The position numbers and the translations under genes were made by a program. A stretch of DNA of 64,000 nt from Labedaea rhizosphaerae (GTDB lineage: Bacteria; Actinomycetota; Actinomycetes; Mycobacteriales; Pseudonocardiaceae), in the NCBI RefSeq assembly GCF_004362825.1, contig NZ_SNXZ01000011.1:1-64000 (forward strand). Direction: 5' to 3'. Under the pieces are notes generated by a model, which made no database searches, was not told the DNA's origin, and saw only the letters and a program-made list of their open reading frames with translations. This document shows positions 1 to 64,000 of the stretch, piece by piece; position 1 is the first letter of the stretch; each line of letters starts with the position of its first letter.

Positions 1-135
1 CGACAGGCCTGGGGACACGAGTGCTCACCCACCAGCAGCTACCACACCAAGCCTGCCCCACGACAGGCCCGTAACTCTCATTAGGGGACACACCCGACCG
101 GAACGTGGGACACACCCGACCCGGGCACGCGGGGG
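1..135. repeat. Left-edge non-coding stretch with short direct repeats
   Basis: No convincing gene is seen here. A 15-base direct repeat, GGGACACACCCGACC, occurs at 85-99 and 107-121 (22-base period). A 9-base repeat, CGACAGGCC, occurs at 1-9 and 61-69. The stretch lies just downstream of the minus-strand LOG gene and may be the edge of a longer repeat region cut by the window. No function is assigned. Confidence 0.45.
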
Positions 136-702
136 TTAGCTGGCTAGGGGTTCGGCCAGGACGGGGGCGCATGCGTCGACGGCTTCGACGGCGGTGGTGG
201 CGAGCCGCACCAGGCCGCGGTCGCGCCCGGAGACGAAGCCCTCGGCGAGGCTGCGGTCGAGCAGCGCGCCCAGCGGGCGGTAGTAGCCGTGCACGTCGAG
301 CAGCACCACCGGCTTGGCGTGCAGGCCGAGCTTCGCCCAGGTCAGCGTCTCGAACAGCTCGTCGAACGTGCCGAACCCGCCGGGCAGCGCGATGAACGCG
401 TCGGCCAGCTCGTACATCAGCGACTTGCGTTCGTGCATGGTGTCGACGACGTGCACCTCGTCGACGTCGGTCTTGAGCGGGTCGTGGCGGGTCAGGTGCT
501 CCGGGATGATCCCGGTGACGTGTGCGCCCGCGGCCAGCGCCGCGTCGGCGACCGCGCCCATCACGCCGGCCGCGCTGCCGCCGTAGACCAGGCCGAGGCC
601 CCGGCGGCCGATCTCGGTGCCCAGCAGCCGCGCCTGCTCGACGTAAGCCGTGCCGCGGCCGGGGTTCGCGCCGCAGAAGACCGCTATCCGGCGCTCGCTC
701 AT
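136..702 (-). CDS. LOG family protein (TIGR00730 Rossmann fold)
   Basis: The 188-residue protein has the family length and fold of lysine decarboxylase-like LOG proteins. Characterised members are cytokinin riboside 5'-monophosphate phosphoribohydrolases, which release the base from a nucleoside monophosphate. The N-terminus has the nucleotide-fold pattern VFCGANPG, and both hallmark motifs are intact: MHERK and LPGGFGTFDEL (the PGGxGTxxE active site). The ATG at 702 is chosen because GAGGAG lies just upstream; an ATG at 723, overlapping the neighbouring stop, is the alternative. It follows the M20 hydrolase on the same strand and is probably co-transcribed with it. The physiological substrate cannot be told from sequence. 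A degenerate relative lies at 27719-28327. Confidence 0.85.
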   Translation of the reverse strand: MSERRIAVFCGANPGRGTAYVEQARLLGTEIGRRGLGLVYGGSAAGVMGAVADAALAAGAHVTGIIPEHLTRHDPLKTDVDEVHVVDTMHERKSLMYELADAFIALPGGFGTFDELFETLTWAKLGLHAKPVVLLDVHGYYRPLGALLDRSLAEGFVSGRDRGLVRLATTAVEAVDACAPVLAEPLAS

Positions 703-719
703 CGTGCTCTCCTCGCTGG

Positions 720-2018
720 TCATGGCCGGCCCGCCCCGAGCACGGTGCGCAGCAGGGTGTCCGCGCCGGCGACCAGGTGCAGGTCGTCGGTCTCCTCCTG
801 GGGTGCGTGGCTGATCCCGTTCCGGCTGGGCACGAAGATCATCCCGATCGGCGCGATGGCCGCCACGATCTGCGCGTCGTGCCCGGCGCCACTGTCCATG
901 CCGAGATGGCGCAAGCCGAGTTCGTCGGCGGCGTCGGCGATGGCCCGGCTGAGCGCGTGGTCGGTGGCCACCGGCTGGGTGACCGGGTCGAGCCGCACGT
1001 CGATGGTGGTGTCGGTCGCGCTCGCCAACTGGGCGAGCTCGGTGGTGATCGCCTGCTCGGCGGTGCGCAGCCGCTCGGCCCGCCCGTCGCGCAGCTCCGC
1101 GGTGAGCCGGACGAGGCCGGGGATCACGTTGGTGGTGTTGGGTTCCACGTCGAGCTTGCCGACCGTCGCCACCCGGCACAGGTCGCGCGAGCGGGCCAGG
1201 CGTTCGACCGCGAGCACGGCCCGCGAGGCCACGGCGAGCGCGTCGCGGCGCATCCGCATCGGCGTCGTGCCGGCGTGGTCCTGGCCGCCGCACACGGTGA
1301 TGTCGAGCACCGTGCGCCCAGTGATGGCCTGCACGACGCCGATCGGCAGGCTCGCCTCCTCCAGCACGGGCCCCTGCTCGATGTGCAGTTCCAGGTAGCC
1401 CGCGACCGACCCGGGGGCCCAGGCCGCTTCGGCGATGGTGTCCAGGTCGCCGCCCGCGGCCCGCAACGCGTCCGGCAGGGCGACGCCGTGGGCGCTCATC
1501 CGCTTCGCGTGGTCGGTGTCGACCTGGCCGACGAGGCCGAGCGAACCGAAGAACGGGTAGGGGAAGAACGCGCCTTCCTCGTTGGTGAACGCGACGACCA
1601 CCGGCTCGACGTCCAGTTCGACGTCGTGCTCGGCCAGCACGCGCAGCACCTCGCAGGCCGCCATCACGCCGTAGGTGCCGTCGAGCCGGCCGCCGTCGGC
1701 GACGGTGTCGATGTGCGAGCCGAGCAGCAGCGCGGGCTTGTCGCGGCGCCTCGCGCGCCGCACGACGAGGTTGCCGGCCTGGTCGGTGCGCGCGACGAGG
1801 CCGTCGCGGTGGCACTCGCCGGCCAGGTAGGCCCGCGCTTCGGTCTCCTCGGGGGTGAGCCCGAGCCGCGTGATGCCGTGGCCGGGGCGCGCGCCGATCC
1901 GGGAGATCTCGGCCAGGCGGCGCAGCATCCGCGCGCCGTCGACGCGCAGCTCGCCTTCGGGACGGGTACCGAGCGGCCACTCGGCCGCACGCACTGATCG
2001 TTCGGCGGGAATGCTCAT
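720..2018 (-). CDS. M20-family amidase (hydantoinase/carbamoylase or allantoate amidohydrolase type)
   Basis: The 432-residue protein belongs to the metal-dependent M20 amidohydrolases that cleave N-carbamoyl amino acids, allantoate or ureidoglycine derivatives. Visible metal-ligand motifs are GSHIDTV, then GGRLDGTYGV, then NEEG, and the family-diagnostic LELHIEQGP. The dimerisation (lid) domain and the C-terminal GAGHDAQ segment follow, so the protein looks complete. The ATG at 2018 has GAGGTG upstream. The gene diverges from the MbtH operon and overlaps the alternative start of the LOG gene. Whether it belongs to peptide biosynthesis or to general nitrogen metabolism is unclear. The exact substrate is not predictable. 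Confidence 0.85.
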   Translation of the reverse strand: MSIPAERSVRAAEWPLGTRPEGELRVDGARMLRRLAEISRIGARPGHGITRLGLTPEETEARAYLAGECHRDGLVARTDQAGNLVVRRARRRDKPALLLGSHIDTVADGGRLDGTYGVMAACEVLRVLAEHDVELDVEPVVVAFTNEEGAFFPYPFFGSLGLVGQVDTDHAKRMSAHGVALPDALRAAGGDLDTIAEAAWAPGSVAGYLELHIEQGPVLEEASLPIGVVQAITGRTVLDITVCGGQDHAGTTPMRMRRDALAVASRAVLAVERLARSRDLCRVATVGKLDVEPNTTNVIPGLVRLTAELRDGRAERLRTAEQAITTELAQLASATDTTIDVRLDPVTQPVATDHALSRAIADAADELGLRHLGMDSGAGHDAQIVAAIAPIGMIFVPSRNGISHAPQEETDDLHLVAGADTLLRTVLGAGRP

Positions 2019-2242
2019 GCGGCACCTCGCAAGCTCGGCGTCCGCGTGCGCGAAGGCGCGGTGTTCGGTGGTTCGCTCGCAAGCTCGCTCATGGGGCGCT
2101 CGACCTGCCTCGGGTGCTCGGGGCGCGGCGGCCGGTGGCAGGGGTTCGCCTCGGCGCGGTCCGCGGGATGTGGTTCCACGCAACTCCTCGGTCCTATCGA
2201 TCCGGCATCCGAGCTCGATCGAATTCCGATCGCGCGCCGGGT

Positions 2243-2271
2243 GATAGCCGCGGAATAGCCGCGCGGTAAGC
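2243..2271 (+). promoter_or_regulatory. Candidate SARP operator upstream of the MbtH operon (in gap 2019-2324)
   Basis: Three heptamers, GATAGCC (2243), AATAGCC (2254) and GGTAAGC (2265), sit at exact 11-bp intervals. This is the spacing known for SARP operators, which bind one face of the helix. Eight bases after the last heptamer is GATGCT, a possible minus-10 element. Similar heptamers occur at 25740-25771 and 25803-25820. The rest of the 306-base gap between the M20 gene and MbtH shows only a short direct repeat, CTCGCAAGCTCG, at 2026-2037 and 2076-2087. Confidence 0.55.
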
Positions 2272-2324
2272 GGTCGCCGGATGCTCACCCGTGATCCGTG
2301 CGGGAGAGCAGAAAGGTGGCGACC

Positions 2325-2510
2325 GTGCCCGAAAGCCAGTTCAGGGTCGTGGTGAACGACGAGGAGCAGTACTCGATCTGGCCGGGGGGACGCGAGCTCC
2401 CGCCGGGCTGGCGCGCCGAGGGCGTGGTGGGCGGACGCGAGGAGTGCCTGGCCCACATCGAATCCGTGTGGACGGACATGCGTCCGCTGAGCCTGCGAAC
2501 GGGTGGCTGA
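2325..2510 (+). CDS. MbtH-like NRPS adenylation-domain partner
   Basis: This 61-residue MbtH-family protein binds adenylation domains and is often needed for their folding or activity. The family signature is complete: [21 protein letters not shown] and [10 protein letters not shown], including the conserved tryptophans. The GTG at 2325 is preferred because AAAGG lies eight bases upstream; GTG codons at 2298 and 2316 would lengthen the N-terminus. It is first in the plus-strand operon and its end overlaps the next gene. The expected partners are the adenylation domains of the two NRPSs encoded on the opposite strand at 8762-20813. Confidence 0.95.
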
Positions 2511-3543
2511 GCCCGTGCCGGCCTTCGGCGACGTGGTCGAGGCGTACCGGATCCCCACCGTGGTGCGGCTGGGGACCAACCTCTACGGCCTGGCCTACCG
2601 GTTGATGAAGATGGTGCCCGCGCGCCACATCATGCGCAGCGCCGCCCGCGACGGGTTGCTCGAGGCGGACACCACCGTCGTGGAGACCACGTCGGGCACG
2701 TTCGGGCTGGCGCTGGCGATGGAGTGCGCGATCACGCGGCGCCCGCTGGTGCTGGTCAGCGACCCGGTGATCGACGCGCCGCTGCGGCGCCGGCTCGAGG
2801 ACCTCGGCGCCGTGGTCGACATCGTGCACCAGCGCGCGCCCGGCGGCGGTTATCAGGCCACCCGGCTGGCCCGCGTCGCCGAGGTGATGGCCGGGTTGCC
2901 GTCGGCGTTCTGCCCCGAGCAGTACTCGAACCCGGCCAACCCGGAGTCGTACGCGCTGGTCGCCGAGTTGCTTTCCACGCAGCTGGGCCAGATCGACTGC
3001 CTCGTGGGGCCGGTCGGTTCGGGCGGCTCGATGTGTGGCACCGCATCGGCGTTGCGCACGGCGTCGCCCGACCTGACCGCGATCGGGGTGGACACCCAGC
3101 GCAGTGTCCTCTTCGGACAACCGGATGGGCACCGCATGCTGCGCGGACTCGGCAACAGCCTGGTGCCCGCGAACCTGGACCACACCCAGTTCGACGAGGT
3201 CCACTGGCTGGGTGCGGGCGAGGCCTACGCCGCGACCCGCGAGCTGCACCGCGAGCATGCCTTGTTCATGGGGCCGACGAGCGGCGCCGCGTACCTGGCC
3301 GCCGCGTGGTGGGCCCGGCGCAACCCGGACGCCCTCACCGTGGTGACCCTGCCCGACGAGGGATACCGCTACCTCGACACCGTTTACGACGACGACTGGC
3401 TCGCCGCGGGCGGATGGTCGGCCGGTGCCTCAGCGCCGGTGACGGTGTCCGACCCGGGCGTGGTTGACGCCGGCTGGAGCCGGATGGCTTGGGGGAGAAG
3501 GACTTTGGCCGAGGTGGCGGGCGAGCTGGCCGGAGTCGGCTGA
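2503..3543 (+). CDS. Cysteine synthase-like PLP enzyme, predicted beta-replacement in diaminobutyrate synthesis
   Basis: The 346-residue fold-type II PLP enzyme resembles cysteine synthase and the diaminopropionate enzyme SbnA. The PLP lysine is inferred as K36 in YRLMKM from its distance to the substrate loop [14 protein letters not shown]. The phosphate-binding loop is GSGGSMCGT. Known relatives replace an acetoxy or phospho group on a serine-like substrate with a nucleophile. With a threonine kinase and an argininosuccinate-lyase-like gene in the cluster, I infer O-phosphothreonine plus aspartate as substrates. The GTG at 2503 overlaps MbtH; GTG 2515 is also possible. Its stop overlaps the next start (TGATG), indicating coupling. 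An alternative is diaminopropionate chemistry from phosphoserine, but no ornithine-cyclodeaminase (SbnB) gene is present. Confidence 0.8.
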
Positions 3544-5048
3544 TGACTGCTGTCGTGTCGGTGGACACCGGCCGGGTGAGCACCGGGCTCGGCGCGCGTG
3601 CGGCGGCGATCGTGTTCGGTGCGACCGCCGACGCGGGCATCGACGCCGAGTTGCCGTGGGTGAGCACGATCGACCAGGCCCACCTGCTGATGCTCGCCGA
3701 GCGCGGACTGGTTGCCCGATCGGCGGCCGCCGCTCTGCTCGCCGAGATCGATCGGTTGCGGGCCAACGGGTTCGCGCCGCTGCGTGGGCGTCACGCGGCG
3801 CGCGGGGCGTACCTGTTGTACGAGGAGCACCTCGGCTCGGTGCTCGGCCCGGACGTCGGCGGGGTGCTGCAGACCGGGCGCTCCCGCAACGACCTCAAGG
3901 CCACCGTGCACCAACTGCGGGCCCGCGTGGCGGCGGGGGAGTTGCTGAGCGGCCTGCTGCGGTTGCAGGCGACGCTGCTCGCATCCGCCCGGCGCCATCG
4001 CGCGACGGTGATGCCCGCGTTCAGCCAGTACCAGCCCGCGGTGCCGGTCAGCTACGGCTGGTACCTGCTGGGCGTGGCCGAGGCGCTCGACCAGGACGTG
4101 CTCGGGCTGTGGCAAGCGGCGCAACAAATCCGGCGCTGCCCGCTCGGCGCGGCCGCGGGGGCGGGCACCGACGTGGCCCTGGACCCGGCGCGGACCGCGC
4201 GATTGCTCGGCTTCGACCTGCCGGTGGAACACGCGGCGCACGCGGTCGCCGCCCGCGACGGCTTGCTGCGCCTGCTGGCCGCGGCCGCGCACGCCGGTCT
4301 CACCCTGTCCCGGCTGGCGGCCGACCTGCAGCTGTGGAGCACGCCTGAGTTCGGCCTGATCTCCTTCCCCGACAACCTCGTCGGCTCGAGTTCGGCGATG
4401 CCCCAGAAGCGCAACCCGTTCCTGCTCGAGCACATCAAGGGTGGTGCGGGTGCTCTGATCGGGGCCTGGACGGCCGCGGCAAGCACGACGCGCGCGGTGC
4501 CGTTCGGCAATTCCGTCGAGGCGACCACCGAGACGGTCGCTCCGGTGTGGCCGGCCCTGCACCAGCTGCGCGACGTCATCGGGCTCACCTTGTCGGTGGT
4601 CACCGGCGCCCGTCCCGACGCCGCGGCAATGCTGGCCGACGCCGAACGCGGCGGCACGACGGCGACGGCGTTGGCGAACCGGTTGGTGGGCGCGGGCGTG
4701 CCGTTCCGTCGCGCGCACCACGCGGTCGGCCGGTTGATCACCGAACTCGCCGGAAGCGGTTCGGTGGCGTGCGCGGAGCTGGTGACGGACGCGGCCGCCC
4801 GCCGGCTGAACGAACTCGTCGGGATCGACGTCGGCAGCGTGCTCGCCGATCTCGACCCGGCGGCCGTGGTGGTCGCGACCGACTTCGGTGGTGGCCCTGG
4901 CCCGAAGTCTTTCAACCGCGCCCATTCCCGCCTCACCGCGGAGTGGCGCACCCGCACGCGCGATGCGCTCGCGTGGCTCGCCGCCGTGAACGCCGCCGAT
5001 GCCGAACGACTGGCCGCGGTGCGCGAGCTTGCCGGGAGCGGCTCGTGA
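3543..5048 (+). CDS. Argininosuccinate lyase-like enzyme, predicted fumarate-releasing step
   Basis: This 501-residue protein belongs to the fumarase/argininosuccinate lyase superfamily, which eliminates fumarate from N-succinyl adducts. Two family signatures are clear: TGRSRNDLKAT, as in argininosuccinate lyase, and the catalytic-serine loop GSSSAMPQKRNPF. It is slightly longer than housekeeping ArgH, and no argG is nearby, so a role in arginine synthesis is unlikely. In uridyl-peptide antibiotic clusters of the pacidamycin type, cysteine-synthase-like and lyase-like proteins are paired for 2,3-diaminobutyrate. I infer that this enzyme releases fumarate from an aspartate-threonine-derived adduct. 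Start and stop both overlap the neighbouring genes, which indicates translational coupling. Confidence 0.82.
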   Translation: MTAVVSVDTGRVSTGLGARAAAIVFGATADAGIDAELPWVSTIDQAHLLMLAERGLVARSAAAALLAEIDRLRANGFAPLRGRHAARGAYLLYEEHLGSVLGPDVGGVLQTGRSRNDLKATVHQLRARVAAGELLSGLLRLQATLLASARRHRATVMPAFSQYQPAVPVSYGWYLLGVAEALDQDVLGLWQAAQQIRRCPLGAAAGAGTDVALDPARTARLLGFDLPVEHAAHAVAARDGLLRLLAAAAHAGLTLSRLAADLQLWSTPEFGLISFPDNLVGSSSAMPQKRNPFLLEHIKGGAGALIGAWTAAASTTRAVPFGNSVEATTETVAPVWPALHQLRDVIGLTLSVVTGARPDAAAMLADAERGGTTATALANRLVGAGVPFRRAHHAVGRLITELAGSGSVACAELVTDAAARRLNELVGIDVGSVLADLDPAAVVVATDFGGGPGPKSFNRAHSRLTAEWRTRTRDALAWLAAVNAADAERLAAVRELAGSGS

Positions 5049-6226
5049 TGGCGCCCGTTCTGGTTCTGGTGGAGAGCAACACCACCGGCACTGGCCGTGA
5101 CTTTGCGCTCGCGGCTCGCTCCCTGGGATTGCGACCGGTGTTGCTCACCAAGGGGGAGCGGCACTATCCCTACGTCGCCGAGCTCGATCTGGACGTTGTC
5201 CGTGCCGACACGGCGGATCCGGCGGCCGTGGTGGCTGCGTGTGCCGCCTTGCCTGGCGTGCGCGGGGTGACCAGCAGCAGCGAGTACTTCATCGAGACCG
5301 CCGCTCGAGCGGCTCGGGAGCTCGGCCTGCCCGGCCCCGATCCCGATGCCATCGCCGTCTGCCGCGACAAGATGGCTGCTCGCAAGCGCTTGCGGCACCT
5401 CGGTCCGGACTTCGCCGGATGCGTGACTCCTGACGAAGCGGCGGCCGCCGCGGCCAGGCTCGGCGCTGTCGTGGTGAAACCGGCGCGTGGCTCCGGGTCG
5501 ATCGGGGTGCGGGCCTGCGCGAGTTCCGACGAGGCTCGCGAGTGGACGCAGCGGCTCCTCGCCGACGGCGCGACGGAAGTGGTGGTGGAGCAGGAGATCG
5601 TTGGACCCGAGTTCTCGGTGGAGGTGCTCGCGGGCGAGGTCGTCTGCGTCACCGCGAAGCATCTCGGGCCGGCGCCGTTCTTCGTCGAGTACGGCCACGA
5701 CGTCCCCGCCGCGGCTCCCGACGCGATCGCCGAGGCGGCGAAGACGGCGCTGGCGGCCTGCGGGCTGGGCGACGGCACGGCACACGTCGAGTTGCGCTGG
5801 GCGCACGGGCGACCCTGGTTGATCGAGATCAATCCGCGTCTCGCGGGTGGGCTCATCCCGCGGCTCGTCCGGCACGCGCTGGGGCGCGATCTCGTGACCG
5901 AGGTGGTCGCCGCGGCCGCGGGCATGCCCGTCGACCGGCGACCGGGAACGCACACGCACGCGTCGATCCGCTTCCTGGTGCCCGGAGCGGGAACCGTCAC
6001 CGAAGTATCCGGTGTGGACGAAGCGAGGGTAATGCCGGGCGTGCTCGAGGCCGTGTGCACCGCCGCGGTCGGACAGGACCTGGAGACCACAGGCAGCTTC
6101 ACCGACCGGCGCGGCTACGTGGTCGCGCTGGGTCCCACCGCGGCCACCGCCGCGGCGCGCGCCGACGCCGCGCACGCCCGCATCCGCATCGCGGTCGCCC
6201 CGGCCGCGGTGCCAGCCAGCCGATGA
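5048..6226 (+). CDS. ATP-grasp carboxylate-amine ligase
   Basis: The 392-residue protein has the ATP-grasp layout: an N-terminal preATP Rossmann region (VLVLVESNTTGTG), an ATP-binding lysine and flexible loop in VVVKPARGSGSIGV, and the metal-binding LIEINPRLAGG near residue 262. Such enzymes join a carboxylate to an amine through an acyl phosphate. Biosynthetic relatives make dipeptides or amide caps. The gene is coupled to the lyase by an overlapping start (TGATG). It could attach diaminobutyrate or another amino acid to a partner before or after the NRPS, or cap the product. The substrates are unknown. Confidence 0.85.
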   Translation: MAPVLVLVESNTTGTGRDFALAARSLGLRPVLLTKGERHYPYVAELDLDVVRADTADPAAVVAACAALPGVRGVTSSSEYFIETAARAARELGLPGPDPDAIAVCRDKMAARKRLRHLGPDFAGCVTPDEAAAAAARLGAVVVKPARGSGSIGVRACASSDEAREWTQRLLADGATEVVVEQEIVGPEFSVEVLAGEVVCVTAKHLGPAPFFVEYGHDVPAAAPDAIAEAAKTALAACGLGDGTAHVELRWAHGRPWLIEINPRLAGGLIPRLVRHALGRDLVTEVVAAAAGMPVDRRPGTHTHASIRFLVPGAGTVTEVSGVDEARVMPGVLEAVCTAAVGQDLETTGSFTDRRGYVVALGPTAATAAARADAAHARIRIAVAPAAVPASR

Positions 6227-6240
6227 GGAGAGGAACGACC

Positions 6241-7305
6241 ATGCCGAGTTCGATCGTGGAGCTGCGCAGCGACACGTTCACCACGCCCACCGCCGCCATG
6301 ACGGCCGCGATGGTGGCAGCCCCGCTGGGCGACGACGTCTACGGCGAGGACCCGACCGTGCGCGCGCTGGAGGAGCGGTCCGCGGACCTGCTCGGCAAGC
6401 AGGACGGCTGCCTCGTCCCCAGCGGCACGATGGCCAACCTCGCCGCGGTCATGACCCACGCACCCCGCGGCACGAGCATCTTCGCCGGTCGCGAGTCCGA
6501 CATCTATGCCTACGAAGCGCACGGCATGTCGGTCGTGGGCGGGCTCGCGATGGAGCCGATCGAGACCGACGAGCACGGCCGGCTGCGCGAGGACAGCCTG
6601 CTCGCGGCGTTGCCGGAGGACCACGGGGACCCGCAGTTCGCGATCCCGGCCGTGGTGTCGCTGGAGAACACCGCCAACCGGGCCGGTGGGGTGCCGCTGA
6701 CCGTCGCCGAGGTGGCCGACGTCGCCCGGTTCGCCCGCAGGCACGGCATGCGCTTCCACCTCGACGGGGCGCGGATCTTCAACGCCGCGGTGGCGCTGGG
6801 CGTGGACCCGGCGGTGCTGGTGGCCAGTGCCGACTCGGTGCAGTTCTGCCTGTCCAAGGGTCTCGCCGCACCGATCGGCTCGGTCGTGGTGGGGTCGGCG
6901 GAGTTCATCAACGGCGTGCGGCGGATCCGCAAGATGCTCGGTGGCGGGATGCGCCAGGCCGGCGTCGTCGCTGCGGCCGGCCTGGTCGCGTTGGACACGA
7001 TGATCGACCGGCTGGCCGAGGACCACGCCAACGCGGCGACGCTCGCCGCCGGACTCGCCATCCTGCCGGGCGTCGAAGTCGAGCCGGTTCGGTTGCGCAC
7101 CAACATGGTCCGCTTCCGGTTGACGGGCTCGCTCACGCACGCGGAGTTCATCGAGGCGACCGGCCGGCAAGGCGTGCGCCTCGCCGAGCTCGGCCACGGC
7201 GTGCTGCGTGCGGTGACCCACAACGACGTGGACGCGACGGACATCGCGCGTGCCTTGTCGGTGATGGGTTCCGTGCTGCGTGAATCGGTGCCCGTGCTGG
7301 TGTGA
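6241..7305 (+). CDS. Low-specificity L-threonine aldolase-like PLP enzyme
   Basis: The 354-residue fold-type I PLP protein matches the beta-eliminating lyase/threonine aldolase family, which interconverts threonine-like beta-hydroxy amino acids and glycine plus aldehyde. Hallmarks are LRSDTFTTPT near the N-terminus, PSGTMANLAA, FHLDGARIFNA and the PLP lysine in FCLSKGLAAPIGS. Length is typical. The ATG has AGGAGAGG upstream, 14 bases after the ATP-grasp stop. It is last in the operon and is followed by a strong hairpin. In this cluster it may supply threonine, allo-threonine or another beta-hydroxy amino acid to the threonine-kinase/diaminobutyrate route; that is inference. Confidence 0.85.
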   Translation: MPSSIVELRSDTFTTPTAAMTAAMVAAPLGDDVYGEDPTVRALEERSADLLGKQDGCLVPSGTMANLAAVMTHAPRGTSIFAGRESDIYAYEAHGMSVVGGLAMEPIETDEHGRLREDSLLAALPEDHGDPQFAIPAVVSLENTANRAGGVPLTVAEVADVARFARRHGMRFHLDGARIFNAAVALGVDPAVLVASADSVQFCLSKGLAAPIGSVVVGSAEFINGVRRIRKMLGGGMRQAGVVAAAGLVALDTMIDRLAEDHANAATLAAGLAILPGVEVEPVRLRTNMVRFRLTGSLTHAEFIEATGRQGVRLAELGHGVLRAVTHNDVDATDIARALSVMGSVLRESVPVLV

Positions 7306-7317
7306 CGGTTTCGGACT

Positions 7318-7356
7318 GAGAAGGCCGGTGATCCCGTGGGGGTCACCGGCCTTCTC
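7318..7356. terminator. Hairpin terminator after the MbtH-aldolase operon
   Basis: A perfect 14-bp stem, GAGAAGGCCGGTGA at 7318-7331 and its complement at 7343-7356, encloses an 11-base loop. It begins 12 bases after the aldolase stop and lacks a clear U-tract, as is common in actinomycetes. Its arm sequence recurs in the hairpin at 7493-7527. Confidence 0.8.
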
Positions 7357-7457
7357 ATGTGTTCGTTTGCTTGCGCGCGCAGGGCCCACCCTCCCTGGGG
7401 GCTCCCCCTTGTCCATTCTATCGGGTTTGCGCTGCGGGAACGGGGTTCTGCTGGATC

Positions 7458-7484
7458 TGTGGACAACTGGTCGGGTGTGGACAA
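7458..7484 (-). promoter_or_regulatory. Two consensus DnaA-box-like nonamers
   Basis: TTGTCCACA, which matches the high-GC actinobacterial DnaA-box consensus, occurs on the minus strand at 7458-7466 and 7476-7484, 18 bases apart. They lie between the two convergent-operon hairpins. This may be chance or a DnaA-titration site; nothing else resembling an origin is present. Confidence 0.3.
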
Positions 7485-7492
7485 CCCAGCGA

Positions 7493-7527
7493 GAAGGCCG
7501 GTGATCCGTGGTGGATCACCGGCCTTC
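7493..7527. terminator. Hairpin terminator after the NRPS-exporter operon
   Basis: A perfect 15-bp stem, GAAGGCCGGTGATCC at 7493-7507 and its complement at 7513-7527, has a 5-base loop. It lies 25 bases beyond the stop of the minus-strand exporter gene. The arm shares 12 bases with the hairpin at 7318-7356, so the convergent junction carries two related terminators facing each other. Confidence 0.8.
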
Positions 7528-7551
7528 CGCTTTCCGGTGGGGTGGTGGTTC

Positions 7552-8769
7552 TCAGACGGGCACCGGCTCCTCGTGCACCGGCTCGGCGGGGGTGGAGCGG
7601 TTGGCGCCCGTCGCCAGCGTCATGGCCGCGCCCACGACCAGCACCAGCGCGCCGATCACGAACAACACCTGGTACCCGACCAACGTCAGCAGCCCCGTGC
7701 CGATCGCCACCGACATCGCCAACGGCACCGAGACGACCAGGTCCGTCGCCGAGAAGACCCGGCCCTGCAAGCGTTTGGGCGTCGACACCTGCACGCACGT
7801 CAGCAGTCCCACGCCGGCCAGCGGCAGGCTCACCCCGGCCACCGCCATCGCGGCGAGCACCACCGGCAGCGACGGCACGGTCAGGAGCAGCAGGCTGACC
7901 GCGTACCCACCCAGCCCGAGGCGGACCAGCCGCAGCTCGCCGAGCCGCTGGTTCAGCTTGCCCGCGAACGGCCCGACCAGCACCGCCGCCGCGCCCTGCA
8001 CGGTGCCGGTGATGCCGACGAACGCCGGACCCAGGTGCAGTCCGTCGCCCACCGCCGAGAAGATGCCGGATTCCGTGTAGCCGTAGGCGAAAGCAGCCAC
8101 GCCGAAGCCCAGCACCAGCCACCGCAGCATCCGGTGCCCGAGCACGAACCGGGCACCCTGCGCGATCTCGGCCCCGAACGAGTGCCCGCTCGGCGTCGGC
8201 CGCTCCTCCCGCACCCCCATGCGCAGCAAGAACACCACGGCGGTCAGGAACGTCAGCGCGTCCAAGGCGATCACGGCCGGCGCGCCCAGCCAGACGAAGA
8301 GCCCGGCCCCCATCAACGGTGCCGCGATCCGCAAAGCCTCTCGCGTGGACCGCAGCAGGCCGTTGACCTCGGCCAGCCGGTCGGCGGGCAGCAGGTCGGC
8401 GATCAACGCCGACTGGGCCGAGCCGATCAGCTTGTTCACCAGGCCGTAGGCGAACATCGCCACGTACACGAGCCACACCTGGCTCGCGTCGTGCACGAAC
8501 AACAGCGGCAGCACGACGGCCGCGCCGAGCACGTTCGCGATGACCAGCAGCCGGGCCCGGCGGACGCGGTCGACGACCGCGCCCAGCACCGGGCCCGCCA
8601 GCGCGGCGGCGGAGAAGAAGAACATCACCAGGCCGGCGCTGGCCGAGCTGCCGGTCAGCGTCTTCACCCAGATCGCCAGCGCCAGCCACAAGGCCGAGTC
8701 GCCCAGCGACGACAGGGACTGGCCGATCAGGTAGAGCCGCACGACGCGGTCCCGCAGCACGCTAGTCAT
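7552..8769 (-). CDS. MFS exporter of the NRPS operon (EntS/MFS_3 type)
   Basis: This 405-residue polytopic membrane protein has about twelve hydrophobic segments and the MFS_3 pattern seen in enterobactin-exporter-like proteins, including GAVVDRVRRARLL after the second to third helix. It is the last gene of the operon and its start overlaps the NRPS stop by 8 bases, so it is translationally coupled. The likely role is export of, and self-resistance to, the cluster product. The C-terminus is a short charged tail rich in Glu and Pro. Confidence 0.88.
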   Translation of the reverse strand: MTSVLRDRVVRLYLIGQSLSSLGDSALWLALAIWVKTLTGSSASAGLVMFFFSAAALAGPVLGAVVDRVRRARLLVIANVLGAAVVLPLLFVHDASQVWLVYVAMFAYGLVNKLIGSAQSALIADLLPADRLAEVNGLLRSTREALRIAAPLMGAGLFVWLGAPAVIALDALTFLTAVVFLLRMGVREERPTPSGHSFGAEIAQGARFVLGHRMLRWLVLGFGVAAFAYGYTESGIFSAVGDGLHLGPAFVGITGTVQGAAAVLVGPFAGKLNQRLGELRLVRLGLGGYAVSLLLLTVPSLPVVLAAMAVAGVSLPLAGVGLLTCVQVSTPKRLQGRVFSATDLVVSVPLAMSVAIGTGLLTLVGYQVLFVIGALVLVVGAAMTLATGANRSTPAEPVHEEPVPV

Positions 8770-11700
8770 GGATGATCTCCAGGTCTGTCGCGCCCATCTC
8801 GGCGTGCACCTCGCGCAGGAACTCGCGCCCGGCGTCGCTGTTGGTCATGATCACCATGCCGTTCTCCGATTCCCAGTCGAATGTAGCGAGGGCCTTGTAC
8901 CCGGGTGTCTCGCCGCCGTGCCCGATGCGCGTCTGCCCGCCGAGGCGGAACACGAACAGGCCCAAGCCATATCCGGTCGTCATGCCCGGCGTCCGGATCT
9001 GCTCACCCAGCGCGGGCGTCAGCAGCGACGACCTGCCGTGCGCCGCGCGGTGCATCTCGAGGGTGATCCGCGCCAGGTCCGAAGCCGTCGTCCACAACCC
9101 CGCCGCGGCGTGCTCGGGGATGACCCGCCAGCCGCCGGGGTAGGCGACGCCGGTGGACCGGTGGCCGGTCGCGGCGCGCGGCCCCGGCGCATAGTCACTG
9201 GCGCGCAGGCCGAGCGGCTCGAACACCAGCTCTCGTGCCGCGTCCGCATAGGACAGTCCGGTCACATCGCCGATCAGCTGTTGCAGCACCGTGTAGTGGC
9301 TGCCCGAGTAGCGGTACTCGGCGCCCGGGGTGAGCTCACTGCGCACGGCCGGGGTGCCGACCCGCGGCGAGCCGGTGAGGATCTCCCGCAACGGCGGCAG
9401 GTCGGCGTCACGCCGGTAACCCGAATAGTCGTGGAAGGTCAGCCCACCGGTGTGGGTCAGCAGTTGCCGCAACGTCACCGGGACGCCGATCCGCCAGTCG
9501 CGCAGGTACTCGTCGGCCGGGGCGTCGAGGTCCAGGACGCCCGCGTCCACCAAGCGGAGCACGGTGAGCGCGGCGACCTGCTTGCTGGCCGAACCGGCCT
9601 GGAACACCGTGTCCGGCGTGATGCCCTCGCCGTGGGCGAACTCCCGCACCAGCTCACCGTCGGACACCACGGCAACGCTCATGCCGGGAATGCCTCGCCG
9701 GGCAGCCGGCACCATCAGCACCGGGGCGGCCGGGAACACCCGGCGCACCACCGGATCCGCCGCCGGTTTTCCACTGCCGGCAAGCAGCGCCAGCTCTTCG
9801 ACCATGGCGTCGGCCAGCTTGCGCACCGTGGCCTCGTCGTGGCGTGCGGTGGAGTACTTCCACGTCACGTGCAACGTGCCCGCGGCGATCGCGGCGTCGA
9901 CCTCGAGAAGGTACGGCCGCACGCCTTCGGGTGCCCGCGCCACCCCGACCGGACCGGCGACGGGGCGCAGGAAGCCTTGTCCGCCACCGGATCCCCGGCC
10001 GTGGTAGTTCAGCACGAGCTGCGCGGCTTGCGTTCCGGTCGCGAGACCGTGACCGATGCCGTGGTCCGGCACGCCGCTGAGCTGCTCGCCCACGGTCGTG
10101 AGGTCGGCGGTCGGGTCGTCGCCCAGGGTCATCAGCACCGGTTGCACGGCGGTGAACCAGCCGACCGTGCGGGACAGGTCCACGTCGGCGAACAGCGGCT
10201 CGCGCCCGTGCCGCTCCACGTCGACGACCACAGTGGACTCGCCGGTCCACCCGGCCAGCGTGCGACCCACCGCGGTCAGCAGCAGGCTCTCCACCGACGC
10301 GGGCGCATCGAGCACGACGTCCGCGGGCAGCGTGGTGGTGAGCTCCACGGTGGAGCCTTCGGTGTGCGCGCCGCCGTCCTGGTCGACCGGCAGCGCCGCC
10401 GCGGCGGAGAAGTCCAGTGACCGCCAGTAGGCGGCCTCACCCGCGAAGTCGTCACTGGTCGCGTAGGCGGTCAGCCGGGACGCCCAGTGCTGCACGGACG
10501 TCGTCTTGGCGGGCAGCGTGACGGGCCGGCCGGCGCGCACCTGCTGGTAGGCGGTGCTGAGGTCGTCGATCAGGATGCCCCACGACACCGTGTCGACCGC
10601 CACGTGGTGTGCCGCAAGGAGAACGCGGTCACCGCACACCACGGCCCGCAGCAGCGGCCCGTCCGTGAGGCTCATCCCGCGGTGCGCCTCGGTCGCCGCC
10701 GCCTCGAACTCGTCCTCGACGACCGTGACCGGCACCGAACCGTCCACATCGGACAGCCACTGGTGCCAGGTCCCGCCGTCGTCCACCAGCCGCAGCCGCA
10801 GCGCGTCGTGGTGGCGCACCAGGGCGGTCAGGGCCTTGGCCAGCACGTCGGCGTCCAGCCGCTCCTCGGCCGCCAGCAACGCGCTCTGGTTGTAGTGGTC
10901 GTGCGGCCAGTCCAGTTCGGTGAACCACCGCTGCACCGGCGTCAGCGCGACCGGCCCGGTGACCGGTCCCTGCTCGGCGTGCACCGCGACCGCGGCGGCC
11001 GTGTCGAGGTCGTCGACGCCGAGGCCGGCGATGGTCGGGTGGTCGAACATGCGGCGGGCGCTGATCGGAATGCCCACCTGCCGGGCCCGCGCGACGATCT
11101 GGATGGCCAGCACCGAGTCACCGCCGAGCTCGAACAGGTTGTCGTGCACGCCGACCTTGGCCACGCCCAGCACCTCGGCCCAGATGTCGGCGAGGGTCTG
11201 CTCGCGACTGGTGCGCGGCGGCTCGAACCCGGACGGAACCGCGACCGGCGACACCGCGACCGCGGCACGCGGGGCAGCGGGTGCGAGCCGGGCCAGCACC
11301 GTGCCGGTCACCGGATCGTCGTCGGCCGTCAGCCCACGCAGGACGGTCAGGCAGTCCTGCGCCAGCCGCCGCGCGGTCTCCGGGCGGTAGCTGTCGCGCT
11401 GGTAGTTCAGCTGCAGTTGCAGGCCGTCGCGCAGGATCGCGTCCAGCACCAGCGGATAACCGGTGTCGAGCGCCTCCGGCGAGTTGATCGGGGCGACCCC
11501 GACGGGCAGGTCCTGCGCGCCGTAGCGCTCGTTGTGGAACACGACGATCGTGTCGAACAGCCGCCGGGCGCTGTCGGTGAACGGCGCCTGCTTGCGCACG
11601 TCGGTCATCGCGCAGTGCTCGTGCTCGCGCAGGTCCACGAGCTGGTCGTGCAGCCCGCGCAGCCAGCGACCCGCCGGTGCGGTGCGGTCCACGGTGACCC

Positions 11701-14700
11701 GCACCGGCAGCGTGTTCATGACCATGCCCACGACGTCCTGGATCTCCGGCGCCGAACGGCCCGAGACCGTCGAGCCGAACAGCACGTCGTCGCGGCCCGC
11801 GTGGTGGCCCAGCACCATGCCCCACGCGGCGTGCACGAACGCACCCGCCGTGACGCGGTGCCTGCGGGTCGCGCGGTGCAGGGCCGCGACGAGCTCGGCG
11901 TCCGCGTCCACGGTCACCGTGCCGCTGCCGGTCTGGTCTACGTCGGGGGCCTCGCCGCCCGGCAACGGGGTCGCCTCGGTGCAGCCCGCGAGCACGGTCG
12001 ACCAGTGGCGGGCGTCGGCGTCGCGGTCGTGGCCCGCTAGCCACGCCAGGTGCTCGCGTTGCGGCGTCGGGTCGGGCAGTACCGGGACGGAACCGGTGGT
12101 ACGCAAGGACTCGTACACGGCGTAGACCTCGCGGAAGACCGCGGTGAGGCTCCACCCGTCGAGCACGATGTGGTGCGTGCGCCAGATCAACGCGCTGCTG
12201 TCCGCACCGGTCCGCACGAGCGTCAGGTGCATCGGCGGCCCGGCGGAGAGGTCGACCCCGGTGCGCTGCGCGGTCAGCATCAGCTCGCGTAGCCGGGCGT
12301 CCTGGTCGGCTTCGGCGACATCACGCCAGTCCAGCACGGTCATCGGCACGGTCGCCGCACGCAGCACCACCTGGTGCGGCTCGGCGAGCCCCTGCCACGC
12401 GAACGCCGTGCGCAGGGCCGGGTGCCGCTCGACGGTCAACCGCCAGGCCCGCTCCCAGCTCGCGACGTCCGGCGCGCCGGCCAGGCGGAAGCCGAACACC
12501 TGCACGTAGGCGCCGTCCTCGCCGATCGATTGCACGAGGATGCCGGTCTGCAAGGGCGACAACGGATAGGCGTCGGCCACGGCGTCCGCGCCGAACCGGG
12601 CACGCATCGCGGGCAGCACGTCCTCACCGCCCACCGGTGCCGCGTGCTTGACGCGGACCGCGGGCGCCACGACGGCCGCCAGCTCGGCGATCGTCGGGTG
12701 GCTGAACACGTGGCGTGGTCGCAGGTCCAGGCCGGCCTCGCGGGCGCGGGCCACCACCTGCATGGCCAGGATCGAGTCGCCGCCCCACTCCACGAAGTCG
12801 TCGTGCGGGCCGATCTGCGCCACGCCCAGCACATCGGCCCAGATCGCGGTCAGCACCCGCTCGGCTTCGGCGTTGCGCCGGACCGGGGCGGCGGCAGACA
12901 CCGTCGATTCCCGTGCGATGGGAGGCGCGGCGGACTCGGCCAGCAGCTCATCGAGCGAAGCTCCGGCGGCCAGGCGGGCCAGCAGCGCTTGGTAGTCCGC
13001 CAGCAGCGCCGCGCTGTCCTCTTCGGACACCCGCTCGGGGTCGGCGAACAGTGACAGTTCGAGGGCGTCCCGATCGGCGACGTCCAGCACGAGCGGGTGA
13101 CCGGAGCGGCCGTGGTCGTGCTCGACGCCGGTCAGCATCGCGCCGGGCAGCGCCAGCCGGGTGTTCGGCACGTTGTCGAACACGACGATGCTGTCGAACA
13201 ACGGCGTGCCCGCCGGGACCGCGCAGTGGCGCTGCACGTCCGACAGCACGCTGTGCTCGTAGGGGCGCAACGCCCACTGCTCGGCGCTGAGCCGGGCGAT
13301 CCAGTCCGCTGTGGACAGGCCTTCGGGGAAGCGGACCCGCACCGGCACGGTGTTCATCAGCATGCCGACCATCCGGTCGAGGTCGGCCACGTCGGCGAAG
13401 CGGCCGGTGACGAGCGAGCCGAACACGACGTCGCGGCGCCCGCTGCGCCGGGCCAGCAGCAGCCCCCACGCACCCTGCATCAACGCACCGATCGTGCCAC
13501 GGTGCCGGCGGGCGAGCTCGCGCAGCGCCGCGCTGTCCTGTGTGGACAGAACGAGGTGGTCCTCCCGAGGCGCCGGGCGCGTGCTGTGCTCCGGAGCCGG
13601 GCGCACGACCGGAATGGGCGTCGCCTCAGCGAAACCGGCAAGGGCATCACGCCAGAAAGCCGCCTCCTGCGTGCGGTCGCGACCGGCGAGCCACGCCAGG
13701 TACCGCTGCGAGTCGACCGGTTCGGGCAGCTCCGATTCGGCCGTGCCGCGGTAGAGGTCGAACAGTTCGCCGACGACGATCGGCATGCTCCACCCGTCCA
13801 GCAAGGCATGGTGGAACACCAGGACCATGCGGTGGCTCTGCTCGGCCACCCGCACCAGGTGCACGCGCACCGGCGGGTGGTTCTCGGCGAACCCGCGAGC
13901 CCGCTCGGCCCGCAACAGCCCATCCAGCCGGTCCTCGGGCCGCTCAGGGTGCGGGTCGCGCCAGTCGTGGCGCTCCAGTGCCGCCACGGCGTCGGAGTGC
14001 ACGACCTGCATGGGGTATGGCAGGTCGCGCCAGTGCAGCGAGGTGCGCAGGGCGGCATGCCGCCGGACGACCGTGCGCCACGCCCGCGCCAGCGCGTCGT
14101 GGTCGAGGTCGCCCTCGAACGCGAAGACGAACTGCTCCAGGTAGTCGCCCGAGGACGGGTCGGCGACCGTGTGCAGCACCATGCCCGCCTGCAGTGGCGA
14201 CAACCGGTGCACGGCACCGAGCTCAGCCAGCTCGGCCGGGACCTCGGCCGGACTGTCCGCAATGGACGGAGCGTCGACCGCGGTGCCGGCCGCCTTGGCC
14301 TGCTCGGCGATCGTCTGGTGGCGGAACAGCATCCCGACCGAGAGCGCGAGCCCGGCCCGGCGTGCCTTGGCCGCCACCCGGATGGCGAGCACGGAATCGC
14401 CGCCGGCCTCGAAGAAGTTCTCCCGCACGCCCACCGACCGGCCCAGGACGTCACGCCAGATCCCGGCGAGCGTGTGCTCGGCGGGCGTGCCCGGTGCGTC
14501 GTCGGCGGGCTGTGCGGCCGCGGTGCCCGGCGCGGGCAGCGCGGTGCGGTCGACCTTGCCCGCGCTGGTCAACGGCATCTCGTCGAGGGTCACGAACACC
14601 GACGGCACCATGTAGTCGGGCAGCACCTCGGCCATGAAGGCACGCAGCTCGTTCGGCGCGGGCGGGTTCGCCTTGTCGGCGGCCACGAGGTAGCCGACGA

Positions 14701-17494
14701 GCCGCTTGTGCCCGCTCGGCCCGGTGACCGCGGCGGCCACGGCGTCCACCACGCCCGGGTGCAGGCCCAGCCGTGCCTCCACCTCGCCGAGCTCGATCCG
14801 GTAGCCACGCACCTTGACCTGGAAGTCCGTGCGCCCCAGGAAGTCCAGCTCGCCGTTGGGACGGCTGCGGGCCAGGTCGCCGGTGCGGTAGAGCCGGTCG
14901 CCCGGCGCGCCGAACGGGTCGGGCACGAACTTCTCCGCGGTCAACGCCGCGCGGTGCAGGTAGCCGCGGGCCACGCCGATGCCGCCGATGAACAGCTCGC
15001 CGACCACCCCGACCGGCGCCGGGTTCATCGCCGCGTCCAGCACGTACATCCGCAGGTTGTCGATGGGCCGGCCGATCGACACCGAGCGGGACGGGTCGAA
15101 CTCGTCCTCGATCTCGTGCACCGAACAGCCGACGACGGTCTCGGTCGGGCCGTACTCGTTGAGCACACGGGCACCGGGCGCGATCTTGCGCCAGCCCGCG
15201 ACCGTCTCCGGCCGCACCTCGTCGGCGCCGACCACGAACGTGCGCACCGAGTGCACGGAGTCCGCGTCGAGCATGCCGCGCAACACGTCCAGGTGCCCGG
15301 GGGTGATCTTGAGCAGGCTGAAGTCACCCGGCTCGGCCAGCACCTCGGCCAGGGTTTCCAAGCTGCGGTCCGGCGGCAGCAACGTCACGCACTTGCCGCC
15401 GATCAGCGGCAGCCAGAAGTTCGGCACCGACAGGTCGAACGCGATCGAGCCCAGCATCGGCGCGCCGCGCTCGCCGGCCAGGCCGTAGCCGGTGGTGGCC
15501 CAGTGCAGGTAGTTCACCACGCCGACGTGCGGGACGAGCACGCCCTTGGGGCGGCCGGTCGAGCCGGAGGTGTAGATGACGTAGAGCAGGTTCTGCGCGC
15601 CGGACACGGGTTCCGGCCGGTGCGCGGGCTGATCGGCGATCAGCGGCCAGTCGGTGTCGACGCGCACGATCGTGCCGTCGAAGGCATCCGGCACGGCGTC
15701 GGCGAGCGCTTCGGTGGTGACGACGATCGGGGCCGCGGTGTCGGTGAGGATCCACTCCAGGCGCTGGCTGGGCAAAGCCGCGTCCAACGGCACGTACGCC
15801 GCACCCGACTTCAGGATGCCGAGCAGCGCGACGAACATCTCGGGGGAGTGCCCGACGCACACGGCCACCATCGACTCGCAGCCCACACCCATGCCCCGCA
15901 GGTGGTGGGCGAGCTGGTTGGCACGGGCGTCGAGTTCACGGTAGGACAACGTGGTTCCGTCGGTGCACCGGACCGCCACGGCCTCGGGCTGGTCGCGCAC
16001 GCACCGCTCGAACAACCCGTGCACGGTGGCGTCGCCGGGGAACCGGGCCGCGGTGTCGTTCCACACGCGCACGGCCCGGTCGCGCTCGGCCTCGGTGAGC
16101 AGGTCGAGCTCGGCGAGCGGGCGCTCCGGCTCGGCGCAGGCCCGTCCGGTGAGCGCGCCGACGTGGCCGAGCAGCCGGCGTGCGGTCGCCTCGTCGAACA
16201 GGTCCTCGGCGTAGGTCAGGATCAGCTCGATGCCCTCGGCCCTGGTCACGGCGAACAGGGTCAGGTCGGCCTTGGCGTGCCCGGCGTCCACCGGCACCGG
16301 CTCGACGTCGAGACCGGCGAAGCGCCACGGCGTCGCCCCGGCCTCGAAGGCCTGGAACAGCACCTGGAACAACGGGTTGTGCTCGGCACTGCGCTCCACC
16401 CGCAGGTCGGCGACCACCTGGTCGAACGGCACGTCGGCGTTGGCGAGCGCGCCGAGCACCGCGGTGTTGGTGCGGCGCAACGACTCCGCAGTGGTGGGCG
16501 TGCCCGAGAGATCGACGGGGATGGCCACCGTGTTGGCGAACAAGCCCACCAGCGGCTCGGTCTGCGGCACGGGCCGGCCCGCGACGAGCGAGCCGATCGC
16601 GAACCGGGGCTGGCCGGTGTAGCGGTGCAGCACGCCGGCGAACACGGTCAACAGCGTGCTGAACACCGTCGTACCGGCACCGGCGGCGAGGCCTTGCACC
16701 GCGGCGGAGGTCCCCTTGGACAGGGTCGCGCGCACGGTGGCGCCGCGGTGGGCGTCGGCGCTGCGCGGTCGGTCGGTCGGCAGTTCCAGCACCGGCGCCA
16801 CGCCGTCGAGCGCGGCGCGCCAGTGGTCGAGCTGGCGACGACCCAACTCGCCGGACACGCGTTCTGCTTGCCACGCCGCGTAGTCTGCGTATTGGATGTC
16901 CATAGTGGACAGCGTGGCGCCCGCGTACAGCTCGCCGAGCTCACGGGCGATGATCGCGCCGGTCCACTCGTCGACCAGCAGGTGGTGCGCCCGCACGACC
17001 AGCAGGTGCGTGGTGGTCTCCCCGGCCACCGGCACCAGCACCGCCCCGAACAGCGGGCCGGCCGCCAGGTCGAACGGGGTGCGCGCGAGGTCGGTCGCCA
17101 GGGCCAAGGCGCCGTCCCGGTCCGTCGGTGCCTCGACCCGCAGCAGGTCGGCGGGCACGGAGCCGATCACCTGCACCGGGCCGTCCTCGCCCTCGGGGTA
17201 CGCACTGCGCAACACATCATGGCGCTGCACCAGGGCGGTGAACGCCTTGGTGAGCGCGGCGACGTCGAGGTCACCCCGTAGCCACATCGTCCAATGCACG
17301 CCGTAGACGGCGTTGTCGGTGAGCAGCTGGTTGGTCAGCCACATCCCGTGCTGCACGGGGGACAGGCCGGTCGGTCCGGACCCGGTGGTCCGGCGGATCT
17401 CCGGGAGCTCCGGCGCGCTCGCGGCGCGCCCACGCAGCCGCTGCTCGAGGAGGCGTTGCTTGGCCGTGCTCGCCCGCACTGCTTCGGTGGTCAT
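8762..17494 (-). CDS. NRPS: C-A-T-C-T-C-T-E with C-terminal PBP-type thioesterase domain
   Basis: The 2910-residue synthetase has this order: C1 (HHLLVDEW, about 173), A1 (YTSGSTGRPKG, about 641), T1 (GGDSVLAI, about 1034), C2 (HHALLDGW, about 1235), T2 (GGDSILAM, about 1573), C3 (HHIVLDGW, about 1781), T3 (GGDSVLAI, about 2125), E (HHVAVDTVSW about 2305, RTVGWFTAVQ about 2445), then a serine-hydrolase domain from about 2598. The A1 code read by eye is DLPKVGEVGK, close to published Asn codes. Modules 2 and 3 contain no A domain. The last domain has SASK (about 2635) and HGGETPG, with YSG where YxN is usual; it resembles penicillin-binding-protein-type peptide cyclases that accept a D-configured C-terminus, which fits the preceding E domain. 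It starts 25 bases after the C-A-T NRPS gene. Confidence 0.93.
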   Translation of the reverse strand: MTTEAVRASTAKQRLLEQRLRGRAASAPELPEIRRTTGSGPTGLSPVQHGMWLTNQLLTDNAVYGVHWTMWLRGDLDVAALTKAFTALVQRHDVLRSAYPEGEDGPVQVIGSVPADLLRVEAPTDRDGALALATDLARTPFDLAAGPLFGAVLVPVAGETTTHLLVVRAHHLLVDEWTGAIIARELGELYAGATLSTMDIQYADYAAWQAERVSGELGRRQLDHWRAALDGVAPVLELPTDRPRSADAHRGATVRATLSKGTSAAVQGLAAGAGTTVFSTLLTVFAGVLHRYTGQPRFAIGSLVAGRPVPQTEPLVGLFANTVAIPVDLSGTPTTAESLRRTNTAVLGALANADVPFDQVVADLRVERSAEHNPLFQVLFQAFEAGATPWRFAGLDVEPVPVDAGHAKADLTLFAVTRAEGIELILTYAEDLFDEATARRLLGHVGALTGRACAEPERPLAELDLLTEAERDRAVRVWNDTAARFPGDATVHGLFERCVRDQPEAVAVRCTDGTTLSYRELDARANQLAHHLRGMGVGCESMVAVCVGHSPEMFVALLGILKSGAAYVPLDAALPSQRLEWILTDTAAPIVVTTEALADAVPDAFDGTIVRVDTDWPLIADQPAHRPEPVSGAQNLLYVIYTSGSTGRPKGVLVPHVGVVNYLHWATTGYGLAGERGAPMLGSIAFDLSVPNFWLPLIGGKCVTLLPPDRSLETLAEVLAEPGDFSLLKITPGHLDVLRGMLDADSVHSVRTFVVGADEVRPETVAGWRKIAPGARVLNEYGPTETVVGCSVHEIEDEFDPSRSVSIGRPIDNLRMYVLDAAMNPAPVGVVGELFIGGIGVARGYLHRAALTAEKFVPDPFGAPGDRLYRTGDLARSRPNGELDFLGRTDFQVKVRGYRIELGEVEARLGLHPGVVDAVAAAVTGPSGHKRLVGYLVAADKANPPAPNELRAFMAEVLPDYMVPSVFVTLDEMPLTSAGKVDRTALPAPGTAAAQPADDAPGTPAEHTLAGIWRDVLGRSVGVRENFFEAGGDSVLAIRVAAKARRAGLALSVGMLFRHQTIAEQAKAAGTAVDAPSIADSPAEVPAELAELGAVHRLSPLQAGMVLHTVADPSSGDYLEQFVFAFEGDLDHDALARAWRTVVRRHAALRTSLHWRDLPYPMQVVHSDAVAALERHDWRDPHPERPEDRLDGLLRAERARGFAENHPPVRVHLVRVAEQSHRMVLVFHHALLDGWSMPIVVGELFDLYRGTAESELPEPVDSQRYLAWLAGRDRTQEAAFWRDALAGFAEATPIPVVRPAPEHSTRPAPREDHLVLSTQDSAALRELARRHRGTIGALMQGAWGLLLARRSGRRDVVFGSLVTGRFADVADLDRMVGMLMNTVPVRVRFPEGLSTADWIARLSAEQWALRPYEHSVLSDVQRHCAVPAGTPLFDSIVVFDNVPNTRLALPGAMLTGVEHDHGRSGHPLVLDVADRDALELSLFADPERVSEEDSAALLADYQALLARLAAGASLDELLAESAAPPIARESTVSAAAPVRRNAEAERVLTAIWADVLGVAQIGPHDDFVEWGGDSILAMQVVARAREAGLDLRPRHVFSHPTIAELAAVVAPAVRVKHAAPVGGEDVLPAMRARFGADAVADAYPLSPLQTGILVQSIGEDGAYVQVFGFRLAGAPDVASWERAWRLTVERHPALRTAFAWQGLAEPHQVVLRAATVPMTVLDWRDVAEADQDARLRELMLTAQRTGVDLSAGPPMHLTLVRTGADSSALIWRTHHIVLDGWSLTAVFREVYAVYESLRTTGSVPVLPDPTPQREHLAWLAGHDRDADARHWSTVLAGCTEATPLPGGEAPDVDQTGSGTVTVDADAELVAALHRATRRHRVTAGAFVHAAWGMVLGHHAGRDDVLFGSTVSGRSAPEIQDVVGMVMNTLPVRVTVDRTAPAGRWLRGLHDQLVDLREHEHCAMTDVRKQAPFTDSARRLFDTIVVFHNERYGAQDLPVGVAPINSPEALDTGYPLVLDAILRDGLQLQLNYQRDSYRPETARRLAQDCLTVLRGLTADDDPVTGTVLARLAPAAPRAAVAVSPVAVPSGFEPPRTSREQTLADIWAEVLGVAKVGVHDNLFELGGDSVLAIQIVARARQVGIPISARRMFDHPTIAGLGVDDLDTAAAVAVHAEQGPVTGPVALTPVQRWFTELDWPHDHYNQSALLAAEERLDADVLAKALTALVRHHDALRLRLVDDGGTWHQWLSDVDGSVPVTVVEDEFEAAATEAHRGMSLTDGPLLRAVVCGDRVLLAAHHVAVDTVSWGILIDDLSTAYQQVRAGRPVTLPAKTTSVQHWASRLTAYATSDDFAGEAAYWRSLDFSAAAALPVDQDGGAHTEGSTVELTTTLPADVVLDAPASVESLLLTAVGRTLAGWTGESTVVVDVERHGREPLFADVDLSRTVGWFTAVQPVLMTLGDDPTADLTTVGEQLSGVPDHGIGHGLATGTQAAQLVLNYHGRGSGGGQGFLRPVAGPVGVARAPEGVRPYLLEVDAAIAAGTLHVTWKYSTARHDEATVRKLADAMVEELALLAGSGKPAADPVVRRVFPAAPVLMVPAARRGIPGMSVAVVSDGELVREFAHGEGITPDTVFQAGSASKQVAALTVLRLVDAGVLDLDAPADEYLRDWRIGVPVTLRQLLTHTGGLTFHDYSGYRRDADLPPLREILTGSPRVGTPAVRSELTPGAEYRYSGSHYTVLQQLIGDVTGLSYADAARELVFEPLGLRASDYAPGPRAATGHRSTGVAYPGGWRVIPEHAAAGLWTTASDLARITLEMHRAAHGRSSLLTPALGEQIRTPGMTTGYGLGLFVFRLGGQTRIGHGGETPGYKALATFDWESENGMVIMTNSDAGREFLREVHAEMGATDLEIIHD

Positions 17495-17519
17495 CTGGGT
17501 CCCTGTCGGTTCGGTGCGG

Positions 17520-20500
17520 TCAGGAGGTGAGCAGGCGCTCGGCGTCGGCGTCGCTGAGCTCGTCGATGTCGGCGAGCACGAGGTCGGTCACCTGCTCGGC
17601 CACCGCGTCGACGGTGCGGTGCTCGAACAGCAGGACCGGTGAGAGCGGCACGCCGAACGCGCGCGACATCCGGTTGGTGACCCGGATGGCCAGCAGCGAG
17701 TGCCCGCCGAGGGCGAAGAAATCGTCGGTCGCGCCGACCCTCGGCCGGCCCAGCGCCTCGGCCCACAGCTCGGCCACGGCCTGCTCGGTGGCGGTGCGCG
17801 GCGCGACGAACTCGGCCGCGGCCAGGTCGGTCTCCGCGGGCGCGGGCAGCGCCCGGCGGTCGAGCTTCCCGCTGGCCAGCAACGGAAGCGCGGGTATCGA
17901 CACGAGCGCGCCCGGCACGGCGTAGCCGGAGAGCTGGCTCGCCGCGAACGCCCGCAGCTCGCCCAGGTCCGGCGCGTCCGGTCCGGCGGGCACGACGTAG
18001 CCGACGACCGCCGGGCCGGTGCTCATCGCGTGCACGACCGCGACCGCGTCGGCGATGCCTGGGTGCTCGTGCAGCACCGACTCGATCTCGCCGAGTTCGA
18101 TCCGCACACCGCGGATCTTCACCTGGTGATCGGCGCGGCCGAGGAACTCCGCCGAGCCGTCGGCACGCAACCGGCCGCGGTCGCCGGTGCGGTAGAGCCG
18201 CTGCCCGGGCCGTTCGAAGTGCGGCACGAACGACTCCGCGGTGCGGCGCGGGTCGTGCAGGTAACCCCGCGCCAGGCCCACGCCGCCGAGGTACAGCTCG
18301 CCGGGCACGCCCGCCGGGACCGGCCGGAAGTGCTCGTCGAGGACGTAGACCTCGTTGTTGTCGATGGGCGTGCCCAGCGACACCGCGCCGTCACCGGCGT
18401 CCGCGTCGTAGTCGGCGGGTTCGCAGACGTGGCACGTGGAGTCGATGGACACCTCGGTGGCGCCCCACGTGTTGTCCAGGCTGATGCGGCGGCCCCCGAC
18501 GGCTTCCGCGAAACGACGGACCAGGGCCGGGCGCAGGGCCTCGCCGCTGGACAGCACGCTGCGCAGCGACGGCCACCGGTCGAGGTCCGCTGTGGACATC
18601 GTGTCGACGAAGAACTCCAGCATGCTCGGCACGAACTGCACGTGCACGGCGTCGTGGCGCGCGCCCGCCTCGAGGATGGCCCGCGGGTCGCGGTGCAGGC
18701 CGGGGCCGAGCAACGCGACCGTGCCGCCGGTCATCAAGGGCCAGAACACTTCCACCGCGGCGTCGTCGAAGGTCAGCGTCGTCTTGTGCAGCACGACCTC
18801 GCCGAGGCGCAGGCCGTGGCGGCGCTGCATCCACGCCATCCGGTTGACCCAGCCCTCGTGTGTGCTGGCCACCCGCTTGGGTTCGCCGGTGGAGCCGGAC
18901 GTGCAGTAGATCGAGCACAACGTCAGCGGCCGCACTCGCGGCAAGGTGGCCTCGGAGGGCCGCAGGTCGGCGACGGTGACGGTCGGCCGGCCGCTGTCCG
19001 GCAGGCCCGGCTCGGCAACACACAGCCGGGCCTTGGCCCCGGCCAGCAGCTTCGCCACGCGTGCGGGTGGCGTGTCGGTCTCCAGCGGCAGGAAGGCGGC
19101 ACCGGCCTTGAGCACGCCCAGCAGGGTGGGGATCAAGTCGGGACCGCGGTCGAGCTGCACCCCGACCACGTCGTCGAGCCGGACACCATGCCCCGCAAGC
19201 GATCGCGCGATCGCGTCGGCGCGGTCGACGAGCGCGCGGTAGCTGGTGCGCGTGCCGTCCGGGTTGATCACCGCGGTCGCGTTCGGAGTGGCGGCGGCCT
19301 GGTCGTCGACGAACTCGTGCAGCCCACGCTGCGGGAACGGCACCGGTTTGGGCACGGTCACCGCCCGCAGCGCGGCCAGTTCCGCGTCGGTCGCCATCGG
19401 GATCTCGTCGATCGACGTGTCCGGCGCCGCGGCGAGGCTGGTCAGCAGCGTCTCGAGCTGGCTGGCCCAGCGCCGCACGGTGTCGGCCCGGTAGAGCGCC
19501 GCGTCGCCGGTGACCCGGCACGCGACGGTGCCGTCGGCCTGGGTGCTGAACGCGATCTCGGTGTCGTAGCGGGAGGTCTGCCACGTCACCGGCGCGGCCT
19601 CGGTGCGCACGCCGGGGAGTTCGGGCAGGCTGTTGGCACCCGGCTGGATGTCCACCAGGACCCCGAACAGCGGCGTGCGGGACAGGTCGCGCTCGGGGGC
19701 CAGCTCCTCGACCAGCAGGTCGAACGGGACGTGCCGGTGGGCGAAGGCGCCGATCATGCGGCGGCGCACCGCGGCGACGAGCGCACCGAACGCCGGATTG
19801 CCCGCCAAGTCGTTGCGCAGCACCAGCATCCCGAGGAACGGGCCGATCAACCCCGTCCGCACCGCCTGTTCGCGCTCGGCCACCGACGTGCCGGTGACGA
19901 CATCGGTGCGACCCGACGCCCGGTAGCAGAACACCTGGCTCGCGGCCAGCAGGACGGTGAACAGGGTGGCCCGCCGCGCGCGGGCCGCACCGTCCAATGC
20001 GGACACGACGGCGGCGGGCAACGTGAACGAACCGGTGACGCCCCGCCCGGCCCGGCGCGGTGGGCGGGCCCGGTCCGTGGGCAGCTCGAACGGTTCGGCG
20101 CCGGCCAGCTCGTTGCGCCAGAATTCCAGGCCCTTGGTCAGCCGGTCACCCTCGGCGAGGCGGGCGTCGGCTTCGAGAGCGACCTCGCGGAACTGCGCGG
20201 GCAACGGTTCCAGCGCTTGCCCGGCGTACAGCGCGGTGAGCTCCTTCTGGAACACGCCTGCCGACCAGCCGTCGAAGGCGATGTGGTGCACGCTCACGCA
20301 CAGCAGGTGGTCGTGCTCGTCCATCCGAAAGAGCCGGGCCCGGATGGGCAGACCGTTCGCCAAATCGAACCCGGCCCGCAGCTCGGCATCGGCGGCGGCC
20401 CGCGGGTCGGTGACCGGCGAGAGTTCGGTGAGCGGCAGTGCGAAGGCACTCACCGGCCGCACGACGGCCTTGGGTTCGTCGTCGACCGTGATCACCGACG

Positions 20501-20813
20501 TGCGCAGGACCTCATGACGCGCCACGATTCCGGTGACCGCGGCCCGCAGGGCCGCCACGTCGAGCGGGCCGGTGAACCGGAGCACCAACGGCACCAGCAG
20601 CTCCTGGCCGCTGGGGTCGAGCTGGTGGGTGAACCACAGCCGCCGCTGGCTGCGCGGAAGCTCGGCCGCCTCCCCGCATTTCACTCCGCCGGTTACCTTG
20701 GGCGAAGCAGGCGCCGCTTGATCCCGTGCTCGTGGCTGGGTTGCGTCACGTTCCCCTGAGGTGCGGTTGGCCGCCCCGCGAGCTGATTTCGATCCTGCGG
20801 TAAGGGGTGTCAT
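17520..20813 (-). CDS. NRPS single module, C-A-T
   Basis: The 1097-residue protein has a basic, low-complexity N-terminus of about 45 residues, a condensation domain (HHIAFDGW, about 179), an adenylation domain (CTSGSTGEPKR about 641, TWGATE about 780) and a carrier domain (ALGGHSLLAIR, serine about 1038). The specificity code read by eye is DDVQLSTIDK, which I cannot assign; its Asp and Gln could suit a basic residue such as diaminobutyrate, but that is a guess. The ATG at 20813 overlaps the stop of the LanB-like gene (ATGA) and has GAAGGGA upstream. It probably passes its chain to the C1 domain of the next NRPS. The N-terminal C domain means it needs an upstream donor, and the free carrier protein at 25460-25690 is a candidate. 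Confidence 0.92.
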   Translation of the reverse strand: MTPLTAGSKSARGAANRTSGERDATQPRARDQAAPASPKVTGGVKCGEAAELPRSQRRLWFTHQLDPSGQELLVPLVLRFTGPLDVAALRAAVTGIVARHEVLRTSVITVDDEPKAVVRPVSAFALPLTELSPVTDPRAAADAELRAGFDLANGLPIRARLFRMDEHDHLLCVSVHHIAFDGWSAGVFQKELTALYAGQALEPLPAQFREVALEADARLAEGDRLTKGLEFWRNELAGAEPFELPTDRARPPRRAGRGVTGSFTLPAAVVSALDGAARARRATLFTVLLAASQVFCYRASGRTDVVTGTSVAEREQAVRTGLIGPFLGMLVLRNDLAGNPAFGALVAAVRRRMIGAFAHRHVPFDLLVEELAPERDLSRTPLFGVLVDIQPGANSLPELPGVRTEAAPVTWQTSRYDTEIAFSTQADGTVACRVTGDAALYRADTVRRWASQLETLLTSLAAAPDTSIDEIPMATDAELAALRAVTVPKPVPFPQRGLHEFVDDQAAATPNATAVINPDGTRTSYRALVDRADAIARSLAGHGVRLDDVVGVQLDRGPDLIPTLLGVLKAGAAFLPLETDTPPARVAKLLAGAKARLCVAEPGLPDSGRPTVTVADLRPSEATLPRVRPLTLCSIYCTSGSTGEPKRVASTHEGWVNRMAWMQRRHGLRLGEVVLHKTTLTFDDAAVEVFWPLMTGGTVALLGPGLHRDPRAILEAGARHDAVHVQFVPSMLEFFVDTMSTADLDRWPSLRSVLSSGEALRPALVRRFAEAVGGRRISLDNTWGATEVSIDSTCHVCEPADYDADAGDGAVSLGTPIDNNEVYVLDEHFRPVPAGVPGELYLGGVGLARGYLHDPRRTAESFVPHFERPGQRLYRTGDRGRLRADGSAEFLGRADHQVKIRGVRIELGEIESVLHEHPGIADAVAVVHAMSTGPAVVGYVVPAGPDAPDLGELRAFAASQLSGYAVPGALVSIPALPLLASGKLDRRALPAPAETDLAAAEFVAPRTATEQAVAELWAEALGRPRVGATDDFFALGGHSLLAIRVTNRMSRAFGVPLSPVLLFEHRTVDAVAEQVTDLVLADIDELSDADAERLLTS

Positions 20814-23140
20814 GACTGTCCCTTCGCGCTGCAGGTCCGGTCGAACGCGGCGAAGCGGAGTTCCGAGGTGTGGGCGCGGCCGGCACGGTCGCGCAGCCAC
20901 AGCTCGTCGTGGTCCGGCAGCATCTCGGTGATGGTCAGCACCGCGCCGTCGGTCTGGGCCCGGCGCACGAACTTCGCCAGCAGGTTCACGTACGTGGGGC
21001 TCGCGAAGTCGATGTACACCGGCTTCGCGCCCTTGTTCGGCGTGACGAAGATCTGGTCGGGCAGGCCGAGCTCGTGTTGCCAGCGCCGCGCCAGCACGAA
21101 GCGGCGCGCCTCGTCCTTGCCCTTGGCGAACGGCACGTCCGCACTCGGCAGGCGCCACTTCTCCCGGCACAGCACGACCTTGTCGACGGTGATGCGCGGG
21201 GTGTGCGGCCGGTCGTCGAAGAGCTTGAACCGGTCGATCACCGCGTCCATCAGGATCTCGCTGAACGCGTCGAGCACGTCGAAGGTCTCGCCGGTGGGCA
21301 GGCGCAGCACCAGGGAATCGCCCTCGGGCCGCACCTCGACGTCGCCCGCCTTGACCAACCCCGGCCGATCCGCGGGCACCGTGTGGTGCGTCGTCTCCAG
21401 CAGGAAGTCCTTGTCCCGCACGAATCCCGGGTGGGTCCGGATCGACAGGCGCGGGAGGCTTCCCTTGGGCAGCACGGGAAGCAGCCGCGGCGCCGGGAAC
21501 TCCACGTCGGTCTGCGCGTGCAGGACCGACAGGTCCGGGTGCTGGCTGACCAGGCAGTTGCTGCGCTGGGCGTTGATCGCCATGTGCACCTCGCCCAGCA
21601 CCAGCTGGAACTCGCCGCGGTCGATGGCCGCGGTGTCCCGGGCCGCGACCATCAGGTCGGGGCTGAAGTGCCGGGCCGCCGACCAGCCGGGGCCCTCGGC
21701 CGCGAACGCCGCCCGCACCTTGGGCAGCAGCTCCGTGAAGCCGTACCGAACCCGCCGGCCTTCCGGCAGGTCCAGGATCGACGCCCACCGGCGCCAGAAC
21801 TCCTGCTGCACCGCCGAAGTCGCCGTGTTGATCGCGGTCCGCAGCGGCATCAGCGACTTCATCCAGAACGCCGCGAAGTCCACCACCGGCCGCTGCGCGG
21901 CCAGTGCGGCGTAGACGTCGTTCAGCACCGGCCGGATGCCCTTCGCGACCTCCGCGCAGAACCAGCGCCCGCTGTCGGCGAGCAACCGCACGGGCTCGGC
22001 GGCGGCCAGCACCGTCGTGCCCAGCGTGAGGTCGGCGTCCCGGCGCGAATCGCAGTAGACCAGCGTGCGGCCGCCGTAGGCCTGCCCGGCGTTGCGGGTG
22101 GACGGGCCCGCGGTCAGCTCGGTGAAGGTCGCGTCGAGGGCCAGCAGCGCCGCGGTCAGCTCCTCGGCCGGGGCGTGCACCTTGAGCTGCAGATCCGCCC
22201 GGCCCGCGTCGAGCCGGTCGAGCATCCGCAACGCGGGCACGCGCACCGCGTCGTCCGACACTCCTTCGACGAACCCGCGCAGCTCGCGCATCGGCCACTT
22301 CGACAGGGGGACGTCGAGCTTCCACGTCACCCAGCGCCGCTTGACGAACGACTCCAGCACGGCGACGGCGTCCTCGCCCAGGTCGCGGGCCCGCGTCCGG
22401 CCGTCGCACGACCGCAGCACCGACGCCTCGAACTCGGTCAACCGCACGGGTTTGCCTACCGGCGGGGTCACCAGATCGCCGTCGAGGCGGACGAAGGCGT
22501 TGCGGCGCGGGGGAACCCACATCCGCATGCCCGGCAGCTCGTGCACCACCTCGGCCAGCCGGTCGATCGCCCACGGCTCGAAGAAGACCTCCATGCTGCG
22601 GGTCAGCCGCGTGCCCGGACGCAGGCGCGTGCTCGCGGCGCCGTCGGCCACGCTCCACAGCACCGGCCCGAAGAACCCGATGGAGTCGTTCTTCACGCAG
22701 TAGCGCTGCCAGTACGACGCCACCAGCCCCTCGCGGTCGCGGTGCTTGGCCAGGCGCGGGTCGGTGTCGGCGTCCCAGCGCAGCAGCGGGGCCAGCGCGC
22801 TGTCGACCAGCCGGTGGTTCTGCAACGCGACCGCGCGGCGGAAGTCGTCGTCGACGGCGATGCGTTGCAACTCGCGACCCGCCGCGCGAGCGGCAGTGTC
22901 GAAGCGAGCGCGGAACTCGGCCCAGCGTGGGTCATCCTGATCGGCGTCGGCCAGCTCGTCGGCGTGCGCCGCCAGTTCGGCGGCACGCAGCCGCAGCACG
23001 CCGTCGGCCGGGAACCCGGCGCCGCGGGTGATCACGTGCGGCGACAGGGTCCAGTCGCCGCCCAGCACCAGTTGGTCCAGCGTCAGTTGGTGCTGGGCGA
23101 GGTGATCCGGGGCCAGTTGGTCCGGCAGCACTGTCGTCAC
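20810..23140 (-). CDS. Short LanB-like protein (lantibiotic dehydratase N-terminal/PEARL-like), copy 1
   Basis: The 776-residue protein matches the N-terminal, aminoacyl-tRNA-using half of LanB lantibiotic dehydratases. The separate SpaB_C elimination domain is absent. A conserved block, SYWQRYC-KNDSIGFFGP, is shared with the neighbouring paralogue, as are QAYGGRTL, QRSNC and VYIDF. Known short LanBs include PEARLs, which add an amino acid from aminoacyl-tRNA to a peptide C-terminus, and split dehydratases, which glutamylate Ser/Thr. There is no separate elimination protein or scaffold peptide nearby; the partners here are carrier proteins and NRPS modules without A domains. The GTG at 23140 overlaps the stop of copy 2 (GTGA). 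The activity is unproven. Confidence 0.75.
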   Translation of the reverse strand: MTTVLPDQLAPDHLAQHQLTLDQLVLGGDWTLSPHVITRGAGFPADGVLRLRAAELAAHADELADADQDDPRWAEFRARFDTAARAAGRELQRIAVDDDFRRAVALQNHRLVDSALAPLLRWDADTDPRLAKHRDREGLVASYWQRYCVKNDSIGFFGPVLWSVADGAASTRLRPGTRLTRSMEVFFEPWAIDRLAEVVHELPGMRMWVPPRRNAFVRLDGDLVTPPVGKPVRLTEFEASVLRSCDGRTRARDLGEDAVAVLESFVKRRWVTWKLDVPLSKWPMRELRGFVEGVSDDAVRVPALRMLDRLDAGRADLQLKVHAPAEELTAALLALDATFTELTAGPSTRNAGQAYGGRTLVYCDSRRDADLTLGTTVLAAAEPVRLLADSGRWFCAEVAKGIRPVLNDVYAALAAQRPVVDFAAFWMKSLMPLRTAINTATSAVQQEFWRRWASILDLPEGRRVRYGFTELLPKVRAAFAAEGPGWSAARHFSPDLMVAARDTAAIDRGEFQLVLGEVHMAINAQRSNCLVSQHPDLSVLHAQTDVEFPAPRLLPVLPKGSLPRLSIRTHPGFVRDKDFLLETTHHTVPADRPGLVKAGDVEVRPEGDSLVLRLPTGETFDVLDAFSEILMDAVIDRFKLFDDRPHTPRITVDKVVLCREKWRLPSADVPFAKGKDEARRFVLARRWQHELGLPDQIFVTPNKGAKPVYIDFASPTYVNLLAKFVRRAQTDGAVLTITEMLPDHDELWLRDRAGRAHTSELRFAAFDRTCSAKGQS

Positions 23141-25452
23141 GGGGCATCCTCTCCGTCCGGTCCGCCGAGCCGGTCGACCATCGCGAAGCGCAGCTCGGAG
23201 GTGTAGCGATCGCCTGCCTGGTCGACCAGCCACAGGTGGTCCAGGTCGGGCAGCAGTTCGGTGAAGCCGACCGCGTGGCCCGGCTCGGCGCCGCGCAGCA
23301 TCTTGGCCAGCACGTTGACCAGCACCGGGCTGTCGAAGTCGATGTACACCGGCTTGTCGGTGGCGCCCGCCTTGGCGAAGACCCGCGAAGGCAGTCCGGC
23401 CGCCACCCGCCAGGCGCGGGCGGCGACGAACCGGCGTGCCTCGTCCTTCTCCTTGACGAACGCCGCCGTCGCCGGGTCGATCCGCCACGTCTCGCGGTGC
23501 ACGACGCAGCGGTCGATCACCACGCGTGGCGCGTGCGCGCGGCCGGCGAACAGGCTGTGCGCGTTCAGCACCAGGTCCATCAGGACCTCCGAGAACACGT
23601 CGAGCACGTCGAAGCGCGGCCCGTCCGGCAGCACGGCCACCAGCTCACCGTCCTGTTCGGACACCACGATGTCCGCGCTGGGCACCAATCCCGGCCGGTC
23701 CGCGGCGACCGTGTGGTGGTGGAACTCGACCAGCACGTCGCGGTCGCGGGTGAGCGCGGACTGCGTGCGCACCGACCGGCGCACCGGCCCGCTGCGGGGT
23801 GGTGCGGGCAGCAGCCGCGGGGCGGGGAAGTCCTCGTCCACGTGGCGCAGCAGTGTCTCGGGCTCGGGGTGCTGGCGCACGAAGCAGTTGCTGCGCTGGC
23901 TGTTCATGGCCAGGTGGAGCTCGCCGACCACGACCTGGAACTCGCCTCGGCGCACCGCGTCGAGGTCCGGCGCCGACACCATCAGGTCCGGGCTGAGGTA
24001 GCGGGCGCCGTTCCAGCCCGGCCCGTCCACGGCGAAGGCGCTGCGCACCAAGGGAAGCAGTTCAGCGTAGGTGCGCCGCACCGCACGGGCGCCGTCCGGG
24101 ACGGCGAACACCGACGTCCAGCGCCGCACGTACTCGGTGCGTGCCTCGGCCACGGCCGCGCCGACCTGCTTGGTGAGCGGGCCGAGCGCGGCGGCCCACA
24201 TCGCCGACAACGCACACGATCCGTCTTGGGCGATCCGCCGGTGCACTTCGAGCAGCGCGACGCGTGCGGCGTCCGCGGCCTGACGGCACAGCCACCGGGC
24301 GCCGCGGGCCAGCAACTCCACCGGCAGCGCGGCGGCCATCAGGTCCTGGCCGAACACGGCGTCCAGGTCGCGGGCGCAGTCCTGGTACATGAGCGTGCGA
24401 CCGCCGTAGGCCTGCCCGCCGTTGCGCTTGCTCGCCGCACCGGTCAGCTCGTGGAAGGTCTCGTCGGCGGCCGCGAGCGCCGCGCTCAAGGACGCCGCGT
24501 CGGTTGCCTCGGCCACCGCGGCCTTGCACCGCTCCATGAGCTCCAGCGGCCGCAGGCACCGGGCCCGCAGGCCCTCGTCGTCGACCCGGGCGAGCACCGC
24601 ACGCAACGAGCGCTCCGGGAACGGGTCGCCGGGCAGTTCGATCCGCCACGTGGTCCACCGGCGGCGCGCGAAGTCGGCCAGCACCGCCTCGGTTTCCGGG
24701 CCACCGAGGTCGCACGCCCGGGCCACGCCGTCGCAGGCCCGCAGCAGGCGCGCCTGCGCGGGCGTGAGGGCGACCCGGCCGCCCGTCGGCAGGACCAGGT
24801 CGTCGCCGTCCAGACCCAGGTAGGGCATCCGGCGCGGGGCGAGCCACCGGCGCAGGCCCGGCTCGGCCTCGATCGCCGCGACCAGCTGGTCCACCGCCCA
24901 CGTCTCGAAGTACACCGTCGACCGCCGCACCAGGGCATCGCCCACGACGACGTCGCTGTGCGGCCGGTCGTCCCAGCCGGCCCAGCCGACCGGCCCGAAG
25001 AACCCGATCGAGTCGTTCTTCATGCAGTAGCGCTGCCAGTAGGACGCGACGAGCTCCTCGCGCTGGCGGTTCTTGGAGTTGCGCGGCTCGGTGGCCGGTC
25101 TGCGCAGGAACGGTTCGACGGCCAGGGGCAGCAGCGTGTGGTTCTGCCACGCGACGGCGTGCTGGAACCGCGGCGACGCGGCGATCTCCCGCAGCCGCAC
25201 GCCCATCCTGGTGGTGGCGTCGGCGAACGCGGCACGAAACCGTTGCCACGCCTCGGGGTTCTCCTCGGCGGCGAGCACCGCCGCGGCCATGGCGCCCAGG
25301 TCGGGGTCGGCGAGGTCCAGTACGCCGGAAGCGGCGAAGCCGGCTCCGCGCACGACCAGCTCCGGCCACCACCGGAAGCCGTCCGGCAACGCGGCTTCCG
25401 GTTCGGTGCTCTGCTGGTCGTCCGGACGCGTGCCGGTGGCGACGGCGGTCAT
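23137..25452 (-). CDS. Short LanB-like protein (lantibiotic dehydratase N-terminal/PEARL-like), copy 2
   Basis: The 771-residue protein is a diverged paralogue of copy 1, with the same blocks in the same order: GAGFAASGVL near the N-terminus, YWQRYCMKNDSIGFFGP, GGQAYGGRTL, NSQRSNCF, TVAADRPGL, KEKDEARRFV and VYIDFDSP. The length is that of the glutamylation-type half of LanB only. It begins at ATG 25452, seven bases after the carrier-protein stop, so translation is probably coupled. Two unequal copies suggest two different acceptors, two tRNA substrates or an obligate heteromer. I favour a role in adding or modifying residues on carrier-bound intermediates, by inference from context. Confidence 0.75.
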   Translation of the reverse strand: MTAVATGTRPDDQQSTEPEAALPDGFRWWPELVVRGAGFAASGVLDLADPDLGAMAAAVLAAEENPEAWQRFRAAFADATTRMGVRLREIAASPRFQHAVAWQNHTLLPLAVEPFLRRPATEPRNSKNRQREELVASYWQRYCMKNDSIGFFGPVGWAGWDDRPHSDVVVGDALVRRSTVYFETWAVDQLVAAIEAEPGLRRWLAPRRMPYLGLDGDDLVLPTGGRVALTPAQARLLRACDGVARACDLGGPETEAVLADFARRRWTTWRIELPGDPFPERSLRAVLARVDDEGLRARCLRPLELMERCKAAVAEATDAASLSAALAAADETFHELTGAASKRNGGQAYGGRTLMYQDCARDLDAVFGQDLMAAALPVELLARGARWLCRQAADAARVALLEVHRRIAQDGSCALSAMWAAALGPLTKQVGAAVAEARTEYVRRWTSVFAVPDGARAVRRTYAELLPLVRSAFAVDGPGWNGARYLSPDLMVSAPDLDAVRRGEFQVVVGELHLAMNSQRSNCFVRQHPEPETLLRHVDEDFPAPRLLPAPPRSGPVRRSVRTQSALTRDRDVLVEFHHHTVAADRPGLVPSADIVVSEQDGELVAVLPDGPRFDVLDVFSEVLMDLVLNAHSLFAGRAHAPRVVIDRCVVHRETWRIDPATAAFVKEKDEARRFVAARAWRVAAGLPSRVFAKAGATDKPVYIDFDSPVLVNVLAKMLRGAEPGHAVGFTELLPDLDHLWLVDQAGDRYTSELRFAMVDRLGGPDGEDAP

Positions 25453-25459
25453 CCGCGGA

Positions 25460-25690
25460 CTACCCGAGGTCCATGACCGCGCCGGCGCAGCTGGCCGGCG
25501 TCGGGTACATGAAGATGACCACCGGGTCGAGGTCCTTGCCCACCAGCTCACCGATCTGCTGGATGGCGTCGATCGCCAGCAGCGAGTCGCCACCGGCCTC
25601 GAAGAAATCGGCTTCTTCGCCGATATCGGCATTCCTGAGCACGTTCCGGAAGATCTCGAGGACCGACGTCTCCATCGTTTCCACCGTCAT
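25460..25690 (-). CDS. Free-standing peptidyl/acyl carrier protein
   Basis: The 76-residue carrier protein has the phosphopantetheine site FFEAGGDSLLAI, with the serine at about residue 40, flanked by predicted helices. The ATG at 25690 follows AGGAGGTGG with good spacing; an upstream in-frame start is less likely. It is first in the minus-strand operon, before the two LanB-like genes, and diverges from the SARP gene. It lacks a dedicated A domain. It could hold the starter unit for the C-A-T NRPS or serve as the scaffold on which the LanB-like enzymes act. The GGDS form resembles carrier domains that precede epimerases, but no adjacent E domain exists here. Confidence 0.92.
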   Translation of the reverse strand: MTVETMETSVLEIFRNVLRNADIGEEADFFEAGGDSLLAIDAIQQIGELVGKDLDPVVIFMYPTPASCAGAVMDLG

Positions 25691-25739
25691 CGCGAGCCAC
25701 CTCCTGTTTCCTTGCGCATGCGGCACTCCAGCGACGCGA

Positions 25740-25771
25740 ACGCTAAGAACGGCGGTTATCGCCGCGCTATC
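25740..25771 (-). promoter_or_regulatory. Candidate SARP-bound promoter of the carrier/LanB/NRPS operon
   Basis: Read on the minus strand, heptamers GATAGCG (25771-25765) and GATAACC (25760-25754) are 11 bp apart. Exactly eight bases after the second is TAGCGT (25745-25740), which fits an actinobacterial minus-10 TANNNT. Heptamer, spacing and distance to the minus-10 all follow the SARP rule. The carrier-protein start lies 50 bases downstream. Confidence 0.58.
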
Positions 25772-25802
25772 GCCACGGCAACGGCCTGCGGATTAGTGCC
25801 GT

Positions 25803-25820
25803 GATACCGGCGCGATAAGT
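25803..25820 (+). promoter_or_regulatory. Candidate SARP autoregulatory repeats
   Basis: GATACCG (25803-25809) and GATAAGT (25814-25820) are spaced 11 bp apart on the plus strand, and a related GATTAGT lies at 25791-25797. They are about 70 bases upstream of the SARP start. No good minus-10 is visible at the expected distance, so this site is weaker than the other two. Confidence 0.4.
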
Positions 25821-25889
25821 GCGCCGCGAGAATGGGAACCGGCAGGACGGATCGGCTTGAGCCAAATCGAGGTGGAGGGATCGCAGGCG

Positions 25890-27698
25890 ATGTTCTTCCG
25901 CATTCTCGGCCCGCTCGCCGCGGCGGGCCTGTCGTTCGCGCCACGCCAGCGCACGGTGCTCGCCATGCTGCTGCTGGACGCGGGCCGGGTCGTCGCGGTG
26001 GACCGCCTCGTGGACGCCGTGTGGGACGCGAACCCGCCCTCGACCGCGCGGGAGCAGATCCAGATCTGCGTGTCGGCGATCCGCCGGGCCCTGCGGGCGG
26101 CCGGGCGGCCGGACGCGATCGTGCGGCAGGCTCCCGGCTACGTGCTGCGGTGCGCGGCCGACGAACTCGACCTGCTGGCGTTCGACCGCCTCGTCGCCGA
26201 AGCCCGGGAGTCCGACGACGAAACCCGTGCCGCGGCGTTGTTGCGCGAGGCGCTCGGGCTCTGGCGCGGCACTCCGATCGATGGGGTGAGCAGCCGGGTC
26301 GTGGACGCGGCCCGGGTGACGCTGGCCGAGCGGCGGATCTGCGTGCTGGAGGAACACGTCGACCTCCAGTTGCGGCTCGGTGCTCCGGCCGAGATGACCG
26401 AGCTGGCGGCCGAGCTGGCCGAACTGGTGGCGGCGCACCCCTTCCGCGAACGGCTGCGTGCGCAGCTGATGACCGCGCTGCACCGCACGGGCCGCCGGGC
26501 CGAGGCCCTGGCCGTGGGCCGCGCCGGGCGCAAGCTGCTGGTCGACGAGCTCGGCCTCGACCCCGGCGCGGACCTGGTGCGGATCGAGCAGGCCATCCTC
26601 GCGGGACCAGGACCGGCGACACCGCCGGTGCCCGCAACTCCGCTCGTGCCGCGGTCCCTGCCGCCCACCAGCCGCGACTTCACCGGCCGCGCCGACGACC
26701 TGGCGCGCCTGCACGCCCTGCTCGCGCCCGCCGCCCGCGGTACCGCCCCACGGGTCGTGACGCTCGACGGCCGCGCCTGGATCGGCAAGACCATGCTCGC
26801 CGTGCACGCGGCCCACGCCCTGCGCGAGCACTTCCCGGACGGTCAGCTCTTCGCCCGGCTCGGCGGTGCCGACGGCGCGCCGGTCGCGCCCGCCGTCGTG
26901 CTCGCCGGTTTCCTGCGTGCGCTGAGCGTTCCCGCTGGTGCCGTGCCGGCGGACCCCGACGAACGCGCGGCCCGCTACCGGGATCTGACCGCCGACCGCT
27001 CGCTGCTCGTCGTGCTGGACGACGCCGCCGACGAGCGGCAGGTCGACGCCCTGCTGCCGGGCAGCGCGAGCTGCGCGGTGCTGGTCACCAGCAGGCGCAG
27101 GCTGACCGCGCTCGCCGGTGCGTGGCGCGTGGCCGTCGGCCCGCTCACCGCGGGGGAGGGCACGCGGCTGCTCGCCGAGGTGATCGGCCGCGACCGCGCG
27201 CTCGCCCAAGCGCAGGACACCCGTCGGCTCGCCGAGGCCTGCCACGGCGAACCCTTGGCATTGCGCCGCGCGGGCGCCCGGCTCGCCGCACGTCCACATT
27301 GGACGGTCGCTGCCTCGGTGGACCGGCTCACCGGGCTCGACGACGACCTCGAAGCCGAACTGGCCGAAGTGCACTCCCGCCTCTCGGTCGCAGCCCGCCG
27401 GTTGTTGCGCCGCATCGGGGCCATGGGCCGTGCGGAGTTCCCTACGCGCCTGTGCCCCGAACCCTCCGATGTGGACTCCGGCAGCGCCGACGACGCGATG
27501 GCGGAGCTGGTCGACGCGGGCCTGCTCGACCTCACCCGCGCCGCGGATGGCGAACCCGTCTGCCGGGTCGGCGGGATCGTGCTGGCCTTCGCCCGTACCC
27601 GCGAGCGCCACCCGGACCGCGGCGGCGTCGTTCTCGCCCTGCCCACCGCTCGCGCGGCACACCAGCGGACGCCAGTCGCCCGCGCCTTACCCCACTGA
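25890..27698 (+). CDS. SARP-family regulator with NB-ARC-type ATPase domain
   Basis: The 602-residue regulator has an OmpR-like winged helix (about 1-90, starting MFFRILGPL), a bacterial transcriptional activation domain (about 95-240) and an ATPase domain with Walker A GRAWIGKT and Walker B LLVVLDDA. It lacks the long C-terminal TPR region of AfsR. The ATG at 25890 has GGAGGGA nine bases upstream; a TTG at 25857 is an alternative. It diverges from the carrier/NRPS operon. The 11-bp-spaced heptamers at three promoters point to it as pathway activator. One rare TTA leucine codon occurs at 27687-27689, three codons before the stop, so control by the leucyl-tRNA BldA is possible. Confidence 0.9.
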   Translation: MFFRILGPLAAAGLSFAPRQRTVLAMLLLDAGRVVAVDRLVDAVWDANPPSTAREQIQICVSAIRRALRAAGRPDAIVRQAPGYVLRCAADELDLLAFDRLVAEARESDDETRAAALLREALGLWRGTPIDGVSSRVVDAARVTLAERRICVLEEHVDLQLRLGAPAEMTELAAELAELVAAHPFRERLRAQLMTALHRTGRRAEALAVGRAGRKLLVDELGLDPGADLVRIEQAILAGPGPATPPVPATPLVPRSLPPTSRDFTGRADDLARLHALLAPAARGTAPRVVTLDGRAWIGKTMLAVHAAHALREHFPDGQLFARLGGADGAPVAPAVVLAGFLRALSVPAGAVPADPDERAARYRDLTADRSLLVVLDDAADERQVDALLPGSASCAVLVTSRRRLTALAGAWRVAVGPLTAGEGTRLLAEVIGRDRALAQAQDTRRLAEACHGEPLALRRAGARLAARPHWTVAASVDRLTGLDDDLEAELAEVHSRLSVAARRLLRRIGAMGRAEFPTRLCPEPSDVDSGSADDAMAELVDAGLLDLTRAADGEPVCRVGGIVLAFARTRERHPDRGGVVLALPTARAAHQRTPVARALPH

Positions 27699-27718
27699 CC
27701 CCCGAAAGGACGTGGACC

Positions 27719-28327
27719 ATGCTGGATCAGGCCAGCCGCCCCACCGTCGTCGCGGCGGCGCCCGCCGGTCCACCCGTCCACCGGGTCGGGCTCGTCTGCG
27801 GGTCGGGTGCCGGAACGGGCCGGCACTACCTCGACTTCGCCGCCGAACTCGGCGGCGCGCTCGGCCGGGCGGGCTTCGACCTGGTCTGCGGCGGCACCTC
27901 GGCCGGCCTGCTCAGCGAGGTGGTGCGCACCGCGCACGCCTTCGGCAGCGGCGTGCTGAACGTGGTGCCGCACGCGCTGCTGCCCGAGGCCGCCTGCGGC
28001 GAGATGGCGGGCGGCGTCGTCCTGCAGGTCGTGCGGAGCACTTATGAGCGCATGCGCATGGTGCACCGGCTTTCCGACGCTGTGGTGGTGCTGCCCGGCG
28101 GCGTCGAGGTCCTGCGGGAGCTGGGCGAGTTGCTCAGCGTGGAGGCGGTGACCGGCCGCGTCGGCCGGATCGTGCTGGCCAACCGGCGCGGCTGCTTCGA
28201 CCCGCTGCTCGAACTGCTCGACCACGCCGAGGCCGACGCGTTCGCCACCGGCGCCGAGCTCCGCACGCTCGAGGTGGCCGAGACCGCCGACGACGTGCTC
28301 CGCCTGCTCGGCAGGCCCCAACCGTGA
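27719..28327 (+). CDS. LOG-like protein with degenerate active-site motifs
   Basis: The 202-residue protein has the LOG fold pattern: LVCGSGAGTGRHY, then VCGGTSAGLLSEV, then a shared C-terminal segment. The two hallmark motifs are altered. MHERK becomes TYERM, and PGGxGTxxE becomes PGGVEVLRE, so the GT pair is lost although one glutamate remains. A classical phosphoribohydrolase activity is therefore doubtful. The ATG at 27719 has GAAAGGAC upstream and follows the SARP stop by 20 bases, so the gene is probably in the SARP operon. It may act on a different nucleotide or bind a ligand. A canonical LOG lies at 136-702. Confidence 0.78.
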   Translation: MLDQASRPTVVAAAPAGPPVHRVGLVCGSGAGTGRHYLDFAAELGGALGRAGFDLVCGGTSAGLLSEVVRTAHAFGSGVLNVVPHALLPEAACGEMAGGVVLQVVRSTYERMRMVHRLSDAVVVLPGGVEVLRELGELLSVEAVTGRVGRIVLANRRGCFDPLLELLDHAEADAFATGAELRTLEVAETADDVLRLLGRPQP

Positions 28328-28373
28328 CGCGTGCAGCACCCGACCCGACCAACCGCAGAGGTGGAGACGAATC

Positions 28374-29303
28374 GTGATCGAGGGAGTCACCGCCCCGAGG
28401 GCGGGCACGGCGGTCCTGAAGGACGACACGGTCTTGACCGGCACGGGCGTGTCGTTCGGGACGTTCGGCGAGCTGCTGCAGGGCGCCCTGCCCGGCGCGG
28501 GCGAGGACTTCCTCGTGACCCTGCCGATCGCGCGCTGGTCCACCGCCCGAATCACGTTGTTCCCGGACGTCGCCGAGGTCTGCGTCGAGCCGTCGCACAA
28601 GCAGAAGTCGGCCCACGTGGCCCGCTGCCTGCTCGACGCGTACGGCGCACGGCTGGGCGGCACGCTGGAGATCACCAGCGACCTGCCCGAGGGCAAGGGG
28701 ATGGCGAGCTCGTCGGCCGACCTCGTGGCCACCGTCCGCGCGGTGGGCGCCGCGCTCGGGCTCGCGGTCAGTCCGGAAGAGACGGAGCTGGTGCTGCGCG
28801 GCGTCGAACCCACCGACGGCCTGATGTACCAAGGGATCGTGGCGTTCTACCACCGCAAGGTCGCGTTGTGCCGCGACCTCGGCGCGCCGCCGGCGCTGAC
28901 GGTCGTCGGCGTGGACGAGGGCGGCCAGATCGACACCGTCGACTTCAACGTCACCCGGCCCTCGATCACCCGGGCCGAGCGCCGCGAGTACGAACGCCTG
29001 CTCGAGGACGTGAGCCGGGCCCTGCCCCGCGGCGACCTGGCCGCGCTGGGCCGGGTCTCCACCCGCAGCGCGCGGCTCAACCAGCGGCGCTGCCACAAGC
29101 GCACGCTGGACCGGATGATCGAGATCAGCGCCGCCGCCGGCGCGCTCGGCGTGGTCGTGGCCCACAGCGGGACGATGATCGGCGTGCTCGTCGCCCGCAC
29201 GGACCCCGACCACGCCCGCAAGGTCGCCGACATCCAGGCCGCGTGCGCCGAACTCGGCATGCCGGTGTCCGTCGAACACACCCTGAGGGCGGCGCGGACC
29301 TGA
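28374..29303 (+). CDS. GHMP kinase, PduX-like L-threonine kinase
   Basis: The 309-residue protein is a GHMP-superfamily kinase close in layout to PduX, which phosphorylates L-threonine to O-phospho-L-threonine. Visible motifs are the N-terminal GTFGELLQG, the ATP-binding loop LPEGKGMASSSADL (about 98-111) and a C-terminal glycine-rich motif, VVVAHSGTMIGVL. PduX normally serves cobamide synthesis, but no cobalamin genes are nearby. I infer that it activates threonine for the cysteine-synthase-like and lyase-like enzymes at 2503-5048. The GTG at 28374 has an AGAGGTGGAG ribosome-binding site, and the gene follows the LOG-like gene by 46 bases, probably as one operon with the SARP gene. Confidence 0.82.
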   Translation: MIEGVTAPRAGTAVLKDDTVLTGTGVSFGTFGELLQGALPGAGEDFLVTLPIARWSTARITLFPDVAEVCVEPSHKQKSAHVARCLLDAYGARLGGTLEITSDLPEGKGMASSSADLVATVRAVGAALGLAVSPEETELVLRGVEPTDGLMYQGIVAFYHRKVALCRDLGAPPALTVVGVDEGGQIDTVDFNVTRPSITRAERREYERLLEDVSRALPRGDLAALGRVSTRSARLNQRRCHKRTLDRMIEISAAAGALGVVVAHSGTMIGVLVARTDPDHARKVADIQAACAELGMPVSVEHTLRAART

Positions 29304-29378
29304 GCCGCCTGCTCAACCAGCGCCACCTCCGTGCGTCTTGAGTTGTGGCACGGATTGGACAACGGAGGCGGAGGTCGC

Positions 29379-29936
29379 GTGATCGACGGGAGGCACCTGG
29401 TCGGTTCGTTCACCGGCGTGGCGTTGCTGGCGGTGGTCGCGCTGCCGGTGGCCGCGCTGGTGGCGTGGGCCCTGGCCCGGCGCAGGCGTGGCCGTGGCGC
29501 CTCGCCGCGGTGGGCCTGGCGCAAGTCGCTCGCCGAGGTCGGCATCGTCTGGGGGACGGTGCCGTCGGTGTGGGTGATCATGTTGCCCGGCAGCCACGCC
29601 GGGACCGTCACCGGGCGGGTGAGCCTGATCCCGCTGCGGGACCTGTTCTCGATGCCTGCGGTCCAGATCGTCGGCAACCTGCTGGCGTTCGCGTTGCTGG
29701 GGTTCCTGGCCCCGCTGCGGTTCGCGGCGCTGGCCTCGGTGCCGCGGATCCTGGCGCTCGCAGCGGGGTGCTCGATCTTGGTCGAGACCGCGCAGTACGT
29801 CCTGCGGCTGGACCGGGTGTCCTCTGTGGACGACGTGCTGCTCAACGCCGCCGGCGCCGCGCTGGCCGCGTGGGCGTCGCGCCGCTGGTGGCGTGTGCCG
29901 GCCGCGGACCGGTCCAGCCCGGCCCTGGTGCGGTGA
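29379..29936 (+). CDS. VanZ-like membrane protein
   Basis: The 185-residue protein has an N-terminal hydrophobic helix, two central membrane segments (GTVPSVWVIML; IVGNLLAFALLGFL) and the VanZ-family hallmark LVETAQYVLRL followed by DDVLLNAAGA. VanZ proteins are linked to low-level glycopeptide tolerance, but their biochemical role is unsettled. The GTG at 29379 is chosen for GGAGG upstream. It follows the threonine kinase by 75 bases and might mark the end of the cluster; a resistance role is possible but unproven. Confidence 0.8.
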   Translation: MIDGRHLVGSFTGVALLAVVALPVAALVAWALARRRRGRGASPRWAWRKSLAEVGIVWGTVPSVWVIMLPGSHAGTVTGRVSLIPLRDLFSMPAVQIVGNLLAFALLGFLAPLRFAALASVPRILALAAGCSILVETAQYVLRLDRVSSVDDVLLNAAGAALAAWASRRWWRVPAADRSSPALVR

Positions 29937-29940
29937 GCGG

Positions 29941-30432
29941 TCAGTCGCGGGTCCGCACGGCCACGGGCCAGCAGCGGGCCGTCACGCCGATGGTGTTCCA
30001 CGTGTTGATGGCCACCACCAAGGAAAGCAGCGCGGCGGCGCCTTCCTCGCCGTAGGCCTTGACCACCGCTTGGACGCAGTCCTCCGGGACCCGGCTGCTC
30101 GCGACAAGCGTGACCTGCTCGGTGAATTCCAGGGCGGCGCGCTCGTCGGCGGTGAACAGGTTCGAGTCGCGCCAGATGGCGATGGCGTCGACCCGTTGCG
30201 CTGCCGTGCCCTTCTTGCGGGCGGCACGGGAGTGCATGTCGACGCAGTAGGAGCAGCCGTTGAGCTGCGAAGCCCGCAGGCGCAGCAGTTCCCGCAGGGC
30301 CGGGTCGATCCCGGCGCGGTCCGCTTCCGCGGTGGCGGCCTCGTCGAGGTCGTTGACCGCGCGGGCGAAGCCGGGAACCAGGGCGTCGAAGTCGAGTCGC
30401 TGGGCGATGGGCACGTAGTCGGTCGTTGTCAT
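29941..30432 (-). CDS. AhpD-like carboxymuconolactone decarboxylase-family protein
   Basis: The 163-residue protein belongs to the alkylhydroperoxidase AhpD/CMD family. The redox CxxC and nearby histidine are present in NGCSYCVDMHSRAA, at about residues 60-73. Such proteins act in peroxide defence or as small redox enzymes in the cytoplasm. It converges on the VanZ-like gene with only four bases between stops. The stop-to-start spacing to the MocR gene upstream is about 50 bases. Confidence 0.85.
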   Translation of the reverse strand: MTTTDYVPIAQRLDFDALVPGFARAVNDLDEAATAEADRAGIDPALRELLRLRASQLNGCSYCVDMHSRAARKKGTAAQRVDAIAIWRDSNLFTADERAALEFTEQVTLVASSRVPEDCVQAVVKAYGEEGAAALLSLVVAINTWNTIGVTARCWPVAVRTRD

Positions 30433-30482
30433 GACGGGAACGCTAGATCGCCGGCTGCCCAGCAAACTTGGCCAATCGAGCG

Positions 30483-31889
30483 CTAGAAACCTGGGTCATT
30501 GATGCTGTCGACCATGATCCGCAGGGCGCGTTCGTACTGGCCGTGCGACGGCGCGCCGTACCCGACGACCAGGGCGGGCTCGGTGTCGCCGGTGGCTCCC
30601 GGCGCCCGGTGTGCGCTCAGCGCCTCGATGGCCAGCCCGCGCTTGGCCGCCGCCCGCTCGATCGCAGCCTCGTCGGCACCGGGTGGCAACCGCAGCAGGC
30701 ATTGCATCCCCGCCGCCAGTCCGGTCACCTCGCACCCGGGCAGGTGATCGGCGACGACCTGCTCCAGCCGGGTTCGCCGCGCGCGGTAGCTCGCGCGGAG
30801 CCTGCGGACGTTGCGGTCGTACTGGTGGGAGTCGACGAACGCGGCCATCGCCAGTTGCTGCAGCGTCGCCGGCTGACCACCGCTGAGCTCGCGCTGGTCG
30901 AGCACGTCGGCGAGCAGGTGACCGGGCGGCACCGCCCACGCCAGTCCCACCGCGGGCGCGAGGCCCTTGCTCGCCGTGCCCAGGTAGACGACTCGGTCCG
31001 GCGCGAGGGCTTGCACGGACCCCACGACGCGCCGGTCGTAACGGAATTCCCCGTCGTAGTCGTCCTCGAGCACCACGGCGTCGGTGCGCTCGGCCCAGGA
31101 CACCAGCCGGCGCCGTCGCGCGGCCGACAGCGGCACGCCGACCGGGAACTGGTGTGCGGGCGTGAGCAGCACCGCGGCCACCGGCAGGTCGTCGAGCACG
31201 GTGACGTCGGCGCCGTCCTCGTCGACGGGAATCGGCACGAGCTCCAGGCCGGTCGACGCGATCAGCCGCCGGTGGGTGGCGTGCCCGTACTCCTCGACCG
31301 CGACCCGGGTCGCGCCACGCGCCTGCAACGCCCGGCACAGCAACACCAGCAGCTCGCCGAACCCTTGGCCGACAACGACTTCCGCCGCGGTCGTGACCAC
31401 GCCGCGGGTGCGGGACAGGTAGCCCGCCAGCGCCTCCCGGAGCCGGGCCGTACCGGCCGGATCGGGGTACCCGAAGTCCGCGGCGGCGGCGCCGGCCAAC
31501 GCGGCGCGCACGGCGGCGACCCACTCGCGGCGCGGGAACCCGGTCGCGTCGGGCAGGCCGCCACGCAGGTCGATCAACTCCCGGTTGGCGGTCCGGACCC
31601 GGCGTTGCCCGCCACGCGGTTGCGTGCCGCCCTGGTCGCTGACCCAGGTCCCGGCGCCGACCCGCGATTCGAGCCAGCCCTCGGCCATCAGGTCGGCGTA
31701 GACGCCCGCGACCGTGTTGCGGCTGAGCCCCAGGTCCGCGGCCAGGGTGCGGGCCGCGGGGAGCCGGGTGCGCGCGGCGAGCCGCCCGTCGACCACGGCT
31801 TCACGCAGGGCCGCCGCCAGCGACCGGCCCGGGCGGGTGGGGGACAGGTCGAGGTGCAGGTCGAGGCCGGTGCTCACACCGACCATCAT
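30483..31889 (-). CDS. MocR/PdxR-type regulator (GntR helix-turn-helix plus aminotransferase)
   Basis: The 468-residue protein has an N-terminal GntR-type winged helix (about 15-85, including LPAARTLAADLGLSRNTV) and a C-terminal fold-type I aminotransferase-like domain. The PLP lysine is in GTASKGLAPAVG. MocR proteins use PLP or an aminoacyl-PLP as effector and often control a divergent gene. Here the divergent MFS gene starts 75 bases away, and a CCTA-N6-TAGG palindrome lies at 31902-31915 between them. Start choice among ATG 31889, ATG 31886 and GTG 31877 is uncertain. Confidence 0.85.
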   Translation of the reverse strand: MMVGVSTGLDLHLDLSPTRPGRSLAAALREAVVDGRLAARTRLPAARTLAADLGLSRNTVAGVYADLMAEGWLESRVGAGTWVSDQGGTQPRGGQRRVRTANRELIDLRGGLPDATGFPRREWVAAVRAALAGAAAADFGYPDPAGTARLREALAGYLSRTRGVVTTAAEVVVGQGFGELLVLLCRALQARGATRVAVEEYGHATHRRLIASTGLELVPIPVDEDGADVTVLDDLPVAAVLLTPAHQFPVGVPLSAARRRRLVSWAERTDAVVLEDDYDGEFRYDRRVVGSVQALAPDRVVYLGTASKGLAPAVGLAWAVPPGHLLADVLDQRELSGGQPATLQQLAMAAFVDSHQYDRNVRRLRASYRARRTRLEQVVADHLPGCEVTGLAAGMQCLLRLPPGADEAAIERAAAKRGLAIEALSAHRAPGATGDTEPALVVGYGAPSHGQYERALRIMVDSINDPGF

Positions 31890-31963
31890 GACCGGAATTG
31901 ACCTAACTTTGTAGGCCGAGATTGCCATGCTTGTCTGGGCCGATCGCGGCCTAGCGTTGCGCC

Positions 31964-33154
31964 ATGACCTCGAACCGGGTGTACCGCGTCCAGGCCGTCA
32001 GCTCGGTGGCCGACGGCGCCTTGCTGACGACGGTCGTCCTGTACTTCAGCCAGGTCGTCGGGCTGGCCGAGAACGCGATCGGCGTCGTGCTGGCCGTTGC
32101 CGCGTCGGTGGCCCTGGCGCTGGCCGCTCCGCTCGGGCGGTTGGCGGACACGGTCGGCCTGCGCCGGATGGCCGTGGTCTACTCGCTCGCGCTCGCGGCA
32201 GCGCTCGCCGTGTACACCTTCGCCCACTCGCTCTGGACCTACGCCGCGGCCGCGATCGTCTTCACCGTCGCCCGTGCCGGCGTGGCCGCGACGATCCAGG
32301 CCGTGGTGGCCGCGCAGCACACCCCGGCCGACCGGGTCATGGCCCGGGCGCGGCTGCAGTCGCTGCTCAACGCCGGCTTCGGGATCGGCTCGGTCGTCGG
32401 CGCCGTCGTGCTCGCGGTGAACAAGCCCGCGCTGTTCGTCCTGGTCTTCGCCGGCGCCGCGGCGGCCGCGCTCACGTGCGCGCGCATGTTCCGGAAGGTC
32501 CCGGTCGAGCGTGTCGCTCCCGCACGGCGTCCCCTACGTTCCAGCGCGCTGCATGATCGCAGGCTGGTCACGGTGACGGCGCTGACGTCGGTGCTGTTGC
32601 TGACGACGCCGATCCTGTCGGTGCTGCTCCCGTTGTGGCTGTTGACCCGCAGCAGTGCGCCCGGCTGGGTCGCGGCGGTGGCGTTCGGCCTGAACACCTT
32701 GCTGGTGTTCGCTTTGCAGTCCCCGTGGTCGGCCCGCGTGCGGACCGATGCGTCCGCGTCGCGCTCCGCCCTGCTGGCCGGTGCGGCGATCGGCGTCGCG
32801 TGCGTGGTCTTCGCCCTGATGCCCTATGGCGGCCCGGTCACCGCGACCGTCCTCGCGTTGGTGGGCGTCGCGGTGCTGACCGTCGGCGAGGTGGCGACCG
32901 GCCCGGCCGCCTGGCACCTGGCGTTGCGCGACACCCCCGCGGACCGGCAAGGGGAGTACCAGTCGGTGTTCGGGATGTGCTTCTCGGTGGCCCGCATCAC
33001 CGGCCCGCTGCTCGCCCTGCCGCTGATCACCGCGTTGGGCTCGGCGGGCTGGCTCGTCGTCGCCGCGGCCGTGCTGGCCGCCGCCGGGGGACTGGCGTTG
33101 GTGGGCACCCCCATCACCCGGCGGTCGCGCGTCGGCGAGTTGACGCCGGCGTGA
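31964..33154 (+). CDS. MFS transporter divergent from MocR regulator
   Basis: The 396-residue protein has about twelve hydrophobic helices. The loop GRLADTVGLRRMAV matches the MFS signature between helices 2 and 3. It lies divergently from the MocR gene and is its likely target. The substrate is unknown; a drug or amino-acid-related efflux role is inferred only from this pairing. It is not linked by operon structure to the NRPS cluster. Confidence 0.82.
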   Translation: MTSNRVYRVQAVSSVADGALLTTVVLYFSQVVGLAENAIGVVLAVAASVALALAAPLGRLADTVGLRRMAVVYSLALAAALAVYTFAHSLWTYAAAAIVFTVARAGVAATIQAVVAAQHTPADRVMARARLQSLLNAGFGIGSVVGAVVLAVNKPALFVLVFAGAAAAALTCARMFRKVPVERVAPARRPLRSSALHDRRLVTVTALTSVLLLTTPILSVLLPLWLLTRSSAPGWVAAVAFGLNTLLVFALQSPWSARVRTDASASRSALLAGAAIGVACVVFALMPYGGPVTATVLALVGVAVLTVGEVATGPAAWHLALRDTPADRQGEYQSVFGMCFSVARITGPLLALPLITALGSAGWLVVAAAVLAAAGGLALVGTPITRRSRVGELTPA

Positions 33155-33214
33155 CGGGTCTGGATCGCTTGCATCGCCTGAACTCCCGGTCTTCGTGCGG
33201 GCCGACCAACTACG

Positions 33215-33574
33215 ATGCGAACCGTGACGGAGACCACGGTGTTGATCACGGTCGAGGGTGAGGACGACGCGCTCGGCCTGCTGCGGTGGCTCGACGAGGA
33301 CTTCCCCGGGCGGGTGCGCCTGCACGACCAGGCCGCGGGCGAGGGCGCGATGGGCCCGGCGCTCGACACGGTCTCCCTGCTGATCACCAGCGGTTTCACC
33401 GCCACGACGACCGCGCTCGTCGCGTACCTCAAGACCCGCGGCGCGGACGTCGACCTGACGGTCAAGGCCGGCGACAAGTCCGTCACCATCAAGGGCAAAC
33501 ACCTGCACGGCGCCGGGGTCGAGGAGCTGACCGAGACCGCGGCGGAACTGGCCGAGCGGCTCGGCGGGAAATGA
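33215..33574 (+). CDS. EACC1-like effector-associated small protein
   Basis: The 119-residue protein opens with a beta-strand-rich stretch (VLITVEGEDDALGLLRWL) and has a short central hydrophobic segment in SLLITSGFTATTTALVAYL, followed by a charged, alpha-beta C-terminal part. This matches the pattern of effector-associated constant component 1 (EACC1), a small protein found beside caspases and other effectors in predicted bacterial conflict systems. It precedes a caspase gene by one base, as expected for that family. I recognise the family from pattern and context; biochemical function is not established. Confidence 0.68.
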   Translation: MRTVTETTVLITVEGEDDALGLLRWLDEDFPGRVRLHDQAAGEGAMGPALDTVSLLITSGFTATTTALVAYLKTRGADVDLTVKAGDKSVTIKGKHLHGAGVEELTETAAELAERLGGK

Positions 33575-33575
33575 C

Positions 33576-35000
33576 GTGCGCCTGGCCAAACCCGAGACGT
33601 CCAAAGCGATCCTGATCGGCGCCGCCCAGTACGACGACCCGGCGCTGGCCGACATCACGCAGGCGCGGGCCAACGTGGAAGACCTCGCCGCGATCCTGGT
33701 CGATCCCGCGCTCGGCGAGTTCCGGCCGGAGCACGTGCGCACGATGATCAACCCGCGGCACAAGGAAGACGCGAGCCTGGAGATCGACCAGTGGTGCCGC
33801 ACGGCCGAGGACACCCTCGTCGTGTACTACGCCGGTCATGGGCTGGTGGACGACAACGGCGAACTGTTGCTGGCCACCAGCGACACGATCGAGGCCGCGA
33901 AGCACCACCGCTCGCTGCGGGCCGAGCTGCTCCGCCGGGCGGTCAAGGTATCCCACGCCAGGATCAGGATCCTCATCCTGGACTGCTGCTATTCCGGTCG
34001 TGCCTTCGGTCAGGTGATGGCCGACGAGGCCTCCGCGGTCCTGGACCAGACCGAGACGACGGGCACGTGCGGTCTCGCGTCGGCGCCCCGCCACCTGACG
34101 TCGTTGTTCGTCGCGGGCGAGCGGCACACGGTGTTCTCCGGCGAGTTGATCAGGGTGCTGCGCGACGGGTTGCCGGGCGAGGGTGCGGCGCTCTCGGTGT
34201 TCGCCGTCTACCAACAGCTCCGGCGCCGGATGCGCGACCGGGGCCACCCCGAGCCGAAGATCGTGCACAGCGATTCGGTGAGCGAGTTCGCCTTGGTCCG
34301 CAACCGGGCCCACGACGCATCCGTCGTTCCGCCCGCGACCGCCACCCCACCGGTCACCTCGCCGCCTCCGCCGATCGTCCCGCCGTCACCGGTGCGCGCC
34401 GCCCGGCCGCGGCTGAAGTCCATTGCCGAGGCCGACGAGTTCGCGAACCGGATTCCCCACGCCACCGAGCTGGCCATCGCCGCGAGCGGGATGGACTGGC
34501 CGCTGCTGGCCCGGTTGCGGTTCATCGCGGACCTCGCGCGGACCGGCGAGAAGAACTTCGCCCAATGGGCCCTGCAGGACCTCCGGGCGATCGACGCCCC
34601 GGGTGCGGTCACGGCGATCAACCGCCTGCTCAAGGAGCTCGGGAACGGCCGGGCGTGGGACGACGAGGCGTGGCGCACCGCCGATCTGGTGCAGGGCAGC
34701 TGGGAGCCGACGGACGTCAAGGCCCGGCAGGTCTGGGGCGTCGCCATGGCGATGCTGCTCGCCGCGGCCGCCTGGCCCACCCCGCTGCGGGTGCAGGCGA
34801 TCGAGGAGCTCGCCGAGCTCGGTCACCGCGACGAGGCGGTGTGGATCGCCCAGGGTGTGCTCCGCGATCGGCGGGCCGATCCGGCGTTGGTCGACGCGGT
34901 CAGGGCTTTCCTTGCCCGGGCAGGAGCCGGAACACCGGGCCCGATCGGCGCAGTTCGTCCAGCACCGCCGAGATCCGCGGATGGTCGGCCCCGGACCTGA
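33576..35000 (+). CDS. Caspase-family peptidase with C-terminal helical region
   Basis: The 474-residue protein starts with a caspase p20-like domain. The catalytic histidine is in YYAGHGLV and the catalytic cysteine in LILDCCYSGRA, so the dyad is intact. A proline-rich linker (about 250-275) leads to a helical C-terminal region of about 190 residues with no clear enzyme motif, perhaps a sensor or partner-binding module. Start is GTG 33576, immediately after the EACC1 stop. The pair is a plausible self-killing or defence module triggered by an unknown signal. Its 3' end overlaps the convergent membrane-protein gene by 101 bases. Confidence 0.83.
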   Translation: MRLAKPETSKAILIGAAQYDDPALADITQARANVEDLAAILVDPALGEFRPEHVRTMINPRHKEDASLEIDQWCRTAEDTLVVYYAGHGLVDDNGELLLATSDTIEAAKHHRSLRAELLRRAVKVSHARIRILILDCCYSGRAFGQVMADEASAVLDQTETTGTCGLASAPRHLTSLFVAGERHTVFSGELIRVLRDGLPGEGAALSVFAVYQQLRRRMRDRGHPEPKIVHSDSVSEFALVRNRAHDASVVPPATATPPVTSPPPPIVPPSPVRAARPRLKSIAEADEFANRIPHATELAIAASGMDWPLLARLRFIADLARTGEKNFAQWALQDLRAIDAPGAVTAINRLLKELGNGRAWDDEAWRTADLVQGSWEPTDVKARQVWGVAMAMLLAAAAWPTPLRVQAIEELAELGHRDEAVWIAQGVLRDRRADPALVDAVRAFLARAGAGTPGPIGAVRPAPPRSADGRPRT

Positions 35001-35919
35001 TCAACCGGGCCAGTTCGGTGTACGCCCGGTAGCCGCACCAGCTCGCGGCGGCGGCCGCGCCGGCCGCCGTGATCACGAGGATGATCACCAGCCAGAGTGG
35101 CGGTCCCCAAAGGAAAAGCGCGAGCGCGGCGGCCACGGCGACGTAACCGGCGATCAGCGCACCGATCGCGGCGCCACCGCGTTCCATGGCATCGACGGCG
35201 TCGCCGACGTCCTCGGCGTCCGCGTTCCGGACGGCCAGCTGGAGCGAGAACAGGCCGGCCAGCGGCACGACCAGGTACCCGCCGAGCACCGCCACCAACG
35301 TCAGCACGACATCGACGAACCGCGCCAGCTCGAACGACGCCATGATGGTGATCAGCACGGCGGCCAAGCCCGCCCCGACCGTGGCTGTCACCATCCACCG
35401 GTCCGGGTACTCGTCCATCGGGCCTACGTCGCCGAAGGCCGCGATGTACGCCCCGGCGACCGCGGCCGCAGCGATGAAGAACGCCGTGCTCACGTTCACC
35501 AGCTCGTCCCAGCCGGGACCGAAATCCACCAGGATGTCGGCGAGCAGCGAGGCGACGGCGAAGAACGGCAGCCGGATGAACGCGTCGTCGCCGTCGTCGG
35601 CCAGGGCGACGGCGATCGCCCCGATGCCGACCAGGACCGCGACGACGATGCCCAGCCACGGCTGCGTGACGTGGATCCGGTCGGCGAAGTGCGTCACGCG
35701 TTGGGCGACCATCACCGCGATCCCGAGGGCCAGTGGGAAGACTCCGACGCCGAAGCCGTTCTGCGCGAGTTCGGTCAGGATCAGCAGGACACCGATGCCG
35801 ATCGCGGCCCAGGAGCCGCCCGCGACCAGGTCCGCGGTGTGCGGCGGCACGGCGACGACCAAGTGCGCGAGCAGCCCGGCGACACCCGCGACGACCGCGA
35901 CGAGGCCAGCCCTGATCAC
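34900..35919 (-). CDS. Polytopic membrane protein, function unknown
   Basis: The 339-residue protein has about eight to nine hydrophobic helices spread along its length and a short basic cytoplasmic C-terminus. I recognise no family. It runs convergent to the caspase gene and overlaps it by 101 bases, which is unusual for unrelated genes. It could be a membrane partner of the caspase module or a separate gene. The start is the ATG at 35919. Confidence 0.6.
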   Translation of the reverse strand: MIRAGLVAVVAGVAGLLAHLVVAVPPHTADLVAGGSWAAIGIGVLLILTELAQNGFGVGVFPLALGIAVMVAQRVTHFADRIHVTQPWLGIVVAVLVGIGAIAVALADDGDDAFIRLPFFAVASLLADILVDFGPGWDELVNVSTAFFIAAAAVAGAYIAAFGDVGPMDEYPDRWMVTATVGAGLAAVLITIMASFELARFVDVVLTLVAVLGGYLVVPLAGLFSLQLAVRNADAEDVGDAVDAMERGGAAIGALIAGYVAVAAALALFLWGPPLWLVIILVITAAGAAAAASWCGYRAYTELARLIRSGADHPRISAVLDELRRSGPVFRLLPGQGKP

Positions 35920-35949
35920 GACCGGTGATCATACTGGCGCCGCCGGTCC

Positions 35950-36417
35950 TCAGGAGGTGGCTCGGCGCGATCGGTCCGAGGATGGCCACACGTAAGGCAG
36001 GTCGTCCGGCACGTCGGGGAAGTGCGGCCGGTAGTGCGCGGGATCCTTGCGCACGAGCGCCGATCGGTGGCTGCGGTGGAAGCCGGGGTCACCCAGCCAC
36101 GGCGGCAGGTCCCCGGCCGCCGCCAGTTCCGGCCGGCTGCGCACCCGCACCGAACCGAGGTCCTGGCGCAGGGTGTCGGCACAGGTGTCCTGGCGCCCGG
36201 TCGCGCACCACACCGCGCAGACGGTGAGGCCGTACCGGGTCAGGGCTTCCTCGTACCCGGCCCACATCTTCGCGGCGGGGTGGTGGCGCCAGCCGTAGCC
36301 GGGCACCGTCAGGGCCCGCAGGACCTGGATCGCCTCGACGCGTTGCTTGCCGAGTCGCCGCGGGTCCAGGACGGTGGCCGAGTCGTGGAAGTCCGCGCAG
36401 GGCAGGAAGGTCTGCAT
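35950..36417 (-). CDS. MSMEG_6728-family protein (pyrimidine dimer glycosylase-like)
   Basis: The 155-residue protein has the recurring actinobacterial pattern MQTFLPCADF, then VLDPRRLGKQRVEAIQVLRAL, then HHPAAKMWAGYEEAL, and a C-terminal HRSHRSALVRKDP. This family resembles small DNA-glycosylase/pyrimidine-dimer proteins in its N-terminal region, but its function is not established. The ATG at 36417 has GAGGGGCGG upstream. Its start lies seven bases beyond the stop of the STAS-domain gene, so the two are probably co-transcribed. Confidence 0.72.
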   Translation of the reverse strand: MQTFLPCADFHDSATVLDPRRLGKQRVEAIQVLRALTVPGYGWRHHPAAKMWAGYEEALTRYGLTVCAVWCATGRQDTCADTLRQDLGSVRVRSRPELAAAGDLPPWLGDPGFHRSHRSALVRKDPAHYRPHFPDVPDDLPYVWPSSDRSRRATS

Positions 36418-36424
36418 CCGCCCC

Positions 36425-36811
36425 TCAGCGCAGGAGGACCGGCGGGGTCTCGCGCATGGCGTCGGACAACGTGAGGAACCGCATCAGCTGGGGACCGGCG
36501 TGGGTCGCGGCGAGCACCTTCGCGGCGGCGCGTTGCGGCACCACGACGGAGAACCGTCGCTGCTCGGCCCGGGCGCGGGCGTGGGCGCGGGAGATGGTGC
36601 CGGCCGCGGCCGGCGTCAGCTCCGGGACGGCCGAGAGGTCCACGATCAGCCGGGGCGTGCGGTCCTGCCGCAGCACCCGCTCGAGGGCGCGGACGGTCGG
36701 CTGGTCCAGCGCACCGGTCACGGTGACCACGGTCATGTCGCTTCGGTGCCGGGAAACCCGCACGGCGGGGGTGCCGGCGTCCCACGCCGGGCGAATCACG
36801 CTCTTCCTCAC
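36425..36811 (-). CDS. STAS-domain protein (anti-sigma factor antagonist-like)
   Basis: The 128-residue protein contains a STAS-like alpha-beta domain: VTVTGALDQPTVRALERVL, then LIVDLSAVPELTPAAAGTI, where the position of the phosphorylatable serine is occupied by the TPAAAG segment. A loss of the usual Ser-Ser/Thr pair suggests that it may not be regulated by phosphorylation as SpoIIAA is. The GTG at 36811 is chosen for an upstream AGGGTTGG; a TTG at 36817 or an internal ATG near 36736 are alternatives. Its partner is not visible here. Confidence 0.65.
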   Translation of the reverse strand: MRKSVIRPAWDAGTPAVRVSRHRSDMTVVTVTGALDQPTVRALERVLRQDRTPRLIVDLSAVPELTPAAAGTISRAHARARAEQRRFSVVVPQRAAAKVLAATHAGPQLMRFLTLSDAMRETPPVLLR

Positions 36812-36928
36812 GCCCAACCCTGTACCCAGGAACGCGGCGAAGCATGCGTCGTTCCGCTGTGATGTGGCCGGAATTGCGGCGGCGAAACGGGAACGTCAGG
36901 CGCGGGCGGCGACGGTAGCTTCGCCCCC

Positions 36929-37672
36929 ATGAGCTTCGACGAGGACGGGTTCGCGTGCACCGGCGAGCTGCTGAGCGCGGCCGAGGTCGAGACCTACCGC
37001 GCGATCTACGACCGGTTCCTGACCGGCGCGATCGACTGCGGGCCCAAGCGCTCGGACCTCGGCGCGGGGACCACGCGCCGCGACGACGCGGTCGAGAACA
37101 TCACGCAGATCATGTGGCCCTCGGCGCTGCACCCGCCGCTGCTGGCGCTCCCGTTGCACCGGCGCGCGCTCGACCTGGCGCGCCGGCTCATCGGCGACGA
37201 CGCCGTGCTGGACTTCGACATGCTCATCGACAAGGCGCCGGGCAGCGCGGTCGCGACGCCGTGGCACCAGGACGCCGCGTACTGGCTGGACTTGCCGGAC
37301 CCCCGTGCGGTGTCCGTCTGGGTCGCCCTGGATGAGTCGACTGTGGACAATGGCTGCATGTGGTACGTGCGCGGCTCCCACCGGACGCCCATCCGGCCGC
37401 ACTGGCCGGCCGGGACCGGCGGCGGCGCGATCGAGTGCGCGTGCTCGGAGGACGAGCCCGGCGCGACGCCCGTGCCGTTGCCGCCCGGCCACGCGGTCGC
37501 GCACGCGGGCGGCACGTTGCACTACTCGCGGGGCAACAGCACCGACGGCCACCGGCGGGCGTACATCCTCAACTTCCGTCCGGCGGCCATGGTCGAACTG
37601 GAGCGCGAGCGCGGCATGGACCACGGCCTGGAGAACAACGAGCGGACCGTGCGCAACACCGCCGCGCGGTGA
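36929..37672 (+). CDS. Phytanoyl-CoA dioxygenase-family Fe(II)/2-oxoglutarate oxygenase
   Basis: The 247-residue protein has the PhyH double-stranded beta-helix pattern. The first two iron ligands lie in PWHQDAAYW (HxD), the distal histidine in GGTLHYSRGN, and a 2-oxoglutarate-binding arginine is likely in HRRAYILNF. Members hydroxylate or halogenate small molecules. It overlaps the following AraC gene (GTGA), so enzyme and regulator form one unit. The substrate is unknown, and no other pathway genes are adjacent. Confidence 0.87.
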   Translation: MSFDEDGFACTGELLSAAEVETYRAIYDRFLTGAIDCGPKRSDLGAGTTRRDDAVENITQIMWPSALHPPLLALPLHRRALDLARRLIGDDAVLDFDMLIDKAPGSAVATPWHQDAAYWLDLPDPRAVSVWVALDESTVDNGCMWYVRGSHRTPIRPHWPAGTGGGAIECACSEDEPGATPVPLPPGHAVAHAGGTLHYSRGNSTDGHRRAYILNFRPAAMVELERERGMDHGLENNERTVRNTAAR

Positions 37673-38535
37673 CCTCCCGAGGAGCGGGGATCCCGTACAG
37701 CGAGGTCATCGACCTCGAGCAGAGCCCCGAGCGCACCATCGTCGAGTTGCCCGGCCTCGGCGCCCTGGGCGGCTACCGCTACCTGCACGCGCACGCACCG
37801 CGACCGCCCAGCCGGCACCGGACCCTGCTGGTCCTCGCGATGCCGGTGCGTGGCGCGTTCTCGTTCGACCTCGACGGCGACGTGCACGAAGTCCGTCCTG
37901 GCCGGCTGATCCGGATCCCGCCGGGCCGCACGTACACGACCGGGCTGGCCGCCGAACCCCGCGGCGCGCTGATCTGGCTCATCGCTCGCGTCCTCACCGG
38001 GCCGGACACCACCGCGCGAGCGCTTCGATTGCTGGCCGAGCCCGCTGGTGCGCTGATCGCCGATGCGGAGCAGGTCAGCGCGCCGTTGCAGCAGGCGTTG
38101 ACCCTCGCCACGGCGGAGCGCGATTGGATCGGCGACGCGTTGCTGTCCCACGCCGTCGCCACCGGCGTGCTCGCCGCCGCCCGGGCCTTCACCAGCGGAG
38201 ATCGGTCGCCGTCGTGGCCGCACCAGCGGGTCGCGCGGGTGCTGGCCTGGATCGAGGAACACGTCGACGAGCCGATCACCGCCGCCGACCTGGCCGCCGT
38301 GGCGGGGCTGTCCACCACCCGGTTCTACGACGCCTTCCGCGCGGCGACGGGCACCAGCCCCAAGGACCACCTGTTGCGCCGCAAGACCGAGCTGGCCCGC
38401 GACTGGCTCCGCCGCGACCCGGCCGTCAAGGTCACGACCGTCGCCCACGCCCTGGGCTTCTCGACCCCTCAGCGCTTCGCGACCGTGTTCCGGCGCTACC
38501 AGGGCGTGTCGCCGTCGGCGTGCCGCGAACCGTAG
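37669..38535 (+). CDS. AraC-family transcriptional regulator
   Basis: The 288-residue protein has an N-terminal cupin-like ligand domain (about 20-130) and a C-terminal double helix-turn-helix (about 190-285). The first helix pair is in ITAADLAAVAGLSTTRF and the second in TVAHALGFSTPQRF, with the typical FRRYQGVSPS end. Start GTG 37669 overlaps the PhyH stop. It probably controls the PhyH gene in response to a small molecule. Confidence 0.87.
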   Translation: MTSRGAGIPYSEVIDLEQSPERTIVELPGLGALGGYRYLHAHAPRPPSRHRTLLVLAMPVRGAFSFDLDGDVHEVRPGRLIRIPPGRTYTTGLAAEPRGALIWLIARVLTGPDTTARALRLLAEPAGALIADAEQVSAPLQQALTLATAERDWIGDALLSHAVATGVLAAARAFTSGDRSPSWPHQRVARVLAWIEEHVDEPITAADLAAVAGLSTTRFYDAFRAATGTSPKDHLLRRKTELARDWLRRDPAVKVTTVAHALGFSTPQRFATVFRRYQGVSPSACREP

Positions 38536-38602
38536 CGACGCCCGGGTGGGGCGGGCGCCGAATGCGGGATGTCATGCGTTGGGTGCGACCCACGGTTAGC
38601 GT

Positions 38603-40192
38603 GTGCGCGTGCTGAGATTCGCTGTCGTCGCGGTGATCGCCCTGGGCGCGCTCGTGGGCATCGCCGCGACCGTGTTCTGGTCGTGGTGGTGGCTCTTCCT
38701 GGCCTTACCGCTGGTCGTCCTCGCCGCGGTGGGGATCTGGGACCTGGTGCAGCGCAAGCATTCCGTGCTGCGCAACTACCCGCTCATCGGGCACCTCCGG
38801 TTCCTGATGGAGGCGCTGCGCCCGGAGCTGCAGCAGTACTTCATCGAGCGCAACTTCGATGGCCGGCCGTTCGACCGGGACGTGCGCTCGATCGTCTACG
38901 AGCGGGCGAAGGGCACCGACGACGCCGAGGCGTTCGGCACCGAGCGCAACGTCTACGACGACGGTTACGAGTTCTTCGTGCACTCGATGGCGCCGGTGCC
39001 GGTGCCCGACGAGCCGCCGAAGATCCGGGTCGGCGGCCCGGGCTGCACGAAGCCCTACGACATGGCGCTGCTCAACGTGTCCGCGATGAGCTTCGGCTCG
39101 TTGTCGGGCAACGCCGTCCTCGCGTTGAACCAGGGTGCCAGGCTCGGCGGGTTCGCCCACGACACCGGCGAGGGCGGTTTGTCGGAATACCACCTGCGCG
39201 GCGGCGGTGACGTCATCTGGGAGATCGGCACCGGCTACTTCGGCTGCCGCACCCACGACGGCGGCTTCGACCAGGCCGAGTTCGCCGACAAGGCCGCCCA
39301 CGACTCCGTCAAGTGCGTGTCGCTGAAGCTGTCCCAAGGCGCCAAGCCGGGAATCGGCGGGGTACTGCCAGGCAGCAAGGTCAACGCCGAGATCGCCCGG
39401 GTGCGTGACGTGCCGCAGGGCCGGACGGTGATCTCGCCGCCGTACCACCGGGTCTTCTCCACACCCCGCGAGCTGGTGGCGTTCATCGCGCGGATGCGAG
39501 AGGCGGCAGGCGGCAAGCCGACCGGGATCAAGCTGTGCCTGAGCTCGCGGGCGCAGTTCCTCGCCGTGTGCAAGGCGATGGTGGCGGAGAACGTCACGCC
39601 CGACTTCATCGTCGTGGACGGCGCCGAAGGCGGGACGGGCGCGGCCCCGCTGGAGTTCGCCGACCACATCGGCACGCCGCTGACCGAAGGCCTCATCACC
39701 GTGCACAACAGCCTGGTCGGCACCGGCCTGCGCGAGAAGATCAAGCTCGGCGCCAGCGGCAAGGTGGCCACCGGCGCGGACATGGTCAAACGCATGCTGC
39801 AGGGCGCGGACTACACCAACGCCGCACGCGCGATGATGTTCGCGGTTGGGTGCATCCAGTCCCAGCGCTGCCACACCAACACCTGCCCGGTCGGGGTCAC
39901 CACGCAGGATCCCCGCCGGGCGCGGGCCCTGGACGTGGGGGACAAGACGCAGCGGGTGCACCGCTTCCAGCAAGCAACCGTGCACAGCGCGTTGCAGATC
40001 ATGGCGTCGATGGGCGTGCGGCACCCCGACGACCTGCGACCGCACCAGCTGCGTCGCCGCATCGCCCCGCACGAGGTCCGCTCCTACGCCGAGCTCTACG
40101 ACTGGCTCGAGCCTGGCGAACTCCTCGCCGAGCCGCCGCCGGACTGGGCCGAGGACTGGCGGCGCGCCGACCCCGACCGGTTCACCGTGTGA
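38603..40192 (+). CDS. Membrane-anchored FMN-binding glutamate synthase-family protein
   Basis: The 529-residue protein has two N-terminal membrane segments (about 5-45) and then a glutamate synthase domain-2-like barrel that binds FMN. The iron-sulfur cysteines appear in VGCIQSQRCHTNTCPVG, and the barrel motifs VDGAEGGTGAAPLEF and KLGASGKVATG are present. Such stand-alone proteins lack the glutaminase domain of GltB, and their true substrate is unknown. GTG codons at 38603 and 38609 are both possible starts. One TTA codon occurs in the second membrane segment. Confidence 0.85.
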   Translation: MRVLRFAVVAVIALGALVGIAATVFWSWWWLFLALPLVVLAAVGIWDLVQRKHSVLRNYPLIGHLRFLMEALRPELQQYFIERNFDGRPFDRDVRSIVYERAKGTDDAEAFGTERNVYDDGYEFFVHSMAPVPVPDEPPKIRVGGPGCTKPYDMALLNVSAMSFGSLSGNAVLALNQGARLGGFAHDTGEGGLSEYHLRGGGDVIWEIGTGYFGCRTHDGGFDQAEFADKAAHDSVKCVSLKLSQGAKPGIGGVLPGSKVNAEIARVRDVPQGRTVISPPYHRVFSTPRELVAFIARMREAAGGKPTGIKLCLSSRAQFLAVCKAMVAENVTPDFIVVDGAEGGTGAAPLEFADHIGTPLTEGLITVHNSLVGTGLREKIKLGASGKVATGADMVKRMLQGADYTNAARAMMFAVGCIQSQRCHTNTCPVGVTTQDPRRARALDVGDKTQRVHRFQQATVHSALQIMASMGVRHPDDLRPHQLRRRIAPHEVRSYAELYDWLEPGELLAEPPPDWAEDWRRADPDRFTV

Positions 40193-40258
40193 GATCGCGG
40201 GTGGCTGGGTACTCGACGGGTCAGCACGCGCAACAAGCGCAACAAGGAGGTGCGGCTG

Positions 40259-40495
40259 ATGTCTGATCGCAGTGGCCCGGCCGAGGGTGTCAAGGGCGTC
40301 GTCGAGGACGTCAAGGGCAAGGCGAAGGAAGCCGCCGGCGCGGTCGTCGGCAACGACTCGATGACCCGCGAAGGCCAGGCGCAACAGGACAAGGCCGAGG
40401 CGCAGCGCGAGGCCGCGGAGAAGGAAGCGGCCGCCGAGAAGGCGCGCGCCAAGGCGGACGTGCACGAGGCTCGGGAGCGTTCCGAGCAGACCTGA
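40259..40495 (+). CDS. CsbD-family stress-response protein
   Basis: The 78-residue hydrophilic protein has the CsbD pattern VKGKAKEAAGAVVGND followed by a long charged Ala/Glu/Lys-rich helix. CsbD proteins are induced by general stress sigma factors; their molecular role is unknown. The start at ATG 40259 has AAGGAGGTG, a near-perfect ribosome-binding site, implying strong translation. A 14-bp hairpin terminator follows. Confidence 0.88.
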   Translation: MSDRSGPAEGVKGVVEDVKGKAKEAAGAVVGNDSMTREGQAQQDKAEAQREAAEKEAAAEKARAKADVHEARERSEQT

Positions 40496-40539
40496 GCACC
40501 TGAGTAACACGCGCGGTCCCCGCGCGATGTACCTGTCGA

Positions 40540-40584
40540 GCCCCGCGGTGCTGTCGGACCCCCGACCTGGCAGCACCGCGGGGC
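40540..40584. terminator. Hairpin terminator after csbD-like gene
   Basis: A perfect 14-bp stem (GCCCCGCGGTGCTG at 40540-40553, complement at 40571-40584) surrounds a 17-base loop that contains a small inner TCGG/CCGA pairing. It lies 45 bases after the CsbD stop and ahead of the sigma factor gene. Confidence 0.8.
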
Positions 40585-40633
40585 TTCGTCATGCGCCCGA
40601 TTCCTTTCCGGCGCCGTGTGCGTCTATATACGC

Positions 40634-41602
40634 ATGGAGGGTGAGACCCAGTTCGCGGCGCGGACCGAATCCTTGCGCGGGGAGTTGCTGGCGCACTGCT
40701 ACCGGATGCTCGGCTCGGTGGACGACGCCGAGGACGTGGTGCAGGAGACGTTGCTGAACGCGTGGCGGGCGTGGGAGACGTTCGCCGGTCGCTCGTCGCT
40801 GCGGACCTGGTTGTACCGGATCGCGACCAACGCCTGCCTGTCCGCGCTGCGCGGGCGGGCGCGCCGGGTGCTGCCCTCGGGGCTGGGGCCGCCGGGGGAG
40901 GACCCGCACGCGCCGATCCAGGCCGCGGGCCCGGGTGTGCGCTGGTTGCAGCCCGTCCCGGACGCCCTCGTCACGCCGGCGTCCGATGATCCCGCAGTCG
41001 CGGCCGTCGCGCGGGAAGACCTGCGGCTGGCGCTGATCGCGTGCCTGCAGTACGTGCCGCCCCGTCAGCGCGCCGTGTTCCTCCTGCGGGAGGTGCTGGG
41101 GTTCTCGGCGCCGGAGGTCGCGGAGATGCTCGGGGTCAGCGTCGCGGCGGTCAAGAGTTCCCTGCAACGTGCCCGTGCCAACCTCGACGCGGCCCCGGCG
41201 GACGCCGAACCGCCTGCGGAAGCCGAACAACGCGTGCTGCTGCAGGAGTACATCGCCGCCTTCGAGAACGCGGACGCCGCGGCGTTCGAACGCCTGCTGC
41301 GTGCCGACGCGGCGCTCGAGTTCCCACCCGCCGCCACGTGGTTCGCCGGTCGCCGCCGGTGTGTGCCGTGCCTGGCCCGCACCGCGACGACGCCCGGCGA
41401 GTGGCGGATGTTCCCCACGACCGCGAACGGCCAGCCGGCCGCCGTGTCGTACCGGCGCGGCGAGGACGGCGTGCTCCACGCGTACGGCGTCGCCGTGCTC
41501 ACCATCGTGCCCGGCGGCATCGCCCGTATCACCGCGTTCGGCGATCCCGGTCTCGTACGCCGGTTCGCCATGCCAACCACCTATTCCGGAGGACTTTCAT
41601 GA
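40634..41602 (+). CDS. ECF sigma factor with C-terminal SnoaL-like domain (SigG type)
   Basis: The 322-residue protein has sigma-70 region 2 (ELLAHCYRMLGSVDDAEDVVQE, shown by its CYRMLGSVDDAED core) and region 4 (LREVLGFSAPEVAEMLGVS), then a SnoaL/NTF2-like C-terminal domain of about 120 residues. ECF factors of this type usually lack a separate anti-sigma factor; the extra domain may sense a ligand. The ATG at 40634 has no obvious ribosome-binding site, so the message may be leaderless or use GTG 40616. Its stop overlaps the next start (ATGA). Confidence 0.87.
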   Translation: MEGETQFAARTESLRGELLAHCYRMLGSVDDAEDVVQETLLNAWRAWETFAGRSSLRTWLYRIATNACLSALRGRARRVLPSGLGPPGEDPHAPIQAAGPGVRWLQPVPDALVTPASDDPAVAAVAREDLRLALIACLQYVPPRQRAVFLLREVLGFSAPEVAEMLGVSVAAVKSSLQRARANLDAAPADAEPPAEAEQRVLLQEYIAAFENADAAAFERLLRADAALEFPPAATWFAGRRRCVPCLARTATTPGEWRMFPTTANGQPAAVSYRRGEDGVLHAYGVAVLTIVPGGIARITAFGDPGLVRRFAMPTTYSGGLS

Positions 41603-42171
41603 GACAACTCCACGCCTCTTCGCTGATGAGCCTCGACGGTGTCGTGCAGGACCCCGGCGGGTTCGGCGAGACCGACCAGGGCGGCTGGGCGCTCCCGTAC
41701 TTCGACGAGGAAGCCGTTCGCGACTCGATGGCCGCACTCGCCGCGGCCGACACGTTCCTCTGCGGGCGGGTGACGTACGAACTGCTGTCCCGCGCGTGGT
41801 CGGGGAACACCGGCCCCTACCCGGACATGATCAACGCCATGCCGAAGCTGGTCGCCTCCAAGACGTTGAGCGAACCCCTGACCTGGAACGCGACCGTGAT
41901 CGACGGTGACCCGGTGGAGCACCTCACCGCGCTGAAACAACGCCCGGGCAAGGACATCGTGATGTACGGCAGCCCGACCTTGATGCACACGCTCATGCAG
42001 CACGACCTCGTCGACACCTTCAAGGTCACGCTGATGCCCTTGGTCCTCGGCAGCGGGAGCCGGCTGTTCCTGGACGGTGCGGTGCCCAAGACGCTCGACC
42101 TCGTCGAGACCAAACCGCTGCGGTCGGGTGCCGTGATGCTCACCTATCGGCGCGGTTCAGCACCGGCTTGA
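41599..42171 (+). CDS. RibD C-terminal/dihydrofolate reductase-like protein
   Basis: The 190-residue protein matches the small actinobacterial RibD_C/DHFR-fold family: HASSLMSLDGVVQDP at the N-terminus, FLCGRVTYELLSRAW, then KDIVMYGSPTLMHTL. It probably reduces a small metabolite with NADPH, but the substrate is not known. It is translationally coupled to the sigma factor, with GGAGGAC ahead of the ATG, so it is probably part of that regulator's operon. Confidence 0.82.
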   Translation: MRQLHASSLMSLDGVVQDPGGFGETDQGGWALPYFDEEAVRDSMAALAAADTFLCGRVTYELLSRAWSGNTGPYPDMINAMPKLVASKTLSEPLTWNATVIDGDPVEHLTALKQRPGKDIVMYGSPTLMHTLMQHDLVDTFKVTLMPLVLGSGSRLFLDGAVPKTLDLVETKPLRSGAVMLTYRRGSAPA

Positions 42172-42198
42172 GCAGGCCCGGCACCGCTTCGTCGATGC

Positions 42199-42945
42199 TC
42201 ACCTCGTCCCACCGGTAGGCGCCCCGCCGGCCGCGATCGTCGCCTCGTGCGTGATCGGGCCGGCGGGGCGCTGCGCCCTTTTCTTGGGTCGAGGTGCCGT
42301 AGTGGTGGGTGTCGTGCAGTTGGTCGGGGCGTCCCTGGGGGTCGGCGTCAGGGTGGTGCCGCACGGCGGAAGTGGCTTCGGCGGCTCGGGCGACGGCCAC
42401 GCCACGAGGACCGCCAGCACGATGGCCGCGGCCGCCACGACGCCGCCGACCACGGCGGGCACGGTGAAGCGCCGGGATCGGGGGGTGTCGCTGACGGGAG
42501 TTTCGCTCGCGGTGACGGCCGACCGCATGGCGAAGGGCGCGGAGCTCTCCACCGTGAACCCGGCTTCGTCGGCCAGGAACCGGCGGTAGGTTCTCAGGGC
42601 GGCGTCCCGCGCCTGCTCGAGATCCGTCGCGGCGGGTGAAACGACCGCCGAGCTGACGAAGCCGAACAGCAGCCGCAACGGCCGGCTGTGGGCGTCGCGC
42701 GGTGCTTCCTCGGTACCGGCATCTTCGGCACTGACCACCTGTTCGGTCCACACCAGACACACACGACGACCGCGGGCGCTCTGCCCATCGGCCACGTGGA
42801 CCGCGTCGGTGTGCGACGGAACCGCTTGCTCCTCCAGGAATCCGTAGTCGCCGTCGGCGATCAGGAACTCGGGCGCGAGCAACACGGAGTACCCGCGGTC
42901 ACGTCCGCGCGCGACGAGGAACGGCCATGCTTGCGTGGCGGCCAT
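42199..42945 (-). CDS. Hypothetical single-span protein with Pro/Thr-rich tail
   Basis: The 248-residue protein has a soluble N-terminal region of about 160 residues with no recognised motif, one membrane helix (VVGGVVAAAAIVLAVLVAW, about 165-185) and a Pro/Thr/basic tail. It overlaps nothing but lies one base from the upstream reading frame, so it is the third gene of the GTPase-like operon. A scaffold or membrane-tether role is possible; there is no family evidence. Confidence 0.6.
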   Translation of the reverse strand: MAATQAWPFLVARGRDRGYSVLLAPEFLIADGDYGFLEEQAVPSHTDAVHVADGQSARGRRVCLVWTEQVVSAEDAGTEEAPRDAHSRPLRLLFGFVSSAVVSPAATDLEQARDAALRTYRRFLADEAGFTVESSAPFAMRSAVTASETPVSDTPRSRRFTVPAVVGGVVAAAAIVLAVLVAWPSPEPPKPLPPCGTTLTPTPRDAPTNCTTPTTTAPRPKKRAQRPAGPITHEATIAAGGAPTGGTR

Positions 42946-42946
42946 G

Positions 42947-43510
42947 TCAGAACCCGCCGTTCAACCGGGAGGCGGGCAACGCGGTCTCCAGCCGGACCAC
43001 CTGGTGTTCCAGCTCCCGCATGACCTGACGCCGGGCCCGCACCACCTCCTCGGCGCGCCGGTCGGCGGCGCTGAGGTTCGCCATCGCCGTCGCGTACCCG
43101 GTGTCCGGCTGGGCCCGGGAGTCCAGGAACAGGGCCATCCCGACCTCGCCGAGCACCCCGCCACCCATGGCGGCGGCCAGCGCGCGGCCGGCTCGTTCGG
43201 CCAGGAACTTGCTCAGCGACCGGACCGCCTCCCGCGGTCCCATCGACATGCGGCGCTGCGCCTCGGCGAGGATCCGCTCGCGGGTGGCCTGGTCCAGCGA
43301 CGCTTCCACCTGCCGAAGGATGTCCGGCACCACCGCGGACAGGACCGCCTCGACGTTGGCGGGCTCGTACCGGCCCTCGGGCAGCTTGCGCACCTCGCCG
43401 TCCTTGAGCACCGCGAAGTCGTGCCCGACCGCGCTGACCGGGATCAGCCGGACGATGCGCCACTGGGTGTGCACGCGGACGAGCTCGCGGAACCCTTGCA
43501 CGGCGGTCAT
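42947..43510 (-). pseudogene. Downstream half of GTPase-like protein, split by apparent frameshift (or separate coupled gene)
   Basis: As a separate gene it would begin at ATG 43510 (187 residues) and couple to the upstream stop through TGATG. However, the same reading frame stays coding-like upstream to about 43556 (GEDARLRLVRDFL). It reads as the natural continuation of the GTPase after its KWDLLDG motif, including a possible G5-like PVSAVG. A one-base change near 43555 would join the two. The rest is helical with many Arg/Glu residues. It may be a true frameshift, a sequencing error or two genes. Confidence 0.5.
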
Positions 43511-44211
43511 CAGGAAGTCGCGCACGAGCCGCAACCTGGCGTCCTCGCCGGTTCCAGGCCGTCGAGCAGGTCCCACTTGGTGATCACGAAGACGATCGGC
43601 GTCCGCGTCGCCAGCATGCCGTGGATCATCGAGTCGAGCGTCGACTGCAACGTGACCCGCCCCCGCGGGTCGCCCCGGTAGGCCCGCAGGACCATGAGCC
43701 CGTCGATGATGCCGACCAGCGCGTGCGCCGACGCGATGGCGGCGAGCAGCCGGGCCTGGGCCGTGGACCCCGGCGCGTCGCGGTCGGTGAGCAGTTCGCC
43801 CGGGTATTCGAGATAACCCAGTTTCAGCACCGTTTCCGGTGTTTCGGTCAGGTGCGCGACGACGCTGAACTCGTACTCGCGCATCTCGCCGCGGGTGGTG
43901 CCTTCGGGCCAGTCGGTCCGCGAGTCGGCGGTCTCCCGGTACCAGCGGTTCAGCTCGATCAACTGGTCGTAGGGCGCCTTGAGGTAGTAGCTGCGATCGC
44001 GCGGTACCTGCAGCGTGCGGTAGATGCTCGTCAGCAGCAGCGTCTTGCCCGAACCCTGCAACCCGAGGGAGACCACGTTGAAGGTCGGTACCGGGAACTC
44101 GTCCGAAGAGGACTCGCGGGCGGGCTGGTTCGTGGTGCGCCGCAGGTGCACCACGAGCGCGGTGCAGCCCGCGATGACCACGAGGCCGAGAACGACGACG
44201 GTGAACGACAT
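43510..44211 (-). CDS. Membrane-anchored GTPase-like protein, 5' part
   Basis: The 233-residue product begins with one N-terminal membrane helix (VVVLGLVVIAGCTALVV). A P-loop follows at GLQGSGKT (about 54-61), then a Walker-B-like LGYLEYPGEL and a base-specificity motif, ITKWD. After KWDLLDGLE the frame runs into a short, unlike-sequence tail and stops at 43510, while the other frame carries a plausible continuation. It is preceded by the small gene at 44219-44620 by seven bases. It may belong to the transporter-like or conflict-associated GTPases, but I cannot name the family. The role is unknown. Confidence 0.62.
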   Translation of the reverse strand: MSFTVVVLGLVVIAGCTALVVHLRRTTNQPARESSSDEFPVPTFNVVSLGLQGSGKTLLLTSIYRTLQVPRDRSYYLKAPYDQLIELNRWYRETADSRTDWPEGTTRGEMREYEFSVVAHLTETPETVLKLGYLEYPGELLTDRDAPGSTAQARLLAAIASAHALVGIIDGLMVLRAYRGDPRGRVTLQSTLDSMIHGMLATRTPIVFVITKWDLLDGLEPARTPGCGSCATS

Positions 44212-44218
44212 CACGGCC

Positions 44219-44620
44219 TCAGCAGCTCGAGTACATCTTCAGGGCGGCGATGTCGTTCCACAGCTGTGGATCGAAGCTCGCCCAGGCGCGGAACCGGTAG
44301 TGCTCGCCGGCCTCGGGCATCTTGCGGACGAACTTGCGCCAGTCGCCCGCGACGGGGTGCTCGGTGGTGAGCGAGCCGAGGGCGGCGCCGTCGGCGTCCA
44401 CCAGGTCGACGTGCCAGATGACCCACGTCGCACTGTCCGCGCCGCTGGTGACGGTGCCCGCGAACGTCGCGCTGCCGTCCGGCACCAAGGTCCACGTGGC
44501 GCCCTCGGCCAGCGTGCAGTGGCCCTTGCTGATCGAGTCCCACGAGAAGACCCATGGCGCCCACCCGGTCCGGCGCACCGCGGCCCGGCTCGACGCTTCG
44601 ACGATCACTGATGGATGCAT
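44219..44620 (-). CDS. Small hypothetical protein (possible DUF6294)
   Basis: The 133-residue protein has repeated beta-strand and tryptophan-rich patterns (WDSISKGHCTLAEGATW; ATWVIWHVDLVD; YRFRAWASFDPQLWND). This resembles a small actinobacterial domain of unknown function, possibly DUF6294, but I am not sure of the number. There is no signal peptide or membrane helix. It starts at ATG 44620 and ends seven bases before the GTPase-like gene, so they are probably co-transcribed. Confidence 0.55.
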   Translation of the reverse strand: MHPSVIVEASSRAAVRRTGWAPWVFSWDSISKGHCTLAEGATWTLVPDGSATFAGTVTSGADSATWVIWHVDLVDADGAALGSLTTEHPVAGDWRKFVRKMPEAGEHYRFRAWASFDPQLWNDIAALKMYSSC

Positions 44621-44698
44621 GGCACCGTTCCTCGCTCACTGGCCCTCGCTCACTGGCCCTATGTCTTGCCAGAGGCGGTGGACGAGCGCGTGATACCG

Positions 44699-46507
44699 CT
44701 ATCGACCGGGGGTCGCGGGCAGGGCCAGTGCGACGGCGAGGTCCTCGTCGAGGAACATCAGCCCCCGGTCGGCGAAGCGGCGCAACGCCGACCGCACGAC
44801 GGCGACCGGCATGGCGAGGTCGAGGTCGCGGCGCACGGCCGAGGCCGTGCGGGGCCGGTCCACGCACGCGAGGTAGATGTCGGCGAGCGTGTCCCGGAAG
44901 GTGTAGGTGCCGGGCTTGTCCGGCCGGCTGTCGTGGATCTGCAGGAAGCCCGGCGCCGAGCGGTACTCCAGCCGTGGCGACGCCCGCCAGGCGGCCGACC
45001 ACTCCGCCACGGCCTTGGTCACCGGCGCGTACACCGCCGGGTCGAGCGCGGCTTCCGTTTCGTAGTCGAAGAAGTAGGCGACCCGGTCGAGGTCCACGGT
45101 CGCCGGGTAGACGTGCCGGTAACTGGCTTCGGGGGCACGCACGCGCATCGGCTGGGCGAACATCGGGCTGAACCGTTCGAGCCACACCCGGTCGGCGCCG
45201 GTCGGCGGTTGCAGGTGGACCAGGTGCGGGATCGCGGCGGCCTGCTCGGCGTAGTCCTCGGGCGTCTCGCCGGGGAAGCCCCAGAGGATGTTCCAGCTGA
45301 CGTCGATGCCGTAGTACCGGGCCCAGCGCAGGAGGTTGACGTTCTGGGCCGCGCGCACGCCTTTGGCCATGAGCCGCAGGACGTTGGAGTTGAGGGATTC
45401 GATGCCGGGTTGCAGGCGCTTGACCCCGGCCGCGGCCAGGCCCTTCACCTGCGCACGCGTCAGGTTTGCCTTGACCTCGTAGAAGAACTCGTAGTCGTGA
45501 CCACCGTCGACGATGGCGGGGAAGACTTCCTTGAGGTAGGTGGGATCGAGGATGTTGTCCACGGCGGTGAACCGGAACCTGCGGTAGCGGCGGGCCTGCG
45601 TGCCGAGCTCGTCGAGGACCCGGTGCGGCGACTTGGATCGGAACCGCATGGTGGTGCCGTTGAGCCCGCAGAACGTGCAGTGGTGCTTGGCGCCCCACCA
45701 GCAGCCGCGGGCGGATTCGAACGGGAGCTCCGCTCGTCCGGTGGGGATGCCCAGGCGGGCGGCGCGTTCGAAGTACTCGTCGTAGTCGGGGACGGGCAGG
45801 TCGTTCAGCTGGTTCAGCGGTGCCGGCGGGGTCGTCACGACCTGGTCGCCGATTCTCCTTGCCAGACCGGGGACTCGAGCCGGATCAGCATCCGTGGCCA
45901 GCGCTTCGAGCAAGCTCGGGAACGCGGTGTCACCCTCGCCGACGACGGCGTGGTCGATGCAGTCCAACGCGCGGACCAGCTCCGGACCCATCTCGCCGTC
46001 GAAGTTCGCGCCGCCGAACAAGGTCACGACGTCGGGGTAGCGCTGCTTGAGCCGGCGTGCGAGGGCGAACGAGGCCGTGTTCTGCTGGTAGGTGGAGCTG
46101 AACCCGACCAGCCGGGTACCGGCCAGCTCGTCGACGAGGGCGTCGAGGAACCGGGGCACGTCGTGCTGCCGGACGGCCAGCAGTTGTTCTCGGTCCACAT
46201 AGGACAGCTCGGCGACGAACTCGGCCAGGAACCGGCCGTCCTGGTCCGGGGCGGCAGCACCGAAGGCCGCGACGGAGAACAGCCAGTCGCCGACCTGCCG
46301 GCCACGGTGCTCGGCCAGCAGGGCATAGCACTCCGCGCCGATCCGTGCCGCGAAGTCGAGGTTCGCGTGCAGGGTGCGGACGGGGAAGCCGTGCTGCCGG
46401 CCGATGGCCCCGAGCAAGCCGAGCTGGATCGATGGCCGGTCGATGTGCTGGAACGGCATCGACACGATGACCGTCGGCCACGCCGCCCGCTGCTCGGCCG
46501 TGCTCAC
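44699..46507 (-). CDS. Radical SAM maturase, RiPP maturation radical SAM protein 1 type
   Basis: The 602-residue protein has an N-terminal cobalamin-domain-like region (VSMPFQHIDRPSIQLGLL), a SAM iron-sulfur motif, RGCWWGAKHHCTFCGLNG (Cx7CxxC, about residue 266), and a C-terminal accessory region. The WWGxKHHCTFCGLNG form is characteristic of RiPP maturation radical SAM protein 1. Family members are thought to modify ribosomal peptides, and the cobalamin-like region suggests possible methyl transfer. GTG 46507 overlaps the precursor stop (GTGA), so enzyme and candidate substrate are translationally coupled. A second member starts at 63755. Confidence 0.88.
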   Translation of the reverse strand: MSTAEQRAAWPTVIVSMPFQHIDRPSIQLGLLGAIGRQHGFPVRTLHANLDFAARIGAECYALLAEHRGRQVGDWLFSVAAFGAAAPDQDGRFLAEFVAELSYVDREQLLAVRQHDVPRFLDALVDELAGTRLVGFSSTYQQNTASFALARRLKQRYPDVVTLFGGANFDGEMGPELVRALDCIDHAVVGEGDTAFPSLLEALATDADPARVPGLARRIGDQVVTTPPAPLNQLNDLPVPDYDEYFERAARLGIPTGRAELPFESARGCWWGAKHHCTFCGLNGTTMRFRSKSPHRVLDELGTQARRYRRFRFTAVDNILDPTYLKEVFPAIVDGGHDYEFFYEVKANLTRAQVKGLAAAGVKRLQPGIESLNSNVLRLMAKGVRAAQNVNLLRWARYYGIDVSWNILWGFPGETPEDYAEQAAAIPHLVHLQPPTGADRVWLERFSPMFAQPMRVRAPEASYRHVYPATVDLDRVAYFFDYETEAALDPAVYAPVTKAVAEWSAAWRASPRLEYRSAPGFLQIHDSRPDKPGTYTFRDTLADIYLACVDRPRTASAVRRDLDLAMPVAVVRSALRRFADRGLMFLDEDLAVALALPATPGR

Positions 46508-46815
46508 AGCGACGGCACCGGAGGCGGTGACGGCGGCGTGGCCGTCGTGGTCGTGGTGCACGTGATGCTGGTCGGACCGATCGTGTTGGTGATCGAGTGG
46601 GTGGAGGAGGACGGTGGCGATGGTGACGGCGCCCCGGGGCCGGGTTCGAAGCTGACGGCGAACTCCGCAGCGAAGGTCGAATCCGGGCCGATGACCTTTT
46701 TGACCGGGCCGAGGATCGTGTCGAGCAAGGTCCTCTCGTCCGGCGTGAGATCGCAGGCATAGAGCTTCGCGAACAACGAGGCGGCAACCGCTGGGAGATT
46801 CGGTTCTTCGGACAT
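46504..46815 (-). CDS. Candidate RiPP precursor peptide
   Basis: The 103-residue protein has a leader-like N-terminal half (residues 1-55, with helix-forming AVAASLFAKLYA and LTPDERTLLDTILG). The C-terminal half is rich in Ser, Thr and Pro (residues 57-103), containing THSITNTIGPTSITC and a run of five Thr at 87-91. Cysteines are at 21 and 86. The ATG at 46815 has GGAGG upstream, 11 bases past the regulator stop. It overlaps the radical SAM gene by four bases. It has no enzyme motif; precursor identity follows from size, composition and coupling, not from sequence family. Confidence 0.75.
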   Translation of the reverse strand: MSEEPNLPAVAASLFAKLYACDLTPDERTLLDTILGPVKKVIGPDSTFAAEFAVSFEPGPGAPSPSPPSSSTHSITNTIGPTSITCTTTTTATPPSPPPVPSL

Positions 46816-46826
46816 GGATCCTCCGG

Positions 46827-49592
46827 TCATGGTCTGTCGGCTGTGTACTTCCTGAGCTTGTCGAGCACCAGCAACGCCTCCGGGTGGCCGAGCTGGTCGA
46901 GTATCCGGTGGGCATGCCGCCACGCGGCGCACGCCGCCTCCAGGTCGCCGGTGTCGTGGTGCACATCGGCGAGGCGGGTCAGCGTGCGGGCCTCGTTGAT
47001 GAGGTAACCGTTGCGCCGGAACAGCTCGATGGCTTTCGAGTAACACTCGACGGCCCTGGTCGCGTCGCCCAGGTGGCTGTGGGCGTAGCCGAGGCTGTCC
47101 CACGTCGGCGCCGCGTTCAGGAGATCCCCCAAGCTGACGTGGAGGTCCAGGGCCTCCTGGCAGTACTCGACGGCGACCTCGTGCTCGCCGAGCAAGGCGT
47201 GGAACCAGCCGACCGCGTTGAGCTCCTTCGCCTGCCCCGCCAGGTGCTCCGCGCCGCGGTACAACGCCAGGGCCTTCTCGGCGTGCGCCAGCGCCTCCAC
47301 GGTTTTGGCTTGGGTATCGAGCATCCATGCGTAGCGGTGGTGGACCTCGGCCTGGCCGATGACGTCGTCGACCGACTCGTACAGGTTCAACGCGGCCTGC
47401 AGGTTCGTGCGTGCGTCGTCGTACCGGCCGAGCCAGACCTGGCTGCAGCCCACGTAGCAGTGGGCGAACGCCTGTTTCGCCGGATCGCCCAGCCGGGTCG
47501 CCGCGGCCAGCGCGGTGGTGAGCGCGACCAGCTCGTCCTGCCAATGACCTTGGATGGCAAGGAATCGGCGCAGCGTCCAGCCGAGCTCCCACACCTGGGC
47601 ATCGAAGACGGCATCCTGGTGCAGCGCCGTCAACAGGATCCGGTATTCGGTCTTGAACCACGTGAGGGCGTGGTTGTGGTCGGCGATTCGTCCGGGTTCG
47701 GCTCCGTCCGGCAGGGGGCTCAGCGTGGGTGGGACCTCGCGGCGCGGATCGAGGAACCCATCCGCGAGGTAGGCCGTGTGGACGTAGTGGCCGAGCACCC
47801 GTTCGACCGCATCATGCCGGTCGGCCGCGGAGTCGTTGGCGTACACGAGTTCCGCCGCATACGCGCGCAGCAGGTCGTGGCAGGAGTAGCGGCCCGCGGC
47901 GTGCTCCGTGATCAGGTGTGCTCGCGCGAGTTCGGTCAGCTCTGGGCGCACTGGCCGCCCGGCCAGGCTGGCCGTCGCCGCCACCCCGATGTCCGGGCCC
48001 GGGTGCAGCCCGAGCTGGCGGAACAGCCGCGCGGCCGCCGGGCTCAGCCGCCGGTAGGACCACGAGAACACGGCCCGGGGATCGGTCGCCGGGTCGGTGT
48101 CGGCGAACTCGTCGAGGCCGCCACGCGCTTCGCGCAGCTGGTCGGCCAACGCGGCGAGGCGGAAGCGCGGGTGGGTCGCGGCGCGGGCCGCGACCACCGC
48201 CAGCGCCAACGGCAGCCGCGCGCACAGGTCGATGATCTCGTCCACGGCGCCGGGCTCGGCGGCGACGCGGGCCGCGCCGATCCGCTCGTGCAGCACGGCG
48301 AATGCCTCGTCGCGGTCCAGCAGGTCGACCGCCACCGGGTGCGCACCGGTCGTGACGAGGCCACGCAGCTGGTCGCGGCTGGTCACCACGGCCAGGCAGC
48401 CGGGCGCGCCGGGCAGCAGCGGGCGGACCTGCTCGACGTCGCGGGCGTTGTCCAGCACGACGAGGACCGGATGCGTGGCGAGCAGGCTCCGGTACAGCCC
48501 GATCTGCGCCTCGAGCGTGCTCGGGAGGCGGTCCCGCGGCACCTCGAACGCCTCGAGGAATCCCCGGACCGCCTCCGACGGCGTCACCGGCGCCCCCGAC
48601 GGGTCGAAGCCCCGCAGGTTCACGTACAGCTGGCCGCCGGGGAACCTCGCGCGCGCCGTGTGAGCCCAGTGGATCGCCAACGTGGTCTTGCCGACGCCTG
48701 CTGTGCCGGAGAGGACCACGGTGCGCGCCGCCGTGTCGTCCTCGGCGAGCACGCGGTCGAGCTCGCCGAGTTCTGCTCGCCGCCCGGCGAAGCCGCGGGT
48801 GTCGGCGGGCAGCTGGGCCGGTGTCACCCCGGCGTAACCACCCGATGCCGTGGCCGGCAGTTCGTCGCGCAGCAGCGCGGCGTGCAGGGCCCGCAGTTCC
48901 GCGCCGGGTTCGACGCCCAGCTGGTCGGCGAGGCGACGGCGCACGATCGCGAAGCGTTCGATGGCTTCCGCACCCCGGCCGACGGCGTGCAGTGCCTTCA
49001 TGAACAACGCTTCCAGCGGTTCGGCCAGCGGGTACTCGGTGACGAGATCGGGGATCCGGCTCAGCACCAAGGCGGCGCGGCCCAGGCGCAGTTGCAGCTC
49101 GCTCCACTGGACCGCGGCCTCGACCCGGCGCCGGTGCCAGGTCGTGCGCACCTGTTCGGCCCATTCCCCGGTGATCCCCGCGAGCGGTGTGCCTTGCCAA
49201 CTGTCCAGCGCCTCGGTCAATGCGGCGGCGCGTTCCGCGTCGCCGTGATTGGCCGCCGACCCGCGTTCGACCAAATGAGTGAACCGGTGCAGGTCGACGT
49301 CGTCCGGGTCGATTTCCAGCACGTAGCCACCACCGCGCCGGGTGAGGTTCACGGACATTTCCCCGGCTTCGGCCAGCAGCCGCCGGATTCGGCTCAGGTG
49401 TGAATACAGCACATTGCGAGCCGCCGCCGGCGGGTCCTCGTCCCACACGCGGTCGACGAGGACCTCGATGGGCACCGGACGACCTGCATCGACCGCAAGA
49501 ACGGCCAAGACCGCATGCTGGCGGGGTGTGCCGAGGTCGCGCAGCCGGCCCCCGGCCCGCAACTGCACCTCCCCGAACAGACGCAACTCCAT
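46827..49592 (-). CDS. AfsR-type regulator (SARP-NB-ARC-TPR) of the RiPP locus
   Basis: The 921-residue protein has a winged helix (about 1-90, starting MELRLFGEVQL), a transcriptional activation domain (about 95-240), an NB-ARC ATPase with Walker A SGTAGVGKTTL and LLPLAL-type motifs, and a C-terminal TPR array from about residue 640 (for example AVEYCQEALDLHVSLGDLL). ATG 49592 has GGGGAG upstream. It directly precedes the precursor gene, so it probably controls the RiPP locus. It is longer than the NRPS SARP at 25890-27698. A sigma factor gene diverges 135 bases away. Confidence 0.9.
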   Translation of the reverse strand: MELRLFGEVQLRAGGRLRDLGTPRQHAVLAVLAVDAGRPVPIEVLVDRVWDEDPPAAARNVLYSHLSRIRRLLAEAGEMSVNLTRRGGGYVLEIDPDDVDLHRFTHLVERGSAANHGDAERAAALTEALDSWQGTPLAGITGEWAEQVRTTWHRRRVEAAVQWSELQLRLGRAALVLSRIPDLVTEYPLAEPLEALFMKALHAVGRGAEAIERFAIVRRRLADQLGVEPGAELRALHAALLRDELPATASGGYAGVTPAQLPADTRGFAGRRAELGELDRVLAEDDTAARTVVLSGTAGVGKTTLAIHWAHTARARFPGGQLYVNLRGFDPSGAPVTPSEAVRGFLEAFEVPRDRLPSTLEAQIGLYRSLLATHPVLVVLDNARDVEQVRPLLPGAPGCLAVVTSRDQLRGLVTTGAHPVAVDLLDRDEAFAVLHERIGAARVAAEPGAVDEIIDLCARLPLALAVVAARAATHPRFRLAALADQLREARGGLDEFADTDPATDPRAVFSWSYRRLSPAAARLFRQLGLHPGPDIGVAATASLAGRPVRPELTELARAHLITEHAAGRYSCHDLLRAYAAELVYANDSAADRHDAVERVLGHYVHTAYLADGFLDPRREVPPTLSPLPDGAEPGRIADHNHALTWFKTEYRILLTALHQDAVFDAQVWELGWTLRRFLAIQGHWQDELVALTTALAAATRLGDPAKQAFAHCYVGCSQVWLGRYDDARTNLQAALNLYESVDDVIGQAEVHHRYAWMLDTQAKTVEALAHAEKALALYRGAEHLAGQAKELNAVGWFHALLGEHEVAVEYCQEALDLHVSLGDLLNAAPTWDSLGYAHSHLGDATRAVECYSKAIELFRRNGYLINEARTLTRLADVHHDTGDLEAACAAWRHAHRILDQLGHPEALLVLDKLRKYTADRP

Positions 49593-49727
49593 TCGGCTCC
49601 CCGGAGTCCGACCTGCGGCGAACGGCCCAGCCGATGCTGCCTGCTCCGCAAGGTCGCCGCAAGGTCGCCGACCAGGTCGTGGCGAAACCGTGAGCGCGAA
49701 TCCTTCGAACCCCGCCGAGGAGGAACG

Positions 49728-50366
49728 ATGGTTTACCACGACGAACCCGTCCGGCCGCTGCTGCAGCGAGCGGCGAAGGGAATGGATTCGGCCTGGCGAG
49801 AAATTGTCCAGCGCTACGCGCCGTTGGTTTTCGCGGTGTGCCACCGGTACGGCATCGGGGGAGCCGACGCCCAGGATGTCGCCGGTTCGGTGTGGCTCGG
49901 GCTGGTCGCGCACCTCGACCGGATCCGGGAACCCGAAGCCCTGCCCGGCTGGATCGCGACGACGGCGAAGAACGAGTGCCTCGCGCAACTGCGGCACCGG
50001 GCCCGGCAGATCCCGACCGACGCCGACCAGCTCGACGTCTCCGTGGCGGCCGACTTCGACGCGACCTTGATCGCCGCCGAGCGTGACGACGTGGCGCGGG
50101 CGGCGTTCGCCCGGCTGCCCGAGCGCGACCAGGACCTGCTGTCGATGCTCTTCGCCGATCCGCCGGTGTCCTACAAGGAGATCAGCTCGACCTTGGGCAT
50201 CCCGGTCGGCGCGATCGGCCCCACCCGGGCGCGCTGCCTGACGCGGGCTCGCCGGACCCCGGCCGTCGCCGCCTTGGCCGGGGCCGAGCGGCGGACGGCA
50301 CGGAGAACACCGAAGGAACCTCTGGCAACGTCGCACGACCTGAAGAGGGAGGTGGAAGCCGCCTGA
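49728..50366 (+). CDS. ECF sigma factor
   Basis: The 212-residue protein shows sigma region 2 (AWREIVQRYAPLVFAVCHRYGI; ADAQDVAGSVW) and region 4 (LPERDQDLLSMLFADPPVSYKEISSTLG). It starts at ATG 49728 with GAGGAGG upstream. It diverges from the AfsR-type regulator of the RiPP locus, so both may read the same signal. No anti-sigma gene is adjacent. The C-terminal 35 residues are basic and disordered-looking. Confidence 0.85.
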   Translation: MVYHDEPVRPLLQRAAKGMDSAWREIVQRYAPLVFAVCHRYGIGGADAQDVAGSVWLGLVAHLDRIREPEALPGWIATTAKNECLAQLRHRARQIPTDADQLDVSVAADFDATLIAAERDDVARAAFARLPERDQDLLSMLFADPPVSYKEISSTLGIPVGAIGPTRARCLTRARRTPAVAALAGAERRTARRTPKEPLATSHDLKREVEAA

Positions 50367-50460
50367 TACCGCCGGTTCGCGCCGGGTTCGGGACCGACGT
50401 CACAGCCTCCCGGGTGCGGAGCCGTCTACGATGGCCATTCGTCCCATGGTAGGAGGACTT

Positions 50461-51732
50461 GTGGGGGAGGTGGCGAGGACGGTGTCGGCGCGAACAGGTC
50501 AGACAGCCGAGCCGGGTCAGTCGGCTCAGTCGGCGCGAACGGGTCTGTCGGCTCGGTCGGTGCGCCACACCCGCTACGGCCTGCTGTTCGTCGGCGTCCT
50601 GCTGATCGCGGCGAACCTGCGCGCGGCGATCACCTCCGTCGGGCCGGTGCTCTCGGACCTGCGCGCTGACCTGGGGCTCAGCGGCACGGTGGCGTCCATC
50701 CTGACCAGCACGCCGGTGTTCGCCTTCGCCGCGTTGTCGCCGGTGGCGCCCGCCGTCGCGGCGCGGATGGGCATCGAGCGGGCGCTGGGCCTGTCGCTGG
50801 CGGTGCTGAGCGTCGGCGTGGTGATCCGGTCGGTGCCCGGCACGGCGCTGCTGTGGACCGGCACCGTCCTGCTCGGCGCGGCGATCGCGTTGATCAACGT
50901 GCTGCTGCCGTCGCTGGTCAAGCGCGACTACCCGGACGCGGTCGGCAAGACGACCGGGCTGTACTCCTCGGTGCAGAGCGGGACGGCGGCGGTCGCCTCC
51001 GGGCTGGCCGTGCCGATCGCCGGCGTGGCGCAGCAGGGGTGGCGGCTGTCGCTGGGCATCTGGGCCGGGCTCGCGGTGATCGCGTTCGCGGTGTTCCTGC
51101 CGCAACTGCGCAGCCGGACCTTGCCGGCCGTGACCCCGGCCGCGCGCGGCCGGACGCCGTGGCGTTCCCTGCTGGGCTGGGAAGTCACCCTGTTCATGGG
51201 CTTCCAGTCCACTGTGTACTACACGATGGTCACCTGGTGGCCGTCGATCGAGCGCGACCACGGCGTCTCCGCGACGGCCGCGGGCTGGCACCTGTTCGTG
51301 CTGCAGATGATGAGCATCGTCGGCAACCTCGGCACCGCCACCATGCTGCACCGCCGCACCGCTCCCGGCGAACGTGCCATCGCCGTCACCATCACCGGCT
51401 TGCTGTTCCTCTCGGTCGGTGGGGAACTGCTCGCGCCGGGCGTGTCCCTGCTCTGGGCCGCGGCGTCGGGGGTCGGCGTCGGGTGCTGCATCGTGTACGC
51501 GTTGTCGCTGTTCGGGCTGCGTACGCGCAACTCGACGCAGGCGGCGGCGCTGTCCGGGATGGCGCAGTCGGTCGGCTACCTGCTCGCGGGCCTGGGCCCG
51601 GTGCTGTTCAGCCTGCTGCACGACGCGACCGGCGGGTGGAAGTGGCCGCTGGCGATCCTGCTCGCCCTGGTGGTCGGCCAGATGCTGCTAGCGGTGCTGG
51701 TCAGCAAGGACCGCTACGTCGCCGACGCCTGA
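50461..51732 (+). CDS. MFS transporter, CynX/NimT type
   Basis: The 423-residue protein has about twelve membrane helices and CynX/NimT-like segments such as ANLRAAITSVGPVLSDLR after the first helix. The N-terminal 30 residues are rich in Ser, Ala, Gln and Arg, encoded by short tandem repeats around TCGGCTCAGTCGG (50510-50570). GTG 50461 is chosen for AGGAGG upstream, although the spacer is short; ATG 50431 or 50446 are alternatives. Cyanate, nitrate or 2-nitroimidazole-like substrates are known for the family; the substrate here is unknown. Confidence 0.83.
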   Translation: MGEVARTVSARTGQTAEPGQSAQSARTGLSARSVRHTRYGLLFVGVLLIAANLRAAITSVGPVLSDLRADLGLSGTVASILTSTPVFAFAALSPVAPAVAARMGIERALGLSLAVLSVGVVIRSVPGTALLWTGTVLLGAAIALINVLLPSLVKRDYPDAVGKTTGLYSSVQSGTAAVASGLAVPIAGVAQQGWRLSLGIWAGLAVIAFAVFLPQLRSRTLPAVTPAARGRTPWRSLLGWEVTLFMGFQSTVYYTMVTWWPSIERDHGVSATAAGWHLFVLQMMSIVGNLGTATMLHRRTAPGERAIAVTITGLLFLSVGGELLAPGVSLLWAAASGVGVGCCIVYALSLFGLRTRNSTQAAALSGMAQSVGYLLAGLGPVLFSLLHDATGGWKWPLAILLALVVGQMLLAVLVSKDRYVADA

Positions 51733-51734
51733 GC

Positions 51735-52412
51735 TCAGGCCTTGCTGACGAAGTCCGTGCGGAGGTGTCCGCTGTGGCTGTAGTCGATCGTGGCCGCGTG
51801 CCAGGGTTTGCCCGCCGCGCGGTGGTGGCGCAGCAGCTCGTCCAGGAACGGCGGTGGGGTCCACGGGTGCTCGGTGTCGTTGACCGTGCGCACGGTGGCC
51901 GTCGGCCGCGTTCCGGGTGTGGCGGACAGGTGCACGCCGACGGAGCCGGGCGGGAGGTCGAACCGCAGCGAGGAGGCGATGCGGTTGAGGATCTGCTCGC
52001 GGTCGCCGTACTCGGGTTCGCCGCCGCTCCACCACGACGGGACGTGCTCCGGCTTGCGCGGGTAGGGGTTCAGGTCCTCGGCGTACTCCTCGGCGGTGAT
52101 CACCGGGTCCCAGTCCGGGGTCAGCTCGAAGTTGTAGGACACCAGGTAGGCACCGGGCGGGTCGATCATCATCCGCAGCGCGAGCCAGGTCCCGGTGTTC
52201 GGCTCCCACTGGACCTGGCGCAGCTCGTCGAGCGTCATCAACAGGCCGGGCGGCAGGTCGAGCGGGACCGTCGAGTCGTCCGGGAGCACCGCCACGATCC
52301 GCATGTCGGCCATGAGGTTCACCATGGTGGCGCGCAGCTCGACGCGTCGCCAGTCCGGTGGCGCCACCGACAGCACGAGCCCGCCCAGCCGTGATTCCAG
52401 TTGGTCCAGCAC
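51735..52412 (-). CDS. Hypothetical protein, immunity/YezG-like
   Basis: The 225-residue protein is soluble, acidic and Trp/Pro-rich, with the segment YNFELTPDWDPVITAEEY that is reminiscent of YezG/DUF600 immunity-like proteins. I see no toxin partner next to it. GTG 52412 has GGGGAGG five bases upstream, so it is preferred over the longer reading frame. It converges on the MFS gene with two bases between the stops. Confidence 0.55.
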   Translation of the reverse strand: MLDQLESRLGGLVLSVAPPDWRRVELRATMVNLMADMRIVAVLPDDSTVPLDLPPGLLMTLDELRQVQWEPNTGTWLALRMMIDPPGAYLVSYNFELTPDWDPVITAEEYAEDLNPYPRKPEHVPSWWSGGEPEYGDREQILNRIASSLRFDLPPGSVGVHLSATPGTRPTATVRTVNDTEHPWTPPPFLDELLRHHRAAGKPWHAATIDYSHSGHLRTDFVSKA

Positions 52413-52477
52413 GAGGCCTCCCCAGGTCGGGGCCGACCCTAGCCGACGTCCTGATCGGTCCACGTAACCTCGATGGC

Positions 52478-53185
52478 ATGGCTGACGCTGATCTGCACTT
52501 CTACTTCGACCCGGTCTGCCCATTCGCCTGGATGACGAGCAAGTGGGTCCGCACCGTCGCCGAGCGCAAGAGCTACGCGGTCGAGTGGCGGTTCATCTCG
52601 TTGCGCCTGCTCAACGCGCACATCGACTACGACGCGCACTTCCCGCCGGAGTACGAGGCCTCGCACACCGCCGGGCTGAAGCTGCTGCGCGTGGCCGCGC
52701 GCATCCGCGCCGAGCACGGCGCCGGGCCGATCGGCACGTACTACCGCGCCGTCGGCGAGCAGACCTTCGAGCGCTCGTCCCGGCCCGAGGGCGGCACCCG
52801 CGAGCTCGCGACCACCGCACTGTCCACATGCGACCTGCCCGCCGAGTACGCGGACGCGCTGGAGGATCCGAGCTGGGACACCGTGATCCAGGCGGAGACC
52901 GACCAAGCGCTGAGCCTGACCGGCAAGGACGTCGGGACGCCGATCCTGCACTTCGAGCCGCCGAACGGCACCGCGCTCTTCGGCCCGGTGATCAGCCGCC
53001 TGCCCGGCGACGACGAGGCGCTCGAGCTGTGGGAGCACGTCGTCGCGCTGTCGCGGTTCCCCGGCTTCGCCGAGCTCAAGCGCAGCCTGCGTGAGCAGCC
53101 GCAGCTCGCCTCGTTCGGTGTCCAGTCGGGCGAGGTCGGCAAGCAGGAGGACTGGCACGGCGGCAGCCGCCGGCAGAAGAAATGA
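52478..53185 (+). CDS. DsbA-fold mycothiol-dependent nitroreductase-like protein
   Basis: The 235-residue protein has a thioredoxin-fold DsbA domain with FYFDPVCPFAWMTSKW; the CPFA active site is typical of the mycobacterial Rv2466c-like nitroreductases. It likely acts in the cytoplasm with mycothiol as electron donor. The C-terminal GTPILHFEP is the cis-Pro loop. ATG 52478 is chosen; the divergent gene starts 66 bases upstream. Confidence 0.85.
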   Translation: MADADLHFYFDPVCPFAWMTSKWVRTVAERKSYAVEWRFISLRLLNAHIDYDAHFPPEYEASHTAGLKLLRVAARIRAEHGAGPIGTYYRAVGEQTFERSSRPEGGTRELATTALSTCDLPAEYADALEDPSWDTVIQAETDQALSLTGKDVGTPILHFEPPNGTALFGPVISRLPGDDEALELWEHVVALSRFPGFAELKRSLREQPQLASFGVQSGEVGKQEDWHGGSRRQKK

Positions 53186-53212
53186 CGGCAGCTGGACTCG
53201 CTTGAGTCCGGT

Positions 53213-54541
53213 TCAGGGGCGCGGCCACAACGGCCAGAACCGGCCCAGCGGATCGTCCACAACGGACGGTTCGGTGTCCCAGACCATCGTCCGCCTGCGG
53301 TCGAGGTCGAACCGGGGCCAGCCCGGATCACCGGTGGTGGCGAAGCCGACCCACGCGGCGCGGACCCGCTCCGACAACGCCTCGAACTCCGCCGGCGGGG
53401 TCGCGCCGAGGAAGCGGGCCGCATACCGGGTGTCCGGGTTGCCGAACACGAACGGCAGGTCGACGCCGTGCCCCGCGCCCGTGCCAGGGCTGCGCCACGC
53501 GAAGTCGTACAGCCAGGTGCGGCCACCGGCGCCGGCGTGCGCCTCGGCGACCCACGTCGTCGGCATGCGCACCAGGGCGTCGGACAGCAGGTCGACCGCG
53601 GAACCCGCGTAGACGTCCGCCGCTTCCGGGCCGAGCCCGACCGCCGCCGCCAGGGTCGGCAAGTCGGCGGCGGGTAGGGGACCGTGGCCGCGGAACTCCT
53701 CGTGGGTGTAGCCGCACACGAGCTCGACCTTGCCGACGGCCTGCCACGGTGGACCGGTCACCACGTCGCCGTCGAGCACCGGACCGAAGGCCGTCTGGCC
53801 CGGCCGGGAACGCAACGGCGCGTCCTGCACGGCGAGGATCGCCTCCGGCGCCAGTTCGGTGACCGGAGCCCCGGCCGCCGCGGCGATCATCTCGGTGCAG
53901 GAAGCGGCCTCCGCCAAGGAAAGGATTCCGGCGGGCACGCTCTGCGCGATCGCCCGCTGGAACAGGCCGCTCCCGCTCAGCAGCACGGTCGACGCGGCGC
54001 CGGCCGACTGGCCGAACACCGTCACCGCACCGGGATCGCCACCGAAGGCGTCGATGTTCTCCCGCACCCACCGCAGCGCCGCGAGCTGGTCGCGCAGGCC
54101 GCGGTTCTCGGGCTTGCCGGGCACATGACCGAACCCCTCGAAGCCGAGCCGGTAGTTCACCGTCACCACGACCACACCAGCCGACGCGAGCCGGGCCGCG
54201 TCGTACTGGGGCATGCGGGTGGCGCCGTGTTTCCACAGCCCGCCGTGCAGCCACACCATGACCGGTAGTCGCGTGGCGCCCGGCGACGGCGTCCACACGT
54301 TGAGGTTGAGGCAGTCCAGGCCGTCCGCGGGCTGCCACACCGGGGGCACGCCGGGAGCGGGTGGGAGCTGCGGTGCGGCCGGCCCGAACCGGCTGCCGTC
54401 GCGGATTCCCGCCCACGGCGCACGCGGTGCGGGTGCGCCGAAGCGCGGTGCCGTCGCGTACGGGATGCCCAGCGCGGACAGCACGCCGTCGCGCCACTGA
54501 CCGCGCACCGCACCGGACTTCGTGGTCACGACGTCGGTCAC
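53213..54541 (-). CDS. Type-B carboxylesterase (para-nitrobenzyl esterase-like)
   Basis: The 442-residue alpha/beta hydrolase carries the oxyanion motif LHGGLW, the nucleophile in FGQSAGAAST and a catalytic histidine probably in GAGHGVDLPFVFGN. A DCLNLNVW segment is the second carboxylesterase-B signature. No signal peptide is evident. GTG 54541 is the start. It lies downstream of the TetR gene and is probably co-transcribed, with a 10-base gap. Confidence 0.87.
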   Translation of the reverse strand: MTDVVTTKSGAVRGQWRDGVLSALGIPYATAPRFGAPAPRAPWAGIRDGSRFGPAAPQLPPAPGVPPVWQPADGLDCLNLNVWTPSPGATRLPVMVWLHGGLWKHGATRMPQYDAARLASAGVVVVTVNYRLGFEGFGHVPGKPENRGLRDQLAALRWVRENIDAFGGDPGAVTVFGQSAGAASTVLLSGSGLFQRAIAQSVPAGILSLAEAASCTEMIAAAAGAPVTELAPEAILAVQDAPLRSRPGQTAFGPVLDGDVVTGPPWQAVGKVELVCGYTHEEFRGHGPLPAADLPTLAAAVGLGPEAADVYAGSAVDLLSDALVRMPTTWVAEAHAGAGGRTWLYDFAWRSPGTGAGHGVDLPFVFGNPDTRYAARFLGATPPAEFEALSERVRAAWVGFATTGDPGWPRFDLDRRRTMVWDTEPSVVDDPLGRFWPLWPRP

Positions 54542-54551
54542 GGTGCAAACC

Positions 54552-55079
54552 CTAACGGCGCAGGCCGTTCAGCAAGAGCGCGAGCATCCGCTCGGCGCGG
54601 TCCGGGTTGTCCTGGCTCGCCCACGCGATGGCGCCGATCATCCGCACCACGTCCTCCGCGTCGGTGCCGGGGACGATGACCTCCCCGGCCCGGCGGACCA
54701 GTTCCGTGCCCACTTCGAACAGCCGCGCGTGCCACGTCGACACGAGTTCGGAGTCCAGCGCCGAGTTCATCACCGCCGCCGCCAGACCGCGGTAGGTCAG
54801 GCCGTGCACGAGCGTGGCGCGCAGCCACGTGGTCAGCGCCTCGAACGCGTCGTCGGCGGCCAGCAACCGCTTGCCGAGGTCGACCAGCCCGCCGATCTGG
54901 TCGGCCAGCACCGCCTCGATCAGGTCCAGCCGGGTGGGGAAGTGCCGGTACAGCGTGCCGCTGGCCACCCCGGCGCGGCGGGCGATCTCGTCCAGCGAAG
55001 CGTCCACACCGGACTCGGCGAAGGCCAGCTTCGCCTGCTCCACCAACCGTTCGTAGTTGCGTCGCGCGTCCGCACGCAC
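54552..55079 (-). CDS. TetR-family regulator
   Basis: The 175-residue protein has the TetR helix-turn-helix in SLDEIARRAGVASGTLYRHF and a helical ligand-binding C-terminus. GTG 55079 is the start. The gene diverges from the SnoaL-like gene, with an inverted-repeat operator between them. It probably represses both the divergent gene and its own operon, which includes the esterase. Confidence 0.87.
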   Translation of the reverse strand: MRADARRNYERLVEQAKLAFAESGVDASLDEIARRAGVASGTLYRHFPTRLDLIEAVLADQIGGLVDLGKRLLAADDAFEALTTWLRATLVHGLTYRGLAAAVMNSALDSELVSTWHARLFEVGTELVRRAGEVIVPGTDAEDVVRMIGAIAWASQDNPDRAERMLALLLNGLRR

Positions 55080-55100
55080 GGCCGACCACCGCCCTTGCTA

Positions 55101-55147
55101 ACCGGAGACACAGTCCGGTACCGTGCCACCTAACCGGACTGTGTCTC
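55101..55147. promoter_or_regulatory. Candidate TetR operator
   Basis: A 15-bp perfect inverted repeat (GAGACACAGTCCGGT at 55105-55119, complement at 55133-55147) lies between the divergent TetR and SnoaL-like genes. A shorter palindrome, ACCGGA-N7-TCCGGT, is nested at 55101-55119. Either can hold a TetR dimer. Confidence 0.65.
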
Positions 55148-55164
55148 ATCTTAGTGGGGGCGGC

Positions 55165-55980
55165 ATGGCACTGTCGGAGCAGGACCGCATCGACATCACC
55201 GACTTGATCAACCAGCACGGCCACCGCACCGACGCGGGCGAGCTGGACGAACTGTGCGAGCTGTTCACCCCGGACGTCACCTACGACGTGAGCGACTTCG
55301 GCTTCGGCGCACTGCACGGCGCGCAGGCCATCCGCGCGGCTGCGCTCACCCTGGGCGAGGCCAACCCGGTCGGCCATCACGTCACCAACATCGTGATCAC
55401 CGGTCTCGACGACGGATCGGCACGGGTGCGGTCCAAGGGGATCGGTGTGCTCGCCGACGGCACCTCGGGCAGCGTGACCTATGACGACGTCGTCACGCGC
55501 CGGCCCGACGGCTGGAAGATCAGCCACCGCAAGGTGCTCGCCCGGCGCACGCCGCTGGGCGGCCGGGACGACGGCCGGGACGACGGCCCGCGCGCGGTGC
55601 TGGACCGCTGGCGCGCCGCGGTCGTCAGCCAGTCCATCGAAGAGCTCGCCGACCTGTACGCGCCCGACGCGGTCCACGAGTTCCCGTTCACGCGCCCCGG
55701 TCTGCCCGCGCGGCTCGAGGGCCGCGACGAGATCATGGCCTGGGTGGCGCAGGGGTGGCAGGGGGGCGCGTTCAAGTACGACCGCTACCGCACCCTGGCG
55801 ATCCACGACACCGCCGACCCGCACACGATCGTCGTCGAGCAGGACGCCCTCGGCACGAGCGCGGCCACCGGCGAGTTCGCGTTGCCCAACATCGTCGTGC
55901 TGACCGTCCGGGACGGCCGGATCGTCCGCCTGCGCGACTACGTCAACATCTTGGCGGCCATGGCGGTGATCGGTAGCTGA
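55165..55980 (+). CDS. Tandem SnoaL/NTF2-like domain protein
   Basis: The 271-residue protein has two NTF2-fold halves (about 1-130 and 145-271). The first has IDITDLINQHGHRTDAGELDEL-type helices and FTPDVTYDVS; the second has VVSQSIEELADLYAPDAV. Members are small-molecule cyclases, isomerases or ligand binders. The divergent TetR regulator suggests inducible control. A hairpin follows the stop. Confidence 0.8.
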   Translation: MALSEQDRIDITDLINQHGHRTDAGELDELCELFTPDVTYDVSDFGFGALHGAQAIRAAALTLGEANPVGHHVTNIVITGLDDGSARVRSKGIGVLADGTSGSVTYDDVVTRRPDGWKISHRKVLARRTPLGGRDDGRDDGPRAVLDRWRAAVVSQSIEELADLYAPDAVHEFPFTRPGLPARLEGRDEIMAWVAQGWQGGAFKYDRYRTLAIHDTADPHTIVVEQDALGTSAATGEFALPNIVVLTVRDGRIVRLRDYVNILAAMAVIGS

Positions 55981-56001
55981 TCATGGCACCTGCCACGATC
56001 A
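55978..56001. terminator. Short hairpin after SnoaL-like gene
   Basis: TGATCATGGCA (55978-55988) and TGCCACGATCA (55991-56001) pair with one G-U mismatch around a two-base centre that includes the stop codon. It may be a weak terminator. Confidence 0.4.
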
Positions 56002-56507
56002 AGTGACCCCACGATCGGGTGGCCGTCTAAGGCGCCTTGCCATTGCCGAGTGCTCACGGAGAGTGCCGGAATGGCCACGGTAGTGAAGGTTTTCCCATTC
56101 GGCCGGTCGTCGTGGGCCGACCGGCGGTACGCCTCGTCGGTGCTGGTGGCGGCGGGGACGGGGTCGGACGGAAATCATCGAGCAAACCCCGTCGAATGTC
56201 CGAGGTGCCATTCCATGGCTCGCAAAGAAGCGGCCGGCGAACAATTCCTCGGACTTCGTTCGCGTCATTCTTTGGCAGAAGTTCCGCGTGTCCGGTAATT
56301 GCGGTGGCAATGGACTTTGCCGTGTTGACAGCGATGGTCGGCGGTGCCAAGCTTCCACCCCTGTGTCTGGATACGCCCTGACGCGCCGCGGATGATAACG
56401 GGTGAGGTGTTGTCCCGGTCGTATCACAGCGCGGTATAGGATCTGCCGCGCTCGTTCGACTGCCAGTGCATTGTTGCGCCACCGACTCCACGCGAGGAAC
56501 TTCACCC
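55981..56507 (+). promoter_or_regulatory. 527-base intergenic region with possible conservon promoter
   Basis: No gene is supported here; the only open frames are short and lack coding bias. Base composition is less GC-rich than its surroundings, particularly 56180-56460. A possible promoter is TTGTCC (56410-56415) and TATAGGAT (56435-56442), separated by 19 bases and about 65 bases before the first conservon gene. Confidence 0.4.
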
Positions 56508-57986
56508 ATGCCGGAGCAAAACCCATTACCGCACCCCGACCGGCGCAAGCCGGTCGCGCGGCCGCTGCTGGCCGCACTGGTGACCGCGGTGCTGGTCGGT
56601 GGCCTGTGGTTCTGGGTCACGACCACCACCCCGCACGACGCGCGGCTGCCCGTCGCCATCGCGGGCGGCGTGACCGGGCTGCTGTTGTGCTTCGCGGTGT
56701 TCCTCGCCGTGTATCGCGCCGACGCCGTCCACACCAGCGAGGTTTCCGTGCGCCGGGCGTGGGAGGACACCCAGCAGATCCGCGGTGCCGCCGAGCACAT
56801 GCGGGGCGAACTCGCCCGGCTGCTCGACCAGGTCGTCCCGGCCCTCGTGCAGAAGTTGCGCGAGGCGTCGAGCGCCGAAAGCGCGCTCGCCGAGATCGGC
56901 CAGCCACCCGACGAGCTGCACCAGCGCATCCTGCGCACCCTCGCCACCGAGATCGCGGTCGGCGAACGCAGGCGGGCCGCGGCCATGGCGGCCTGCGCGA
57001 ACGCCGCGGGCCGGGTGCAGGCGCTGTCCACCAGCATGCTCGCCGACCTGCGGGAGATGGAGAACCGCAGCTCCGAGGACATGCTGGGCGACCTGATGAA
57101 GGTCGACCACAGCACCGCGCAGGCGGGCCGGCTGGCCGACTCCATCGCCGTGCTCACCGGCGCCCGCTCCGGTCGCCGCTGGACCAAGCCGATCAAGATG
57201 GAGTCGATCCTGCGTGGCGCGATGGGCCGCATCGGTGCCTACCAGCGCGTCCGCGTGCACTCCACGAGCACCACGGCGATCGCGGGTTACGCGGCCGAGG
57301 ACGTCATGCACGCGCTCGCGGAGCTGATGGACAACGCCACCAAGTTCTCCGCGCCGTCGGAGGAGGTGCACGTCTACGTCGAGGACCTGCACAACGGCAC
57401 GGTGATCACCATCGAGGACGGCGGCCTCGGGATGAAGCCACAGGCCCTCGCCCGCGCCGAACTCGCCGTCTCCCCGACGGAACCGCTCGACCTCACGATG
57501 CTGTCCGGCACCCGGCTGGGCCTGGCCGTCGTCGGTGTCCTGTCGCGCAAGCACCACCTGCACGTGTTCTTCCGGCCGTCCTCGCGCGGCGGCATCGGCG
57601 TGGTCATGCGGATCCCGAACCAGCTCATCACCCAGCCGCGCCTGGAACCGCTGCCCGAGGCGATCCCGCAGCGCCGGCCGGTGGCGGTCGGCGCACCCGC
57701 CGCCGTCGCCGCCCTGGAAGCGCCGACGCTCACCGCGACCGACAGCAGGACCGACGGCAGGACCGACACCGCGCCGGGCGAACCGCTGGAGCTCCCGCAG
57801 CGCACCCGGGGCCAGACCTTGCAGTCCGCGCAGCCGGCGCGCCACGTCGCCGAACCGTCCCTCACCGAGCGCCCCCGTGGCGACGCGGGCAGCCGGTTCG
57901 GCGCGTTCCAGCAGAGCCGCACGCGCCGGTCCATCGAGGCGGTCGAACCGGCCGAGCCCAGCTGGCCCGAGCACAACGACGCCTGA
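56508..57986 (+). CDS. Conservon sensor kinase-like protein (CvnA type)
   Basis: The 492-residue protein has two N-terminal membrane helices (about 17-62), a coiled-coil-like region and an HATPase-type domain (LAELMDNATKFSAPSEEV for the N box, IEDGGLGM for the G box), followed by a disordered Pro/Arg-rich tail of about 110 residues. A clear H-box histidine for autophosphorylation is not seen. Conservons link this kinase-like protein with roadblock, DUF742 and GTPase partners in a G-protein-like complex at the membrane. ATG 56508 has GAGGAAC upstream. Confidence 0.88.
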   Translation: MPEQNPLPHPDRRKPVARPLLAALVTAVLVGGLWFWVTTTTPHDARLPVAIAGGVTGLLLCFAVFLAVYRADAVHTSEVSVRRAWEDTQQIRGAAEHMRGELARLLDQVVPALVQKLREASSAESALAEIGQPPDELHQRILRTLATEIAVGERRRAAAMAACANAAGRVQALSTSMLADLREMENRSSEDMLGDLMKVDHSTAQAGRLADSIAVLTGARSGRRWTKPIKMESILRGAMGRIGAYQRVRVHSTSTTAIAGYAAEDVMHALAELMDNATKFSAPSEEVHVYVEDLHNGTVITIEDGGLGMKPQALARAELAVSPTEPLDLTMLSGTRLGLAVVGVLSRKHHLHVFFRPSSRGGIGVVMRIPNQLITQPRLEPLPEAIPQRRPVAVGAPAAVAALEAPTLTATDSRTDGRTDTAPGEPLELPQRTRGQTLQSAQPARHVAEPSLTERPRGDAGSRFGAFQQSRTRRSIEAVEPAEPSWPEHNDA

Positions 57987-58052
57987 TTCCCTTCTCTTGC
58001 AACGAAAACCGGATTGGAGCGAGGGAGCGGCGCCACTGCTCCCGGACAGTCG

Positions 58053-58466
58053 ATGAACGCGACCAACGCGAACCCCGAATGGCTGCTGGAGAACCTGGTG
58101 AGCATCACGCCGGGGGCGCGGCACGCGCTGGTGTTGTCCAAGGATGGGCTGAAGCTCTACCACACCGCGAGCCTCAGCGAGGACAAGGCCGACCACCTCG
58201 CCGCCATCGGCGCGGGCGTGCAGGCGCTCTCGCACGGTGCGTCGATGGAGTTCGGTGACGGCACCGGCGGCATCCGCAACAGCATGACCGAGTTCCACGG
58301 CGGCATCCTGTTCATCGTCGAGGCGGGCGCGGGCGCACACCTGGCCGTCATCGCCGCCGAGGACGCCGACGTGGGCCTCGTCGGGCACAACATGGACGAA
58401 CTGGTCGAGCAGATCGGACCGTTCCTGAGCACCGGGCCCCGGTTCGCCGGGAGCCGGCAGCCATGA
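58053..58466 (+). CDS. Conservon roadblock/LC7 protein (CvnB type)
   Basis: The 137-residue roadblock/LC7-domain protein (for example GARHALVLSKDGLKLY and GILFIVEAGAGAHLAVIA) is the expected GTPase-activating partner in conservons. Start ATG 58053 is 67 bases after CvnA; a TTG at 58014 would extend it. Its stop overlaps CvnC (ATGA), so these genes are coupled. Confidence 0.9.
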   Translation: MNATNANPEWLLENLVSITPGARHALVLSKDGLKLYHTASLSEDKADHLAAIGAGVQALSHGASMEFGDGTGGIRNSMTEFHGGILFIVEAGAGAHLAVIAAEDADVGLVGHNMDELVEQIGPFLSTGPRFAGSRQP

Positions 58467-58822
58467 GCAGACGGCTGCTCGACGACGAGGACCCGGATCG
58501 CCTCTACACCGTCACCGGCGGGCGCAGCCGCACCGACGCCATCGCACTCGACCTGGTCACGCTGATCGTCAGCGAGTCCGAGCCCGCCCCGGGCATGCAG
58601 TCCGAGCACGTCCGGATCCTGCGGATGTGCCGCCGCCCGGTCGCCGTGGTCGAGATCTCCGCCGAGCTCGCCATGCCGGTCAGCGTGGTGAAGATCCTGC
58701 TCGCCGACCTGCTCGACACCGGGCGTGTGTCGGCCCGCCACCCCGTCTCCGGCGCCGCGGGCAGCTCGCTGCCCAGCGGCGACTTCCTGAGGAAGGTGCT
58801 CGTTGGACTCCACAACCTCTGA
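58463..58822 (+). CDS. Conservon DUF742 protein (CvnC type)
   Basis: The 119-residue DUF742 protein begins with DPDRLYTVTGGRSR and has the winged-helix-like segment VAVVEISAELAMPVSVVKILLADL. It is the usual third conservon component and bridges kinase and GTPase. It overlaps CvnB and CvnD. Confidence 0.9.
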   Translation: MSRRLLDDEDPDRLYTVTGGRSRTDAIALDLVTLIVSESEPAPGMQSEHVRILRMCRRPVAVVEISAELAMPVSVVKILLADLLDTGRVSARHPVSGAAGSSLPSGDFLRKVLVGLHNL

Positions 58823-59411
58823 ACTGCCCACCCGGACCCCACTGCGGGCGACGGCGAGCAACGGCCTGAAGATCGTGGTCGTCGGCGGGTTCGGGGTCGG
58901 CAAGACCACGATGGTGCGCGCCGTCAGCGAGATCCGGCCACTGTCCACAGAGGAGGTCATGACCCAGGCGGGCGCGACCGTCGACGTGAACAACGGCGCC
59001 TACGCGAAGACCACCACGACGGTGGCGTTCGACTTCGGCCGGATCAGCCTCGACGAGCAGATGGTGCTCTACCTCTTCGGCGCGCCGGGCCAGGAACGGT
59101 TCTGGTTCCTGTGGGACAGCCTCTTCGCGGGCACGCTCGGCGCGGTGGTGCTGGTGGACACCCGCCGGCTCGCCGACTCCTGGTACGCCATCGACCGCCT
59201 CGAACACCACGGCACACCGTTCATCGTGGCACGCAACAACTTCGAGCCACCCGTGCACGACCTCAGCGCCGTGCGCGGCGCGCTGGACCTCTCGCCGGAC
59301 GTGCCGCTGATCGACTGCGACGCCCGCAACCGCGACTCGGCGAAGCAGGTCCTGATCACCCTCGTCAACCACCTGTACGCCCTGTCCACCGCCCGGGAGA
59401 ACACGCCGTGA
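58803..59411 (+). CDS. Conservon GTPase (CvnD type)
   Basis: The 202-residue small GTPase carries the P-loop GGFGVGKTT, the switch motif LFGAPGQERF and DTRRLADS. The usual NKxD base motif is replaced by ARNNFE, a known divergence in this family. Start is TTG 58803, overlapping CvnC by 20 bases; no closer ATG or GTG fits. It overlaps the following P450 by four bases (GTGA). Confidence 0.9.
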   Translation: MDSTTSELPTRTPLRATASNGLKIVVVGGFGVGKTTMVRAVSEIRPLSTEEVMTQAGATVDVNNGAYAKTTTTVAFDFGRISLDEQMVLYLFGAPGQERFWFLWDSLFAGTLGAVVLVDTRRLADSWYAIDRLEHHGTPFIVARNNFEPPVHDLSAVRGALDLSPDVPLIDCDARNRDSAKQVLITLVNHLYALSTARENTP

Positions 59412-60667
59412 CCGACATCCAGCGACCCGACGAGCTCGTGTCGAACGACGGCCGGGTGCGGCTCTACGGCCAGCAGTTCCACACGGACCCGGCGTCGCTG
59501 TACCTCGCCATCCGCCAGCACTTCGGCCCGGTCGCCCCGGTGCTGCTCGACGGCGACCTGCCCGCGTGGCTGGTCACCGGCTACCGCGAGATGCACCAGG
59601 TCACCACCGACAACGTGTTGTTCGCCCGCGACACCCGGCGCTGGAACCAGTGGGCCAACGTGCCCAGCGACTGGCCGCTGCTGCCCTACGTGATGCACAA
59701 CCCGTCGGTGATGTTCACCGAACTCGGCGAGCACCAGCGCCGCGCGGGCGCCATCGGCGACGCACTGTCCGCTGTGGACCAGTTCGAGCTGCGGGCCCGC
59801 TGCGAGAAGATCGCCGACCGGCTCATCGACGGGTTCGCAGGCACCGGCGAGGCCGACCTGATCGCGCAGTTCGCCAACCAGATCCCGTTGCTGGCCGTGG
59901 CGAAGATGTACGGCCTGTCCGAGGCGGAGACCCCGCAGCTGGTGCGCGACGTGGCCATGTCGCTGGACGTCGGCCCGGAAGCGTTGCCCGCGTACATGCG
60001 CGTGCAGGAGGCCATGGGCCGCCTCGTCGCGGCGAAGCGGAGCGCGCCGGGCAACGACGTGCCGTCGACGCTGATCCAGCACAAGGCCGGGCTGTCCACC
60101 GAGGAGATCGTGCAGGACCTCCTCGTGGTCACCGCCGCCGCGCAGCAGCCCACCGCGAACTGGATCGGCAACACGATCCGGCTGATGCTGACCGACAGCC
60201 GGTTCGCCATGACCCTGACCGGCGGTCGGGGGAGCGTCGGGCAGGCGCTCAACGAGGTCCTGTGGCACGACACCCCCACCCAGAACTTCATCGGCCGCTT
60301 CGCCACCCGCGACACGCAGTTGGGCGGTCAGCGGATCCGGACCGGGGACATGCTCGTGCTGGGCTTGGCTGCCGCCAACGCGGATCCGCACGTGCGGCCG
60401 GATTTGGCGGCGGGGTCACTCGGCAACCACGCGCACATGTCGTTCGGCAATGGGGAGCACGGATGTCCTTATCCGGCGCCGGAAGTCGCGGAGATCATTG
60501 CGCGGACGACGGTTGAGGTGTTGTTGGATCGGTTGCCTGATCTGGCGTTGGCGGTGCCGGAGGAGGCGTTGGTGTGGCAGCGGTCCATGTGGATGCGGGG
60601 GCTTGAGAGTTTGCCCGTTACTTTTACGCCTACTTATGCTGTGGGGACTTCTAGTGTTGCTTGGTGA
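59408..60667 (+). CDS. Conservon-associated cytochrome P450 (CvnE type)
   Basis: The 419-residue P450 has a heme-thiolate loop FGNGEHGCPYPAPEVA (cysteine in GC) and an I-helix TAAAQQPTAN that lacks the usual AGxxT acid-alcohol pair, which is a common CvnE-type departure. Its redox substrate is unknown. It overlaps CvnD. In its last 60 codons (from about 60470) codon use shifts from GC- to T/G-ending, the only such shift in the operon. Confidence 0.88.
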   Translation: MTDIQRPDELVSNDGRVRLYGQQFHTDPASLYLAIRQHFGPVAPVLLDGDLPAWLVTGYREMHQVTTDNVLFARDTRRWNQWANVPSDWPLLPYVMHNPSVMFTELGEHQRRAGAIGDALSAVDQFELRARCEKIADRLIDGFAGTGEADLIAQFANQIPLLAVAKMYGLSEAETPQLVRDVAMSLDVGPEALPAYMRVQEAMGRLVAAKRSAPGNDVPSTLIQHKAGLSTEEIVQDLLVVTAAAQQPTANWIGNTIRLMLTDSRFAMTLTGGRGSVGQALNEVLWHDTPTQNFIGRFATRDTQLGGQRIRTGDMLVLGLAAANADPHVRPDLAAGSLGNHAHMSFGNGEHGCPYPAPEVAEIIARTTVEVLLDRLPDLALAVPEEALVWQRSMWMRGLESLPVTFTPTYAVGTSSVAW

Positions 60668-60701
60668 CGTTTATTCCTCAACCTCTGGCTTGATTGTTTA
60701 A

Positions 60702-60782
60702 CACGCTGCGGTCAGCGTCAAGGGCGCCTTCGGCGTCGCTTCGCGATCGGCTTCGCCGACCCTTGACTCTGACCGCAGCGTG
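60702..60782. terminator. Long inverted-repeat hairpin downstream of conservon
   Basis: CACGCTGCGGTCAG (60702-60715) pairs with 60769-60782 and GTCAAGGG (60717-60724) with 60760-60767, giving a long interrupted stem. The loop has smaller nested hairpins such as CGCCTTCGGCG. It may be a strong terminator or a dispersed repeat element; the right arm lies 17 bases before the direct repeat bounding the HNH element. Confidence 0.65.
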
Positions 60783-60798
60783 CTAAAGGGCGCCCGGA

Positions 60799-62154
60799 CG
60801 AGGTTGAGGGGGCGGTGTGGTGTTCGCTCTTTTGTTGGGTTGCGTTGCCGGGCTGCGGTTGCGTTGTTTGTGTCGTTGGTTTGTTTGGCTTGAGCCCGGT
60901 TGGCGTTGGGCCGTTTGGCGGTATGTTGTGGTATGATTGGGGTTATGGATCTGGGGGAGCTTCAGTTGCTTGTCGCTGAACGTCGGCGGCTTGATTTGGC
61001 GATCCTGGATTCGATTTCTCGGGTGGATTGGCGTGAGTCCGGGTATCTGTATTTGTGGCAGTTCTTGATGGATGCGTTGCGGGTGGGTCGACGCGAGGCG
61101 AAGCAGTTGGAGACGCAGGTTTCGCTGGTGTGTCCGAAGGTGGGGATCACGGGTCAGGTGATCCCGGCGCAGCTTCCCGCGGCGCGGGAAGCGATGGCCG
61201 AGGGCGCTATCTCCACCGACCATGTCACTCGGATCGCGAAGACGGTCGCGGCGGTGCCCCATCAGCACGCCGACCAGGTCGAAGCTGATCTCGCTGAGCT
61301 GGCGCGGGAGTTCAACCCGGCCCAGCTCGCCCGCTTGGGTAAGCGCATGGTTGATGCTCTGAACCCCGACGGTCACGAGCCCGCCGACCCGACTGTGGTG
61401 GAAGCGCAGAACATCCTGGACCTGCAGGAGCGCGAGGACGGCTCGTTGAAGGGCTGGTTCGAGCTGGGCGCCGAAACGGCGGCTGTGCTGCGGCCCCTGT
61501 TGTCGTCGTTGACTGCGCCGCAGCCGGGTGATGACCGCACCCTTAGCGAGCGCCAAGGTGACGCCCTGGCCGAGGTGATCCGCTTCGCCGCCGATTCCGG
61601 TAAGGCTCCGATGGAGGGTGGCGAGCGCCCGCACATCGCGGTCACCGTGTCCCTGGAGACTCTGCAGACGGCGATCGGCAAGGCCACTCTCGACGACGCC
61701 CGGTGGATGACTCCCGAGCAGGCCCGCCGTTTCGCTTGCGACGCGGAAATCATTCCGGTGGTGCTGGGCGGCAAGTCCCAGCCAATCGACATCGGCGAAT
61801 CGAAACGCCTAGCGGACAAGCGATTGCGTAGAGCCCTTGCTATCAGAGATAGGGGTTGCGCGGCCCCGGGATGTGAGCGAACACCGAACCAATGTCACGC
61901 CCATCATATTCAACATTGGGCGGATGGCGGTCCTACGAGGCTGGACAACATGGTGTTGGTGTGTCAGTTCCACCATCGCCTGATCCACCATGCCGGTTGG
62001 ACGGTACATATGGACAACGGCCTACCGGTATTCACCCGACCAGCGTGGACGAGGCCTGCCGCCTGAACGGCGGCAGGCCCCCAAAGCCACACCCATGCAT
62101 CCGCTGCTCGGCAACGCAAACCAACCAACGAACACCACACCGAGGTTGAGGGGG
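60799..62154. mobile_element. Candidate HNH (13E12-type) mobile element with direct and inverted repeats
   Basis: CGAGGTTGAGGGGG is present at both 60799-60812 and 62141-62154 as exact 14-base direct repeats. Just inside, an imperfect inverted repeat appears: GGTGTGGTGTTCG plus TTGCGTTGCCG at 60814-60850, and the complement at 62109-62141, with 13 and 11 identical bases flanking a variable middle. A third, inverted copy (CCTCAACCTC) is at 60676-60685. The interior has lower GC and holds only the DUF222/HNH gene. It reads as an inserted element between two P450 genes; it may instead be a degenerate duplicated repeat. Confidence 0.55.
60945..62066 (+). CDS. DUF222-HNH endonuclease (13E12 repeat family)
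   Basis: The 373-residue protein has an N-terminal DUF222 helical region (about 10-250) and a C-terminal HNH nuclease, with HAHHIQHWADGGPTRLDNMVLVCQFHH carrying the HHI, DN and HH metal-binding core. Such proteins are common, often multi-copy and mobile in actinobacteria; the cellular role is unsettled. ATG 60945 is preferred; ATG 60933 has no upstream ribosome-binding site. Codon use is less GC-biased than that of neighbouring genes. Confidence 0.87.
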   Translation: MDLGELQLLVAERRRLDLAILDSISRVDWRESGYLYLWQFLMDALRVGRREAKQLETQVSLVCPKVGITGQVIPAQLPAAREAMAEGAISTDHVTRIAKTVAAVPHQHADQVEADLAELAREFNPAQLARLGKRMVDALNPDGHEPADPTVVEAQNILDLQEREDGSLKGWFELGAETAAVLRPLLSSLTAPQPGDDRTLSERQGDALAEVIRFAADSGKAPMEGGERPHIAVTVSLETLQTAIGKATLDDARWMTPEQARRFACDAEIIPVVLGGKSQPIDIGESKRLADKRLRRALAIRDRGCAAPGCERTPNQCHAHHIQHWADGGPTRLDNMVLVCQFHHRLIHHAGWTVHMDNGLPVFTRPAWTRPAA

Positions 62155-62156
62155 AA

Positions 62157-63374
62157 TTACATAACCGGTGTAAAGAGCACAGGCAAAGTAGCGGGCCCGC
62201 GAGTGAACACACCCTGCTCACCAGGCGAGAAGTCCGAGGCCAACCGCACATCGGGCATGGCGTCCAGCAGCATGTTCACCCCCACCTCGACTTCCGTGCG
62301 GGCCAACAGGGCTCCTACGCAGAAGTGCCGGCCCAGGGCGAACGACAAGTGCTTGCTCGCCGCCGAGAACGCCGTCTCGGTGGGCAGGTCGGTCCGGAAG
62401 ATGTCGAAGCTGTCCGGGTTGGCGAACCGGCGCGGGTCGCGGTTCGCCGCGCCGATCAGGCACGTGAGGGTGCTGCCCTTGGGCACGACACCGCCGCTCA
62501 GTTCGACGTCGTCCGCCGGCTGGCGCATGATCATGTGCACTGGCGGGGTGTAGCGCAGGGTTTCCGCGAACGCCTTGTCGATCAGGCTGCGGTCCGCGCG
62601 CACCGCCTCCAGCTGCTCTGGGTGCTCCAGCAGGTTGCGGAAGATGCTCGCGATGGCCTTGTCGGTGGTCTCGCCGCCTGCTGCGAGCAACAGGCTGACG
62701 AACGCCTTGATGTCCTCGTCGCTCATCGTGGTGCCGTCGACTTCCGCCGTGCACAGGGCGGAAAGCAGGTCGTCGCCGGGGTTTTCGCGGCGCTCCTGGA
62801 TGATCGGGATCATGTAGGCGGCGAGTTCGTCCTTGGTCTTCGCGCCGTCGGCCATGATGTCCGGGTCCTGCGCGAGGTTGCCCAGGAACGCGATGATCGA
62901 CGTGTACCACCGCTGGAACCGCTCGTGGTCGCTCTTGTCGAGGCCCAGCATGTCCACGATGACGTTGATCGGGAAGTGCCGGGCGAAATCCTGCACCAGG
63001 TCCACCGAACCCTGGTGCCGGAACGCATCGATCAGCTCGCGGGCGTTGCGCTCGATCACCGGGCGGAACTTCTGCTCGAGTTCGCTGCCGCGGAACGGGC
63101 CGGCGACCAAGGCCCGGCGCACCGAGTGCTCGCGGCCGCTCATCTGCAGGATCGTCCGCCCGTGCACCGGTTCCAGCTGCCAGTCGTAGTTGTCGGTGGT
63201 GAAGACCGGCTCGCGGAAGGCCCGGGCGACGTCCTCGTAGCGCGACACGATGTAGCTCTGCATGCCCTCGTGCCAGATCAGCGGCTCATCGGCCAACATC
63301 ACCTGGTAGGCGGGGTACGGATCGCTCGCGAACTCGGGGGAAAGGATGTCCGGCGCTTGACGTGCCGTAGTCAT
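62157..63374 (-). CDS. Cytochrome P450
   Basis: The 405-residue soluble P450 has an I-helix AAGGETTDKAI, the K-helix ETLRYTPP and the heme loop FALGRHFCVGALLA, all intact. It resembles CYP105/107-like oxidases of actinomycetes that hydroxylate small molecules. No ferredoxin gene is nearby. Its stop lies two bases from the right direct repeat of the HNH element. It diverges from the radical SAM gene at the right edge, so joint function is possible but not shown. Confidence 0.92.
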   Translation of the reverse strand: MTTARQAPDILSPEFASDPYPAYQVMLADEPLIWHEGMQSYIVSRYEDVARAFREPVFTTDNYDWQLEPVHGRTILQMSGREHSVRRALVAGPFRGSELEQKFRPVIERNARELIDAFRHQGSVDLVQDFARHFPINVIVDMLGLDKSDHERFQRWYTSIIAFLGNLAQDPDIMADGAKTKDELAAYMIPIIQERRENPGDDLLSALCTAEVDGTTMSDEDIKAFVSLLLAAGGETTDKAIASIFRNLLEHPEQLEAVRADRSLIDKAFAETLRYTPPVHMIMRQPADDVELSGGVVPKGSTLTCLIGAANRDPRRFANPDSFDIFRTDLPTETAFSAASKHLSFALGRHFCVGALLARTEVEVGVNMLLDAMPDVRLASDFSPGEQGVFTRGPATLPVLFTPVM

Positions 63375-63754
63375 GAAACTCCCTTGCGTGACTAGTGGAC
63401 GCGTCAGACTAGCCAGCTTTCAGCCGGCGGTGCCATAAGTTCAGGCGGTTGGCCTAATCACTTCGGCGGGTGGTCGCGAGGAGTCACGGGACCCGCCGGA
63501 GCGGCCGTACCGCCAGGTCGCCAGTGGCTCCGGCCGAACGGACGACTGACGCTCCGACATGGAGCATGGACAACTATTACGCCGTTCCGGTGGTGTCACC
63601 GCCGGCAATTGCGGCGTGATGTCCCATTGCCAAGCCGCTGGGTGATGTGCGGCTGATCCGTTCAAGCGAGTTGTTCGTTCGTGTCTGTTGGCGAACAACC
63701 AACCATGCCAAGGTCGAGGCCGGGTCACGGAGGGAAACGTGGGGGTAGCATTCT
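63375..63754. other. 380-base divergent intergenic region
   Basis: No gene is supported. Very short frames at 63566-63619 (MDNYYAV..., 17 residues) and 63681-63758 (25 residues, ending in GGSIL, overlapping the radical SAM start) have poor starts or no precursor features. The region probably carries the promoters of the divergent P450 and radical SAM genes. Confidence 0.5.
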
Positions 63755-64000
63755 GTGAAAGTCTTGATGATCTCCATGCCTTGGCAAGGGCTGGACACGC
63801 CGTCGAGCGCGCTGGGAATCCTCGGACAATGCGTCCGGGAAAAGGCGAATGAGTGGGTCGTCGACGAGTTGTACGCCAACATCCGCTGGGCCGAATACCT
63901 GATGCGGGCGAGCAATGGCACCATCACGGCCACCCATTACGGCAGCGTCGCCGACCAGGTGTTCCACGGCGTGGGCGACTGGGTGTTCACGCCCGCGCTC
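63755..64000 (+). CDS. N-terminal part of a second RiPP maturation radical SAM protein 1 (cut by window)
   Basis: Only the first 82 residues are visible. From GTG 63755 they read as ISMPWQGLDTPSSALGIL, then ANIRWAEYLMRASNG, then GVGDWVFTPAL, which is the N-terminal pattern of the radical SAM family at 44699-46507 (SMPFQ...PS...LG; GDWLF). GGGGG and GAGGG lie upstream. The iron-sulfur motif is beyond the window. A precursor gene is not seen upstream and may lie downstream. Confidence 0.7.
   Translation, partial: MKVLMISMPWQGLDTPSSALGILGQCVREKANEWVVDELYANIRWAEYLMRASNGTITATHYGSVADQVFHGVGDWVFTPAL

Follow-up and report, generated by a model that had tools for sequence, protein, structure and literature searches.

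A nonribosomal peptide synthetase operon of Labedaea rhizosphaerae with a free carrier protein and two PEARL-like LanB proteins as a possible tRNA-dependent starter unit

Gene content and conservation of the operon

The window, i.e. the whole stretch of 64,000 nucleotides analysed here (Labedaea rhizosphaerae, GCF_004362825.1, NZ_SNXZ01000011.1:1-64000), carries on its minus strand, from 25726 down to 7552, an operon in the order free carrier protein (CP), LanB1, LanB2, NRPS1, NRPS2 and MFS exporter. Adjacent genes overlap or are separated by 25 bp or less, and therefore no space is left for a scaffold-peptide gene within the operon; no candidate for such a gene was found between the operon genes or among the conserved genes of the cluster. 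The first gene (25460..25726) encodes CP, a free-standing carrier protein of 88 aa with a GGDS motif (Pfam PP-binding, E 3e-11), which is 72% identical to its ortholog in locus L009. It is followed by LanB1 (23140..25452, 771 aa) and LanB2 (20813..23140, 776 aa), both PEARL-like by domain content and active-site residues and, for LanB2, also by a structure model. NRPS1 (17520..20813) was annotated by Pfam as C-A1-T0, and its initial C domain (19368..20660, HHIAFDG) is the proposed acceptor of a CP-bound starter. NRPS2 (8762..17494, 2910 aa) has the Pfam architecture C-A2-T1-C-T2-C-T3-E with a C-terminal domain of the Beta-lactamase family, and includes the A2 domain (14555..16012), the carriers T2 (12668..12865) and T3 (11021..11203) of the first and second modules without an A domain (A-less modules), and the epimerisation domain (9755..10879, HHVAVDT), which has an ortholog in locus L112. 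The last gene of the operon (7552..8769) was identified by Pfam as the MFS exporter, and its copy in L112 is 79% identical.

Pfam on the translated genes gave five carrier domains against two A domains across the operon, with none in the last two modules of NRPS2, as the earlier note on this DNA had stated. The same note described the last module as C-T-E; it does lack an A domain, but its C-terminal thioesterase of the penicillin-binding-protein (PBP)/beta-lactamase type (8780..9739, Pfam E 2.7e-53) had been missed. This domain has the SxxK motif in the form SASK and matches DD-peptidases and related enzymes in the PDB. All C-domain active sites of the window read HHxxxD(G/E), within the motifs VHHIAFDG, AHHLLVDE, FHHALLDG and THHIVLDG, and the E domain has HHxxxD. 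The C2, T2, C3 and T3 motifs of the A-less modules are intact, and are kept in L009 also. The A-domain codes were read from motif and alignment without a reference structure; we take DLPKVGEVG of A2 to be Asn-like and DDVQLSTID of A1 to be unusual. NRPS1 starts with a C domain, and the conserved genes of the cluster showed neither a loading A-T module nor an acyl ligase; no tRNA gene was found within the window.

On one side the operon is flanked by plus-strand genes for a SARP-type regulator (BTAD by Pfam, 25857..27698), a LOG-family (Lysine_decarbox) protein (27698..28327) and a GHMP kinase (28374..29303). On the other side lie an SbnA-like PLP enzyme of the 2,3-diaminopropionate synthesis type, which scores below the family cut-off (2503..3543), an argininosuccinate-lyase-like enzyme (3489..5048) and a GntG-family PLP aldolase with a conserved N-terminal extension (5542..7305), all on the plus strand, and an M20-family N-carbamoyl amino acid amidohydrolase-like protein on the minus strand (720..2579). 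The whole cluster, about 0.3-29.3 kb, is syntenic in Saccharothrix luteola, including the SARP, LOG-family and GHMP-kinase genes of one flank and the SbnA-like, argininosuccinate-lyase-like, GntG-aldolase and N-carbamoyl amidohydrolase-like genes of the other, most genes having 63-84% identity and one 59%. A third genome (G192) has a C-T-C-T fragment of 72% identity and a LanB fragment. The architecture of the operon is therefore not a chance arrangement. The GHMP kinase, the SbnA-like enzyme and the lyase co-occur again in a cluster of genome G050, and this set may be the source of a diaminopropionate-like residue.

The two LanB proteins and their carrier partner

Only Lant_dehydr_N was found by Pfam in LanB1 and LanB2, and the elimination domain PF14028 is absent from both and from the neighbouring genes scanned. 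The earlier note was thus right that two LanB-like proteins stand here with neither elimination domain nor scaffold peptide, and the combination of PF14028 and precursor peptide by which class I lantibiotic dehydratases are recognised is not present in the window. A search of the LanB2 sequence against the PDB gave no match, but the fold search that the note had proposed did: for the AlphaFold2 model (pLDDT 83) the best match was TbtB with Z 21.8 over 622 residues, then MibB, GodF, NisB and MadB. A stretch at about 204-275 of LanB2 has a weaker, partial fold match to RRE-type domains. The half at about 363-770 is ATP-grasp-like, with low-Z (5-6) matches to glutathionylspermidine and glutathione synthetases, and these are the ATP-grasp relatives reported for PEARLs too (PMC11117183).

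The conserved residues of LanB2 are R39, D495, E517, H519, R659, F698, E760 and R762. Among 108 NRPS-linked LanBs, E760, R762 and R659 are present in every one, D495 in 107 and E517 in 106. D495, E517, R659 and F698 are all missing from the seven true or split LanBs compared, in an alignment that lies in the twilight zone and leaves single positions uncertain, and the equivalent of R762 is missing from those of the seven that align well. It may be noted that Asp542 and Arg803 of TglB are PEARL residues not found in split LanBs (PMC11117183); D495 and R762, which were equated to these by position and spacing with no PEARL sequence in the comparison, are present in both LanBs of the window. From these residues and the model we infer that the LanBs belong to the PEARL kind of ligase, depending on ATP and using aminoacyl-tRNA, and a hybrid line of tRNA-using ligases and NRPS is likely. 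This much of the earlier note's proposal of a tRNA/NRPS assembly line stands, along with a link to carriers. A true lanthipeptide-type activity, whereby the LanBs would glutamylate hydroxyls of the NRPS chain for dehydration, has in its favour the same fold as glutamylation domains. With no elimination domain and with PEARL-specific residues present and nearly invariant, such an activity is extremely improbable, and we rejected a dehydratase role.

To place the pair among its relatives, about 75 LanB loci were gathered from genomes and plasmids, with domains annotated by HMMs that were built on the window and refined on the collected locus set. The LanB phylogeny tracks architecture. The subclade of the window's LanBs (support 0.997) also contains LanBs beside a free CP (L010, L121x), clusters with CP and AMP-binding proteins, LanB-A-PLP-CP-LanB clusters and C-A-T-LanB fusions. 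A carrier domain lies beside the LanB or is fused to it in 31 of the 36 subclade loci (29 within 700 bp, and two T-LanB fusions just beyond); of the other five, four have LanB pairs with no adjoining CP and the fifth is a short contig. A-less C-T modules, on the other hand, occur within these 36 loci only in the window and its ortholog L009. The constant companion of these LanBs is therefore the carrier protein rather than the A-less module, though the four class I loci without a CP beside the LanB (L065, L070, L072 and L105) mean that the link is not absolute. For the related Pseudomonas clusters, which carry hydroxyphenylglycine-type genes, no named product was found.

Many relatives provide their CP with a dedicated A domain, and these A domains bear on what the carrier may hold. 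Arg at position 239 of an A-domain code suggests an acidic substrate. It is present in 15 of 18 stand-alone A domains of the LanB subclade, as against only 9 of 128 other A domains of LanB loci and none of 37 in other NRPSs, the sampled domains being related and from few families so that these counts are not independent. In addition, a plasmid cluster (L027) has a methylaspartate mutase gene preceding the LanB, CP and AMP-binding protein. Both observations suggest that the carrier holds an acid with a carboxylate left free, as a PEARL would need. CP might accordingly hold a dicarboxylic amino acid through its alpha-carboxyl while the LanBs extend the free side-chain carboxylate, and the branch would then be carried into the chain; the T-LanB fusions, which are located inside assembly lines that continue, would fit such a scheme. 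We consider this quite unlikely here, since stand-alone A domains are absent from the window and Arg239 occurs in the code of neither A1 nor A2.

LanBs in NRPS clusters have already been described in about two thousand BGCs, some of them fused to T domains (PMC11212132). In threopeptin biosynthesis SnaE works on a free carboxylate of the product, and the type requires a ureido-forming C domain with the signature EHHxxHDG (PMC11212132). By analogy the window's LanBs would act off the line: they would add residues to a free carboxylate of the NRPS product, be it released or still tethered, either in the direction opposite to NRPS synthesis or at the C-terminus, while CP serves something else. 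SnaE is, to our knowledge, the only NRPS-linked LanB that has been tested. The ATP-site residues are common to both kinds, those of the SnaE-type loci L086 and L087 being the same as in the window. EHHxxHDG was found among the loci studied only in L086, L087 and L128 and is absent from the window; therefore the threopeptin precedent does not explain the window, and a ureido-type chain reversal was rejected for it. The PBP-type thioesterase following the E domain suggests cyclisation, and the CP gene is directly coupled to LanB1, both of which speak against an off-line role. On balance we regard it as unlikely.

Loading of the modules without A domains

The earlier note had further proposed that the LanBs load or extend the carriers T2 and T3 of the A-less modules from tRNA, and this part is disfavoured. 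Its appeal is numerical, as there are two LanBs and two A-less T domains, one for each; and in class II loci, which belong to another LanB clade and where the C-T lies in A-T-C-T proteins, a LanB also adjoins the A-less protein. In class II, however, a single A-less T is accompanied by one LanB in some loci and by two in others, and A-less modules are missing altogether from about 60 other LanB loci, so that one LanB per A-less module was rejected as a general rule. The confinement of A-less modules to the window and L009 within the subclade argues the same way. T1, T2 and T3 are 50-57% identical to one another and 33-41% to CP. Finally, ATP is not required for moving an aminoacyl group from tRNA to a thiol, and the near-invariance of the ATP and carboxylate residues thus argues against such a simple transfer to the carrier. 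We therefore hold LanB loading of T2 and T3 to be very unlikely, and the tRNA-using enzymes are probably not the loaders of these modules.

A paralogous line on another contig of the same genome (C7, about 370-387 kb) bears on this directly. It has the order A-T, C-T-C-A-T, C-A-T-E-C-A-T-E-PBP-TE, and has no LanB, yet contains one A-less C-T module. An A-less module in this family can thus exist without a LanB. Among 30 condensation-domain loci of three genomes, A-less C-T cases were found in two LanB clusters (L142 and L169) and in the C7 line (L156), which are too few for a rate.

For charging by an A domain there is a demonstrated mechanism: in capreomycin biosynthesis CmnA-A1 acts in trans to charge CmnI, a C-T module (PMC12400406). 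In view of this precedent and of the mutual likeness of T1, T2 and T3, we think that T2 and T3 receive their amino acids from an A domain, for which A2 is the simplest candidate. Loading by an A domain in cis has its own precedent in HMWP2 of yersiniabactin.

A possible starter unit and its relation to known systems

The C7 line also suggests what the LanBs may replace. Its core A domains have the codes DDVQLSTID and DLPKVGEVG, identical to those of A1 and A2, and its C-A-T units and those of the window (NRPS1 and the first NRPS2 module) are each other's best matches, with 43-65% identity per domain, the C domain of NRPS1 pairing with the one that precedes A1 there. The C7 cluster has a GHMP kinase (64%) and a SARP as well. 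Ahead of its counterpart of the NRPS1 C domain, the C7 line has an A-T and an A-less C-T, by which two residues precede the C-A1-T unit, and in that place the window has CP, LanB1 and LanB2, in a comparison of the window with one paralog. The parts of this three-gene set, their order, their conservation and their PEARL-type active sites are evident from the sequence, and its position equals that of the A-T and C-T pair. We therefore propose, giving it a little less than an even chance, that CP, LanB1 and LanB2 may form a tRNA-dependent starter unit which replaces the first two NRPS modules.

All catalytic steps of this starter-unit model are inferred from sequence. LanB1 and LanB2 would each use ATP to activate the carboxylate of a substrate on CP or delivered to it, and would couple the activated carboxylate with the amino group that an aminoacyl-tRNA provides, so that each LanB adds one ribosomal-type residue if the number is as we assume. 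The C domain at the start of NRPS1 would then receive the chain from CP. The next residues would come from A1, which has an unusual code and possibly takes a diaminopropionate-like residue, and from the Asn-like A2, and T2 and T3 would be charged by A2 in cis, or else by A1 or A2 in trans, rather than by the LanBs. The final residue would be epimerised, and the PBP-type thioesterase would release the chain or close it. PEARLs act on a free carboxylate, and hydrolysis of the tRNA leaves a free carboxylate again (PMC11117183). Delivery of the product as a thioester on CP therefore needs an extra step beyond PEARL chemistry, which counts against the starter-unit model. So does the lack in the window of an A domain dedicated to CP, such as many relatives have. 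We know of no precedent for a step that would give a PEARL product as a CP thioester.

A bolder form of the model supplies this step: the two PEARLs would assemble a short chain out of amino acids carried by tRNA and move this peptidyl group off its tRNA onto the free CP's thiol, giving a ribosome-free, tRNA-fed NRPS starter in place of two ordinary modules. We consider this form rather unlikely. A tRNA-dependent starter of either form, if true, would be a route for bringing aminoacyl-tRNA into thioester assembly lines, and many 'lantibiotic dehydratase' genes of NRPS clusters lacking a ureido-forming C domain would thereby gain a function. The window's line and that of C7, one with LanB and the other without, are a natural pair within one genome that makes the question testable, and the wider locus set suggests a general partnership of LanB and carrier protein.

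Compared with known systems, the LanBs of the window are like the PEARLs TglB, BhaB and AmmB in the PEARL-only residues, in the ATP-grasp-like half and in their tandem genes; these PEARLs extend a ribosomal scaffold peptide, whereas the window operon encodes none. SnaE is, like the window's LanBs, a LanB-like protein that lacks an elimination domain and is encoded in an NRPS cluster. The two clusters differ in that the C domains of the window are ordinary ones, its LanBs number two and CP occupies the starter position, whereas sna combines a ureido-forming C domain with a single LanB to which no free CP is coupled. The C7 line has in common with the window the A1 and A2 codes, the orthologous C-A-T units, the E domain, the PBP-type thioesterase, the GHMP kinase and the SARP, and differs in having A-T and C-T in place of CP and LanBs, an A domain in every later module and no LanB. 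The thioesterase domain of the window resembles PBP-type thioesterases of the SurE type in a beta-lactamase fold with SxxK after an E domain, and differs from them in being fused to the NRPS. The likeness to capreomycin lies in an A-less C-T module within an NRPS line with diaminopropionate-type enzymes nearby (PMC12400406); CmnI is one separate protein, whereas the two A-less modules of the window are in the same protein as A2, for which loading by an A domain is predicted.

Details inside the window cluster

The first C domain of the second NRPS of the window operon (16079-17365) carries HHLLVDE where HHxxxDG is usual, and this variant is conserved in the ortholog locus of the cluster (L009) and in locus L183. 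In the GntG-family aldolase (5542-7305), about 165 aa at the N-terminus form a conserved extension for which Pfam gives no match. Beyond the conserved cluster, a caspase-like (Peptidase_C14) domain is weakly recognisable in the gene at 33576-35000.

LanB and carrier proteins in other loci

Fusion of LanB to C-A-T in one protein, with more C-A-T proteins after it, is seen in L089, L090, L091, L099 and L108; here a carrier-fused LanB sits within an assembly line that goes on. A LanB-A-PLP-CP-LanB cassette is conserved in L025, L026, L063, L064, L066-L068, L071, L076, L088, L114 and L125. The code of the stand-alone A domain in this cassette, DARSxSxxT, is odd and places Arg at position 239. At about 12.3-12.8 kb in L016 and L017, a small carrier protein still bears the vestige of an A-domain C-terminus; it looks like the product of an A-T protein that lost its A domain.

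The gene order of a Streptomyces plasmid locus (L027, NZ_CP108679.1) suggests methylaspartate as the carrier-bound substrate, because methylaspartate mutase genes directly precede those for LanB, the carrier protein, and AMP-binding and ATP-grasp proteins. The closest single-LanB relatives are L011-L014 (Pseudomonas), L010 and L120/L121. In L014, LanB is adjoined by hydroxyphenylglycine-type genes (glyoxalase/HPPD family, FMN dehydrogenase, aminotransferases) and by a pentapeptide-repeat gene; several of these neighbours have homologs in the other single-LanB loci.

Related loci in the Labedaea genome

Besides the window, two more LanB loci of the same genome are tied to NRPS, one on contig C5 (L019-L021, 480-484 kb) and one on contig C4 (L022, 455 kb). 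The former has A-T-C-T adjoined by tandem LanBs, together with a KS-AT-DH-KR-ACP PKS, an acyl-CoA dehydrogenase and DUF6002. On contig C7 (about 365-387 kb) we found a paralogous NRPS line (L180, L181), in which LanB is absent, with one A-less C-T module, a PBP-type TE and a GHMP kinase. The two A codes of the window operon (DDVQLSTID and DLPKVGEVG) both recur in it, and this line is an ideal control for the window cluster.

Follow-up and report, generated by a model that had tools for sequence, protein, structure and literature searches.

The genome of Labedaea rhizosphaerae carries many copies of a distinct DUF222/HNH element whose ends are inverted, and the element is missing at the same place in relatives. 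The initial annotation had proposed an element of this kind from a single copy, and in this respect its proposal stands. The copy that it described lies in a 64,000-nucleotide stretch of contig NZ_SNXZ01000011.1 (positions 1 to 64,000, hereafter the window), where it occupies approximately 60676–62151 (CCTCAACCTC...GAGGTTGAGG). Six lines of evidence support the element directly: repeated units of palindrome and gene, an empty site, covarying stems, exchangeable ends, solo palindromes, and purifying selection on the gene. We propose that it is a REP/RAYT-like element in which an HNH nuclease with a predicted ParB/Noc-like N-terminal fold replaces the HUH transposase; we give this reading, in which the movement itself is inferred, about an even chance of being correct. 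To our knowledge, neither the function of DUF222-HNH genes, REP13E12 included, nor the way in which they spread has been established. These genes are abundant in actinobacteria, and their spread becomes testable through the defined ends, the solo ends, and the putative end-binding domain.

The window copy and its empty site

The initial annotation had reported exact 14-base repeats around the DUF222/HNH gene, with imperfect inverted ends just inside them. Both are present: the exact 14-mer CGAGGTTGAGGGGG occurs at 60799–60812 and 62141–62154, and there are two pairs of inner inverted repeats, 60828–60862/62097–62131 (35 nt) and 60813–60836/62119–62142 (24 nt), each 83% complementary. The core of the 14-mer, GAGGTTGAGG, is found four times in the window against 0.06 expected, and 0/100 shuffles reached four. 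A further repeat copy had been placed at 60676, outside the frame; the 10-base core is indeed there (60676–60685), but as the reverse complement, and it is an inverted arm within the element rather than an outlying direct copy. This arm pairs with 60800–60809, and the two are the arms of a single palindrome that encloses a long hairpin (60697–60724/60760–60787, 28 nt, 93% complementary). A hairpin was also looked for at the fourth core occurrence, 54302, and no trace of one was seen. The left end of the window element is thus a 132-nt palindrome, designated unit A, and its right end is the outer arm alone; 60676–60685 and 62142–62151 form its terminal inverted repeats. The features of the window copy are as follows.

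60676..60812, + strand: left terminal palindrome, unit A (outer stem P1, long hairpin P2, and three-leaf apex); kept in 11/12 close copies with a sharp outer border, covarying, folding z −9.0 and −8.4 as single-stranded DNA and −8.2 as RNA
60676..60685, − strand: outer P1 arm CCTCAACCTC, the inverted "third copy", from the core-motif search
60697..60787, no strand assigned: P2 hairpin with a conserved apex of three mini-hairpins with 3-nt loops, from repeat search, alignment, covariation, and folding
60799..60812, + strand: inner P1 arm, the first of the two exact 14-mers
60813..60862, + strand: left subterminal inverted repeat, pairing with 62097–62142
60945..62066, + strand: gene for the DUF222-HNH protein, 373 aa (Pfam DUF222, E 1.8e-35; HNH, E 6.3e-6)
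62097..62142, − strand: right subterminal inverted repeat, from inverted-repeat pairing with the left side
62142..62151, + strand: right outer arm GAGGTTGAGG, the inverted match of 60676–60685 within the second 14-mer (62141–62154); putatively a collapsed palindrome

The element sits between two convergent genes, one encoding a cytochrome P450 and the other a P450-like protein (weak Pfam match, E 0.049), a junction that may be a favoured insertion point. A comparison with related strains for an empty site had been suggested, and such a site exists: in seven relatives the P450 pair is adjacent and the element is lacking. Among 80 named GTDB loci, both P450 genes were found in 71 and were convergent in 71/71, with a gap of less than 300 bases in 65. 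An HNH gene of the element's kind was present in 0/80 of these P450 loci; syntenic genomes with the element in place would have contradicted the initial annotation, and none was seen among them. The flanks of the relatives are too divergent for a target duplication to be read at this site, and no target motif was discernible for the element. In an Amycolatopsis and a Streptomonospora, other extra DNA lies at the P450 junction (gaps of 760 bases in L287 and 2123 in L298). The window also holds, at 56466–60667, an operon for a histidine-kinase-like ATPase, a Roadblock protein, a DUF742 protein, a GTPase-like protein, and a P450-like protein, a layout that we take to be a conservon.

Copies and exchangeable ends in the L. 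rhizosphaerae genome

A DNA search of the genome with the window copy recovered 11 relatives at 85–89% identity and 18 at 70–74%. By Pfam, the genome has 30 DUF222 genes with a stop inside the DUF222 match in 0/30, and a script found an HNH-type end in 29/30 loci, the exception being L033. Pairs of the 11 unit-A copies have a median identity of 0.894 over the palindrome and 0.876 over the gene; over the 300 nt outside, the value is 0.375. The outer border of the repeated unit falls at 60676/60677, where the median identity among these 11 copies drops from 0.89 to 0.38, and agreement among the aligned close copies begins at CTCAACCTC, the start of unit A.

All 30 loci were searched with three palindromes, A, B, and C, the last of which starts with CTATTAGG. 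One of the three was found at the left of 28/30 copies, at the right of 24/30, and at both ends of 23/30. The left end of group 1 (12 copies) is A in 11 and inverted B in one; its right end is B in six, inverted A in one, and inverted C in one, with no A, B, or C in the remaining four (L009, L013, L016, and the window copy). Group 2 (17 copies) has C at the left in 16, two of them partial, and inverted C at the right in 16. No A, B, or C palindrome was found at either end of L037. The end pairings vary among copies (A/B, A/A', B/B', A/C', and C/C'), and in group 2, L010, and L019 the two ends carry a single palindrome type in inverted orientation. Palindromes also stand by themselves: 12/13 A units in this genome are at element ends, with a lone A at C4:129255, and B occurs about 25 times, mostly solo, with seven copies at element ends. 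The search with C gave at least 41 matches.

Several further features of the ends were observed. In eight group 2 copies (L021, L022, L024, L025, L026, L029, L030, and L034), a tandem array of 2–3 units of ~275–340 nt, each with an inverted C palindrome, forms the right end, and a period of about 310–340 nt was measured in three. The loop of palindrome C is G-rich, with G runs and short spacers (e.g., L020:3260–3361), and could form a G-quadruplex; palindrome C showed no folding-energy excess. A second B subfamily, an extra REP-like repeat family, occupies about ten more places (L083–L091 and L093), and its stem, CGACGG/CCGTCG vs CGGCGG/CCGCCG, carries a compensated change. None of its members lies beside a DUF222 gene at the 30 loci searched.

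The genome-wide comparison does not bear out the target duplication that the initial annotation had read into the 14-mers. The direct pair is found at 1/30 DUF222/HNH copies, the window copy, and at none of the other 29 loci; the feature that the copies share is the palindromes. In group 1, the motif corresponds to the two arms of the left palindrome (in L010, also to the inverted right palindrome), and the group 2 loci lack it except for one stray match in L027. The 14-mer at 60799 is the inner arm of unit A and lies within the element, so it is not a target-site scar. The core of the right 14-mer is an inverted match of the outer left arm and lies directly 3' of the inverted subterminal stretch, and the best reading of the 62141 copy is a right palindrome reduced to its outer arm, the hairpin having been lost. 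Collapse of the right palindrome to its outer arm would have yielded the pair of 14-bp "direct repeats" that is seen in the window copy. The reading first suggested by the two exact 14-mers, in which an insertion sequence has inverted repeats at its termini and has duplicated 14 bp of its target, is refuted by the 1/30 count; with the left 14-mer inside the element and palindrome-arm sequence in both 14-mers, we leave it next to no chance.

Another transposase could also move the element in trans, as ISC/IscB and PATE elements are thought to be moved. Inside one group-2 element (L036:1150–2562) there is a transposase gene, which we take to be IS256-like and which splits the DUF222 gene near its start; the genome holds at least one transposase of this type. 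However, IS256-type elements make a target duplication, and none is seen here; moreover, the ends accompany DUF222 in three genera. The Y1 transposase profile (PF01797) had no match in the genome, with control profiles positive, and an IS200/RAYT transposase acting in trans was rejected on this ground. We regard mobilisation in trans as very improbable. A PADLOC search gave no match for a defence gene.

Structure of unit A and its occurrence in other genomes

Unit A folds into the outer P1 arms CCTCAACCTC/GAGGTTGAGG, a 28-nt P2 stem, and an apex of three mini-hairpins, each with a loop of 3 nt. Across the alignment of 19 A hairpins, 87.7% of the cells pair vs 73.0% when shuffled, and pairing falls to ≤47% when the partner strand is slid. 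Two-sided changes were found at 16/27 P2 pairs, in 65 cells vs 19.3 shuffled (reached by 0/500 shuffles), and the covariation score of the 19 hairpins is 0.364 vs 0.106 shuffled (again 0/500). One column pair is unpaired in 15/19 hairpins, mostly as A.C, which is G.T on the other strand. Of 157 triloops over 71 apexes, 149 read TNC (GNA on the complementary strand), a count that includes every apex with CGC after the lower stem and possibly a few spurious ones (one in L369). Pairing of P1 within a genome exceeds both the cross-genome and the shuffled controls in G000, G006, and G008, and does so by median in G009 and G026; in G077, the outer stem is unsupported, with a score of 7 vs 6 shuffled. 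These data indicate that the structure of unit A is under selection. Rfam gave no match at gathering score, the only model to respond being a microRNA, far below its cut-off; no description of the covarying hairpin family, a repeat of this bacterial family, was found in the literature searched.

A covariance model of A matched 44/150 relatives at E ≤ 1e-5, and DUF222 matched 103/150, the DUF222 counts per genome being lower bounds in rich genomes (about 14 candidates a genome were scored). When tabulated by hand, 35/44 hairpin-positive genomes were among the listed DUF222-positive ones and 9/44 were not. In one relative (G006), the covariance model placed inverted A-type hairpins around a DUF222 gene in 6/9 fetched loci; a second apex found by pattern makes L248 a seventh candidate, L246 is truncated by the end of its contig, and no DUF222 is present in L250. 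A 382-codon open frame is present in all seven loci, with Pfam DUF222 confirmed in the two tested, and the three proteins that were aligned share 19–20% identity with the window protein. In further copies in G006, the repeat reaches from one palindrome to the other, and the interior has the same orientation at both ends in six pairs; no direct repeat was seen by eye at 9 distinct elements of which both ends were inspected. In a second relative (G008), 13/15 examined hairpins adjoin DUF222 genes, which fall into two very different groups with one hairpin type, and no hairpin was found at L184, one of the five first-fetched DUF222 loci. In two other genera, unit A stands on both sides of highly divergent DUF222 genes or in front of them.

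Other genomes part the two components. No DUF222 was found near the A-type hairpin in 20/20 fetched loci of G026, G009, and G077 (L262–L281); these hairpins are solo and intergenic, and their genomes have at most a few listed DUF222 genes. Among the 19/20 loci examined for gene setting, 14 could be classified, seven between convergent genes, seven between tandem genes, and 0 between divergent genes. A search for an empty site of a solo palindrome, G077 vs G044, did not find orthologous flanks. Conversely, six genomes with multicopy DUF222 (G033, G093, G120, G117, G121, and G137) had an A-type hairpin in 0/35 loci (35 of the 40 fetched DUF222 loci, the remaining five, from G008, being examined apart). 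The median folding of their DUF222 borders was about equal to that of farther flanks, as compared at the loci with a clear ORF (36/40; 35 on the downstream side). Palindromic ends universal to DUF222 are ruled out by these six genomes, in which neither the hairpin nor a median excess of border folding was found at the loci examined.

The main rival to our proposal starts from this separation: the palindromes would be independent REP-like repeats, and the DUF222-HNH genes would home into or beside them, with the palindrome as target and outside the mobile unit. The hairpins without DUF222 in G026, G009, and G077, the nine hairpin-positive genomes outside the listed DUF222-positive set, the single hairpin type common to two very different DUF222 groups in G008, and the DUF222 families elsewhere without a palindrome all favour homing. 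It fits less well with the palindromes of G006 and of group 2 in L. rhizosphaerae, which are inverted at both ends, with repeat extents that stop at or near them, or with the equal interior orientation at both ends of the six G006 pairs; in addition, 12/13 A units of the L. rhizosphaerae genome are at element ends. We consider homing unlikely, although it is the alternative that we take most seriously.

The encoded protein, a proposed mechanism, and known systems

The DUF222 genes have evolved under strong purifying selection. The median dN/dS is 0.088 in group 1 (66 pairs) and 0.104 in group 2 (120 pairs from 16/17 copies, L033 being left out and L036 included; the first ~30 compared codons of L036 come from the transposon, which touches 15/120 pairs and may inflate the upper range). 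The median dS, 0.47 in group 1 and 0.40 in group 2, indicates that the copies are old. A further alternative is that the copies no longer move, an old spread having been homogenised by recombination or gene conversion and the palindromes being terminators or recombination hot spots. None of the other copies is identical to the window copy (85–89% identity for the closest), gene conversion is reported for REP13E12 in Mycobacterium tuberculosis (PMC13061034), and the fetched solo palindromes are intergenic, with 0/14 classified between divergent genes. Yet the strong purifying selection across copies, the mixture of end types, and the sharp borders found in numerous unrelated settings require insertion at some time. 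We find an immobile family distinctly improbable.

In a model of the full protein the pLDDT is 76.8, and in a model of the N-terminal part alone it is 94.6. When the N-terminal part (residues 12–141) was compared by VIA-align, ParB, Noc, or Spo0J structures took ranks 1–12 (Z 9.6–7.2), the best being a Noc alignment (Z 9.6, rmsd 2.4, 103 residues on a 105-residue chain); the following row, from another family, had Z 6.7. For helical domains, Z values under 13 can arise from a common arrangement alone. Foldseek gave no match at E ≤ 0.001 for the whole protein or the N-terminal part. Residues 283–360 resemble HNH nucleases (EcoKMcrA, Z 8.0; IscB, Z 7.7 to 6.3). As to a RuvC part, Pfam gives DUF222 and HNH only, and the NCBIfam IscB model scored 21.4 bits vs a cut-off of 175. 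ParB-type domains bind short inverted repeats, and the predicted ParB/Noc-like fold would fit binding of a palindromic end, which we treat as a lead from the structural model.

In the REP/RAYT-like reading that we prefer, the N-terminal part would bind the palindromic ends and the HNH domain would nick or cut at the element end or the target. The end may fold as single-stranded DNA, with three GNA-loop mini-hairpins on the outward-running strand. The element would be copied into intergenic DNA with no visible target duplication. Palindromes that stand alone would be remnants or copies of just the end, with the relation to the element that REPs have to RAYT transposases. In its fullest form, the proposal describes a new class of bacterial transposable elements: a DUF222-HNH nuclease would recognise cloverleaf-like single-stranded DNA ends (GNA-loop mini-hairpins and a genome-specific outer stem) and copy both itself and end-only palindromes. 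Such an element would be the HNH equivalent of RAYT/REP, and its ends would look like the telomere hairpins of Streptomyces. We put forward this fuller version tentatively, as possible rather than probable. Should the ends indeed form single-stranded DNA folds, hairpin-ended elements would have HNH as well as HUH enzymes among their movers.

According to PMC2817692, RAYT genes are flanked by two inverted REPs, solo REPs are mostly extragenic, and their stems show complementary changes. The present elements are similar to RAYTs so described in that a nuclease gene lies between inverted palindromes (palindromes at both ends in 23/30 copies), that solo palindromes exist (the A at C4:129255 and most of the about 25 B) and are mostly extragenic, and that the stems show complementary changes. 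They differ in the enzyme, which is DUF222 plus HNH rather than Y1/HUH, in the palindromes, which are multi-stem, ~130–190 nt long, and without a GT(A/G)G head (A, CTCAACCTC; C, CTATTAGG), and in copy number, with about 30 genes here.

REP13E12 (13E12) of mycobacteria shares the DUF222-HNH protein family and is likewise multicopy (30 copies here). In PMC13061034 it is a repeated region of undefined function with a putative phage attachment site, and REP13E12/HNH/DUF222 is named there and in PMC10589994 as a repetitive element among gene-conversion hot spots. The literature searched has no mention of terminal palindromes for DUF222-HNH or REP13E12, the latter being compared here by description only. 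IscB of ISC elements, with its HEARO RNA, resembles the present system in that an HNH nuclease adjoins a structured sequence, and the HNH folds match; unlike it, the present protein has no RuvC by Pfam, and the present structure has no Rfam match at gathering score. Streptomyces telomeres, as described in PMC4513846, have packed hairpins in the 3' overhang, with GCA loops whose closing pair is a sheared G-A. GNA-type loops are found here too; unlike the telomere palindromes, those described here are internal, dispersed repeats beside or around a nuclease gene rather than replicon ends.
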